This document shows positions 1 through 37,318 of a DNA stretch of 37,318 bases, in pieces. How positions within the stretch are numbered: the stretch's first letter is position 1; the number at the start of each line of letters is the position of its first letter. Below the pieces are notes generated by a model. That model was not told where the DNA came from and searched no databases. It worked only from the letters and a program-made list of their open reading frames with translations. The position numbers were made by a program, and so were the translations under genes. Source of the stretch: Prevotella sp. (GTDB lineage Bacteria; Bacteroidota; Bacteroidia; Bacteroidales; Bacteroidaceae); NCBI GenBank assembly GCA_017615355.1, contig JAGAAJ010000045.1, positions 1 through 37,318 on the forward strand. Direction: 5' to 3'.

Positions 1-138
1 CGTCAGGCCAGATGTTTGCCTCGGGCTTCCTTCAGATTCCGTCTCGCGGCGGACACCCTTGCCTCCGGCTGGACGCTTCCCGCTATAAGGGCGCGTTAGG
101 GACTTACACCCGTTAGAGTACGTTCGTGCTGGACGAAC
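1..138 (-). mobile_element. Group II intron, 5' part (runs off left edge)
   Basis: Read on the minus strand from about 138, the sequence has the look of the 5' domain I of a bacterial group II intron. It has a GTTCG-type start, a 'GTGTAAGTCCC' segment, then 'GGAGGCAAGGGTGTCC', a short GC-rich hairpin and 'GGAATCTGAAGGAAGC'. I recognise this arrangement from introns that carry an ltrA-type reverse transcriptase in Bacteroidetes. Only the first ~138 nt are in the window, so the maturase and the 3' end are not visible. The 5' boundary lies 3-4 nt beyond the T-run of the neighbouring terminator. No reading frame here is convincing. The intron class cannot be fixed from this fragment. Confidence 0.65.
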
Positions 139-141
139 CAA

Positions 142-172
142 GAAAAAAGCTCCCGTTGCAGGGAGCTTTCTT
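142..172 (-). terminator. Rho-independent terminator of the MuiA-like gene
   Basis: Inverted repeat AAAGCTCCC / GGGAGCTTT (9 bp, 6-nt loop, 146-169) is followed on the minus strand by a T-run (plus-strand A-run 143-148). It lies about 20 nt after the stop codon of the minus-strand gene ending at 188. A shorter T-rich stretch on the plus strand may make it partly bidirectional. Confidence 0.85.
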
Positions 173-187
173 CTTTTCTGTCAGCAT

Positions 188-2095
188 TTACTCAATATTG
201 AGGCGGCGGCTCTTGGGATACTTCACCTTGTATTGCAGCACCAGCTCGCGCTGCTCACCAGCCTGCAACTGCAGAGGCCAGGTGACGATGCCTGTTTCCT
301 TGTCGCGCAGGCCGCCGCTCAGCTCTTCGACGGTCACCTCGATGCCAGTATTACGTGACACAGGTGTCTGGTCGAAGACGGTGATGTTGACAGCCTCTCG
401 ACGGGTGTTCTTCACAGTGATGCGCCAGGTGAGCGTCTGCTCCTGATTGCTGCCGAAGAAGCGGCGCGTCGACGACTCGTTCACCTTGGTGCGCTGTACG
501 CGGATGCTCTGGTCGCGGCCCAACGAGAAGTGCAGCGTGTCGCTGGCAGCATTGGGATCGACGATGCTCTTGCCCACGAAGGAGTTGTCGAAGTAGATGT
601 TGGCCTCGCCCTCCATGAGGTTGAGTTTCTGCCAATCGGTAGCGTCGGCCACGAGGAAGGCCTCCTTGTCAATCTTCGGGATGCCGCGATACTCGTAGCT
701 GGCGGGCAGCTGATAGCGGGCTATCTCGGTGGTGGTGGTCTTTCCGCCGTCGGGCAATGTCAGCAGCTGCTTGATCTCGAACTCATAGCCGAACTGTGCC
801 TGCTGCTGCTCAACGGCCACTACGTCGCTCTCTTCCATCCTGGGAGCGGCAGCGGCTTCCCTCATCATCATCCTCTCCTCCTGAATCATAGGCTCGGCGG
901 CAGCACTGGCCTTGGCGCGGCCCTTCTTTCTAGTGCCATAGCCCACGACGACAACCTCATTCAGCGTCATATCGTCTTCCTTCAGGCTGATGTTGAGTGT
1001 AGATCCCGGCGAGACAGTACGTGTCTGGCTCACATATCCTACATAGGAGAAGGTAAGCTGGCGGCTGCCCTGCGGCAGGGTGATGGAGTAGTTGCCGTCG
1101 ATGTCGGAGACCGTACCAAGATGTGTGCCTTTTACCAAAACAGAGGCGCCGATGATGGGCGTGCCGTCGCTGGCATCGATAATTTTGCCGCTGACGGTAT
1201 TGCCGTCGATATCAACGTCGTAGTTGGGAGCTGCCAGGCCATAGTCGAGCCAGTAGGTCTTCAGCTGCGGCGCCACGTTGCTGCGGTTGGGATTGGCGGA
1301 GGAGAGCAGCACGGGCACATTCTTCCATTCCTCCTTGGTGTTCTGATAGATATTGGCCTTGTAGGAGAGGGTGAGCGGCTGTCCCGTGCCATCTGAGCGA
1401 ACATCGTAGGAAGGATACCATCCAGCGTTCTTCACATAATAAGTAATGTCGAAGTCGGCACGGCCTGCCTGCTGAGCATCCACCTTGACGTCCACCTCAG
1501 TAGCAGAGGTGAGTTTAATACGCGAGATGGAGTCGAGCACTTCCTGCTTCTTCGTCAGCTCCTCGTTGAGTTTCAGCATCTCGTCGTCGATGTCCTGCGT
1601 GCGCTTCTTCAGCGACAGCAGCTCCTGCGAGTAGTAGTTGTTCAGCTCCTTGATGTTGGCCAGCGGCGTAGCCACGGTGCGGCTGGCCACAGAGCAGTTG
1701 GTCTTCACCAGCTCCAGCTGTGAGGCCACCACCTCTTTCTCGTCCTTGGCCTGCTGAATCTTGCGTTGCACGGCCTTCACGGCGTCCTCGGCCTGATGCA
1801 GGCGTTTCATCTGCTCCACGGAGTCAGGATGCACGGTGCGATGGGTCACACCCAGCACGGTGAGCTTTCCACGAGCCTTCAACTGCATACTCTTGCGGTC
1901 CATGTAGGGCGACATGCCGGTGAAGGTGATCACCTGCTCGCCAGCCACCAACTGTACGCTCTTCGAGCGCACCACCTGAGCGCCATTGGCAAACACCGTT
2001 ACACGCTCAATCGAGGCCGTCTGCTTCTCGGCGGCCATTGCCAGCCCTGCCATCATCAGACAGACCAGCGTCATTTTGATTCTTCGAGTTGTCAT
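188..2095 (-). CDS. MuiA-like DUF4140/DUF4139 protein with inserted carboxypeptidase-regulatory-like domain
   Basis: 635-aa protein. The ATG at 2095 (MTTRRIK...) is chosen because it gives a signal peptide ending near GLAMAA and sits about 30 nt behind a promoter; the frame stays open further upstream. The N-terminal part (ASIERVTVFANGAQVVRS, then a long coiled coil with E/K/Q-rich helices) matches the DUF4140 region of the 'mucoidy inhibitor MuiA' family. The C-terminal half is the DUF4139 beta-rich domain (DITYYVKNAGWYPSYDVR...). Between them lies about 90 aa of CarboxypepD_reg-like sequence (GKIIDASDGTPIIGASVLVKG) ending in LNEVVVVGYGTRKKG, the motif normally seen at the start of SusC/TonB-dependent receptors. 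Role is unknown; cell-envelope function is inferred from the signal peptide and domain types. The family name comes from a distant homologue and does not define a function here. Confidence 0.8.
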   Translation of the reverse strand: MTTRRIKMTLVCLMMAGLAMAAEKQTASIERVTVFANGAQVVRSKSVQLVAGEQVITFTGMSPYMDRKSMQLKARGKLTVLGVTHRTVHPDSVEQMKRLHQAEDAVKAVQRKIQQAKDEKEVVASQLELVKTNCSVASRTVATPLANIKELNNYYSQELLSLKKRTQDIDDEMLKLNEELTKKQEVLDSISRIKLTSATEVDVKVDAQQAGRADFDITYYVKNAGWYPSYDVRSDGTGQPLTLSYKANIYQNTKEEWKNVPVLLSSANPNRSNVAPQLKTYWLDYGLAAPNYDVDIDGNTVSGKIIDASDGTPIIGASVLVKGTHLGTVSDIDGNYSITLPQGSRQLTFSYVGYVSQTRTVSPGSTLNISLKEDDMTLNEVVVVGYGTRKKGRAKASAAAEPMIQEERMMMREAAAAPRMEESDVVAVEQQQAQFGYEFEIKQLLTLPDGGKTTTTEIARYQLPASYEYRGIPKIDKEAFLVADATDWQKLNLMEGEANIYFDNSFVGKSIVDPNAASDTLHFSLGRDQSIRVQRTKVNESSTRRFFGSNQEQTLTWRITVKNTRREAVNITVFDQTPVSRNTGIEVTVEELSGGLRDKETGIVTWPLQLQAGEQRELVLQYKVKYPKSRRLNIE

Positions 2096-2124
2096 TTTGA
2101 AACAGAATTGGTTGTTTGTATTTG

Positions 2125-2156
2125 CAAAGATAAACAAATTCCCAATATCAGCAAAA
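2125..2156 (-). promoter_or_regulatory. Promoter of the MuiA-like gene
   Basis: Minus-strand TATCTTTG (2132-2125) fits the Bacteroidetes -7 consensus TAnnTTTG. TTTTG at 2156-2152 sits 19 nt upstream as a -33 element. The start codon at 2095 is about 30 nt downstream. Confidence 0.75.
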
Positions 2157-2171
2157 TTTTTGATGAAATAA

Positions 2172-2202
2172 TTGGCCATATGGAAATAAAAGTGTAATTT
2201 TG
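2172..2202 (+). promoter_or_regulatory. Promoter of serC-serA
   Basis: TAATTTTG at 2195-2202 fits the -7 consensus, with TTGG at 2172-2175 as a plausible -33 element and a 19-nt spacer. The predicted leader to the serC ATG (2257) is about 50 nt and A/T-rich. It is divergent from the MuiA-like promoter. Confidence 0.7.
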
Positions 2203-2256
2203 CGCCGTATTTCAGGAACCAAATTTTTTAATCAAATAAACATTCTAAAAAAAATC

Positions 2257-3324
2257 ATGAAGAAGTACAACTTCAACGCTGGTCCGTCGATGCTTCCCCG
2301 TGAGGTCATCGAGGCCACTGCCCAACAGTGTTTAGACTTCAATGGCTCAGGTCTCTCCCTGATGGAGATCAGCCACCGTGCAAAGGATTTCCAGCCCGTC
2401 GTCGACGAGGCCGTGGCTCTGGTGAAAGAGCTGCTGCAGGTGCCCGAAGGCTATAGTGTCATCTTCCTTGGCGGCGGTGCCTCTTTGGAGTTCTGCATGA
2501 TTCCCTATAACTTCCTCATCAAGAAGGCAGCCTACCTCAACACCGGCGTGTGGGCCAAGAAGGCCATGAAGGAGGCCAAACTCTTCGGCGAGGTGGTGGA
2601 AGTGGCCAGCTCGGCTGATGCCAACTACACTTTCATCCCCAAGGACTGGACGGTGCCCGCCGATGCCGACTACCTGCACATCACCACCAACAATACTATC
2701 TACGGCACGGAGATCCGCAAGGACCTCGACGTCAGCGTGCCCCTGATTGCCGACATGTCGTCAGACTTCATGAGCCGTCCCGTCGACGTCAGCAAGTACG
2801 ACGCCATCTATGCCGGCGCACAGAAGAACCTCTCGATGGCCGGTGTGACCATCGTCATCCTGAAGGACGAGAAGCTGGGCAAGGCCCCGCGTCCCATCCC
2901 CACTATGCTCGACTATCGTACACACGTTGAGAAGGGCTCGATGTTCAACACACCTCCCGTAGTGCCCATCTACTGCGCCCTCGAGAACCTGCGCTGGATC
3001 AAGCGTCAGGGTGGCCTGGAGGCTATGGACAAGCTGGCCAAGCAGCGTGCCGAGATCGTATACGGCGAGATCGACCGCAACAAGCTCTTCGTCGGCACCG
3101 CTAAGGAGGAGGACCGCTCGCTGATGAACCTCTGCTTCGTCATGGCCGACGAGTACAAAGAGCTGGAGAAGGAGTTCCTCGACTTCGCCGTCTCGAAGGG
3201 AATGGTCGGTGTGAAGGGTCACCGCTCAGTCGGCGGCTTCCGCGCCAGCTGCTACAATGCCCAGACCATCGAAGGCTGCAACGCCCTCGTAGCTTGCATG
3301 AAGGAATTTGAGGCAAAACATTAA
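2257..3324 (+). CDS. serC: Phosphoserine aminotransferase
   Basis: 355 aa, normal length for SerC. The enzyme makes 3-phosphoserine from 3-phosphohydroxypyruvate and glutamate, the second step of serine synthesis, and family members can also serve pyridoxal phosphate synthesis. Seen: the N-terminal signature [19 protein letters not shown] (cofactor phosphate binding), and the Schiff-base lysine in [11 protein letters not shown] (about residue 190). The C-terminal [15 protein letters not shown] is the family's substrate-binding end. The start is the ATG before KKYNFNAGP; the frame is open further upstream but that part is the leader. serA follows after 14 nt, and the two genes form an operon that ends at the terminator at 4295. 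Confidence 0.97.
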
Positions 3325-3338
3325 GTATTATTGAAGTT

Positions 3339-4256
3339 ATGAAGATTCTTGTAGCAACAGAAAAGCCTTTCGCAGCAGCTGCTGTGAATGGCATCAAGGC
3401 AGAAGTAGAGGCAGCCGGCAATGAGCTCGCTCTGCTGGAGAAATATACCGAGAAGGCACAGCTGCTCGACGCAGTAAAGGATGCCGACGCCCTGATCATC
3501 CGCTCGGACAAGGTCGACGCCGAGGTGCTCGACGCAGCCAAGCAGCTGAAGATTGTGGTTCGTGCAGGTGCCGGTTATGACAACATCGACCTCGCCGCAG
3601 CCACCGCCCACAACGTAGTGGCTGAGAACACCCCCGGACAGAACGCCAACGCCGTGGCCGAGCTCGTCTTCGGTCTGCTGGTGATGGCCGTCCGCGGCTT
3701 CTACAACGGCAAGAGCGGCAGCGAGCTGCTCGGCAAGAAGCTGGGCATCCTCGCCTTCGGTAATGTAGGTCGCAACGTGGCCCGCATCGCCAAGGGCTTC
3801 GGCATGGATGTCTATGCCTTCGACGCCTACTGCCCCGCAGAGGTCATCGAGAAGGCCGGTGTGCACGCCGTAGCCAATCAGGACGCACTCTTCGAGACCT
3901 GCGACGTCGTCAGCCTGCACATCCCCGCCACGCCCGAGACCAAGCAGAGCATCAACTACGCCCTCGTCGGCAAGATGAAGAAAGGCGGCATCCTCGTGAA
4001 CACCGCCCGCAAGGAAGTCATCAACGAGCCCGAGCTGCTGAAGCTGATGGCAGAGCGTGAGGACCTGAAGTTCGTCACCGACATCATGCCCGATGCCAAC
4101 GAAGAGTTCGCCAAGTTCGAAGGCCGCTATTTCTCCACCCCGAAGAAAATGGGCGCCCAGACGGCCGAGGCCAACATCAATGCCGGCATCGCCGCCGCCA
4201 AGCAGATCAACGCCTTCTTCAAGGACGGCGACACCCGCTTCCAGGTGAACAAGTAA
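3339..4256 (+). CDS. serA: D-3-phosphoglycerate dehydrogenase, short Lys-type
   Basis: 305 aa, the short form without a C-terminal ACT domain, so the serine feedback domain of E. coli SerA is absent. It oxidises 3-phosphoglycerate to phosphohydroxypyruvate with NAD. Seen: VVRAGAGYDNID, the Rossmann motif LGILAFGNVGRNVARIAKGF, and the active-site Arg in VNTARKEVI (about R224). The usual TPH(I/V)GA histidine is replaced: the segment reads TPKKMGAQT (K269/K270). The usual 'DVFPxEP' glutamate segment reads DIMPDAN. This matches the Lys-containing PGDH group known from Bacteroidetes and Entamoeba histolytica. The pairing with serC supports the assignment. Confidence 0.95.
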   Translation: MKILVATEKPFAAAAVNGIKAEVEAAGNELALLEKYTEKAQLLDAVKDADALIIRSDKVDAEVLDAAKQLKIVVRAGAGYDNIDLAAATAHNVVAENTPGQNANAVAELVFGLLVMAVRGFYNGKSGSELLGKKLGILAFGNVGRNVARIAKGFGMDVYAFDAYCPAEVIEKAGVHAVANQDALFETCDVVSLHIPATPETKQSINYALVGKMKKGGILVNTARKEVINEPELLKLMAEREDLKFVTDIMPDANEEFAKFEGRYFSTPKKMGAQTAEANINAGIAAAKQINAFFKDGDTRFQVNK

Positions 4257-4294
4257 TTTCCCGATTCCTTTAGGAAAGCGACGAATCTACGTTT

Positions 4295-4326
4295 AGCCCC
4301 CGATTTCGGGGGCTTTTTCGTTTTTT
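4295..4326 (+). terminator. Rho-independent terminator of serC-serA
   Basis: Perfect 8-bp stem AGCCCCCG / CGGGGGCT (4295-4302 and 4307-4314) with an ATTT loop, followed by a T-rich tract (TTTTTCGTTTTTT). It lies 38 nt after the serA stop. Confidence 0.95.
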
Positions 4327-4371
4327 GCCCAGAAAAATGAGTTTTCCTTTTGTATTTCTCTCAACTTTTCG

Positions 4372-4379
4372 TAACTTTG
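4372..4379 (+). promoter_or_regulatory. -7 element of the methyltransferase-fusion gene
   Basis: TAACTTTG ends only 8 nt before the ATG at 4388. By the Bacteroidetes consensus, transcription would start about 3-5 nt before the start codon, so the message should be almost leaderless. Confidence 0.7.
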
Positions 4380-4387
4380 CCACATCT

Positions 4388-7225
4388 ATGAACACTTGGA
4401 AAACTAATCTTGAAGAAACGAAACGGCGATACGTCGACTGGTGGAGCCACAAGGGCATCGTCATCAATATGTGGGAGCACTTCCAACAGGGCGTGAAGCC
4501 ACATGCCGACGTGCCCCAGCCGAAGCCCTATAAAGATCTGAACCAGCGATGGTTTGACCCTGCATGGCGCGCCGAATATCTCGACTGGTATGTGGCACAC
4601 TCCTGTCTAAAGGCCGACATCCTGCCTGTGGCGAATACTCAGCTGGGGCCCGGCTCGTTGGCCGCCATCCTCGGCGGTGTGTTCGAGGGAGGCGAGGACA
4701 CCATCTGGATTCATCCCAACCCGCAGTTTACTGACGACATCGTCTTTAACCCGCAGCATCCTAACTGGCTGCTGCACAAGGAACTGCTGCGTGCCTGCAA
4801 GCAGAAGGCGCAGGGACACTACTATGTGGGGATGCCCGACCTGATGGAGGGCCTCGACGTGCTGGCCGCCCTGAAAGGCACCGACCAGGTGCTGATGGAC
4901 ACGGTGATGCAGCCAGAGGTGGTGGAGCGACAGATGCAGCAGATCAACGACATCTACTTCCAGGTGTTCGACGAGCTCTACGACATCATCCGCGAAGGCG
5001 ACGAGATGGCTTTCTGCTACTTCTCTTCGTGGGCTCCTGGCAAGATGACGAAGCTGCAGAGCGACATCTCGACGATGATCAGCACCGACGACTACCGTCG
5101 CTTCGTGCAGCCTTTCATCCGCGAGCAATGCCAAAGAATTCCCTATACCCTCTATCATCTCGACGGCGTGGGCGCTATGCGCCATCTCGACGCGCTGCTG
5201 GAGATTGACGAGCTGAATGCCATCCAATGGACACCCGGCGTGGGCGAGCCGCAGGGCGGCAGTCCAAAGTGGTACGACCTCTATCGCCGCATCCTCAACG
5301 CCGGCAAGAGTGTGATGGCCTGCTGGGTGACACTCGACGAGCTGCGCCCATTGCTCGACGCCATCGGCACCGACGGCGTGCATATCGAGATGGACTTCCA
5401 TAACGAAGAGGAGGTGGAAAAGGCGATGGAAATAGTGGAAAATAAGAATAATAGTCTCTCCCCCAACCCCTCCCTGCCCTGCAAGCATCCTTTGACCGAG
5501 CAGGAGAGTCTTCTTCTCCTCGACGGCGCGATGGGCACGATGATTCAGCAGCACAAGCTAAGCGAGGAGGACTATCGCGGCAAGCCATTCGCCAACCACC
5601 CCACCGACCTGAAGGGCTGCAACGACGTGCTCGTGCTAACAGCTCCAGCCATCGTAGGTGGCATCCACAAGAAATATCTGGAGTCCGGTGCGGACATCAT
5701 CGAGACAAACACGTTCAACGCTCAGCGCATCTCCCTCGGTGACTACGGTCTGCAGGAGCACGTGCGCGACATCAATCTGGCCGCTGCACGACTCGCCCGT
5801 CAATACGCCGTTGCATTCTCCTCGCCGGACAAGCCCCGATTTGTAGCCGGCAGCATAGGTCCCACCAGCCGCACTTTTATAGGCGTAGAGGGGAAAGCAA
5901 ACCGCGACCAGTTTGCCGTTGCACTGAGAAACGCCTACGAGGAGCAGATACTGGCGCTGGCCGACGGCGGCATCGATGCCCTGCTCATCGAGACCATCTT
6001 CGACGTGGAGAACGCCCGCATAGCTATCGAGGCCGCCAGAAAGGTTGCCCCGCAGCTGCCGCTGATGCTCAGCTTCAGCGTATCCACGCCCGACGGCTAT
6101 AACATGCTGGGACAGAACATCCTCGATTTCCTTTCTCAACTCTCACCCCTACCCTCTCACCTCACACCTCTCACCTCTCACCTCTATTCCATCGGCATCA
6201 ACTGCGTGACCGACGTGGCCCAGATGACACCGCTCGTCAAGGAGCTGGCCCGCTTCGGCACACGTGTCAGCTTTTATCCTAACGCCGGACTGCCTGACGC
6301 CAATGGCCGCTACACAAAGACGCCCGAGAGCCTGCTTCACGACCTGTGGCCTCTGCTAGAAGGACATCATCTCAATATCGTCGGCGGCTGCTGCGGCACC
6401 ACCGACAAGCATATTGCCATGATGGCGAAGGGCATAGAGCCCGTGCCAGGGATTCGGCTGTCGCCTCTGAGGCAAGGAGCCGATATTTCTGACTTTTCTT
6501 GTAACACTAGTCATACTAGTCGAACTAGTCATACTAGTGATACTAGTACTTCTAGTCCTACTAGAAAAGAGGCTATCGCCTCCTCAAACTCCTCCCTTTT
6601 CTCCTCCATTCTCTCTGGTGACACCGACGCTGCCATAGCTGCCACCAAGGAGGCGATTGCTGCCGGAATGGAGCCGCAGACACTCATCAACGACCAGATG
6701 ATCAGCGCCATGAGCGAGGTGGGACGTCGTTTCCAAGAGGGCAAAGCCTTTGTGCCACAGCTGCTGATGGCGGGACGAGCCATGAAAGGTGCCCTGCTAG
6801 AGCTGCAACCCCTGATGGCCGGCACAACGAGGACATCGTTGGGCAAGGTGGTCATCGGCACGGTGAAAGGCGACCTTCACGACATCGGCAAGAACCTCGT
6901 GGCATCGATGCTCGAAGGCTGCGGTTTCGAGGTCATCAATATCGGCATCGACGTCGCTGCCGACAAGTTCATCGAGGCTATCCGCGAACATGAAGCCGAC
7001 ATCCTCTGCATGAGCGCCCTGCTCACCACAACGATGGGCTATATGAAGGAGGTCATCAAGGCCTTGGAGACTGCTGGCATCCGCAACAAAGTGAAGGTGA
7101 TGGTGGGCGGCGCACCTGTGACACAGGGCTTTGCCGACGAGATAGGCGCCGACGGCTATAGCGACAACGCCAACAGCGCCGTTGCCGTAGCAAAGCAGTT
7201 GTTAGGGGTGAGAGGCGAGAAGTAA
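4388..7225 (+). CDS. Three-domain methyltransferase: UroD-like, homocysteine S-methyltransferase, B12-binding
   Basis: 945 aa from the ATG at 4388, just behind the promoter. Residues ~1-360 are a UroD-like domain of the corrinoid-methyltransferase type (MWEHFQQGVKPH, YHLDGVGAMRHLDALLEI, HIEMDF). From ~375 comes a homocysteine S-methyltransferase barrel (LLLLDGAMGTMIQ) with zinc-ligand cysteines in GINCVTDV (~606) and VGGCCGTT (~666-671). From ~720 comes a MetH-type helical cap and cobalamin domain with DLHDIGKNL (base-off histidine ~830) and GGAPVT. Compared with MetH, the methylfolate domain is missing and a UroD-like domain sits in front; the reactivation domain is a separate gene facing this one. 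Inference: methyl transfer to homocysteine through bound cobalamin, with a donor handled by the UroD-like domain. The protein carries low-complexity inserts at ~355-372 (Pro/Ser linker), ~582-599 and ~706-726. Confidence 0.85.
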   Translation: MNTWKTNLEETKRRYVDWWSHKGIVINMWEHFQQGVKPHADVPQPKPYKDLNQRWFDPAWRAEYLDWYVAHSCLKADILPVANTQLGPGSLAAILGGVFEGGEDTIWIHPNPQFTDDIVFNPQHPNWLLHKELLRACKQKAQGHYYVGMPDLMEGLDVLAALKGTDQVLMDTVMQPEVVERQMQQINDIYFQVFDELYDIIREGDEMAFCYFSSWAPGKMTKLQSDISTMISTDDYRRFVQPFIREQCQRIPYTLYHLDGVGAMRHLDALLEIDELNAIQWTPGVGEPQGGSPKWYDLYRRILNAGKSVMACWVTLDELRPLLDAIGTDGVHIEMDFHNEEEVEKAMEIVENKNNSLSPNPSLPCKHPLTEQESLLLLDGAMGTMIQQHKLSEEDYRGKPFANHPTDLKGCNDVLVLTAPAIVGGIHKKYLESGADIIETNTFNAQRISLGDYGLQEHVRDINLAAARLARQYAVAFSSPDKPRFVAGSIGPTSRTFIGVEGKANRDQFAVALRNAYEEQILALADGGIDALLIETIFDVENARIAIEAARKVAPQLPLMLSFSVSTPDGYNMLGQNILDFLSQLSPLPSHLTPLTSHLYSIGINCVTDVAQMTPLVKELARFGTRVSFYPNAGLPDANGRYTKTPESLLHDLWPLLEGHHLNIVGGCCGTTDKHIAMMAKGIEPVPGIRLSPLRQGADISDFSCNTSHTSRTSHTSDTSTSSPTRKEAIASSNSSLFSSILSGDTDAAIAATKEAIAAGMEPQTLINDQMISAMSEVGRRFQEGKAFVPQLLMAGRAMKGALLELQPLMAGTTRTSLGKVVIGTVKGDLHDIGKNLVASMLEGCGFEVINIGIDVAADKFIEAIREHEADILCMSALLTTTMGYMKEVIKALETAGIRNKVKVMVGGAPVTQGFADEIGADGYSDNANSAVAVAKQLLGVRGEK
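6131..6186 (+). repeat. Heptamer repeat, in frame
   Basis: Eight imperfect 7-nt units (CTCTCAC/ACCTCTC type) inside the homocysteine-methyltransferase domain. They translate as an S-P-L-x-S-H-L pattern with a 7-residue period, just before the zinc cysteine in GINC. The same unit type recurs at 15368 and 30394. Confidence 0.9.
6503..6565 (+). repeat. 9-nt repeat (ACTAGT core), in frame
   Basis: ACTAGT occurs at 6506, 6515, 6524, 6533 and 6542, exactly 9 nt apart, followed by two degenerate units. It encodes Thr-Ser-X repeats in the linker before the B12-binding cap domain. Confidence 0.9.
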
Positions 7226-7291
7226 GAAGTAAGAGGAAAGAGGAAAGAGGAGAGAGGAAAGTGGAAAAAAGTAAGAGGTGAGAGGTGAGAG
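7201..7291 (+). repeat. Heptamer repeat filling a convergent intergenic gap
   Basis: About 13 units of 7 nt (GTAAGAG, GAAAGAG, GTGAGAG variants). The array begins inside the last codons of the methyltransferase fusion and ends at the stop codon of the convergent gene at 7293. Positions 7233-7261 are identical to 30767-30795 and to the reverse complement of 13542-13570. Confidence 0.9.
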
Positions 7292-7292
7292 A

Positions 7293-7937
7293 TTACTTCT
7301 TCCGACGCTTATAGCATTGATGCATTTCGCAGAGTCCGCAGGTATAGTCAAGCCTGCGGACTTCTTTTCCTACGCCGATGAGACCGCTGACACTCTTGAT
7401 TGGCACCATCAGCGAGCTGTCGGTGAGGCACACACCACAAGTCTGGCCAGCAAACAACGGGAAGAGCAACTGTTGCTCTGAAACGTGCCAGCCGCAGTAG
7501 CCAGGCGAGAAGCGGTTGGTGTGATGCCAGCCCAACTTGTCGATGCTCTGCTGCAGATGTTCCTCCATCCTGTCGGCACACTTCTCAGCGATGACGCTGC
7601 CCATCGCATCGGCTATGTACACACGCACCATATCTTCCAGCTCCTTCAGCCGCTGTTGCCAAGCCTCGTATTCTACACCTGCCGTGCAGATAAAGAGGGC
7701 GTAGGCTTCGCTGCCTCGCAGTTGTTGCTCAATGATGCTGCCCATGTGAAAAGCAGGCAGATTGCGACTGACGAAGAAACAAAACTGCGGCCTCAGCCAG
7801 CGGTGCACCTCGTCCATCAGGGCCTGTGTCTCACGCTGCGTCTGCTCGTCAGGTACAGCATCACCATAGCCCATCTGCTCATAGATGTCGGCAGGGGTGA
7901 TGGCCAGGTCATTGAAGGACAATTGCTTGCAGGTCAT
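7293..7937 (-). CDS. Stand-alone methionine synthase reactivation-domain protein
   Basis: 214 aa from the ATG at 7937 (MTCKQLSFNDLAI). The motif NRFSPGYCGWHVSEQQLLFPLF is the AdoMet-binding signature of the MetH C-terminal activation domain (RxSPGY), and TDSSLMVPIKSVSGLIGVG also matches that domain. The length fits the domain alone, so this is the split reactivation partner. Such a domain reductively methylates inactive cob(II)alamin using S-adenosylmethionine. The C-terminus adds YTCGLCEMHQCYKRRKK, a CxxCxxxxC cluster that classical MetH lacks; it might bind a metal. It faces the B12-binding methyltransferase fusion, which lacks this domain, so a functional pair is likely. It lies 41 nt behind the S9 peptidase gene on the same strand. 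An in-frame start at 8015 would add a low-complexity (X-I-G)n segment and overlap the peptidase; I consider it unlikely. Confidence 0.85.
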   Translation of the reverse strand: MTCKQLSFNDLAITPADIYEQMGYGDAVPDEQTQRETQALMDEVHRWLRPQFCFFVSRNLPAFHMGSIIEQQLRGSEAYALFICTAGVEYEAWQQRLKELEDMVRVYIADAMGSVIAEKCADRMEEHLQQSIDKLGWHHTNRFSPGYCGWHVSEQQLLFPLFAGQTCGVCLTDSSLMVPIKSVSGLIGVGKEVRRLDYTCGLCEMHQCYKRRKK

Positions 7938-7940
7938 AGA

Positions 7941-7976
7941 ACCAATAGGGCCAATAAGACCAATGTGGCCTATAGG
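7941..7976 (-). repeat. 9-nt repeat between peptidase and reactivation genes
   Basis: Four consecutive 9-nt units on the plus strand: CCAATAGGG, CCAATAAGA, CCAATGTGG, CCTATAGGA. They fill almost the whole 41-nt gap between two co-oriented genes. Confidence 0.85.
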
Positions 7977-7978
7977 AT

Positions 7979-10444
7979 TTAGAGATGTTTCTTCGGATAA
8001 AGGGCATCCCACCACGAGGGATCATCCTTCAGCCAACGCTGGAACCAGGCCATCTGCGTGGCCAGCCATTTCTCACGCTTACCGTAGTCGGTGATGTGGT
8101 GATTCTGTCCCTCCACCTCGACAAGTGCGACCTCACGACCCAGGAGCTTCAAGGCCGTGAACATCTGCAGGCTTTCGATAAGCGGCACATTGGTGTCGTC
8201 ATTGCCGTGAAGGAGAAGCAGCGGCGTGTGAATCTTGTCGGCATTGAACAGCGGACTCTGGTCGACATAAAGCTGTTTGTGGCTCCAAGGATAGCTGTTG
8301 GCCATACTGACCTCGCTGTAGTTGTAGCCCCAGTAGCCTTCACCCCAATAGCTGGTGTGGTTGGCGATGCCGGCATGACTGACAGCACAGGCAAAGATAT
8401 CGGTCTGCGTCTGCAGATACTGCGTCATAAAGCCGCCATAGCTGGCACCCATACAGCCAATCTTCTCGGCGTTGATGAAGGGATGCTCGGCGCACAGCTG
8501 CTTCACGCCCTCGATGATGTCTCCAGCCGGCGATCCGCCCTTGGTGCCACCACCAGCTGTGTTGACATGACGCGATGCCCACTCCTGGCCAAAGCCTGTA
8601 GCGCCGCTGGGCTGGAGGATATAGGCCACATAACCCAGCGAGTTCCACATCTGCGGGGCATAGGGCGACTCGAAGTAACGGCTCACAGGCGAGCAGCCGC
8701 CGTAATAGTAGACGATGAGCGGATATTTCTTCGTGGCATCAAAATCGGCAGGCAGGTAAAGGCGGCCATAGACCGTATCGCCATTGCTATTCTTGTAATT
8801 CCAGTCCTGACAGGTGCCCAACTGGGCATCGCCAAGTGCAGTATTGCCGTCGAAGATGATTTGCGTCTTGATGGGTTTAGGATTCTTCGGATTGAGATGG
8901 GTGATGTAGGCCGACGCGGGTTCCATCGTCTTATACGACAGATAGGCCAGCGTGGGAGCATGTGCGGCCAAATCCCAGCGGTAGGCATAGTCGCCAGGCA
9001 AGGGCAGCCTGTCAATATGCCCCGTTGCAGGATTGAGGCGGAAGAGGTTCACATAGTCGCGGTCTTCAGCAGAGAAATAGACAAGACCATCGCCCCACGA
9101 CCAGTCAACATTCTCAACAGATGGATTGAAGTCCTTGGTCAACGGCGTCACTTGCTTCGTGGCGATATCATAGAGAAACAGCTCGTTCTCAGTCATGCTC
9201 GGCGTAACGTCGGCGGGCAACTGACAGCCTATGCGGTCGAAAGCCTCAGGCGTGCCTTCGAAGAGCAACTGCTTCCCGTCGGGCGAGAACTGCGCCCCGC
9301 CAAGAAAACCAACGCATTGCATCAACGTGTCGGCCTTTAATGTCTGAACGTCAATCAGATAATAATCCTGCACCTCCGTAGGACGCATAGCCAGACGACT
9401 GTAGGAAGAGACCACGAGCAACTGTCGGCCATCGGGCGAGATGGAGTAGAGATGCTCACCCTTCGTGCCGAAGGTGATGCGCTGGGCAATGCCGCTGCTG
9501 AGGTCGAACTTCATCAAATAATTGCGGTCGCGCCATCCAGGCTGACGGTCGTCCATCTCCACCACCTCGAACACTTCCTCGTCTTCCTTCGGTCCTTCCT
9601 CTTCGTCAGTAATGATGAGATAATCCTCCGTAGGACTGACGGAATAGCCACCCTTCGGCACACCGGCAGCAAAGATGCTGCGCAGTCCCGTCAAAGGCTC
9701 CACCTTGTAGAGCATGCGTTTTCCGTCCTCCCACACCTCTTCTATATATGCGCACGTGCGAGGCATCCAGCGGATACTCTGCGTAGGACGGCTGATGATG
9801 CGCTGCGTCTTCACATCGCGCAGCTCATACTCCCAGCGACTCTGTCCGCCTCGCTCAGTGGTTTGATAGCTCACAAAAGCATAGAGTCCGTCGGCAGAGA
9901 GACTGATGCCGCGTACACGCCGTCCGTCGGTCAGATCGTGCACCATATAGGGATGCGCCTTGTCCAGAGTAGGCGCAACGAGACGGTTGGCATCGATGGT
10001 GACGCGGATGCTGTCGCTATCGCTGGGCTGTGCCAGGAATTTCACGGCCAGCGTGTGGTGTTCAGGCGCCAACTTCAAATCAGAGCCTGCCTCCTTACCG
10101 TCGATGAAGAGCTTATAGTTCGAAGGGCCTTCCACATTGATGGTACCCTTCACGAAGTCGCTGTTGTTAAGGAAGAAGCTGAGCACGCCCACACTCTTCG
10201 ACTCGGTGAGTGAAGGCAGCAGGCCGGCCTGCCAAGTCGAGGTGGATACGGCATCATGAGGCAATGCCTCAAGCAGCGATGTCTCGTCAAACTGCTTGCC
10301 ACCCACGTTGACGGTATCGACAGCGAAAGGTTGGCTCACAGCAAAAGGCCCTGCCAGGTTAAACTCGGTGATTTCCGTCTTCTCTTGTGCTGCAACCGTT
10401 GTGGTTAGCAGCAATGCTAATGGGATGAGATGTTTTTTCATCAT
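7979..10444 (-). CDS. S9 family prolyl/dipeptidyl peptidase (DPP IV-like), exported
   Basis: 821 aa from the ATG at 10444 (MMKKHLIPLALLLTTTVAAQ, a signal peptide); a second ATG follows directly at 10441. The upstream open frame overlaps the promoter and is rejected. The N-terminal two thirds form a WD40/PD40-like beta-propeller (ISPDGRQLLVVSS, FSPDGKQLLFEG). The C-terminus is the S9 alpha/beta-hydrolase: nucleophile in GASYGGFMTQY (S668), Asp in HGNDDTNVP (749/750), His in EGQNHHITDYGKR (782/783). Members cleave dipeptides from peptides, often after proline; periplasmic action is inferred. Exact specificity cannot be read from the sequence, and a DPP7-like or acylaminoacyl-peptidase-like enzyme is possible. 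The reactivation gene follows at 7937 on the same strand. Confidence 0.88.
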   Translation of the reverse strand: MMKKHLIPLALLLTTTVAAQEKTEITEFNLAGPFAVSQPFAVDTVNVGGKQFDETSLLEALPHDAVSTSTWQAGLLPSLTESKSVGVLSFFLNNSDFVKGTINVEGPSNYKLFIDGKEAGSDLKLAPEHHTLAVKFLAQPSDSDSIRVTIDANRLVAPTLDKAHPYMVHDLTDGRRVRGISLSADGLYAFVSYQTTERGGQSRWEYELRDVKTQRIISRPTQSIRWMPRTCAYIEEVWEDGKRMLYKVEPLTGLRSIFAAGVPKGGYSVSPTEDYLIITDEEEGPKEDEEVFEVVEMDDRQPGWRDRNYLMKFDLSSGIAQRITFGTKGEHLYSISPDGRQLLVVSSYSRLAMRPTEVQDYYLIDVQTLKADTLMQCVGFLGGAQFSPDGKQLLFEGTPEAFDRIGCQLPADVTPSMTENELFLYDIATKQVTPLTKDFNPSVENVDWSWGDGLVYFSAEDRDYVNLFRLNPATGHIDRLPLPGDYAYRWDLAAHAPTLAYLSYKTMEPASAYITHLNPKNPKPIKTQIIFDGNTALGDAQLGTCQDWNYKNSNGDTVYGRLYLPADFDATKKYPLIVYYYGGCSPVSRYFESPYAPQMWNSLGYVAYILQPSGATGFGQEWASRHVNTAGGGTKGGSPAGDIIEGVKQLCAEHPFINAEKIGCMGASYGGFMTQYLQTQTDIFACAVSHAGIANHTSYWGEGYWGYNYSEVSMANSYPWSHKQLYVDQSPLFNADKIHTPLLLLHGNDDTNVPLIESLQMFTALKLLGREVALVEVEGQNHHITDYGKREKWLATQMAWFQRWLKDDPSWWDALYPKKHL

Positions 10445-10463
10445 GATAAGTAAGAATTTGCTG

Positions 10464-10471
10464 CAAATGTA
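10464..10471 (-). promoter_or_regulatory. -7 element of the S9 peptidase gene
   Basis: Minus-strand TACATTTG (10471-10464) fits TAnnTTTG and ends about 20 nt before the ATG at 10444. It is divergent from the promoter at 10515. Confidence 0.7.
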
Positions 10472-10514
10472 CGCATTTTTTCTGACACTAAGCTTGTCTT
10501 TCGCTTTTTTTTCA

Positions 10515-10522
10515 TAACTTTG
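10515..10522 (+). promoter_or_regulatory. -7 element of the CotH-type gene (leaderless start)
   Basis: TAACTTTG ends 4 nt before the ATG at 10527, so the predicted transcription start falls at or next to the start codon. No ribosome-binding site can exist on such a message. Confidence 0.7.
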
Positions 10523-10526
10523 CCGC

Positions 10527-12998
10527 ATGAACAACCTGAAGAGCCTCATCCTAACGTTGCTGCTCATGCTGTGGCTCATGCCTATAGGAAGTATGGCTGA
10601 AGAGGCATCCGACAGCCTCGTGCTAAACGAGCTGATGCAATCGAATATCGACTGCGTGATGGACGACCTCAAGGATTATCCCGACTCGTGGGTCGAGTTG
10701 TACAACGCAGGCACGACTACCATACACCTCAACCGCTATTGCATCGGCATCACAGCCAATGCCTCTGAGGCTTGGCCATTGCCCGACAGGATTGTCCATC
10801 CAAGCAATCGCGTTCTCATCTATTGCGACAAGGTGGGCAGCGACCTGCATACCGACTTCCGTTTAGAGTCGGGCAAGGGCTGTGACGTCTACCTCTTCCG
10901 CGACGGGCAGATTGCAGATCAGGTCACAGGATTGAAGAAACAGCCTGCGCCGAATATCAGCTACGGGCGAAGCAGCGACGGGAGTGAAGAATGGGGCTAC
11001 GAGCTGCGCCCCACGCCTGGCGGCCCGAACTATGGCGGCATCTGCGACCACGACCACCTGCTGGGCGACCCGCTTTTCAGCCAGACAGGCCGCGTAGTTA
11101 CCGACAGTCCCTCTTTTCAACTCGCCCTCACTATGCCCGACGGGACACCCGAAGGGACAGAGATTTACTACACCTTAGACGGCAGCGAGCCTACGAAATA
11201 TAGCAATCTCTATGCTGATTCCATCACCATCAGCAGCACCTGCGTCATCAGGGCGCGTCCGTTCTGCGAGGGATGGATGTCGCCACGCTCTGTCACCCAG
11301 AGCTATATCTACTTCCCACGAGAGTTGACGCTTCCCGTCATTTCTATCGTTACCAACAACAGTTACCTGAATAGTGAGAGCACAGGCATCTTTACCAACA
11401 ACACCACCGACAAGAAGAGCGACTGGCGGCGTCCCATCAACATCGAGTTCTTCTTCGATGGCGAGAATACGCCCAGCAACCTGAACCAGCTCTGCGAGAC
11501 ACGAGTTTCAGGAGCCGCCTCTCGCTGGGCCGCGAAGAAATCGATGGCCATCTATGCCCACAAACGCTTTGGGACGAAACGTTTTGATTATGAGTTCTTT
11601 CCCGACCAACGACCAGGAGTCACCGATTTCAAGTCGCTGGTGCTTCGCAATGCCGGCAACGACTTCGACTACCTCTATATGCGCGATGCCATCGTGCAAC
11701 GTTCTATGGCTCCTTATCAAGACCTCGACTGGCAGGCTTGGCGACCCGCCATCGTCTACATCAATGGCCGCTATCATTGTATATTGAACATTCGCGAGCG
11801 AGGCAACGAGAACAACATCTACACACACTACGACGGGTTGGAGGACATCGACCTCATCGAGAACTGGTGGGACCTGAAAGAGGGCACATGGGACGCCTAC
11901 AGGGCTTTCAAGGATTTCTTCCAGGAGCATGGCCACACAATGGCAGAATATGAGCAATGGATGGACTGCGGAGAGTTTGCCAACCTGATGGCCCTGAACC
12001 TCTTTTTCTGCAATCTCGACTTTCCCGGCAACAACATCATCATGTGGCGGCCAAGGACAGAGAATGGTCGCTGGCGCTGGATTGCGAAGGACTGCGACTA
12101 CACGATGGGCATTTACGACGACCCTGTGGACTACAAGATACTGGAGTGGCTCTACTCGCCCGACTACGACGAGAAGAAAAACTGGGGTGCCAACGGCAGC
12201 AACAACACGCGCCTGTTCCGTCGGCTGATGGAAGACCAAGACTTCAGCCGCATGTTCATCGACCGTACAGCCATCTATATGGGCGACTTCCTCAGCGAGC
12301 GGAGGATTCGCCAGCTGTGGGACACGATGTACGACCAAATCAAATACGAATATCCCTACCACCGCGAGCTTATCAACCGCTGGTGGCCAAACTATGACGA
12401 CGAGCTGAACAAGGCGCACACCTGGCTGTCACAGCGCCACGCCATATTCTACCAGCAGCTGGCCGACTTCTACGAGTTAGGCTCGCCCGTTCCGATGACA
12501 ATCAACTGGGAAAGGGAAGAGGCGCCCGACGTGAATATCACATTCAACAATGTTCGCCTGTCGGAAGGCACCTTCGACGGTCAGTTCTTCGCCGGCCGCA
12601 GCATCGATTTGGAGGGAGAAGCTGGCGGCAACATGGAGGTGATAGGCTGGCAGATAACCCAGATGGAGGCGGATAGCACCGTGACAAAGCGAAAGATAGC
12701 AGGCCCATCGCTGACCCTATCTATGCCCGAGTGTGCAAGGCTCGACATCAAGCCAATCGTAGCCGACCCCTCAGACATCGCCAGCATCGACACGAAGCCT
12801 TGGACGTGGAATTGGACTGATGGACAGCTATGCGTCAGTGGCGCTGCTGCAGGCACCCGCATCAGCCTCTACGACCTGCGCGGCATCCTTATCAGCAACG
12901 TCGTAGCTACCGATGCTGACGTGCTGATAAATGTCGGCAAAGGCCGCAATTTTATACTTAAGGTAGGCGAAATCAGCAGAATCGTATGTCGGCAATAA
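10527..12998 (+). CDS. Exported CotH-kinase/lamin-tail domain protein
   Basis: 823 aa with a signal peptide (MNNLKSLILTLLLMLWLMPIGSMA). Domains in order: a lamin-tail domain (SLVLNELMQSN ... DSWVELYNAGTTTIHLNRYCIG ... PTPGGPNYGG, about 30-170); a chitobiase/hexosaminidase C-terminal-like Ig fold (TEIYYTLDGSEPTKYSNLY, about 185-270); and a CotH-type domain (LPVISIVTNN ... LVLRNAGND ... RPAIVYINGRYHCILNIRERGNE ... WIAKDCDYTMGIYD, about 275-640). The last ~50 residues (RISLYDLRGILISN ... NFILKVGE) resemble a degenerate type IX secretion C-terminal sorting domain. CotH proteins are atypical kinases in spore coats; activity here is unproven. Surface location is inferred. The 3' end overlaps the convergent DUF721 gene by 26 nt. 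Confidence 0.85.
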   Translation: MNNLKSLILTLLLMLWLMPIGSMAEEASDSLVLNELMQSNIDCVMDDLKDYPDSWVELYNAGTTTIHLNRYCIGITANASEAWPLPDRIVHPSNRVLIYCDKVGSDLHTDFRLESGKGCDVYLFRDGQIADQVTGLKKQPAPNISYGRSSDGSEEWGYELRPTPGGPNYGGICDHDHLLGDPLFSQTGRVVTDSPSFQLALTMPDGTPEGTEIYYTLDGSEPTKYSNLYADSITISSTCVIRARPFCEGWMSPRSVTQSYIYFPRELTLPVISIVTNNSYLNSESTGIFTNNTTDKKSDWRRPINIEFFFDGENTPSNLNQLCETRVSGAASRWAAKKSMAIYAHKRFGTKRFDYEFFPDQRPGVTDFKSLVLRNAGNDFDYLYMRDAIVQRSMAPYQDLDWQAWRPAIVYINGRYHCILNIRERGNENNIYTHYDGLEDIDLIENWWDLKEGTWDAYRAFKDFFQEHGHTMAEYEQWMDCGEFANLMALNLFFCNLDFPGNNIIMWRPRTENGRWRWIAKDCDYTMGIYDDPVDYKILEWLYSPDYDEKKNWGANGSNNTRLFRRLMEDQDFSRMFIDRTAIYMGDFLSERRIRQLWDTMYDQIKYEYPYHRELINRWWPNYDDELNKAHTWLSQRHAIFYQQLADFYELGSPVPMTINWEREEAPDVNITFNNVRLSEGTFDGQFFAGRSIDLEGEAGGNMEVIGWQITQMEADSTVTKRKIAGPSLTLSMPECARLDIKPIVADPSDIASIDTKPWTWNWTDGQLCVSGAAAGTRISLYDLRGILISNVVATDADVLINVGKGRNFILKVGEISRIVCRQ

Positions 12999-13263
12999 TC
13001 TGTGCGCCGACATGCTGGTTCAGCCGCTCGACGAACTCCTGGCGCCTCATGCTCAGGTCAGCGCGCAGGGCAGGAACGGAAAGGCTGACAAAGAGTGTCT
13101 GATTCTGTATGCGAACATTCGTGGTGAAACGGGCAATCGTCTCACCAGCCACAACGGGCCACGATTCCACAAGACGTTTCTGCAGCAGCGGCGTCTCTAA
13201 TCCCAGAAACCGCAACTGCTGCATCACCAGCTTCTCCACAGGTTGTTCCCTTCGCTTAAACAT
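12973..13263 (-). CDS. DUF721 protein (DciA-like)
   Basis: 96 aa. KLVMQQLRFLGLETPLLQKRLVESWPVVAGETIARFTTNVRIQNQTLFVSL... is the DUF721 fold: a helix with 'W..vVG..ia.hT', then a strand LFV..s.palr.eL. This family includes DciA, the helicase-associated replication-initiation factor of bacteria without DnaC. It sits downstream of recF on the same strand, an arrangement also known in actinobacteria, which supports a replication role. The gap to recF (13264-13308) is a tandem repeat. The stop codon lies inside the 3' end of the convergent CotH-type gene. Confidence 0.85.
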   Translation of the reverse strand: MFKRREQPVEKLVMQQLRFLGLETPLLQKRLVESWPVVAGETIARFTTNVRIQNQTLFVSLSVPALRADLSMRRQEFVERLNQHVGAQIIADIRFC

Positions 13264-13266
13264 TAT

Positions 13267-13327
13267 TCAGGAGTTTAAGAAGTTTAAGAGTTCAAGAGTT
13301 TAAGAAGTTCAAGAATTCGAGAGCTCA
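13267..13327 (-). repeat. 8/9-nt tandem repeat between recF and the DUF721 gene
   Basis: About seven units of the type AGTTTAAGA / AGTTCAAGA with 7-9 nt spacing. It fills the gap and runs into the last codons of recF, so the RecF C-terminus (LSSELSNS) is partly encoded by the repeat. Confidence 0.85.
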
Positions 13328-14475
13328 GAAGAGAGGCTGACCTGCCCTTCGTTGACACGGAAAAGGCGGTAGTCGCAGTCCCCATGCGAGAGGATCTGGT
13401 CAAGATGCTCACGATTGGTATCGGTGATGAAAATCTGACCAAACTGCTGACTGGCCACCAACCGGATAATCTGCTCCACACGATGTGCGTCGAGCTTGTC
13501 GAAGATATCGTCAAGTAGCAATAGGGGCAAGTCACTTTCCTCTTTCCTCTCTCCTCTTTCCTCTTTCCTCTTTAAAAATTCGTACTGGGCCAGTTTCAGG
13601 GCAATGACGAAGGTCTTCTGCTGCCCCTGACTGCCCTCACGGCGCATGGGATGACCGTCGATGTGAATCTCGAGCTCATCGCGATGGATGCCGTGCAGGG
13701 AATAGCCCACAGCGCGGTCTTTCATGCGGTCGCGACGGATGACGTCGAGCAGCGGACCACGCTGACAATGAGACACATAGTTGAGCGATACCTGTTCGTG
13801 GCCATCGCTCACCGTATTATAAAACTGCTGGAAGGCTGGCGTCAGCTCTTCGACGAAAGCGCTGCGACAAGCCGACACCTCCTCGCCCTGACGCGCCATC
13901 TCCTCCTCCAGCAACTCCATCAGCTGTGCATCGGGCTCGTGATCCTCGTCGCGCAACAGGGCATTACGCTGCTGCAAGGCTTTGTTGTAGCGGTTCAGGG
14001 CGTTGATATAAGGGCGATTGCATTGGGCTATCGTCAAATCCATCAGACGGCGGCGCTCCTCGCTGCTGCCTTCGATCAGCAGCATGTCGGCAGGCGACAC
14101 CATCACCAGCGGGATGAGGCCGATATGCTCAGACAGGCGCTGATATTCCTTTCCATTACGCTTGAAATGCTTCTTCTGCCCCTTTTTCATGCCGCAGAAC
14201 ACTTTCAGGGGTGAGGGCTGGGAGGTGAGAGGTGAGAAATTGGTAAAGGAAGAATAGTTCCCCTCAATCACGAAGAACTCCTCATTGTGCCGGATGGCGA
14301 GGGCGTCCTGATTGCCGTTGGCAGAATGGCAGAAACTGAGGAAGTAGACAGCATCGAGCACGTTGGTTTTCCCTGCCCCGTTGTTGCCGATGAAGCAGTT
14401 GATTTTGGGCGAGAAAGACAGCGTGGCTCCCTCAATATTCTTGTAATTGACGATGGAAAGTTGCTCTAAAACCAT
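13309..14475 (-). CDS. recF: DNA replication/repair protein RecF with two low-complexity inserts
   Basis: 388 aa. SMC-like ATPase that loads RecA at gaps with RecO and RecR. Seen: Walker A GNNGAGKT (30-37), signature GSQGQQKTFVIALKLAQ (281-297), Walker B LLLLDDIFDKLD (318-329), and the C-terminal GQIFITDTNREHLDQIL. The start ATG at 14475 lies about 10 nt after a -7 element. Two in-frame inserts break the normal sequence: NFSPLTSQPSPLK (79-91) and RKEERGERKEES (303-314, just before Walker B). Both come from 7-nt tandem repeats on the DNA. All ATPase motifs stay intact, so the gene should be functional. Downstream is the DUF721 gene. Confidence 0.95.
   Translation of the reverse strand: MVLEQLSIVNYKNIEGATLSFSPKINCFIGNNGAGKTNVLDAVYFLSFCHSANGNQDALAIRHNEEFFVIEGNYSSFTNFSPLTSQPSPLKVFCGMKKGQKKHFKRNGKEYQRLSEHIGLIPLVMVSPADMLLIEGSSEERRRLMDLTIAQCNRPYINALNRYNKALQQRNALLRDEDHEPDAQLMELLEEEMARQGEEVSACRSAFVEELTPAFQQFYNTVSDGHEQVSLNYVSHCQRGPLLDVIRRDRMKDRAVGYSLHGIHRDELEIHIDGHPMRREGSQGQQKTFVIALKLAQYEFLKRKEERGERKEESDLPLLLLDDIFDKLDAHRVEQIIRLVASQQFGQIFITDTNREHLDQILSHGDCDYRLFRVNEGQVSLSSELSNS
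13535..13573 (-). repeat. Heptamer repeat inside recF (AAAGAGG on the coding strand)
   Basis: Five 7-nt units (CTTTCCT, one CTCTCCT on the plus strand), in frame just before Walker B. The coding strand shares an identical 29-nt stretch with the repeats at 7233-7261 and 30767-30795. Confidence 0.92.
14210..14244 (-). repeat. Second heptamer repeat inside recF
   Basis: Units GGTGAGG, GCTGGGA, GGTGAGA, GGTGAGA on the plus strand. On the coding strand this is the CTCTCAC type, giving S-P-L-T-S-x-P in RecF residues ~80-90. Confidence 0.85.
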
Positions 14476-14485
14476 AAATTTTGTG

Positions 14486-14493
14486 CAAATTTA
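14486..14493 (-). promoter_or_regulatory. -7 element of recF
   Basis: Minus-strand TAAATTTG (14493-14486) fits TAnnTTTG and ends 10 nt before the recF ATG at 14475, so the leader is very short. Confidence 0.65.
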
Positions 14494-14557
14494 CAGCTTT
14501 TAGGGCTGAAAAGCAAAAAAAGTGGGAAATAAATTTCACTATCTGCGAGATTTTCAG

Positions 14558-14565
14558 TAATTTTG
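14558..14565 (+). promoter_or_regulatory. -7 element of the TPR protein-ribH unit
   Basis: TAATTTTG fits the -7 consensus, about 50 nt before the ATG at 14618. The leader just before the ATG is A-rich, as is common for translation starts in this phylum. Confidence 0.7.
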
Positions 14566-14617
14566 CGCCCGCAAATCGAATTTCCTAAGAAGAAAACAGA
14601 ATAAAATAAAACACATA

Positions 14618-15364
14618 ATGGCAGAAAAAATTGCAAAAAAGGCCAACGCTGAGACTCAGCCGGCCCTGAACAAGAAAGAGGATTTCATCCTCAAGTACAA
14701 GAACCTGATCATCGGCGGCGTCATTGCTGTCGTGGCTATCATTGTAGGTATCGTTTTCTGGAACAACCACAAGGCAGCCAAGCTGCGTGAGGCCCAGACG
14801 GCATCCGTCGTTCCTCAGACAAGCCTGTACAACGCCGAGGAGGCATTGATGAGCGGCATGAACGACTTCAGCGAGCAGAACTATCTTGCAGCTCTCAATG
14901 GCGACAGCGCTACGAAGAGCATGGGCTTCCTGAAGATTGCCGACGAGTATTCTTCAACACCTGCCGGCAACGTAGCCAACCTCTATGCCGGTCTGTGCTA
15001 TGCTCACATGGACAAGTGGGAAGAGGCCGTGAAGTATCTGGAGAAGTTTGACGATGCCGGCGACCTGATCATCTCGCCTGCAGCACGTGCTGCTCTTGGC
15101 AACGCCTACGCTCATGTGAACAAGCTGGACGAGGCTGTGAAAGCCCTGCAGCAGGCTGGCGAGAAGGCCGACAATATCCTGCAGAGTCCTATCTACTACA
15201 TCCAGGCCGGCGAGATCCTGGAGGCTCAGGGCAAGAAGGCCGAGGCTCTGGAGATGTACAAGAAGGTGAAGCAGTATGAGCGTGCCAAGGGTATCAGCGG
15301 CATCTCTCAGTCATCCTATTACGTCGACATCATCGACGAATACATTGAGCGCCTGTCGCAGTAA
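14618..15364 (+). CDS. Membrane-anchored tetratricopeptide-repeat protein
   Basis: 248 aa. A short Lys-rich cytoplasmic N-terminus is followed by one transmembrane helix ([19 protein letters not shown], about 30-50) with no cleavage site, so the rest should be periplasmic. The C-terminal part has TPR-like helices ([77 protein letters not shown]). The overall plan, an N-terminal membrane anchor plus TPRs of about 200-250 aa, resembles YfgM-type ancillary proteins, which act with periplasmic chaperones or the Sec translocon; that likeness is only architectural. It precedes ribH with a 38-nt gap filled by a heptamer repeat, so co-transcription is likely. Confidence 0.85.
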
Positions 15365-15367
15365 GGG

Positions 15368-15402
15368 TTCACACCTCTCACTTCACACCACTCACCTCTA
15401 AG
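15368..15402 (+). repeat. Heptamer repeat abutting the ribH start codon
   Basis: Five exact 7-nt units: TTCACAC, CTCTCAC, TTCACAC, CACTCAC, CTCTAAG. The ribH ATG follows directly, so the repeat occupies the whole translation initiation region of ribH. Confidence 0.9.
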
Positions 15403-15873
15403 ATGGCAACAAGCAACCTGTCAGCCTACGACGCGCAGAGCGTTCCCGATGCGTCGAACATGATCTTCGGCATTGTTGTGGCCGAATGGAATCCTGAGAT
15501 TACCGGTGCGCTGCTCGACGGCTGCGTCAGCACCCTTGAGAAGCACGGCGCTCTGCCTGAGAACATCCACGTGAAGCGCGTTCCCGGCTCTTTCGAGCTG
15601 ATCTACGGAGCACACCAGATGACGCTGAACGACGGCTACGACGCCGTGATTATCCTCGGCTCAGTCATTCGCGGCGAGACGCCCCATTTCGACTATATCT
15701 GTCAGGGCGTTACTGCTGGAATAGCACGCCTGAACGCCACGAGCAACATCCCCGTCATCTACGGACTGCTCACCACCAACGACATGCAGCAGGCTCGCGA
15801 CCGTGCTGGCGGTCGACTGGGAAACAAAGGCGACGAGTGCGCCATCGTAGCCATCAAGATGGCAAAATTCTAA
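15403..15873 (+). CDS. ribH: 6,7-dimethyl-8-ribityllumazine synthase
   Basis: 156 aa, normal length. Condenses 5-amino-6-ribitylaminouracil with 3,4-dihydroxybutanone 4-phosphate in the last-but-one step of riboflavin synthesis; the enzyme usually forms 60-mers or pentamers. Seen: [19 protein letters not shown] (substrate pyrimidine pocket), [38 protein letters not shown] (with the catalytic His region), [22 protein letters not shown] and the final [14 protein letters not shown]. No other riboflavin genes are in the window. It probably shares the promoter at 14558 with the TPR protein gene. No FMN-riboswitch-like sequence is present in the short gap. Confidence 0.97.
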
Positions 15874-15908
15874 TTGGTTATCGGTTATTGGTTAACGGTT
15901 ATTGTAAC
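15874..15908 (+). repeat. Heptamer repeat in convergent gap (ribH / PAP2)
   Basis: Five 7-nt units directly after the ribH stop: TTGGTTA, TCGGTTA, TTGGTTA, ACGGTTA, TTGTAAC. The array leaves 2 nt before the stop codon of the convergent PAP2 gene. No terminator hairpin is visible in this gap. Confidence 0.9.
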
Positions 15909-15910
15909 CA

Positions 15911-16471
15911 TCACCACCTTACCGCAACATCGAACTGGAGGCCGTTAAAGCTGACATCGATGTTGCGGTTCTTTATGAACTTACGCTTCAGCCAGTAGGT
16001 CAGTTCGGTAGCGCCGATGCCGATGGCAGCTCCAGCACACACATCGTGCACATAATGACGGTCCAGGCGCACACGGTCGGCTGAGACCAGCGTGGCAAGG
16101 GTGTAGCCTCCAACAGTAACCCAGGGCGACAAGTGCCCGTATTCGTGCATCAGCACAGTAGCGCCAGCGAAGGCGAAAGTGGCATGGCCAGAAGGCAGCG
16201 AGCGGCGGTCGCTCTTGTCGGGACGCAACTCATTGCACGAGTGTTTGAGCACATAAGCCGTGCCGGCACTCAGGATATAGGAAGAGGCCGTTGTGGCCAG
16301 AAACTCCGTCCACGACTGCGAATCGCTCTGCACACCGCAAACCCTCAATCCGTAGACAGCAGCCATAGGAACATGCTGCAACACATCGTCCACAGCATCG
16401 CTGTGCTGCTGTTGCGCGCCGACATTCAACGACGTCAGCAGACAAAACAGAAAAATAATCTTCTTCATCAT
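15911..16471 (-). CDS. PAP2-family phosphatase, exported
   Basis: 186 aa from the ATG at 16471 (MMKKIIFLFCLLTSLNVGAQ, a signal peptide). The frame is open upstream, but that part overlaps the promoter. Phosphatase motifs: KHSCNELRP (K-x6-RP), LPSGHATF (PSGH), and RVRLDRHYVHD (R-x5-H-x3-D; the usual Ser before the Arg is Asp). PAP2 enzymes remove phosphate from lipid substrates such as undecaprenyl-diphosphate, phosphatidate or lipid A. The helices between motifs (LSPWVTVGGYTLATLVSA, VCAGAAIGIGATELTYWL) may be membrane-associated. The substrate is not readable; an outer-membrane or periplasmic place is inferred. Confidence 0.88.
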   Translation of the reverse strand: MMKKIIFLFCLLTSLNVGAQQQHSDAVDDVLQHVPMAAVYGLRVCGVQSDSQSWTEFLATTASSYILSAGTAYVLKHSCNELRPDKSDRRSLPSGHATFAFAGATVLMHEYGHLSPWVTVGGYTLATLVSADRVRLDRHYVHDVCAGAAIGIGATELTYWLKRKFIKNRNIDVSFNGLQFDVAVRW

Positions 16472-16479
16472 TTCGGCAG

Positions 16480-16487
16480 CAAAGTTA
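16480..16487 (-). promoter_or_regulatory. -7 element of the PAP2 gene
   Basis: Minus-strand TAACTTTG (16487-16480) ends 8 nt before the ATG at 16471, leaving almost no leader if transcription starts at the usual distance. Confidence 0.7.
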
Positions 16488-16574
16488 CACCTTTTTTCAC
16501 AAATGGCCGTCAGTTTCCTGCGGAACTTTGTTATTTTTTTTCGAAGGGAAGCCTCGTTTTTCGGAAAATTATTG

Positions 16575-16582
16575 TAACTTTG
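16575..16582 (+). promoter_or_regulatory. -7 element of the DUF1846 gene
   Basis: TAACTTTG fits the -7 consensus, about 46 nt before the ATG at 16629. It is divergent from the PAP2 promoter. Confidence 0.7.
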
Positions 16583-16628
16583 CACTTTGTTTTACGGGAG
16601 GAAGTCCTCGCGCGTACATTTTAATAAT

Positions 16629-18095
16629 ATGCAGAAGATAGGATTCGACAACGAGAAGTATCTGAAGATTCAGTCAGAGCACATCCGCGAGCGCATCGCA
16701 CAGTTTGACGGCAAGCTTTACATGGAGATGGGCGGCAAGCTCTTCGACGATCACCACGCGTCGCGCGTCTTGCCTGGTTTCAAGCCCGACTCGAAGCTGC
16801 GGATGCTGGCCCAGCTGCGCGACAGCATCGAGATCGTGATTGTGGTCAACGCCGAGGACATCGAGAAGAACAAGATTCGCGCCGACCTCGGCATCACCTA
16901 CGACGAGGACGTGCTCCGTCTGCGTGAGGAGTTCATGAATCGCCAGTTCATGGTGGGCTCGGTCGTCATCACCCATTACAACGGCCAGCACGCCGCCGAC
17001 CAGTTCCGCCATCGTCTGGAGCGTCTCGGCATCCGTTCCTACGTGCATTATCTGATTGACGGCTATCCCCACAACGTCGAGCTGATAGCCAGCGACGAGG
17101 GCTTCGGCAAGAACGACTATGTGGAGACCTCGCGCGAGCTCGTCATCGTCACCGCTCCCGGCCCGGGCTCCGGCAAGATGGCCGTCTGCCTCAGCCAGCT
17201 CTACAACGAGAACAAGCGCGGCATTCGTGCCGGCTACGCCAAGTTCGAGACCTTCCCCGTGTGGAACCTGCCGCTGAAACATCCCGTGAACATTGCCTAC
17301 GAGGCAGCCACCGCCGACCTGAACGACGTCAACATGATCGACCCGTTCCACCTCGAGGCCTACGACAAGATAGCCGTCAACTACAATCGCGACATCGAGA
17401 TCTTCCCCGTGCTCAACGCGCTCTTCGAGGGCATCTACGGCGGCAGCCCCTATAAGTCGCCTACCGATATGGGCGTCAACATGGTGGGCTTCTGCATCAG
17501 CAACGACGAGGTGTGCTGCAACGCCTCGCGCGAAGAGATCATCCGCCGCTATTACGATGCGACGAACAAGATGGCCGAGGGTGCCGACAACGAGAACGAG
17601 GTGAACAAGATCCTGATGCTCTTCAATCAGGCCAAGATCACCACCGCCTACCGTCGCGTCACCGTAGCCGCTGCTGCCAAGAAGGAGCTAAGCGGACACA
17701 CCGCCGCCGCGATGGAGCTCGACGACGGCACCATCATCACCGCCAAGTCGTCGCCCCTGCTGGGCTGTTCAGCCGCCCTGCTGCTCAATGTCACCAAGCA
17801 TCTTGCAGGCATCGACCACGAGGCCAAGCTCATCCCGCAGAGCCTCATCGAGCCCGTTCAGAAGACGAAGACCGAATACCTGGGTGCCAAGAATCCACGC
17901 CTGCACACCGACGAGGTGCTGGTGGCCCTCAGCGTGCTCTCCAACGATGATGAGCAGTGCCGCCGCGCCCTTGAGCAGCTGCCCCTCCTGCGCCATTGTC
18001 AGGTGCACAGCACCGTGATGCTCAGCGAGGTAGACCGGAAGATATTCAAGAAACTGGGCTGCGGCCTCACCTGCGACCCCGTGAAGAAAAAATAA
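16629..18095 (+). CDS. DUF1846 family protein
   Basis: 488 aa. The start at 16629 gives MQKIGFDNEKYLKIQSEHIRERI, the conserved N-terminus of the DUF1846 family; an earlier in-frame ATG at 16587 falls between the promoter and this start and is unlikely. Typical segments: FDGKLYMEMGGKLFDDHHASRVLPGFKPDSK, PGPGSGKMAVCLSQLYNENKRG (a P-loop-like GPGSGK, about 183-188), TDMGVNMVGFCISND, and the C-terminal VHSTVMLSEVDRKIFKKLG. Proteins of this family are cytosolic and about 490-500 aa long. Structures exist but the biochemical function is not established to my knowledge. The neighbours give no functional link, and the 3' gap holds only AT-rich repeats. Confidence 0.92.
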   Translation: MQKIGFDNEKYLKIQSEHIRERIAQFDGKLYMEMGGKLFDDHHASRVLPGFKPDSKLRMLAQLRDSIEIVIVVNAEDIEKNKIRADLGITYDEDVLRLREEFMNRQFMVGSVVITHYNGQHAADQFRHRLERLGIRSYVHYLIDGYPHNVELIASDEGFGKNDYVETSRELVIVTAPGPGSGKMAVCLSQLYNENKRGIRAGYAKFETFPVWNLPLKHPVNIAYEAATADLNDVNMIDPFHLEAYDKIAVNYNRDIEIFPVLNALFEGIYGGSPYKSPTDMGVNMVGFCISNDEVCCNASREEIIRRYYDATNKMAEGADNENEVNKILMLFNQAKITTAYRRVTVAAAAKKELSGHTAAAMELDDGTIITAKSSPLLGCSAALLLNVTKHLAGIDHEAKLIPQSLIEPVQKTKTEYLGAKNPRLHTDEVLVALSVLSNDDEQCRRALEQLPLLRHCQVHSTVMLSEVDRKIFKKLGCGLTCDPVKKK

Positions 18096-18102
18096 ATGAT
18101 GA

Positions 18103-18255
18103 ATGATTTACAATTTGACGATTTACAATTTACTATTTATTTGTCAATTTGAAGTATTTATCGATTTATCGTGAAGAATGAAAAACCAAATTGAAAAATA
18201 ATAACATTACAAAATCAATTGTAAATTGTAAATTGTCAAATTGTAAATAAAATAT
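18103..18255. repeat. AT-rich heptamer repeats in inverted orientation
   Basis: The left arm (about 18103-18140) has GATTTAC/AATTTGA/AATTTAC units. The right arm (about 18218-18250) has the complementary units AATTGTA, AATTGTA, AATTGTC, AAATTGTA. The arms can pair into a stem of roughly 30 bp around a ~75-nt loop. It fills the gap between the DUF1846 gene and the panE-like gene and may end transcription of the former. Confidence 0.8.
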
Positions 18256-18262
18256 TGGATTA

Positions 18263-19177
18263 ATGACCTACGCAGTTATCGGAACAGGAGCCATCGGCGG
18301 CTATTACGGCGCACGGCTGGCACAGAGCGGACAGCAGGTGCATTTCCTGTTGCATAGCGACTATGACTATGTGAAAGAGCACGGCCTGCAGGTGGACTCC
18401 TGCAACGGCTCGTTCCACTTGGATAAGCCCTTTGTCTACAACGACACTAAGCAGATGCCCAAGGCCGACGTGGTGCTGGTGTGCCTGAAGTCGATAAACA
18501 ACCACAAACTCACTACCCTCCTCCCTCCCCTGCTCCACGAACAGTCGCTGGTGGTGCTCATTCAGAACGGCATCGGCGTCGAGGAAGACGTGCAGGCCAT
18601 GTTCCCCGATGTGCAGCTCGCCGCAGGCCTGGCCTTCATCTGCTCGGCCAAGACGGAGCCCGGTCGCGTCAACCACCAGTGCTACGGACAGATCAACCTG
18701 GCAGGCTATTCCTGTCGCGACGAGGCCCTGCTGCAGCAGGTCTGCGCCGATTTCAACGCCGCCGGCGTGAAGGCAGGCTTGGTGGAATATCATGAGGCCC
18801 GATGGAAGAAAGCCGTGTGGAACATGCCCTTCAACGGCATGACCGTAGCCCTGCACACACAGACTGATATGCTGCTACGCCATCCCGCCACGCGCCAACT
18901 CATCCGCCAGCAGATGATGGAGGTGATAGGTGCCGCACAGCATCTCGGCGTGAAGAACATCGACGAAAGCTTTGCCGACCTGATGATCAGCATGACCGAC
19001 GAGATGACGCCCTACTCCCCCTCCATGCGCCTCGACTACGACTTCCACCGTCACATGGAGCTGCATTATCTCTACGCCCGTCCCATCGAGATAGCCGCCG
19101 CAGCCGGCTTCCCCATGCCCCGTCTCGAGATGCTCATGCACGAGCTGCAGTTCCTCGAGTCCGCCTCCCTCTCCTGA
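18263..19177 (+). CDS. panE: 2-dehydropantoate 2-reductase family protein
   Basis: 304 aa. NADPH-dependent reduction of ketopantoate to pantoate (pantothenate/CoA synthesis) is the family's usual role. Seen: the N-terminal Rossmann motif YAVIGTGAIGGYYGARLAQSG, NGIGVEEDV (NADP/substrate region), and the catalytic lysine region ARWKKAVWNMPFNGMTVAL. A C-terminal helical segment follows (MRLDYDFHRHMELHYLYARPIEIAAAAGFPMPRLEML). The length is normal. Other family members act on different 2-keto acids, so PanE identity is likely but not certain. It stands alone between two repeat regions; the start at 18263 directly follows AT-rich repeats and no clear -7 element was found. Confidence 0.82.
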   Translation: MTYAVIGTGAIGGYYGARLAQSGQQVHFLLHSDYDYVKEHGLQVDSCNGSFHLDKPFVYNDTKQMPKADVVLVCLKSINNHKLTTLLPPLLHEQSLVVLIQNGIGVEEDVQAMFPDVQLAAGLAFICSAKTEPGRVNHQCYGQINLAGYSCRDEALLQQVCADFNAAGVKAGLVEYHEARWKKAVWNMPFNGMTVALHTQTDMLLRHPATRQLIRQQMMEVIGAAQHLGVKNIDESFADLMISMTDEMTPYSPSMRLDYDFHRHMELHYLYARPIEIAAAAGFPMPRLEMLMHELQFLESASLS

Positions 19178-19510
19178 GCACCGTCACTCCCGTTTCGGAA
19201 CACCGTCACTCCCTCTGCTGAGTACCTGCGATGTACGACTGTAGCGTGTCTACATATTGATCAACAGCTCAGGCAAGATCAATGCCTTAGAATCGTCAGG
19301 AGGTTTTTTATGACATTTTGCAGCCGCTTGAAGTGCGCCAGTAATGTGTCAACCTAAACCATAATAATCTATACTGCATAAATGTCCTCAATGTATGAAC
19401 CAAAAATGTTCATACTCAACGTACTTTGCGGCTCTGCACGAGAAAGCAATTTTGCAACTTATTGGTTTTCAGAATAATAAAAATTTACGTTGTTGACGTA
19501 TAATTTTTTC
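19178..19510. other. Intergenic stretch left of the palindromic element
   Basis: No convincing gene. It holds a 13-nt direct repeat CACCGTCACTCCC (19179-19191 and 19201-19213, 22 nt apart) straight after the panE-like stop. A perfect 8-bp inverted repeat GTATGAAC / GTTCATAC with a 7-nt spacer (19393-19415) could be an operator. Base composition becomes clearly AT-richer here and remains so through much of the restriction-modification region. Confidence 0.6.
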
Positions 19511-19912
19511 CACTCAAAAAATGAAAAATAACCACAATCCATCACTTTTGCTCCTAACCTATTGTGCTACAATAGTTTAAGGAGTGATGGTTTGTAGTGA
19601 TGGTTCAAAAAAACCATCACTTTTTCTTGTTTTTTGACAAGATTTTTGGCGTTACAAGTAGTGCTGTTCAGCAAATTTTAGAGGCTCCGCAGCAAAATGC
19701 GGAGGCTCCTCAGCAAATTTTGGAGCCTCCAAAAATTCGTAAAGAGCCTGTTTATCAGAAAAATGCAGCTGATTTTTTCCAGAAAAAAAGTCAAAAAATC
19801 GGAGTGATGGTTTAAAAAACCATCACTATAAACCATCACTCTTCAATGCTCTGTATTTCAGAATGTTGAAAGCAAAAGTGATGGATTGTGGTTTATTTCC
19901 ACTTTTTGAATG
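19511..19912. repeat. ~400-bp near-palindromic element with mirrored GTGATGG heptamers
   Basis: Ends 19511-19552 and 19871-19912 are inverted copies, 37 of 42 positions matching, with the inner 23 nt (19530-19552 / 19871-19893) perfect. GTGATGG or its complement occurs at 19539(-), 19584(+), 19597(+), 19614(-), 19804(+), 19820(-), 19833(-), 19878(+). The spacings 45-13-17 on the left mirror 16-13-45 on the right. Inner pairs form hairpins (AGTGATGGTT / AACCATCACT). The centre holds three 21-nt tandem repeats (19669-19731, CAGCAAA...GAGGCTCC) which can also fold. No transposase and no clear target-site duplication are visible. It could be a non-autonomous (MITE-like) element, a remnant, or an iteron-type protein-binding region. 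Confidence 0.75.
19600..19815 (+). CDS. Possible small ORF inside the palindromic element
   Basis: 71 codons from the ATG at 19600. The middle carries three 7-residue repeats (QQILEAP, QQNAEAP, QQILEPP) made by the three 21-nt DNA repeats. Both ends are encoded by the GTGATGG inverted repeats, and no known domain is seen. It may simply be an open frame through repeat DNA. Confidence 0.2.
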   Translation: MVQKNHHFFLFFDKIFGVTSSAVQQILEAPQQNAEAPQQILEPPKIRKEPVYQKNAADFFQKKSQKIGVMV

Positions 19913-20060
19913 AAATGAAATTTCATATATGCATCATGAACATCAAAATGATAATATTTATTTACAAAGCGGTTTCCCCTCTTGCCCTTCAGCAAATAAA
20001 TATGCTGGCTCATAGATGAAGAATTTTCTTCAAAAATGTGCTGGTTTCAAAATCTTTTTG

Positions 20061-20068
20061 TATTTTTG
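20061..20068 (+). promoter_or_regulatory. -7 element upstream of the restriction-modification leader
   Basis: TATTTTTG fits TAnnTTTG. If used, transcription starts near 20072 and gives a leader of about 300 nt before the first methyltransferase-like gene. Confidence 0.6.
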
Positions 20069-20071
20069 CAG

Positions 20072-20377
20072 CAAGTATCGCCGATATGTCGATAAATCGG
20101 CCCATGACTTCAGGTCATGATTCCCTGAGTGCAGGGTGGCGGTATGACTTTCGTGGGTGAATAGATAGTTGTATCTATATTCTATTGAGACTTTCGCAAA
20201 TTCCGACCAGAATAATGTAACGAGTCTCGTGGAATCGGGATACACCTTGCATAAAGGTGTACCCGTTCCATATGTTTCGTTACGGGTCTTTGGTCGGATA
20301 CCAGCGGAAGGCATATGTGGGCGAGGTACACTTTCTTTATATCTGCACATTATCGTTTCATGCTAAAATCCGACCAA
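20072..20377 (+). ncRNA. Candidate structured leader RNA of the restriction-modification operon
   Basis: About 300 nt without a convincing ORF but with many hairpins: CCGAT/ATCGG (20081-20100), CATGAC/GTCATG (20103-20119), CCCTG/CAGGG (20123-20136), ATAGATA/TATCTAT (20161-20178), ACGAG/CTCGT (20220-20230), a long one around 20238-20264 (GGGATACACCTT / AAAGGTGTACCC), and TGGT/ACCA (20291-20303). A longer-range pairing GTGTACC (20257-20263) with GGTACAC (20326-20332) is also possible. The leader carries three spaced copies of a bipartite motif, the last covering the start codon. It could be a cis-regulatory RNA, a separate small RNA, or DNA operators that happen to be palindromic. I do not recognise a named RNA family. 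Confidence 0.45.
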
Positions 20378-20390
20378 ATGACAGTAACGA
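20202..20390. repeat. Three copies of TCCGACCA-N7-GTAACGA (+, -, +)
   Basis: Copies at 20202-20223 (+), 20277-20298 (-) and 20369-20390 (+). All are 22 nt with identical 8- and 7-nt halves and the same 7-nt variable spacer. Copy 3 contains the ATG (20378) of the first operon gene. As RNA, copy 2 can pair with either copy 1 or copy 3; as DNA, they look like operator sites. Confidence 0.9.
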
Positions 20391-21064
20391 ACGATGAGCA
20401 AGAAAAGCAGGTAATATCTAAGCAACGTGTGGCCGATCATGGTGAGGTGTATACCGCCAAGAGGGAGGTGAATGCGATGCTAGACTTGGTGAAGGAAGAG
20501 ACGGAGCGTATTGACTCCCGATTCCTGGAACCTGCCTGTGGTAATGGGAATTTCCTCGTGGAAATCCTTAATAGGAAAATGAAGGCGGTATGGAAACAGT
20601 TTTCCAAGAACCGTTATGAATACGACCGGGCATCAGCACAGGCCGTCAGTTCGATGTATGGCGTTGAACTGTTGCCCGATAATGTTGAGATATGCCGGAA
20701 CCGCTTGCTGGATCAATATCTCGAAACCTACCGCCAGCATCAATCTGCTGATGCATCTCCTGAGTTAGAACGATGCATCCGTTTCCTTTTGAAAAAGAAC
20801 ATTCTTTGTGGCGATGCCCTGACTATGTTACAACAAGACGGGAATCCCATCACCTTTTGCGAATGGACATTCATCGGATTGAATGGCAAAGTGAAACGTC
20901 GTGACTTTGAACTGGCAGAACTTCTGCGAAATGTGGAATACGACAAGCCAAAGGCTGGCGAAGAGGGTCTGCTATTTGCTGATACAGGCGAGCCGACCTT
21001 TGTACATCTGCCCAAACGGGAATATCCTTTAACTGATTACTTAAAACTTTCCGACTATGAATAA
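20378..21064 (+). CDS. DNA methyltransferase-like subunit without catalytic motif IV
   Basis: 228 aa from the ATG at 20378 (MTVTNDEQEKQVISKQRVADHGEVYT). An in-frame ATG at 20360 would add six residues; I prefer 20378. Seen: a motif-X-like HGEVYTAKREVNAMLDLV (21-38), SAM-binding motif I FLEPACGNGNFLVEIL (49-64), a motif-II-like YGVELLPDNVEICRNRL (94-110), and NILCGDALTM (141-150). Where an N6-adenine MTase should show (N/D)PP(Y/F), the sequence reads PITFCEWTFI, so it cannot methylate alone by the standard mechanism. Similar N-terminal MTase subunits occur next to Eco57I-type MTases. The stop overlaps the next gene by 8 nt (ATGAATAA), which suggests translational coupling and a joint complex. 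Confidence 0.8.
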   Translation: MTVTNDEQEKQVISKQRVADHGEVYTAKREVNAMLDLVKEETERIDSRFLEPACGNGNFLVEILNRKMKAVWKQFSKNRYEYDRASAQAVSSMYGVELLPDNVEICRNRLLDQYLETYRQHQSADASPELERCIRFLLKKNILCGDALTMLQQDGNPITFCEWTFIGLNGKVKRRDFELAELLRNVEYDKPKAGEEGLLFADTGEPTFVHLPKREYPLTDYLKLSDYE

Positions 21065-22553
21065 CTACAATCCAGATGTCCTCTCATGCTTAGCCAATCT
21101 GAGCAACGATGAGGTGTTCACGCCGCCGCAACTGGCGAACCAGATGTTGGACATGTTACCGCAAGAGCTGTTCCGCAGTCCTGACACCAAGTTCCTTGAC
21201 CCTTGTACGAAGAGCGGGGTCTTTCTGCGTGAAATAGCCAAACGACTGATTGATGGCCTGGCTGATACCATCCCTGACCTTCAAAGCCGCATCGACCACA
21301 TCATGCACCACCAGCTCTATGGCATTGCCATTACCCGTCTTACTTCGTTGATGAGTCGCCGTAGTCTCTATTGTTCGAAGGATGCCAGCTGTAAATACAG
21401 TCTTTCGCACTTTGACGATGCCGACGGTAATATTCATTTTGATGAGATATTGCATACGTGGCAGAATGGCAAGTGTATCTTTTGCGGAGCTTCACAGGAG
21501 GTCTATGATCGAGGCGAAGATCTTGAGACCCACGCTTACGAGTTTATTCACACAAATAACCCAAACGAACTTTATAACAATATGACTTTCGATGTTATTA
21601 TTGGCAACCCGCCGTATCAACTGAGTGATGGAGGGCAAGCTGCAAGTGCCAAACCACTCTACCACTACTTTGTAGAACAAGCAAAAAAACTGAAGCCAAG
21701 ATATTTGACAATGATTATACCAGCAAGATGGTATGCGGGAGGAAAAGGACTTGATTCTTTCCGAATGAATATGCTGAGCAATTGTCATATTAAAACATTG
21801 GTTGATTACAATAATAGCGCAGATTGTTTTCCTGGCGTAAATATTGCTGGTGGTGTATGCTATTTCTTATGGGATAAGGAATATTCTGGTATGTGCGAAA
21901 TTAGAAATTCAATAAAAAATGAAAGTTTTGATTGTGAAGTCCGTTCATTGGAAGAATTTCCTGTTTTAGTTAGAAACAATACTGCGGTTCATATAGTAAG
22001 AAAAATGTTGAAAGGCTCGCGAACACTTGACGAAAAAGTATATTCATATAGCTACTTTGCAATAAGAAGTTATGAACGAGGAACATCAAAGATTGAAAGA
22101 AATGACGATGTGGTTTTGTTGTCGAGTCAAGGTAAAGGTTACTTTCCTAAAAGACAAATTACAGATAGAGAGAATATTCTTAAGAAATATAAAGTGATTA
22201 TTACTTATGCTATGTCAGGCGGCAATAAGCCAACACAGAATGGAGACTATCAAGTTGTTTCTTCTTTACAGATTCTTGCTCCAAATGAAGTCTGTACTGA
22301 GACATATTTAGTTTTGGGTTCATTTGATGATAGAACTGAAGCATTAAATATGTGTAGATATGTATGTACGAAAACATTCCGGTTCTTATTATTGCAAGCA
22401 TTAACATCAATACACATCACAAAAGATAGTTTCCTGTTTGTACCTCAGCAAGACTTCAGCAAACCCTGGACGGATGAAGAACTTTATAAAAAGTATGGAC
22501 TGACAGACGAGGAAATCGCATTCATCGAATCGATGATACGACCAATGGAATAA
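21057..22553 (+). CDS. Eco57I-type N6-adenine DNA methyltransferase subunit
   Basis: 498 aa. Motif X region DEVFTPPQLANQMLDMLP (18-35), a variant motif I FLDPCTKSGVFLREI (46-60), catalytic motif IV VIIGNPPYQLSDGG (180-193), and motif-V-like SAKPLYHYFVEQAKKLKPRYLTMIIPARWYAGG. Four cysteines (C106, C112, and C140/C143 in GKCIFCGAS) suggest a zinc site before NPPY. The part after about residue 300 should hold target recognition. From about 21560 to 22440 the DNA is strikingly AT-rich, with AAA/ATT/AGA codons, compared with both flanks. This suggests the recognition half came from another source. The gene is followed after 14 nt by the nuclease-helicase gene. Role: protective adenine methylation in an R-M system, probably with the preceding subunit. 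Confidence 0.88.
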   Translation: MNNYNPDVLSCLANLSNDEVFTPPQLANQMLDMLPQELFRSPDTKFLDPCTKSGVFLREIAKRLIDGLADTIPDLQSRIDHIMHHQLYGIAITRLTSLMSRRSLYCSKDASCKYSLSHFDDADGNIHFDEILHTWQNGKCIFCGASQEVYDRGEDLETHAYEFIHTNNPNELYNNMTFDVIIGNPPYQLSDGGQAASAKPLYHYFVEQAKKLKPRYLTMIIPARWYAGGKGLDSFRMNMLSNCHIKTLVDYNNSADCFPGVNIAGGVCYFLWDKEYSGMCEIRNSIKNESFDCEVRSLEEFPVLVRNNTAVHIVRKMLKGSRTLDEKVYSYSYFAIRSYERGTSKIERNDDVVLLSSQGKGYFPKRQITDRENILKKYKVIITYAMSGGNKPTQNGDYQVVSSLQILAPNEVCTETYLVLGSFDDRTEALNMCRYVCTKTFRFLLLQALTSIHITKDSFLFVPQQDFSKPWTDEELYKKYGLTDEEIAFIESMIRPME

Positions 22554-22567
22554 AAAAAGAAAAGTCT

Positions 22568-25081
22568 ATGGCTACCAATAACAACTATTTTCCTAAAAAG
22601 TCGGAGTCGGCTCCGATGATTTATGCCTACGAAGACAAGTATGACCCCAACCTGAGGGGCATCCTGAAGGTGGGCTATACCACGATTGGCGTGCAGGAAC
22701 GGGTGCGCCAGCAATATAATATTGTACGCCCGGGCGAGCCTCCTTATCGCATACTGGTAGAAGAATCAGCTATGCGACAGGATGGTACGACATTTATGGA
22801 TCATGATGTGCATCGAGCTCTGGTAAAAATGGGATGCCAAAACATAGAGGGTGAATGGTATCGCTGTACACCTCAGCAGGTTAGGTCTGCCATCGTTGCC
22901 GTCAGAGAAAGGGTAGATGTGGCATGGAATCGCGACAAGACCTTTGGCATGCGCCCAGAACAGAAGAAGGCAGTTGACAAGACGGCAGCATACTTTGACA
23001 GTTACAAGTTGGAAGACGGGCGTGTTCCGCACTTCCTCTGGAACTGTAAGATGCGCTTTGGCAAAACCTTTACTACCTATCAGCTGGCCAAGCGTATGGG
23101 ATGGACGCGAGTGCTGGTACTTACCTTCAAGCCTGCTGTGGCTCATGCCTGGGAAGAGGATCTGATGACGCATGTGGACTTCGACGGCTGGCAGTTTATT
23201 GCAAGAAATCCTGAGGCTACCATCGACTATCAGTTTCAGCACGCCGACAAGACGAAGCCGATGGTGGTGTTTGGCTCGTTCCAAGACTTTCTTGGGAAAA
23301 ACGCGGCCAGCGGCGGCATGAAGCTGAAGCATGAGTGGGCTCGGGAATTCAATTGGGACTGCATCGTGCTTGACGAGTACCACTATGGTGCCTGGCGCGA
23401 GAATGCGAAGGAGCTGATTGGCGTCAGCGAAGACTTAGGCAGCGAGATTGAGAATCCCGACTACTTCGACGAGGACCTGATTCCTATCACTTCGAATCAT
23501 TACCTCTATCTCTCAGGCACCCCTTTCCGTGCCATAGCCTCTGGAGAATTTATCGAGGAACAGATTTACAACTGGACATATTCTGACGAGCAGAAAGCCA
23601 AAGAAGAATGGGGCGACAAGCCAGATAATCCATACGCCTCGCTACCAAAAATGGTGCTGCTGACCTATCAGCTGCCTGCTGAAATATCGCGAGTGGCCGA
23701 GGAGGGAGAGTTTGATGAGTTTGATTTGAACTCGTTTTTCGAGGCAGAGGGTAAAGGTGAAGATGCCATATTCAAACATCACGATGAGGTACAGAAGTGG
23801 CTCGACATGTTGCGAGGACAGTATCTGCCTACATCAATTAACGATCTGAAGGCTGGTAATCGCAAGCCACCTTTGCCATTCCTGAATGGTGACCTCTATA
23901 CGAACATGAATCATACGCTGTGGTTCTTGCCGAATGTTGCATCGTGCTTTGCCATGCGGAATCTGCTGACAGAGTTGCAGAACACCTTCTATCATGACTA
24001 TCGGGTCATCGTCTGTGCAGGTACTCGGGCAGGTATCGGTCAACAGGCGCTACCTCCCGTTGAGAAAGCTATGTCGCATCCTGATCCACTACATTGTAAA
24101 ACTATCACGCTGACCTGTGGCAAACTGACAACGGGCGTAACTGTTCGTCCGTGGACGGGTATCTTCATGCTGCGCGACACCTCGTCACCAGAGACTTACT
24201 TCCAGTCGGCATTCCGCGTGCAATCACCCTGGACCATCACCAATAGCGACGGGCTACATCCGAATCGAGTGGAGATATTGAAGCAGGTGTGTTATGTGTT
24301 CGACTTCTCTCCTAACAGAGCTTTGCGTAAAGTGGCCGACTACTCTTGCCAGTTGAATGTGGAAGAAGGGAATCCTGAGAAGTGTGTCGATGATTTCATC
24401 AAGTTCCTGCCTGTACTCTGCTATGAGAACGGCGTGATGAAAGCATTGTCGGCGAGCGATGTGCTCGATATGGCGATGAACAACACGTCGGCCACACTTC
24501 TGGCACGGCGTTGGGAGAGTGCCTTGTTGGTAAACGTGGATAACTTCACGCTTCAGCGACTGATGAATAATGAAGCGGCTATGGCTGCCCTGATGAAGAT
24601 TGAGGGCTTCCGTTCGCTGAATCAGGACATCGAGACCATTATCAACGAGAGTGATTCCATCAAGAAAACTCGCAAGGATCATGAAGAAGGACTTACACCT
24701 AAAGAAAAGAAAGAACTGACGGATGCAGAGAAGGAAATTAAGAGTAAACGTCGCCAAATACAGGAGAAACTGATGAAGTTCGCTACGCGCATACCTATTT
24801 TTATGTATCTGACGGACTTTAGAGAATATTCTCTGAAAGACGTTATCCTGCAGTTGGAACCAAAACTGTTTGAACGTGTAACAGGTCTGACAAAACAGGA
24901 CTTTGCATTGTTGGTAAGTCTGAATGTGTTCAACGAAGCGCTGATGAATGATGCCGTCTATAAGTTCAAACGCTATGAGGATAGCAGTCTGAGCTATGCC
25001 GGCATCGACCGTCATGAGGGCGAAAAGATGGTTGGCGGCTATAGCACCGTCATCTCAATTGAAGAGTATCGACACTCATGA
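22568..25081 (+). CDS. GIY-YIG nuclease-SF2 helicase fusion (ATP-dependent restriction subunit)
   Basis: 837 aa. The N-terminal ~110 residues are a GIY-YIG/T5orf172-type nuclease: IYAYED (18-23), KVGYTT (34-39), RVRQQY (45-50), DHDVHRAL (78-85) and GEWYRC (95-100). The SF2 helicase core follows: Walker A in NCKMRFGKTFTT (G165-K166-T167), LVLTFKP (motif Ia), VLDEYHYG (Walker B DEYH, 269-272), SGTPF (motif III, 316-320), LTTGVTV (motif V) and QSAFRVQ (motif VI, 546-552). A long helical C-terminus (about 600-837) with a Lys/Glu-rich coiled coil (~700-735) may contact the MTase subunits. Inference: an ATP-driven translocating endonuclease cutting unmodified DNA. It has no separate specificity gene, so recognition should lie in the MTase subunits. 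No terminator was found after it. Confidence 0.87.
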   Translation: MATNNNYFPKKSESAPMIYAYEDKYDPNLRGILKVGYTTIGVQERVRQQYNIVRPGEPPYRILVEESAMRQDGTTFMDHDVHRALVKMGCQNIEGEWYRCTPQQVRSAIVAVRERVDVAWNRDKTFGMRPEQKKAVDKTAAYFDSYKLEDGRVPHFLWNCKMRFGKTFTTYQLAKRMGWTRVLVLTFKPAVAHAWEEDLMTHVDFDGWQFIARNPEATIDYQFQHADKTKPMVVFGSFQDFLGKNAASGGMKLKHEWAREFNWDCIVLDEYHYGAWRENAKELIGVSEDLGSEIENPDYFDEDLIPITSNHYLYLSGTPFRAIASGEFIEEQIYNWTYSDEQKAKEEWGDKPDNPYASLPKMVLLTYQLPAEISRVAEEGEFDEFDLNSFFEAEGKGEDAIFKHHDEVQKWLDMLRGQYLPTSINDLKAGNRKPPLPFLNGDLYTNMNHTLWFLPNVASCFAMRNLLTELQNTFYHDYRVIVCAGTRAGIGQQALPPVEKAMSHPDPLHCKTITLTCGKLTTGVTVRPWTGIFMLRDTSSPETYFQSAFRVQSPWTITNSDGLHPNRVEILKQVCYVFDFSPNRALRKVADYSCQLNVEEGNPEKCVDDFIKFLPVLCYENGVMKALSASDVLDMAMNNTSATLLARRWESALLVNVDNFTLQRLMNNEAAMAALMKIEGFRSLNQDIETIINESDSIKKTRKDHEEGLTPKEKKELTDAEKEIKSKRRQIQEKLMKFATRIPIFMYLTDFREYSLKDVILQLEPKLFERVTGLTKQDFALLVSLNVFNEALMNDAVYKFKRYEDSSLSYAGIDRHEGEKMVGGYSTVISIEEYRHS

Positions 25082-25135
25082 GTGAGGACATCAGGGCCTG
25101 GCGAATGTTCCACTATGATTGTTTTAAGCAGATAA

Positions 25136-25167
25136 TTTGCTCATTTCAAAAATAGTCTGTATCTTTG
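25136..25167 (+). promoter_or_regulatory. Promoter of the TPR-PP2C phosphatase gene
   Basis: TTTG (25136-25139), a 20-nt spacer and TATCTTTG (25160-25167) make a complete Bacteroidetes -33/-7 promoter about 45 nt before the ATG at 25212. Confidence 0.85.
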
Positions 25168-25211
25168 CATCGTTGATTACTATAAGAATCGTTGTCAGGA
25201 AGGATTCGCTT

Positions 25212-27065
25212 ATGAAAAAGACTGCTGATTTGATTTTCCTTACATTGCTGCTGCTGACCATAGGTGCTACACGCTCCTGGGCTGTAGACCATCTGCCGGC
25301 TGACATCCAGCAGCTGACGGACGATGCATTCCGCTATTACAGCTCGCGACAGACGGAGAAATATTTCGAAACCGTGAAGGCGGTAAAGGAAGCTACGGAG
25401 AAGAAATACGACGAGACATACTACAGGGCGTGCAGCTACGAGGCCCTCTACATGTTTGAGTACGTCGACCGCAAGGAGGGCGTCAAACTGGCTCACTCGA
25501 TGTATCATCATGCAAAGGACGGTGAAAGCAACATCGGCATGTACTTCGCCACCTTCACCCTGGGCTCTATCCGCGAGATGTCGGGCAACTACGAGTTGGC
25601 AGAAAAGAGTTTCAAGCAGGCCATTGAGCTGAAGGAGGAATACTTCCCCGACGAAAGCGGCGCTCCCATCTACCTGGGGCTCTGCGAGATAGCACTCAGG
25701 AAGAAAGACTATGACGCCGTGCAGTCGTATGCCCGTAAGGCGCTGGACGAGCCCAACATCATTCCCATGAACCAGGTGACGGCATGGACATATAAATGCC
25801 TGGTGCGCTACAATCAGGGCGACAGCATCGGCTTTGAGGAGGCCTACAGGGAGCGTGAGCAACTGATAGAGAAGTATGGCGGTCAGGGCGGCATCTTCGG
25901 CGAGCTGCTCACCGTCTATCAGGCCAAGAACCGCAAGCAATGGGAGCTGGCCTTGCGACGCACGGACACGCTGATACACCTGCAGAACAAATGTGCGCAG
26001 AAGGCTGAGATCTACGAGCACATGGGCAATCTGGAACAGGCCCTTTATTGGCAGAAGCGCACGAGGGAAGTCATCGACTCCATCCAGTCGGCCGAGGTGC
26101 GCACGCAGATGACGGAGTTTGACACCGAGCTGGCCATCACCTATGCCGAGAACGAGGCGAAGGAACAGCAGCTGGCCAAGGAACGCCTGCTGCTGACATC
26201 AGGCGGCGTTATAGCAGCCCTTCTCATCGTGTTTCTAAGCATCTTCGCCTATCGCCGCAGGAAGCAGCTGAAACGACTGGAGAGCTTCAACAACAAGCTG
26301 CAGGAAGCCTACGACAAGCTGGAGGAAACCACCAAGGCCAAGGAGCGTATGGAGAGCGAGCTGCGCATTGCCCGCGAGATACAGAAACGCATGCTGCCGC
26401 ACGTATTCCCCAAGCGCAAGGACATAGACATCTATGCCATGATGACGCCTGCCAAGGAGGTAGGCGGCGACCTCTATGGCTACGCCTTGATTGACGACCT
26501 GCTGTATTTCTGCGTGGGCGACGTCAGCGGCAAGGGTGTGCCCGCTGCCCTCTTCATGGCTGAGGTCACACGCATGTTCCGCACGCTGGTGGACGGTCGC
26601 CTGATGCCCGACGTCATTGCGAAGCGACTCAACCATGCGCTGGCCGAAGACAACGAGCAGGGAATGTTCGTCACCATGTTTATCGGACTTATCAACCTCA
26701 AGACTGGTCACATGGAATTCTGCAACGCAGGCCATAATCCGCCCCTGCTCGACGGCGAATACATGAAAATGGAGTCCAACGCCCCCATCGGTCTATGGCC
26801 TGAGCTTGACTTCGAGGGCGAGGAAGTGGACGACATGCACGGGAGAACCCTCTTCGTCTATACCGACGGCATCAACGAGGCAGAGAATATCAACCAGGAG
26901 CAGTTTGGCGACGAGCGCCTGCAGGCCTTGCTCAAGCAGGATCTGGGCGATGCCCGTCAGACCTCAGAGACGATACACAAGGCTGTGGAGGATTTTGTCG
27001 GCGATGCTGAGCCCAGCGACGACCTTACGAAAATGTGTATTAAAATGAAGTCTGTAAATTCATAA
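25212..27065 (+). CDS. Membrane sensor with periplasmic TPRs and cytoplasmic PP2C/SpoIIE phosphatase
   Basis: 617 aa from the ATG at 25212 (MKKTADLIFLTLLLLTIGATRSWA, a signal peptide); the upstream open frame overlaps the promoter. TPR-like helices fill residues ~25-310 (FTLGSIREMSGNYELAEKSFKQAIEL; IYEHMGNLEQALYWQKR). One transmembrane helix lies at ~327-347 (SGGVIAALLIVFLSIFAYRRRK), then a coiled coil (NNKLQEAYDKLEETTKAKERMESELRIAREIQ), then a PP2C-type domain of the RsbU/SpoIIE kind. Metal-binding motifs are AKEVGGDLYGY (~415-424), VGDVSGKGVPAALFM and PSDDLTKM (~600-607). Such proteins dephosphorylate anti-sigma-antagonist proteins or similar partners in answer to a signal. No anti-sigma factor or STAS partner is next to it, so its target is unknown. 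Confidence 0.9.
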   Translation: MKKTADLIFLTLLLLTIGATRSWAVDHLPADIQQLTDDAFRYYSSRQTEKYFETVKAVKEATEKKYDETYYRACSYEALYMFEYVDRKEGVKLAHSMYHHAKDGESNIGMYFATFTLGSIREMSGNYELAEKSFKQAIELKEEYFPDESGAPIYLGLCEIALRKKDYDAVQSYARKALDEPNIIPMNQVTAWTYKCLVRYNQGDSIGFEEAYREREQLIEKYGGQGGIFGELLTVYQAKNRKQWELALRRTDTLIHLQNKCAQKAEIYEHMGNLEQALYWQKRTREVIDSIQSAEVRTQMTEFDTELAITYAENEAKEQQLAKERLLLTSGGVIAALLIVFLSIFAYRRRKQLKRLESFNNKLQEAYDKLEETTKAKERMESELRIAREIQKRMLPHVFPKRKDIDIYAMMTPAKEVGGDLYGYALIDDLLYFCVGDVSGKGVPAALFMAEVTRMFRTLVDGRLMPDVIAKRLNHALAEDNEQGMFVTMFIGLINLKTGHMEFCNAGHNPPLLDGEYMKMESNAPIGLWPELDFEGEEVDDMHGRTLFVYTDGINEAENINQEQFGDERLQALLKQDLGDARQTSETIHKAVEDFVGDAEPSDDLTKMCIKMKSVNS

Positions 27066-27197
27066 CTACCTTCCTGCCTTTTGCCAATTTTTGTTTAAAT
27101 TAAGTGATTGAACGAATGTAAAATAAGGGCGGCGGCTCGCAAACAGAGTTTAAAGGAAGAATTGAAAATGTTAAAATGAAAGAAAAGTAACTGACAT

Positions 27198-27231
27198 TTT
27201 GTCTGCTTTACATCATTTTACCCTATATTTG
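27198..27231 (+). promoter_or_regulatory. Promoter of the DegP/HtrA gene
   Basis: TATATTTG (27224-27231) as -7, with TTTG (27198-27201) 22 nt upstream as a slightly distant -33. The ATG at 27282 is about 50 nt downstream. The rest of the 216-nt gap is AT-rich with nothing else recognised. Confidence 0.7.
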
Positions 27232-27281
27232 CATTGGTGTTTATAGCACGGAAAACAGATATTAACAAAACCAATACGAAT

Positions 27282-28793
27282 ATGAAAAAATTCTTCAGCT
27301 ATTTAGTACCTGGCACCAGTTTCGCTGCCATCGTCTTTGCTATCGCTGCCTTCAGCAGCACCAACGCAGCTACCCATCCGCAACCCGTAACGGAGCCTAC
27401 GCTTCCTGCCCTGACCGACGTGCAGGCAGTACCCGTGGCGCAGCCCGTCGACCTGACCTATGCCGCAGAGAGGGCGCTGCCATCAGTAGTACATATTAAG
27501 AATACCCAGAACTCGAAGATTCAGACGGTGGAATACAGCGACCCGTTTGAGGACTTCTTCAGCGACCCCTTCGGCGGATTCTTCGGACGCGGACAGGGCG
27601 GCAACAACGGTACCCGCAAGCGTCAGGTGCAGACACCGAAGCGCACGGCTGCCGGCAGCGGTGTGATCATCCGCAGCGACGGCTACATCGTGACGAACAA
27701 CCACGTGGTGGAGGGCGCCGACGAGCTGACTGTCACTTTGTCGGACAACAAGGAATATTCCGCACGTATCATCGGTACTGACAAAACGACCGACCTGGCT
27801 CTCATCAAGATTGACGGGCGCAACCTGCCGGCCATCGAGATTGCCAACAGCGACCAGGTGAAGGTGGGCGAATGGGTGCTGGCCATCGGCAACCCGCTGG
27901 GACTGAATAATACGGTGACCGCAGGCATCATCTCGGCCAAGGCCCGCACGCTGGGTGCCAACGGCGTGGAGAGCTTCATCCAGACCGACGCCGCCATTAA
28001 TGCCGGCAACTCGGGCGGTGCGCTGGTGAACACCAACGGACAGCTCGTAGGCATCAACGCCATGCTCTACTCGCAGACGGGCAGCTACAGCGGCTACGGC
28101 TTCGCCATCCCCACCACGATGATGAACAAGGTGGTGGACGACCTGAAGGAATACGGCACCGTACAGCGTGCCATCCTCGGCATCATGGGCACTGACGTGA
28201 AGAACTATGTGGACCAGGAGAAGGAGAAGGGCAACGAGGTGGACCTCGGCACGATGGAAGGCATCTACGTGGACAAGGTGGTGGAAGAGAGTGCTGCCGA
28301 GGAGGCCGGCCTGCAGAAGGGCGACGTGATTATCGAGGTGGACGGCCAGAAGGTGACGAAGTTCGGCGACCTGACAGGCATCATCGCCCAGAAGCGTCCC
28401 GGCGAGAAGATGAGCATCGTCTACCTGCGCGATAAGAAGAAACACTCGAAGACCGTCACGCTGAAGAACGAACAGGGCAATACTCAGGTGGTGAAGAACG
28501 CCGACCTGGATATCCTGGGCGCCGACTTCCGCGAGTTGACTCAGCAGCAGAAAGAACAGCTCGACATACAATATGGCCTCGAGGTGATCAAGGTGAAGGG
28601 CGGCAAACTGAAGGATGCCGGCATCGAGAAGGGATTCGTCATCCGTCAGGTCAACGACCAGCCCGTCAGCACTACCGAGGAACTGGATGCCATCGTCAAG
28701 GACGTGAGCACTTCAAGAGATCCCGTGCTCATCATCAAGGGCATCTACCCGACAGGCAAGAAGAAGACCTTCGTGGTAGAGCTGGGCGAATGA
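27282..28793 (+). CDS. degP: Do/DegP-type periplasmic serine protease (HtrA)
   Basis: 503 aa from the ATG at 27282 (MKKFFSYLVPGTSFAAIVFAIAAFSSTNA, a signal peptide or anchor); the open frame upstream of it is leader. The trypsin-like domain shows the complete triad: His141 in TNNHVVEGADEL, Asp171 in TTDLALIKI, Ser244 in NAGNSGGALVN. A Gly/Phe-rich loop (EDFFSDPFGGFFGRGQGG, about 85-105) precedes it, like the LA loop of DegP. Two PDZ domains follow (EGIYVDKVVEESAAEEAGLQKGDVIIEVDG; and LKDAGIEKGFVIRQVNDQPVSTTEELD). The family degrades or refolds misfolded envelope proteins under stress, usually as oligomeric cages. It has its own promoter. The gene name follows the family; MucD or DegQ would be equally valid. 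Confidence 0.95.
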   Translation: MKKFFSYLVPGTSFAAIVFAIAAFSSTNAATHPQPVTEPTLPALTDVQAVPVAQPVDLTYAAERALPSVVHIKNTQNSKIQTVEYSDPFEDFFSDPFGGFFGRGQGGNNGTRKRQVQTPKRTAAGSGVIIRSDGYIVTNNHVVEGADELTVTLSDNKEYSARIIGTDKTTDLALIKIDGRNLPAIEIANSDQVKVGEWVLAIGNPLGLNNTVTAGIISAKARTLGANGVESFIQTDAAINAGNSGGALVNTNGQLVGINAMLYSQTGSYSGYGFAIPTTMMNKVVDDLKEYGTVQRAILGIMGTDVKNYVDQEKEKGNEVDLGTMEGIYVDKVVEESAAEEAGLQKGDVIIEVDGQKVTKFGDLTGIIAQKRPGEKMSIVYLRDKKKHSKTVTLKNEQGNTQVVKNADLDILGADFRELTQQQKEQLDIQYGLEVIKVKGGKLKDAGIEKGFVIRQVNDQPVSTTEELDAIVKDVSTSRDPVLIIKGIYPTGKKKTFVVELGE

Positions 28794-28794
28794 T

Positions 28795-28920
28795 GAGTCA
28801 GGAATCAGGAGCATAAAGCTGTTTGCCGGACAAAAACGGCAAAGGCAAGGAGTTGGGAGTTAAAAAAGTTTAAACGACGGAAAATAACTCCCAACTCCTA
28901 GCTTTTACTCTTAACTCTTT
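28795..28920. repeat. Heptamer repeats and 15-bp hairpin before rpoD
   Basis: Three weak units (GAGTCAG, GAATCAG, GAGCATA) follow the degP stop. A perfect 15-bp inverted repeat (28848-28862 / 28885-28899) consists of 7-nt units GGAGTTG, GGAGTTA and their complements. The right side continues as AACTCCC, AACTCCT, AGCTTTT, ACTCTTA, ACTCTTT up to 28920, 2 nt before the rpoD -7 element. A further hairpin TTTGCCG/CGGCAAA lies at 28822-28843. One of these may terminate degP transcription, though no strong T-run follows. Confidence 0.85.
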
Positions 28921-28922
28921 CG

Positions 28923-28930
28923 TATCTTTG
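28923..28930 (+). promoter_or_regulatory. -7 element of rpoD
   Basis: TATCTTTG, 36 nt before the ATG at 28967. The -33 region is occupied by the ACTCTTA/ACTCTTT heptamer repeat, and no TTTG is seen at the right distance. Confidence 0.75.
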
Positions 28931-28966
28931 CAGGTTGAAACGCTTTAATACCTGAAACCACACAAA

Positions 28967-29830
28967 ATGAGACAGCTCAAAATCACCAAATCGATAACGA
29001 ACCGTGAGAGCGAGGCCCTGGAGAAATATCTGCAGGAAATCAGTAAAGAAGAGCTAATCAGCATAGAGGAGGAGATTGAATTGGCACAGCACATCCGCCA
29101 AGGCGACCGCAAGGCGGTGGAGCGACTGGTCAAGGCCAATCTGCGCTTTGTGGTATCGGTAGCCAAGCAATATCAGAATCAAGGGCTGTCGCTGCCCGAC
29201 CTCATCAACGAAGGCAACCTGGGACTGCTGCGTGCTGCGGAGAAATTCGACGAGACACGCGGATTCAAGTTCATCAGCTATGCCGTATGGTGGATTAGGC
29301 AGAGCATCCTGCAGGCATTGGCCGAACAGAGCCGCATTGTCCGCCTGCCCCTGAACCAGGTGGGAGCTGTCAACAAGATCAGCCGTGCGGCCAATAAGTT
29401 TGAGCAGGTGCACGAACGCAAGCCATCGGCCGAGGAGCTGTCGGCCAATACCGACCTGCCTGTGGAGAAGATTGACGAGGCGATGGCAGCCAACTCCCGC
29501 CACGTGTCGATGGACGCTCCCTTCAGCGAGAGCGACGACGGCTCGCTGCTCGACCTGCTGCCCAACGACGACATCCCTGAAACTGACAGCACGCTGGTGG
29601 ACGAGTCGCTGAAGACGGAGGTGGAACAGGCCCTGAAGACGCTGAGCGACCGCGAGCGCAACATCGTGAAGGCTTTCTTCGGAATCGGCCAGCCGGAGCT
29701 CACGCTTGACGAGATAGGCATGAAGTTCGGCCTGACACGCGAGCGCGTCAGACAGATCAAGGAGAAAGCATTGCGCAACCTGCGCAACAACAACAAGTAC
29801 AACATCCTGAAAGGTTACTTGGGAAAGTGA
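28967..29830 (+). CDS. rpoD: Primary sigma factor RpoD (short Bacteroidetes type)
   Basis: 287 aa, the usual length of the Bacteroidetes housekeeping sigma, which lacks region 1.1 and the non-conserved region of E. coli RpoD. Seen: region 1.2 (ESEALEKYLQEISKEELISIEEEIELA); region 2 with VKANLRFVVSVAKQYQNQGLSLPDLINEGNLGLLRAAEKFDETRGFKFISYAVWWIRQ; region 3 (IVRLPLNQVGAVNKISRA); region 4 with LTLDEIGMKFGLTRERVRQIKEKALRNLR (the -35-type recognition helix). It directs RNA polymerase to the TAnnTTTG promoters seen throughout this window. The start at 28967 fits MRQLKITKSITNRE, conserved in the phylum. A small exported protein gene follows after 33 nt. Confidence 0.98.
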   Translation: MRQLKITKSITNRESEALEKYLQEISKEELISIEEEIELAQHIRQGDRKAVERLVKANLRFVVSVAKQYQNQGLSLPDLINEGNLGLLRAAEKFDETRGFKFISYAVWWIRQSILQALAEQSRIVRLPLNQVGAVNKISRAANKFEQVHERKPSAEELSANTDLPVEKIDEAMAANSRHVSMDAPFSESDDGSLLDLLPNDDIPETDSTLVDESLKTEVEQALKTLSDRERNIVKAFFGIGQPELTLDEIGMKFGLTRERVRQIKEKALRNLRNNNKYNILKGYLGK

Positions 29831-29863
29831 GTCATTGAGAATCAAGAATTGAGCATTAAAAGA
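29830..29863 (+). repeat. Heptamer repeat between rpoD and the next gene
   Basis: Units TCATTGA, GAATCAA, GAATTGA, GCATTAA with a 7-nt period fill the gap from the rpoD stop to the next ATG (29864). Confidence 0.8.
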
Positions 29864-30295
29864 ATGAAGAAATATATCATTGTCGCTTTGTGCCTGATGA
29901 TGGGCATAGGAACGGCAAGCGCCAAGAAGCAACAGGTGGAGAAGATGTATATGTTCGGTATGGCAGCAGCCTTTACCGACACCATCGTGCACTTCACCAA
30001 CATACAGATCGTGGACAGCGTCTGGATAGAGTCGAAGAACAATTTCCTGCAAGACCGCGATGTCTATTCCAACCAGCTGCGTACCTTCCTGCGCGACAAG
30101 CAGCAGGCTCCCAACCGCACCTGCATCGTCTTCTATTCCACCAAGCGCGAGAAGCTGGAGAAGAAATACCAGAAGATGAAGCGCCTCTATGGCAAGGACA
30201 AAAAGGGAGTAGAGCACTTCGACGTGAGATACATCATGGATACTGACTTCAAGTTTCAGCCAGTAAAGCAGGAGGAGGAACAGCAGGATGAGTAG
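29864..30295 (+). CDS. Small exported protein of unknown function
   Basis: 143 aa from the ATG at 29864 (MKKYIIVALCLMMGIGTASA, a signal peptide cleaved near ASA-KK). The mature part has FTDTIVHFTNIQIVDSVWIESKNNFLQDRDVYSNQLRTFLRDKQQAPNRTCIVFYSTKREKLEKKYQKMKRLYG, then VEHFDVRYIMDTDFKFQPV and an acidic tail (KQEEEQQDE). No cysteine-based lipobox is seen. I do not recognise a family beyond a likeness to conserved Bacteroidales hypothetical proteins. Its stop overlaps the next gene by 8 nt (ATGAGTAG), so it belongs to the kinase/peptidase/PqqD cassette. It could be a substrate of that cassette, but an exported, long protein is not a typical RiPP precursor. Confidence 0.7.
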   Translation: MKKYIIVALCLMMGIGTASAKKQQVEKMYMFGMAAAFTDTIVHFTNIQIVDSVWIESKNNFLQDRDVYSNQLRTFLRDKQQAPNRTCIVFYSTKREKLEKKYQKMKRLYGKDKKGVEHFDVRYIMDTDFKFQPVKQEEEQQDE

Positions 30296-31247
30296 CAGCC
30301 ACTGCTTCTGCATTGCCGGACACCACATCCGAATCAATTTCAACGACGACGACAGCCAGAACAATATGGGACTGTTGCCGTCGTTTCGTCCTTTCACCAT
30401 CAACACTCCACCATCCACCTCTCACCTCTCACCACTCACCTCACACCTCTTTGTAATGGACGTAGACGACAGCCTGCGCCCTGCGAAGGAGAAGAAGCTG
30501 GTGAGGAAATTCGACACAGGCAACGGCGACACCATCGTGCACCAGCTGCCCGACGGCGGCTACCAGTACATCGTGCGCGACATCATGGGCAACGACTGCT
30601 GCCTGCTTATCGCCAACGAGAAGTTCACCCATTGCCGCTGTGCCCTCAACGGCGACTGGACGATGCGCTCCTTCGGCCTGAACAACGCGCTGATGATGAC
30701 CTTCGCCTTTGCCGGCGCCTATCATCAGACGATGCTCATCCACGCCTCGGCCACGATGATCGAAGAGAGGAAAGAGGAAAGAGGAGAGAGGAAAGAGGAG
30801 AGCATCGGTTTCCCTTTTATTGCTGCCAGCGGGACGGGAAAGAGCACCCACACCTCGCTGTGGCTGAAGCACATTGAGGGTGCGCAGCTACTCAACGACG
30901 ACAACCCCATTATCCGCATCATCGACGGCACACCTTATCTTTTCGGCTCACCTTGGAGCGGCAAGACGCCCTGCTATCGCAACCGCAAGACACGTCTCGG
31001 AGCCGTCACACGCATAGAACGTGCTCCACAGAACAGCATCGAGCGCCTGTCGCCCATCGAAGCCTTCGCCTCTCTCCTACCCGCCTGCTCCAGCATGAAA
31101 TGGGACGAGAGCACCTATCGTCTGCTGTGCGATGCCATCACCCGCATCATCGAGACGACACCTATCTATACCCTTCACTGCCTGCCCGATGAAGAGGCAG
31201 CACAACTGTCATACCAAACACTAACTGAGGGATGGAAGAGAGCGTAA
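30288..31247 (+). CDS. HPr-kinase-like P-loop protein of a PqqD cassette
   Basis: 319 aa. P-loop AASGTGKSTHTSLWLKHI (179-196) and the acidic pair LLNDDNPIIR (201-210), followed by GTPYLFGSPWSGKTPCYRNR, are the HprK/P-type serine-kinase core. HprK-like proteins of this kind occur beside PqqD proteins and peptidases in peptide-modification clusters. The N-terminal ~150 residues form a beta-rich domain (VRDIMGNDCCLLIANEKFTHCRCALNG). Two in-frame heptamer inserts are present: SHLSPLTSHL (45-54) and EERKEERGERKEES (159-172). The second sits in the hairpin right before the P-loop strand. The gene overlaps both neighbours (8 and 16 nt), so tight translational coupling is expected. Substrate unknown. 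Confidence 0.8.
   Translation: MSSSHCFCIAGHHIRINFNDDDSQNNMGLLPSFRPFTINTPPSTSHLSPLTSHLFVMDVDDSLRPAKEKKLVRKFDTGNGDTIVHQLPDGGYQYIVRDIMGNDCCLLIANEKFTHCRCALNGDWTMRSFGLNNALMMTFAFAGAYHQTMLIHASATMIEERKEERGERKEESIGFPFIAASGTGKSTHTSLWLKHIEGAQLLNDDNPIIRIIDGTPYLFGSPWSGKTPCYRNRKTRLGAVTRIERAPQNSIERLSPIEAFASLLPACSSMKWDESTYRLLCDAITRIIETTPIYTLHCLPDEEAAQLSYQTLTEGWKRA
30394..30452 (+). repeat. Heptamer repeat in the HPr-kinase-like gene (CTCTCAC type)
   Basis: About eight units (TCACCAT, CCACCTC, TCACCTC, TCACCAC, TCACCTC, ACACCTC) with a strict 7-nt period, in frame, coding for T-S-H-L-S-P-L-type heptads. Confidence 0.9.
30764..30798 (+). repeat. Heptamer repeat in the HPr-kinase-like gene (AAAGAGG type)
   Basis: Units AGAGAGG, AAAGAGG, AAAGAGG, AGAGAGG, AAAGAGG. 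Positions 30767-30795 are identical to 7233-7261 and to the coding strand of recF at 13570-13542, and give the same peptide RKEERGERKEES as in RecF. Confidence 0.92.
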
Positions 31248-31723
31248 TGTATCTGCCCAACGATGTGTTCCTGCCGCTGGTGATTGACGAACTGAAACAG
31301 CATCCGGACAAGACGGCCACCATCAACCTGCGCGGACGCAGCATGAGGCCTTTCCTCGAGGACGGACGCGACAAGGCCATCCTGAAACTTGTCTCTGGCA
31401 ACGACTGCCGCAAAGGCGACGCTGTGCTGGCCGAGATACAGCCTGGTCACTATGTGCTGCATCGCATCGACACAATCAGCAGCGACGGTGCCGTCACGCT
31501 GATGGGCGACGGCAATCTGGGATATGAGCACTGCAGCAAAGAGGACATCAGGGCCAAGGCTGTAGGCTTTTTGCGAAAAGGACGCGAGAAGGCCGACATG
31601 ACCACAGGCCGCAAATGGCGCACCTACTCCTGGCTGTGGACACGTCTCAAACCCCTGCGCCGCTATCTGCTCTTCGCCCTTCACCCACACGTTCCGCAAT
31701 CTCTAAAACGCAATAAGAAATGA
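31232..31723 (+). CDS. S24/S26-family peptidase (signal-peptidase-like)
   Basis: 163 aa, or 158 aa if the ATG at 31247 (TAATG overlap with the kinase stop) is the start. The N-terminal half has INLRGRSMRPFLEDGRDKAILKLV: the GxSMxP motif with the nucleophile serine. Then comes RKGDAVLAEIQPGHYVLHRIDTI, where the general-base position reads HR rather than the bacterial Lys-Arg, as in SipW/ER-type signal peptidases. The C-terminus is basic (RTYSWLWTRLKPLRRYLLFALHPH) and may touch the membrane, but no clear transmembrane anchor is seen at the N-terminus. The stop overlaps the pqqD-like start (ATGA). In this setting it may cleave a modified peptide's leader; LexA-like repressor function is unlikely because there is no DNA-binding domain. 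Confidence 0.8.
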   Translation: MEESVMYLPNDVFLPLVIDELKQHPDKTATINLRGRSMRPFLEDGRDKAILKLVSGNDCRKGDAVLAEIQPGHYVLHRIDTISSDGAVTLMGDGNLGYEHCSKEDIRAKAVGFLRKGREKADMTTGRKWRTYSWLWTRLKPLRRYLLFALHPHVPQSLKRNKK

Positions 31724-31989
31724 AAGTTAAGAAAGGATTCAACCTGAGAACTGTCTGCGGCGAGAACATCATCGTAGCAGAAGGCCTCTCCAACATCGAC
31801 TTCAGCCGTATCATCAGTCTCAACGAGAGTGCCGCCTATCTCTGGAAAAACATCCAGGACAAGGACTTCGATGCCGATATGCTCGTCAGCCTCCTTACCG
31901 AAGAGTATGAAGTGAGCAATGAAAAAGCCCAAGAAGACGCCGAGGCGCTCATTGGACAATGGAAGGATGCCGGTCTGATTGCGGAGTAG
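31720..31989 (+). CDS. PqqD-family peptide-binding protein (RRE domain)
   Basis: 89 aa, the full PqqD length. KKGFNLRTVCGENIIVAEG..., then SRIISLNESAAYLWKNIQDKDFDADMLVSLLTEEYEVSNEKAQEDAEALIGQWKDAGLI matches the family pattern 'lNe.aa.lW......eelv..l...y.v....a..D...fl..l...glI'. PqqD-like domains are RiPP recognition elements that hold a precursor peptide for its modifying enzymes. It is the last gene of the cassette and starts by a 4-nt ATGA overlap with the peptidase gene. No radical-SAM enzyme, asparagine synthetase or obvious precursor is nearby, so the partner peptide is unknown. It is convergent with the Gph-like gene, 16 nt away. Confidence 0.88.
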   Translation: MKVKKGFNLRTVCGENIIVAEGLSNIDFSRIISLNESAAYLWKNIQDKDFDADMLVSLLTEEYEVSNEKAQEDAEALIGQWKDAGLIAE

Positions 31990-32005
31990 TCTCTTTAACG
32001 TTTTT

Positions 32006-32644
32006 CTATAGGAGCTGGAGCGGACTTTCGATGAAGGTCGTTGCGCCGTGAGCTTGCAGGAATTCGCGAGTGCGGAATCCCCAGAGCACACTAACGCAGG
32101 GCAGGCCGGCATTACGGGCTGTGAGAATGTCGACGTCGCTGTCGCCCACATAAACTGCCCCTTCCTTTGTAACGCCTAACTGGCGAAGCGCCTCTTCCAC
32201 CGTATCGGGAGCAGGCTTTTTGCGGATGCCTTCCGCCTCATGCTCACCTACAGCCACCTCGATGGTGTCGGCAAAGAAATAACGGCACAGCTCTTTGGTG
32301 GCAGCATCAAACTTATTGCTCACCACAGCGGTATGACAGCCTCGACGGCGCAACTCCGCAAGGAGTTCAGGAATACCGTCGTAGGGACGCGTAGTGTCAA
32401 GCGAATGTTCCAAATAATAACTTCGGAAGGCAGCAAGCACTTCTTCAAACAACGGATTAGCCTCACCATCGGGCACAGCACGCTGCATGAGCACGCGGAC
32501 ACCGTTGCCCACAAAGCTACGCACATCGTCGATGCTATGCTCAGGTAAACCGTGTCTACGCAGGGCATAGTTCACAGCAGCAGCCAGATCGCCAAGCGTA
32601 TCAAGCAGGGTGCCGTCGAGGTCGAAGATATATACGGAGTACAA
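32006..32644 (-). CDS. gph: HAD-family phosphatase (phosphoglycolate phosphatase-like)
   Basis: 212 aa. HAD motifs: I FDLDGTLLDT (7-16), II VVSNKF, III lysine in RKKPAPDTVEEAL, IV VYVGDSDVDILTARNAG. The alpha-helical C1 cap after motif I (DLAAAVNYALRRHGLPEHSIDDVRSFVGNGVRVLMQRAV) is typical of Gph, which hydrolyses 2-phosphoglycolate; PGMB or other sugar-phosphate specificities cannot be excluded. The start must be the TTG at 32644: an in-frame TAA stands directly before it, and no ATG or GTG lies before motif I. The TTG is formed by the end of a heptamer repeat. malQ lies upstream on the same strand, 28 nt away. Confidence 0.88.
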   Translation of the reverse strand: MYSVYIFDLDGTLLDTLGDLAAAVNYALRRHGLPEHSIDDVRSFVGNGVRVLMQRAVPDGEANPLFEEVLAAFRSYYLEHSLDTTRPYDGIPELLAELRRRGCHTAVVSNKFDAATKELCRYFFADTIEVAVGEHEAEGIRKKPAPDTVEEALRQLGVTKEGAVYVGDSDVDILTARNAGLPCVSVLWGFRTREFLQAHGATTFIESPLQLL

Positions 32645-32677
32645 TTATGAACTATGAACTATGAACTTTGAATTATG
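32643..32677 (-). repeat. Heptamer repeat between malQ and the Gph-like gene
   Basis: Plus strand: AATTATG, AACTATG, AACTATG, AACTTTG, AATTATG, with an exact 7-nt period. It covers the whole 28-nt gap, the malQ stop codon and two bases of the TTG start of the Gph-like gene. Confidence 0.92.
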
Positions 32678-35192
32678 ATTGCCGGCGACTGCGAGTAATC
32701 ATCGTCTTCAGTTTCTTATTATATCGCCCAGCCTCCATCAGCTGTTCGATGGTGAGGTGCATCCGCCACTGCCAGCGGTTGTAGGCATCGCTGGGTGTGT
32801 TGATGCGCTCATCACGCGGATTCTTCGCACGCAGCTCATGATCCATCGCCAGCCAGTCTTGCAATGAGAGGATGCAGAGCATAGAGGGCGAATAGAGATG
32901 GCGGGCGATGATTTCCTCTGCCAGATGAGCAGGCAACTGCTCAGGAGCGCGTCCCTGCTTCTGCAACATCGTGGTGTAGAAACGCTGGGCACGCTCAGGC
33001 TGTTCCTGCCACCAGAGACGAAGGGGAGCCATATCATGCGTGGTGATGGTGGCGACGCTGCGAATGGGGTTGCCGTCCAAGTGGGTGAACTCTACCCCTG
33101 CCTGCTTCGGCATCTGCTGAATCTCAAGGGTGAGGATGCGCAGGCTGTCGAGCACAGGCTGTACACAGTCAGGCAACATGCCCAAATCCTCTGCGCAAAG
33201 CAGCATGTGCGTGGATTGCTGCAAACGACTGAGACGGTCATAGCCCGTCTTTCCCCAGAACATGTTGTGACGCTGATAGAAGAAATGGTTGTAGATGCGC
33301 ATGAAGGCTTCTTTCTCTTCGGAAGAGAGCGCATCATAGACGGGTTCCTGCCAAGCCTGTATACGCGGATGGAACATATCGGGCTGACGCGGGTCTTCGA
33401 GGAAAAGCACATTGGCCACAAGACGGCAGAGGGCATCGCGAATCCACAGGCTGTTCTCATCACCTCGTCCTTCGAAATACTCCATCACCCGTCGCTGTGT
33501 ACTCACCTCATCCTTCAGGTCGTAGAGGCCATAAGCCTTCTGAACGAGGAAGGTGTCGCGCACATACTGTGCATGGATGCCGAAGAGGCGGTCGACGACG
33601 CGGTCGTTGATGAAGGGACGGGTGAGGAAATCACGACGGAACGACAGGCCAAAGTATTCTATCTCGCCTGCAGTCAAAGGCAATGCCGGCGAAAAATGTC
33701 CCAAGGTGCCATAGATTTGTTCCTGCGGAATCTCCCAGATACGGAAGAAACCCAGCACGTGGTCGATGCGCAGGGCGTCGAAATACTGTTCCATGTTGTG
33801 CAGGCGCTCGTCAAACCACTCTTCGATGCCTTCCGCCTGCCAGTTGTAGGTGGGGAATCCCCAATTCTGGCCCTGCTGAGAGAAAGCATCGGGCGGGGCT
33901 CCTGTCTGTCCGTCAAGATGGAAGAACGTGGGATGTTCCTTCACCTCGCTACTATTGCGACTGACGCCGATGGGCAGGTCACCCATGAGGATGATGCCCA
34001 AGGAACGGGCGTGGTCGGCAGCACGCTTCAGCTGTTCGTGCAGATGGTGCTGAATGTATTCCGAGAAGGAGAACTTCTCGGCACACTGTTGCTCTTCGTA
34101 GAGGGTCTTCAGGTATTCGGTCTTCACTCGGTCGACGGCTTCGTAGTCGCTATAGCCCAGGGCGTTGAGCTCACGCTGCTGGCGACGGAAGGCCGTCATG
34201 CGCTTTTTATCCTTTAAGGAAGGCAACTGATTGAGGTCGATGTAATGCGGATGAAGCCTAAAGGCCGACATGATGTTGTAGGGATAGGAGTCGCCCCATT
34301 GGTGGGTGTCCGTCGTATCATTGACGGGTAACAGCTGGATGACCTTCAGCCCTACCTCGGCAGCCCAGTCGATGAAGCGGTAGAGATCGCCGAAGTCCCC
34401 CACCCCACAGCTCTGCTCAGAGCGCAGGGAGAAGACGGGCACGCAGACACCGGCAGCACGCCAGGTTTTCTCGGGCAGTCGCAGCGGCTCACCATAGGCG
34501 ACGTAGACCTCGCCATCGTTCAACTCATCAGGAGAAATGCGATTATCTCCCTCTTCCCAAGCCACCAGCTCGTGTTTCTCTTCGTCTACCACCACATATT
34601 TATATTCGAAGGGCAGTCCCAGCCAGTCGACATTCAGCGTCAGCATCCAGTCGCCCTTTCCTGCAGGCACCATCGGCATATAGCGCATAGGATTCCATGA
34701 GCCCAAAGCAGGATGACTGCCAATAACGGCTAACGACTGGCCTGTCAGCAGTTGCGGCGCAGAAACACGGAACAATACCGTCTTGCGGAAAAACGGAAGC
34801 GTGAGTGGTGAGAGCTGCGAGGCAAGAGTGAGGTGAGAGGTCACCTGATAGGCGCTACTATAGAGATGTGCGGGCAGCGGCAGGTCTCGCCAGATATCAG
34901 CCAGGATAAACGTCTTTGAGGAATCAAAGGCATAGAGACGGGGCACACCGTTCCATTCGCGGCGCAGCTCCTTTCCCTCGCCATCCTCCACAATATATAT
35001 ATATGAGAAGGCCTCTACGGGACTGCGACGACTCTCCAGCACAACGGTCTCTGCCGTCCAGAAGTCGCCGTCGTCAGTAAGCATTGGCAGGCGGTCTTGA
35101 CGAACAAAGCCATCGTGGGAATGATAGCTGATGAGCACAGTCATCTGCTGTCCCCACTCCGTACGGTAATGTATCGAAAAGCGTAGTTTCAT
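32673..35192 (-). CDS. malQ: 4-alpha-glucanotransferase (GH77) with two starch-binding domains
   Basis: 839 aa. The N-terminus holds two CBM20-like domains (MKLRFSIHYRTEWGQQMTVLIS..., ~1-105; and VLFRVSAPQLLTGQSLAVIGSHPALGSWNP, ~138-240), as in plant DPE2 and Bacteroidetes MalQ. The GH77 core starts near GVCVPVFSLRSEQSCGVGDFGDLYRFIDWAAEVGLKVIQLLPVNDT. Catalytic residues: nucleophile Asp in DALRIDHVLGFFRIWEIP, acid/base Glu in LLCAEDLGML, and Asp in TITTHDMAPLRLWW. It rearranges maltodextrins by transferring glucan units, in glycogen/starch breakdown, and is probably cytosolic since no signal peptide is seen. An in-frame heptamer insert (TSHLTLASQLSPL, about 118-130) lies exactly in the linker between the two binding domains. 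It follows hisC after 39 nt. Confidence 0.93.
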   Translation of the reverse strand: MKLRFSIHYRTEWGQQMTVLISYHSHDGFVRQDRLPMLTDDGDFWTAETVVLESRRSPVEAFSYIYIVEDGEGKELRREWNGVPRLYAFDSSKTFILADIWRDLPLPAHLYSSAYQVTSHLTLASQLSPLTLPFFRKTVLFRVSAPQLLTGQSLAVIGSHPALGSWNPMRYMPMVPAGKGDWMLTLNVDWLGLPFEYKYVVVDEEKHELVAWEEGDNRISPDELNDGEVYVAYGEPLRLPEKTWRAAGVCVPVFSLRSEQSCGVGDFGDLYRFIDWAAEVGLKVIQLLPVNDTTDTHQWGDSYPYNIMSAFRLHPHYIDLNQLPSLKDKKRMTAFRRQQRELNALGYSDYEAVDRVKTEYLKTLYEEQQCAEKFSFSEYIQHHLHEQLKRAADHARSLGIILMGDLPIGVSRNSSEVKEHPTFFHLDGQTGAPPDAFSQQGQNWGFPTYNWQAEGIEEWFDERLHNMEQYFDALRIDHVLGFFRIWEIPQEQIYGTLGHFSPALPLTAGEIEYFGLSFRRDFLTRPFINDRVVDRLFGIHAQYVRDTFLVQKAYGLYDLKDEVSTQRRVMEYFEGRGDENSLWIRDALCRLVANVLFLEDPRQPDMFHPRIQAWQEPVYDALSSEEKEAFMRIYNHFFYQRHNMFWGKTGYDRLSRLQQSTHMLLCAEDLGMLPDCVQPVLDSLRILTLEIQQMPKQAGVEFTHLDGNPIRSVATITTHDMAPLRLWWQEQPERAQRFYTTMLQKQGRAPEQLPAHLAEEIIARHLYSPSMLCILSLQDWLAMDHELRAKNPRDERINTPSDAYNRWQWRMHLTIEQLMEAGRYNKKLKTMITRSRRQS
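34799..34840 (-). repeat. Heptamer repeat in malQ (CTCTCAC type on the coding strand)
   Basis: Plus strand reads CGTGAGT, GGTGAGA, GCTGCGA, GGCAAGA, GTGAGGT, GAGAGGT. It is in frame, in the linker between the two CBM20-like domains. Confidence 0.85.
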
Positions 35193-35203
35193 AGAAAGGA
35201 TAT

Positions 35204-35231
35204 TAGTTAAAAGGTTAAAGGTAGGAAAGGG
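35204..35231 (-). repeat. Heptamer repeat between hisC and malQ
   Basis: Plus strand units TAGTTAA, AAGGTTA, AAGGTAG, GAAAGGG end exactly at the hisC stop codon (35232-35234). Confidence 0.75.
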
Positions 35232-36269
35232 TCAGGCGAACTGCCGCAGAGCACTGAGCAGCTCGGTATTCTCGTTTCGTGTGCCGACAGTGATGCGCAG
35301 ACAGTTCTGACAAAGCTGCACACGATGGCGATTGCGCACGATGATGCCGCGATCCACCAAGTAATTGTAGATGCCCTGTGCATCGGTGACACGTGCAAGG
35401 AAGAAGTTGGCATCCGAAGGGAACACCTCTTTACAGATGGGCAGCTGGCGGAAAGCAGTCATCATCTGCGAGCGTTCCTGCAGGATGAGCTGTACCCAGG
35501 CATCCACATCGAAGCGAGCCTCCAAAGCCTTCATGGCCTGCTGCTGTGTCAGCTGGTTGATGTTGTAGGGATACTTCACCTTGTTGAAGATGCTGATGAT
35601 ATCAGGCGATGCGAAAGCCATACCCAGACGAATGGCAGCACTGGCCCACGCCTTGCTCATCGTGTTAAGCACAACGAGATTGGGATGCTGCGGCAACTCA
35701 AAGCGCAGAGGGCGCTGGCGTGAGAAGTCGCTATAAGCCTCGTCAACGACAACGATGCCTTGGAATTCGTTGATGACCTTCAGCACCTCCTCGCGGTCGA
35801 TATCATTGCCTGTAGGATTGTTGGGACTGCAAATCCAGATGAGCTTCGTCTTGGCATCGCAGGCAGCTGATAGCCTGTCGGCCTGCATCTGGAAATGCTC
35901 GTCAAGCAAAACAGGACGATACTCCACATCGTTGATGTCGGCACATACACGATACATGCCGTAGGTGGGCTCGATAGCCACCACATTGTCGACACCAGGA
36001 CGGCAGAAGCAACGGTAGAGCAGGTCGATGGCCTCGTCGCTACCATTACCCAAGAATGTGTAGTTGGCAGGGATGCCCTTCACCGCAGCCAGCTGCTCTT
36101 TCAGCTCGCGCTGCAAGGGATCGGGATAGCGGTTCATCGGCGTGTTGTACGGGCTCTCGTTGGCATCGAGGAAGACATGGGCCTCGTGGCCGGAGTATTC
36201 ATCGCGGGCCGAGCTGTATGGTGCAAGACGCCAGATGTTGGGTCTTATCAGTTGTTCTAATGGCTTCAT
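35232..36269 (-). CDS. hisC: Histidinol-phosphate aminotransferase
   Basis: 345 aa, normal length. PLP enzyme making histidinol phosphate from imidazole-acetol phosphate and glutamate. Seen: [19 protein letters not shown] (substrate end), [16 protein letters not shown], the class I/II core [23 protein letters not shown], the Schiff-base lysine in [16 protein letters not shown], and the C-terminal [20 protein letters not shown] with the phosphate-binding arginine. The start lies 1 nt after the hisD stop, so the genes are co-translated in one operon. The usual Bacteroidetes order is hisG-hisD-hisC-hisB; here malQ, not hisB, follows. Confidence 0.97.
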
Positions 36270-36270
36270 G

Positions 36271-37318
36271 TTATAAGCTTTTCAGTCTGATTGTCATCGC
36301 GTTCTTGTGGGCGTCGAGCTGTTCGGCTTCGGCCATCAGCTCTACGGCAGGACCGATGCGGCGCACGCCCTCTTCAGTGAGATGCTGGAAGGTGACCTTA
36401 CGGCAGTAGCTATCAAGGTTGACGCCACTATAGGCAGTGGCATATCCATGCGTGGGCAGCGTGTGGTTGGTGCCGCTGGCATAGTCGCCGGCACTCTCGC
36501 AAGCATAAGGGCCGAGGAAGACGCTGCCGGCATTGACCACCTTTGCAGCCAGTTCGTTGTAGTCACGTGTCTGAATGATGAGGTGCTCAGGAGCATAGGC
36601 ATTGCTCAGGGCCATCATCTCATCGGGTGAACCGACGAGCGCCATGCGGCTATTGTCGAGGGTCTTCTGGGCAATGTCCTTACGAGGAAGAAGGGCGAGC
36701 TGTCGCTCTACTTCAGCCTGCACATCGGCGAGCAGCGGCTCGCTGGTGGTGATGAGCAGCACCTGTGAATCGATACCATGCTCAGCCTGCGACAACAGGT
36801 CGGCAGCCACGAAGGCGGCATTGGCGCTTTCATCAGCCAGCACACAGACTTCGGAGGGACCTGCGGGCATATCGATGGCCACGTCGCCGAGGCTCACCTG
36901 CTGCTTGGCAGCCATCACATACTGATTGCCTGGGCCGAAGATCTTGAACACATTGGGCACGCTTTCTGTGCCATAAGCCATCGCACCAATCGCCTGTACA
37001 CCGCCAGCCTTGTAGATAGCGCTGACACCAGCCACACGTGCTGCAACGAGGATGGCAGGATTCACCTTTCCCTCGCGGTTGGGAGGTGTGCAGAGCACGA
37101 TGTCGCGGCATCCGGCTATCTTTGCCGGAGTAGCCAGCATCAGCACGGTGCTGAAAAGCGGTGCTGTGCCACCAGGGATATAGAGTCCCACCTTCTCGAT
37201 GGGCACACTCTTCTGCCAGCAGGCGACTCCCGGCTGCGTCTCCACGCGCACTTCACTAAAGCGCTGCGCCTCGTGGAACTTGTAGATATTCTGATGGGCC
37301 AGACGGATGGCTTCCTTC
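36271..37318 (-). CDS. hisD: Histidinol dehydrogenase, C-terminal part (5' end outside window)
   Basis: The frame is open to the right edge (it begins [23 protein letters not shown]...), so a first part of about 80 residues is missing; the GTG at 37251 is internal. Two successive NAD-dependent oxidations of histidinol to histidine. Seen: [91 protein letters not shown], and the C-terminal [28 protein letters not shown] with the zinc/catalytic His region, then [22 protein letters not shown]. hisC follows after 1 nt. Confidence 0.96.

Follow-up and report, generated by a model that had tools for sequence, protein, structure and literature searches.

A Prevotella sp. genome (G000) carries dispersed, short tandem arrays, most with a repeat period of 7 nt, in the 37,318-nt stretch analysed (the window) and in a further 584,798 bases of the same genome. 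The arrays lie in gaps or in in-frame gene loops and in both orientations, and their units are partly characteristic of the genome. Their turnover is fast, with gain, loss or replacement between species approximately 8–18% apart in DNA. Our tentative reading (probability about 0.45) is that they are short-lived, largely neutral tandem-repeat insertions produced by host replication and repair. The arrays of the window are as follows, with array scores in parentheses and with the corresponding places in relatives (L numbers and G097).

6134..6185: TCTCACC array (27.5) inside the methionine-synthase-like gene 4325-7225 (+ strand), encoding ...PSHLTPLTSHL...; without an array in G097, the sole usable comparison (L175 and L177 are neither covered nor aligned there).
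7201..7291: AGAGG-type array with AAAGAGG, GAAGTAA and GAGGTGA units (48.4), spanning the stop codon of the methionine-synthase-like gene and the convergent gap; in G097 the first part is a GAAGTAA array and the second lacks an array.
13535..13573: in-frame AAAGAGG-type array within the SMC_N/RecF-like gene 13309-14475 (- strand); no array in L055.
14207..14237: GAGGTGA array (14.2), the second in-frame array of the SMC_N/RecF-like gene; L055 has related sequence below the array threshold.
15369..15399: CTCACAC-type array (9.4) in the stop-to-start gap before the lumazine synthase gene; no array in L055.
15873..15901: TTGGTTA array (14.4) in the intergenic gap following the lumazine synthase gene; no array in L055.
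18105..18248: inverted AATTGTA-type pair (18105-18139 and 18217-18248) between the DUF1846 and ketopantoate reductase genes; L055 has a 34-nt gap without an array.
28795..28919: weak TCAGGAA array and inverted GGAGTTA/TAACTCC arms (7.4 and 10.3) upstream of the sigma factor gene 28967-29830; L054 shows 0 substitutions and one 4-nt indel, and L055 differs.
29830..29863: weak GAATTGA array (7.0) in the intergenic gap following the sigma factor gene; L054 and L055 have related, stronger arrays.
30400..30449: CTCTCAC array (25.3), in frame in gene 30288-31247, which has no Pfam match; no array in L054 or L055.
30754..30802: AAAGAGG/AGAGAGG array MIEERKEERGERKEESIG (26.6), the second in-frame array of gene 30288-31247; the insertion is missing in 26 of 28 aligned relatives (L049 left out).
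32643..32678: AACTATG array (22.0) in the gap separating the HAD hydrolase gene from the 4-alpha-glucanotransferase gene; a GGATGAT array in L054 and none in L055.
34801..34841: weak, decayed GAGGTGA array (8.4) inside the 4-alpha-glucanotransferase gene 32673-35192 (- strand); L054 has an unrelated inverted-repeat insert.
35204..35231: weak GGTTAAA array (7.2, with lag 8 close) in the gap before gene 32673-35192; L054 is alike save for one substitution just beside the array, and L055 has no array.

Using a criterion of at least 12 of 14 matches at a given lag, the window contains 11 arrays at lag 7, compared with 0, 0 and 1 at lags 4–6 and 1, 3, 0, 0 and 2 at lags 8–12. Markov-resampled versions of the window (orders 1, 3 and 5; 40 each) have 0.03–0.17 lag-7 arrays, and a single 50-kb stretch of E. 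coli used as a control has none. The dispersed 7-nt arrays reported in the first-pass annotation are thus real. Of the 14 entries listed there (16 places), 12 places score at least 9; the remaining four (28795, 29830, 34799 and 35204) are weak, with scores of 7.0–8.4 that are also reached in 2–3% of random 60-nt windows. Lag 7 exceeds lags 5, 6, 8 and 9 at all 16 places, narrowly so at 35204 (7.2 vs 6.5).

The first-pass annotation had made its idea of an active repeat-making process depend on a lag-7 excess over the neighbouring lags genome-wide. In the sample of G000 beyond the window, strict arrays number 56 at lag 7 and 13, 14 and 7 at lags 6, 8 and 9 (none at lags 5, 10 and 11), a clear excess of period 7 in this genome. 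Period and unit differ from species to species: strict arrays in the pooled relatives (80 loci) number 52, 45 and 39 at lags 7, 8 and 9 (5 at lag 6), G097 has 26 arrays at lag 9 vs 8 at lag 7, and 100 kb of G016 contain none at lag 7. In Bacteroidia outside the genus, three lag-7 arrays were found at a looser threshold (only 100 kb from 10 genomes). Lags 7, 8 and 9 are about equal in the pooled relatives; therefore, a period of precisely 7 nt, as proposed earlier, is not supported as a general rule.

These counts bear on a possible, though somewhat doubtful, alternative in which a chance near-repeat gives rise to each array in place, the replicative polymerase imposing a step of approximately 7 nt. 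Mrazek et al. 2007 put forward local slippage with a polymerase-set step (as related in PMC4679880 and PMC4692102), and heptamers are reported as the commonest long-unit repeat category in most genomes (PMC4679880), which is consistent with this alternative. The similar counts at lags 7, 8 and 9 in the relatives and the dominance of lag 9 in G097 argue against it.

Comparison with relatives at approximately 82–92% DNA identity shows that the orthologous place is often empty or is occupied by another unit or by an unrelated inverted-repeat insert. At flank identities of 85–90%, the orthologous array is missing in 21 of 23 comparisons (which are non-independent); the cross-species conservation that had been named earlier as grounds for abandoning an active process is thus not seen in G000. 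Because relatives often carry a different array or nothing at these positions, some process continually creates and removes arrays. One length change resembling a whole-unit step, 58 nt (8 units plus 2 nt) within one unit family, separates L083 from L088 and also speaks for local slippage. None of seven sites compared between the window and L054 has the same unit with a different copy number, although slippage would predict such sites.

Genes beyond the window were predicted using our own codon-usage caller, which trims some starts and is unchecked against a standard tool. With this caller, 43 of 96 G000 arrays are intergenic, 45 are coding and 8 are at an edge, and 12% of the sequence is intergenic: arrays are enriched between genes but not mainly intergenic. 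The 45 arrays in called genes are in-frame insertions into unrelated protein genes, and the examined cases have empty orthologous sites. By lag, arrays inside called genes number 45 at lag 7, 7 at lag 8, 26 at lag 6 and 20 at lag 9 (6 and 9 being multiples of three). The earlier statement that arrays make up almost all gaps above about 25 nt fits the window better than the rest of the genome: among co-oriented or convergent gaps of 25–199 nt, 8 of 12 in the window score at least 7 (one of the eight, 30296-30455, falls inside ORF 30288-31247, the start of which was trimmed by the caller), compared with 59 of 219 elsewhere. At scores of at least 9, the gaps that qualify beyond the window number 40 at lag 7 vs 42 at any of lags 6, 8, 9 and 10 combined. 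The restriction-modification operon indeed has no lag-7 segment scoring at least 8, but this absence is not significant because the rate for the genome predicts approximately 1.2 arrays for a block of 7.9 kb. Positions 19152-27073 of the window correspond to approximately 470 nt in L055.

G000 arrays between co-directional genes show no orientation bias (17 vs 14). An inverted partner lies within 250 nt of 13 of 95 arrays (each member of a pair being counted), compared with 2 of 285 controls, and in some gaps the inverted pairs form strong hairpins. Such hairpins, the potential for frame switching by a 7-nt unit inside a gene, and the lack of substitutions in 28795-28919 between the window and L054 would suit functional cis elements, such as terminators, translational signals or phase-variable switches. 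We consider this explanation unlikely given the absence of orientation bias relative to genes, quick loss and unit replacement, the lack of a common sequence, and the presence of arrays inside the RecF-like, flavokinase and methionine synthase genes.

The 96 arrays of G000 fall into 44 unit classes, compared with 85 expected at random, and the largest class includes 17 arrays; units differ by locus, as first described, but not all are different. Across pairs of loci, unit sharing is 4.1% within genomes vs 1.7% between genomes (permutation p = 0.0015; p = 0.016 without G000) in a test that dropped arrays less than 300 nt from another as well as sampled PorX arrays. Units are therefore partly genome-specific, which does not support the view that the pattern reflects a fixed copying step rather than one spreading sequence. 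Genome specificity beyond chance also argues against purely local slippage, for which it can be said that several species share some classes: unit classes overlap between genomes, and AGAGTTG, for example, is found in G000, G097 and G116.

A shared order of variant units was considered and rejected. Two of four classes exceed shuffled units, but a reversed-order control, which keeps runs, removed most of the signal: the mean longest shared string is 13.56 vs 13.39 reversed in one class and 17.07 vs 15.67 in another (of 15 pairs, 6 longer and 6 shorter). Putative copying of multi-unit blocks is shown by single cases only, such as the 33 nt that are identical between the arrays at 13535 and 30764. 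Flanks are not generally shared among the 96 arrays; seven pairs do share them, by eye mostly in paralogous or repeated surroundings.

One protein loop bears on the genome specificity of units. In a PglZ-domain response regulator, which we take to be PorX-like, the loop arrays of three species (G000, G116 and G115) use units present in their own genomes. In counts that exclude sampled PorX arrays, the G000 loop unit belongs to the top class of that genome (which accounts for 13 of its 82 other arrays and for 0 of 50 arrays in three other genomes), the G116 unit AATGGTC occurs in 4 of 24 arrays there (joint commonest) and 1 of 108 elsewhere, and the G115 unit AGCGAGG occurs in 2 of 15 there and 0 of 117 elsewhere. 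The match covers three species and was noticed post hoc, and the G115 and G116 unit counts are low. In the alignment, which omits L198 and the short matches L203-L205, the loop of several array-less relatives is by eye considerably shorter and offers no evident seed, a further point against birth in place by slippage. In other species, these same loops are filled by inverted-repeat inserts.

The host-process reading is supported by the G000 lag-7 excess, turnover, within-genome unit sharing and PorX-like loop units, together with the lack of orientation bias, the inverted partners, the unshared flanks in G000 and the L083/L088 length change. Counting against it are the lack of a generally shared variant order, the absence of copy-number differences at the L054 sites, the post hoc three-species basis of the PorX-like match, the overlap of classes between genomes and the pooled lag counts. 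Spread of units appears to operate together with growth in place. A few units would be copied from existing arrays of the genome to a new place, in either orientation, possibly through template switching at short matches during replication; this seed may then grow or shrink by whole units via strand slippage. A step of approximately 7–9 would follow if mismatch repair clears smaller loops and longer slips are rarer. MutS spares longer loops, and a MutS_I domain is present in G000. Selection would solely purge arrays that break something, and no dedicated enzyme would be required.

Enzyme-based origins were examined using domain searches (assembly completeness is 90% for G000 and 62% for G115). 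Mobilisation of the arrays in trans by a transposase, in the manner of MITEs or REP elements, would be in keeping with a 9-base family in G097, AAAGGAGTT, that forms inverted arms flanking a conserved core of approximately 56 nt, and with the inverted-repeat inserts in the same loops of other species. Y1_Tnp, the only transposase family searched, has weak matches in G097, G116 and G067 and is present in G059 and G016, but was not found in G024 or in the incomplete G000 and G115 assemblies. G016 has three matches yet no strict lag-7 arrays in 100 kb, and the G000 arrays have no generally shared flanks and no fixed ends that we could see; we regard this origin as very unlikely.

Integration of products made by DRT10 or another telomerase-like reverse transcriptase appears extremely unlikely. 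DRT10 is described as making repeats on an RNA template, of 9 nt among other sizes and with variable motif length (PMC12632851), and the variation of period and unit between species and the presence of RVT_1 in G059 and G067 would agree with such a source. Against it, a single genome holds dozens of unit classes, and RVT_1 was not found in G000, G097, G115 or G116. Ku-dependent end-joining filler was also rejected, as a Ku domain was found in none of the six genomes searched, including G000.

Bacterial heptamer repeats are already known, including in a few Bacteroidetes, and those of Calothrix carry the name STRR. The long-unit repeats of Mrazek et al. 2007 (as related in PMC4679880 and PMC4692102), including those of Calothrix, are likewise many-place heptamers with intergenic enrichment and several units per genome. 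In contrast, about half of the arrays described here are in called genes, they comprise dozens of imperfect unit classes, and orthologous places gain, lose or replace them between species 8–18% apart. The earlier statement that no counterpart is described in Bacteroidetes is contradicted by the TAACTGA direct repeats reported from Beggiatoaceae, some cyanobacteria and five Bacteroidetes (PMC4679880). As described there, these 7-base repeats are mostly intergenic, with one Bacteroidetes set inside purC, and are a single sequence mostly just upstream of start codons in the main organism; the present arrays vary in sequence and lack an orientation preference. The TAACTGA class is absent from the 44 classes of G000. 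As a separate observation, TGA occurs in units 58 times vs 21.9 expected, although large classes inflate this count and intergenic arrays have no orientation bias.

Like Rickettsia palindromic elements (PMC10969869), the arrays are small repeats in frame in unrelated protein genes; those elements are described as palindromic, approximately 150 bp long and in families, whereas the arrays are tandem and without fixed ends, and comparison of unit classes and flanks revealed no conserved palindromic element of approximately 150 bp among the G000 arrays. The BrickBuilt MITE of Porphyromonas gingivalis is also a dispersed tandem repeat in a Bacteroidales genome, but is reported to have a 23-nt unit, a leader and a tail, to be always intergenic and to have 16 of 19 places common across strains (PMC4596501). 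The G097 9-base element resembles this plan, and its copies share ends or core, unlike the G000 arrays. DRT10 products are similarly tandem repeats of system-specific length, 9 nt among them, but are presented in PMC12632851 as defence-system cDNA, with no genomic arrays described in that account; no reverse transcriptase domain was found in G000.

If the host-process reading is correct, Prevotella would be a natural system in which to follow the birth of tandem repeats, which is hard to observe, across close species and strains. The arrays would also be a rapid route to insertions of approximately 10–20 residues in bacterial proteins (including RecF-like, methionine synthase and flavokinase), and annotation and strain typing of Prevotella-type genomes would be affected. 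A bolder proposal, which we consider speculative and rather doubtful, is that an 'endless' repeat without fixed sequence, ends or enzyme spreads in Prevotella, in which only the step length and a genome-specific unit pool would be inherited and host replication would write into loops and gaps, giving new peptide insertions at a high rate. In GH38 proteins also, species fill one loop with differing repeats (three homologs shown).

Period 7 dominates the tandem repeats of the window, with Tandem Repeats Finder and lag counts (lag being the period in nucleotides) in agreement: at lag 7, 11 arrays have at least 12 matches in 14, and no other lag from 4 to 12 yields more than 3. Markov nulls for the lag-7 arrays of the window were 0.03-0.17. 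By segment score, 12 of the 16 places listed by the first-pass annotation are clear and four are weak only. The window is one contig of a genome (G000) of 3,246,813 bases, 147 contigs and 89.7% completeness; its closest named relatives are uncultured Prevotellaceae MAGs (loci L054 and L055), and a relative of the gene at 30288-31247 is present in 103 of 120 sampled genomes of the genus.

The lag-7 excess over neighbouring lags is also seen in the sampled remainder of G000. In 40 stretches (584,798 bases, window excluded), strict arrays number 56 at lag 7, against 13, 14 and 7 at lags 6, 8 and 9, and none at lags 5, 10 or 11. Lag-7 segments scoring at least 7 occur in 67 of 231 gaps of 25-199 nt between co-oriented or convergent genes; the corresponding counts are 23 for lag 6, 27 for lag 8 and 18 for lag 9. 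The description of nearly every gap above 25 nt as filled was thus correct in kind but exaggerated in extent: 8 of 12 gaps hold such a segment in the window (one of the eight lying inside an ORF whose start was trimmed by the caller) and 59 of 219 elsewhere in the sample.

The arrays also lie in frame within genes. Our own gene caller assigns 87.7% of 622,116 G000 bases (window included) as coding; of 96 looser lag-7 arrays, 45 are coding, 43 intergenic and 8 on an edge. Only 7 coding arrays occur at lag 8, whereas the two neighbouring lags divisible by three have 26 (lag 6) and 20 (lag 9), so the lag-7 coding set is not a by-product of codon repeats. Recurring peptides include SPLTSHLSP, HTSHLSPLTS, KEERGERKEE and QLSTLNSQL, and Pfam matches of array-bearing genes include methionine synthase, RecF/SMC, riboflavin kinase, a GH38 enzyme and others, as well as a response regulator with a PglZ domain, which we take to be PorX-like. 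Within genes the pyrimidine-rich reading prevails (28 versus 17), consistent with stop codons having been removed; orientation is even (17 versus 14) for arrays lying between co-directional genes.

Arrays are gained, lost and replaced between species. The insertion at window 30754-30802 is absent in 26 of 28 aligned relatives; at this site locus L027 has a shorter insertion, the nearest aligned relative (G097) has one of equal length with CCTCTNN-like units instead of AGAGGNN (array-like by eye, failing the strict count), and L054 (90-92% DNA identity) has another array, 33 nt longer. Across seven sites compared with L054, arrays are unchanged at two (35204, and 28795-28919, which has a single 4-nt indel close by), the unit is related at 29830, arrays differ at 30764 and 32643, the array at 30394 is absent, and an unrelated inverted-repeat insert occupies 34799. 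By reading of alignments, L055 (about 83-90% identity) has no array at 8 of 12 sites. Extending the scan to 49 arrays gave 181 comparisons, which are not independent of one another: at flank identities of at least 90%, three had the same unit, three a different unit and three no array; at 85-90%, 21 of 23 were absent and 2 the same; at 80-85%, 55 of 68 were absent, 12 different and 1 the same; and at 70-80%, 77 of 81 were absent, 2 different and 2 the same. Some low-identity absences may reflect misplaced alignments. The 85-90% class bears out the expectation that arrays are not fixed at the same sites across species.

Separately, intergenic 28795-28930 shows no substitutions and one 4-nt indel relative to L054, within an aligned block that is ~8% different. 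In L055, about 470 nt stand in place of window 19152-27073, the block carrying a SpoIIE/TPR gene as well as the restriction-modification genes; it was therefore gained in the window genome or lost in L055.

One loop of the PorX-like protein holds arrays in 3 of 12 aligned species, with a different unit in each.

Units in the PorX-like loop
G000 (window genome), CTCACCT
G116 (relative), AATGGTC
G115 (relative), GAGGAGC

A fourth genome, G062, has an inverted-repeat insert in this loop. In the GH38 protein, compared across three species, the heptamers of G000 and G097 differ from each other, and G059 has an inverted-repeat insert. Where some species have heptamer arrays, others have unrelated GC-rich inverted-repeat inserts (e.g. 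CCTCCCCCGACTGGGGGAGG) in the same protein loops.

GC-rich inverted-repeat inserts
L054, at the window 34799 site
L196, PorX-like loop
L207, GH38 loop

Units are partly genome-specific. With PorX arrays removed from the samples, the AGAGGTG class accounts for 13 of the 82 sampled arrays of G000 and for none of 50 in the three other genomes. AATGGTC, level with AGAGTTG in G116, makes up 4 of the 24 arrays there and 1 of 108 in the remaining genomes; AGCGAGG makes up 2 of the 15 arrays of G115 and none of 117 in the rest. The G097 GH38 unit, AGAGTTG, is not confined to one genome (G097, 2 of 11; G000, 6 of 82; G116, 4 of 24). Pairs of the same class are commoner within genomes than between them (4.1% versus 1.7%, p = 0.0015; without G000, 5.1% versus 2.0%, p = 0.016), which runs against the annotation's suggestion of a copying mechanism rather than one spreading sequence. 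Mainly from this sharing, and from the recurrence of PorX units in their own genomes (a match noticed post hoc), we infer that units spread inside a genome.

On the purine-richer strand, units are 40% A, 35% G, 20% T and 4.5% C. Within-array variants comprise 112 transversions and 80 transitions, slightly clustered by unit position (2.33 variable positions versus 2.72 at random, 58 arrays). Counting both pair members, an inverted partner lies within 250 nt of 13 of 95 arrays in G000 (controls, 2 of 285) and 18 of 70 in G097 (controls, 9 of 210).

New arrays may be seeded from existing ones by template switching and would then grow through slippage; probably both processes act. Variant order common to different loci is not general, which weakens the copying step, and none of the seven L054 sites shows a length change with the same unit, which weakens plain slippage. 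Between loci L083 and L088 (84-96% identity in aligned pieces), a 58-nt length change occurs within one unit family. Mismatch repair of shorter loops may set the lower limit of the step; MutS would spare longer loops, and MutS_I is present in G000. Enzymes required by the enzyme-based alternatives tested (Y1 being the transposase looked for) were not found in G000, which is 90% complete.

An excess of heptamers among the repeats of bacteria is already published, as are heptamers in a few Bacteroidetes (PMC4679880), contradicting the statement that Bacteroidetes have no described counterpart. No publication on such repeats in Prevotella was found in the open-licence literature. The in-frame load, genome-specific units and fast replacement appear to be new aspects.

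A constant step of 7 is not universal. The 80 loci of named relatives (1,453,084 bases) contain 52, 45 and 39 strict arrays at lags 7, 8 and 9, while lag 6 has 5 and lag 10 has 9; those at lags 8 and 9 come mostly from a few genomes. The G097 sample contains 26 at lag 9 and 8 at lag 7, and locus L097 has ten at lag 8. G116 has 20 at lag 7 versus 2 at lag 6, 4 at lag 8 and 8 at lag 9, and G016 and G024 have no strict lag-7 array in 100 kb each. Array density and period therefore vary between species within one genus.

Many G097 lag-9 arrays belong to one family, AAAGGAGTT, flanking a conserved core on both sides; the unit is also present in L085. These inverted 9-base array arms around a core form a MITE-like element in relatives, with about 56 nt of core conserved among the copies in G097. 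Predicted folding energies are about -84 to -92 kcal/mol for stretches of about 220-280 nt.

MITE-like AAAGGAGTT elements
L170:2412-2545, G097
L159:16506-16642, G097
L160:6733-6850 and 8894-9070, G097
L085:4105-4300

Another recurrent type in Prevotella is the tandem array of 22-nt units, with 50 strict cases at lag 22 among the 80 loci; several of these units are partly palindromic (e.g. TTGCACAAACTGTGCA).

Loci with 22-nt-unit arrays
L069, L056, L083, L088, L095, L098, L106, L116, L122

A very long palindrome at L106:6120-6400 folds at -147 kcal/mol, its arms holding TTAAGAA heptamer arrays and additional short repeats. In the window, the methionine synthase gene has an internal 9-base array (ACTAGTCAT) at 6498-6564, and an 8/9-base AGTTTAAGA array at 13265-13327 begins in the gap after 12998.
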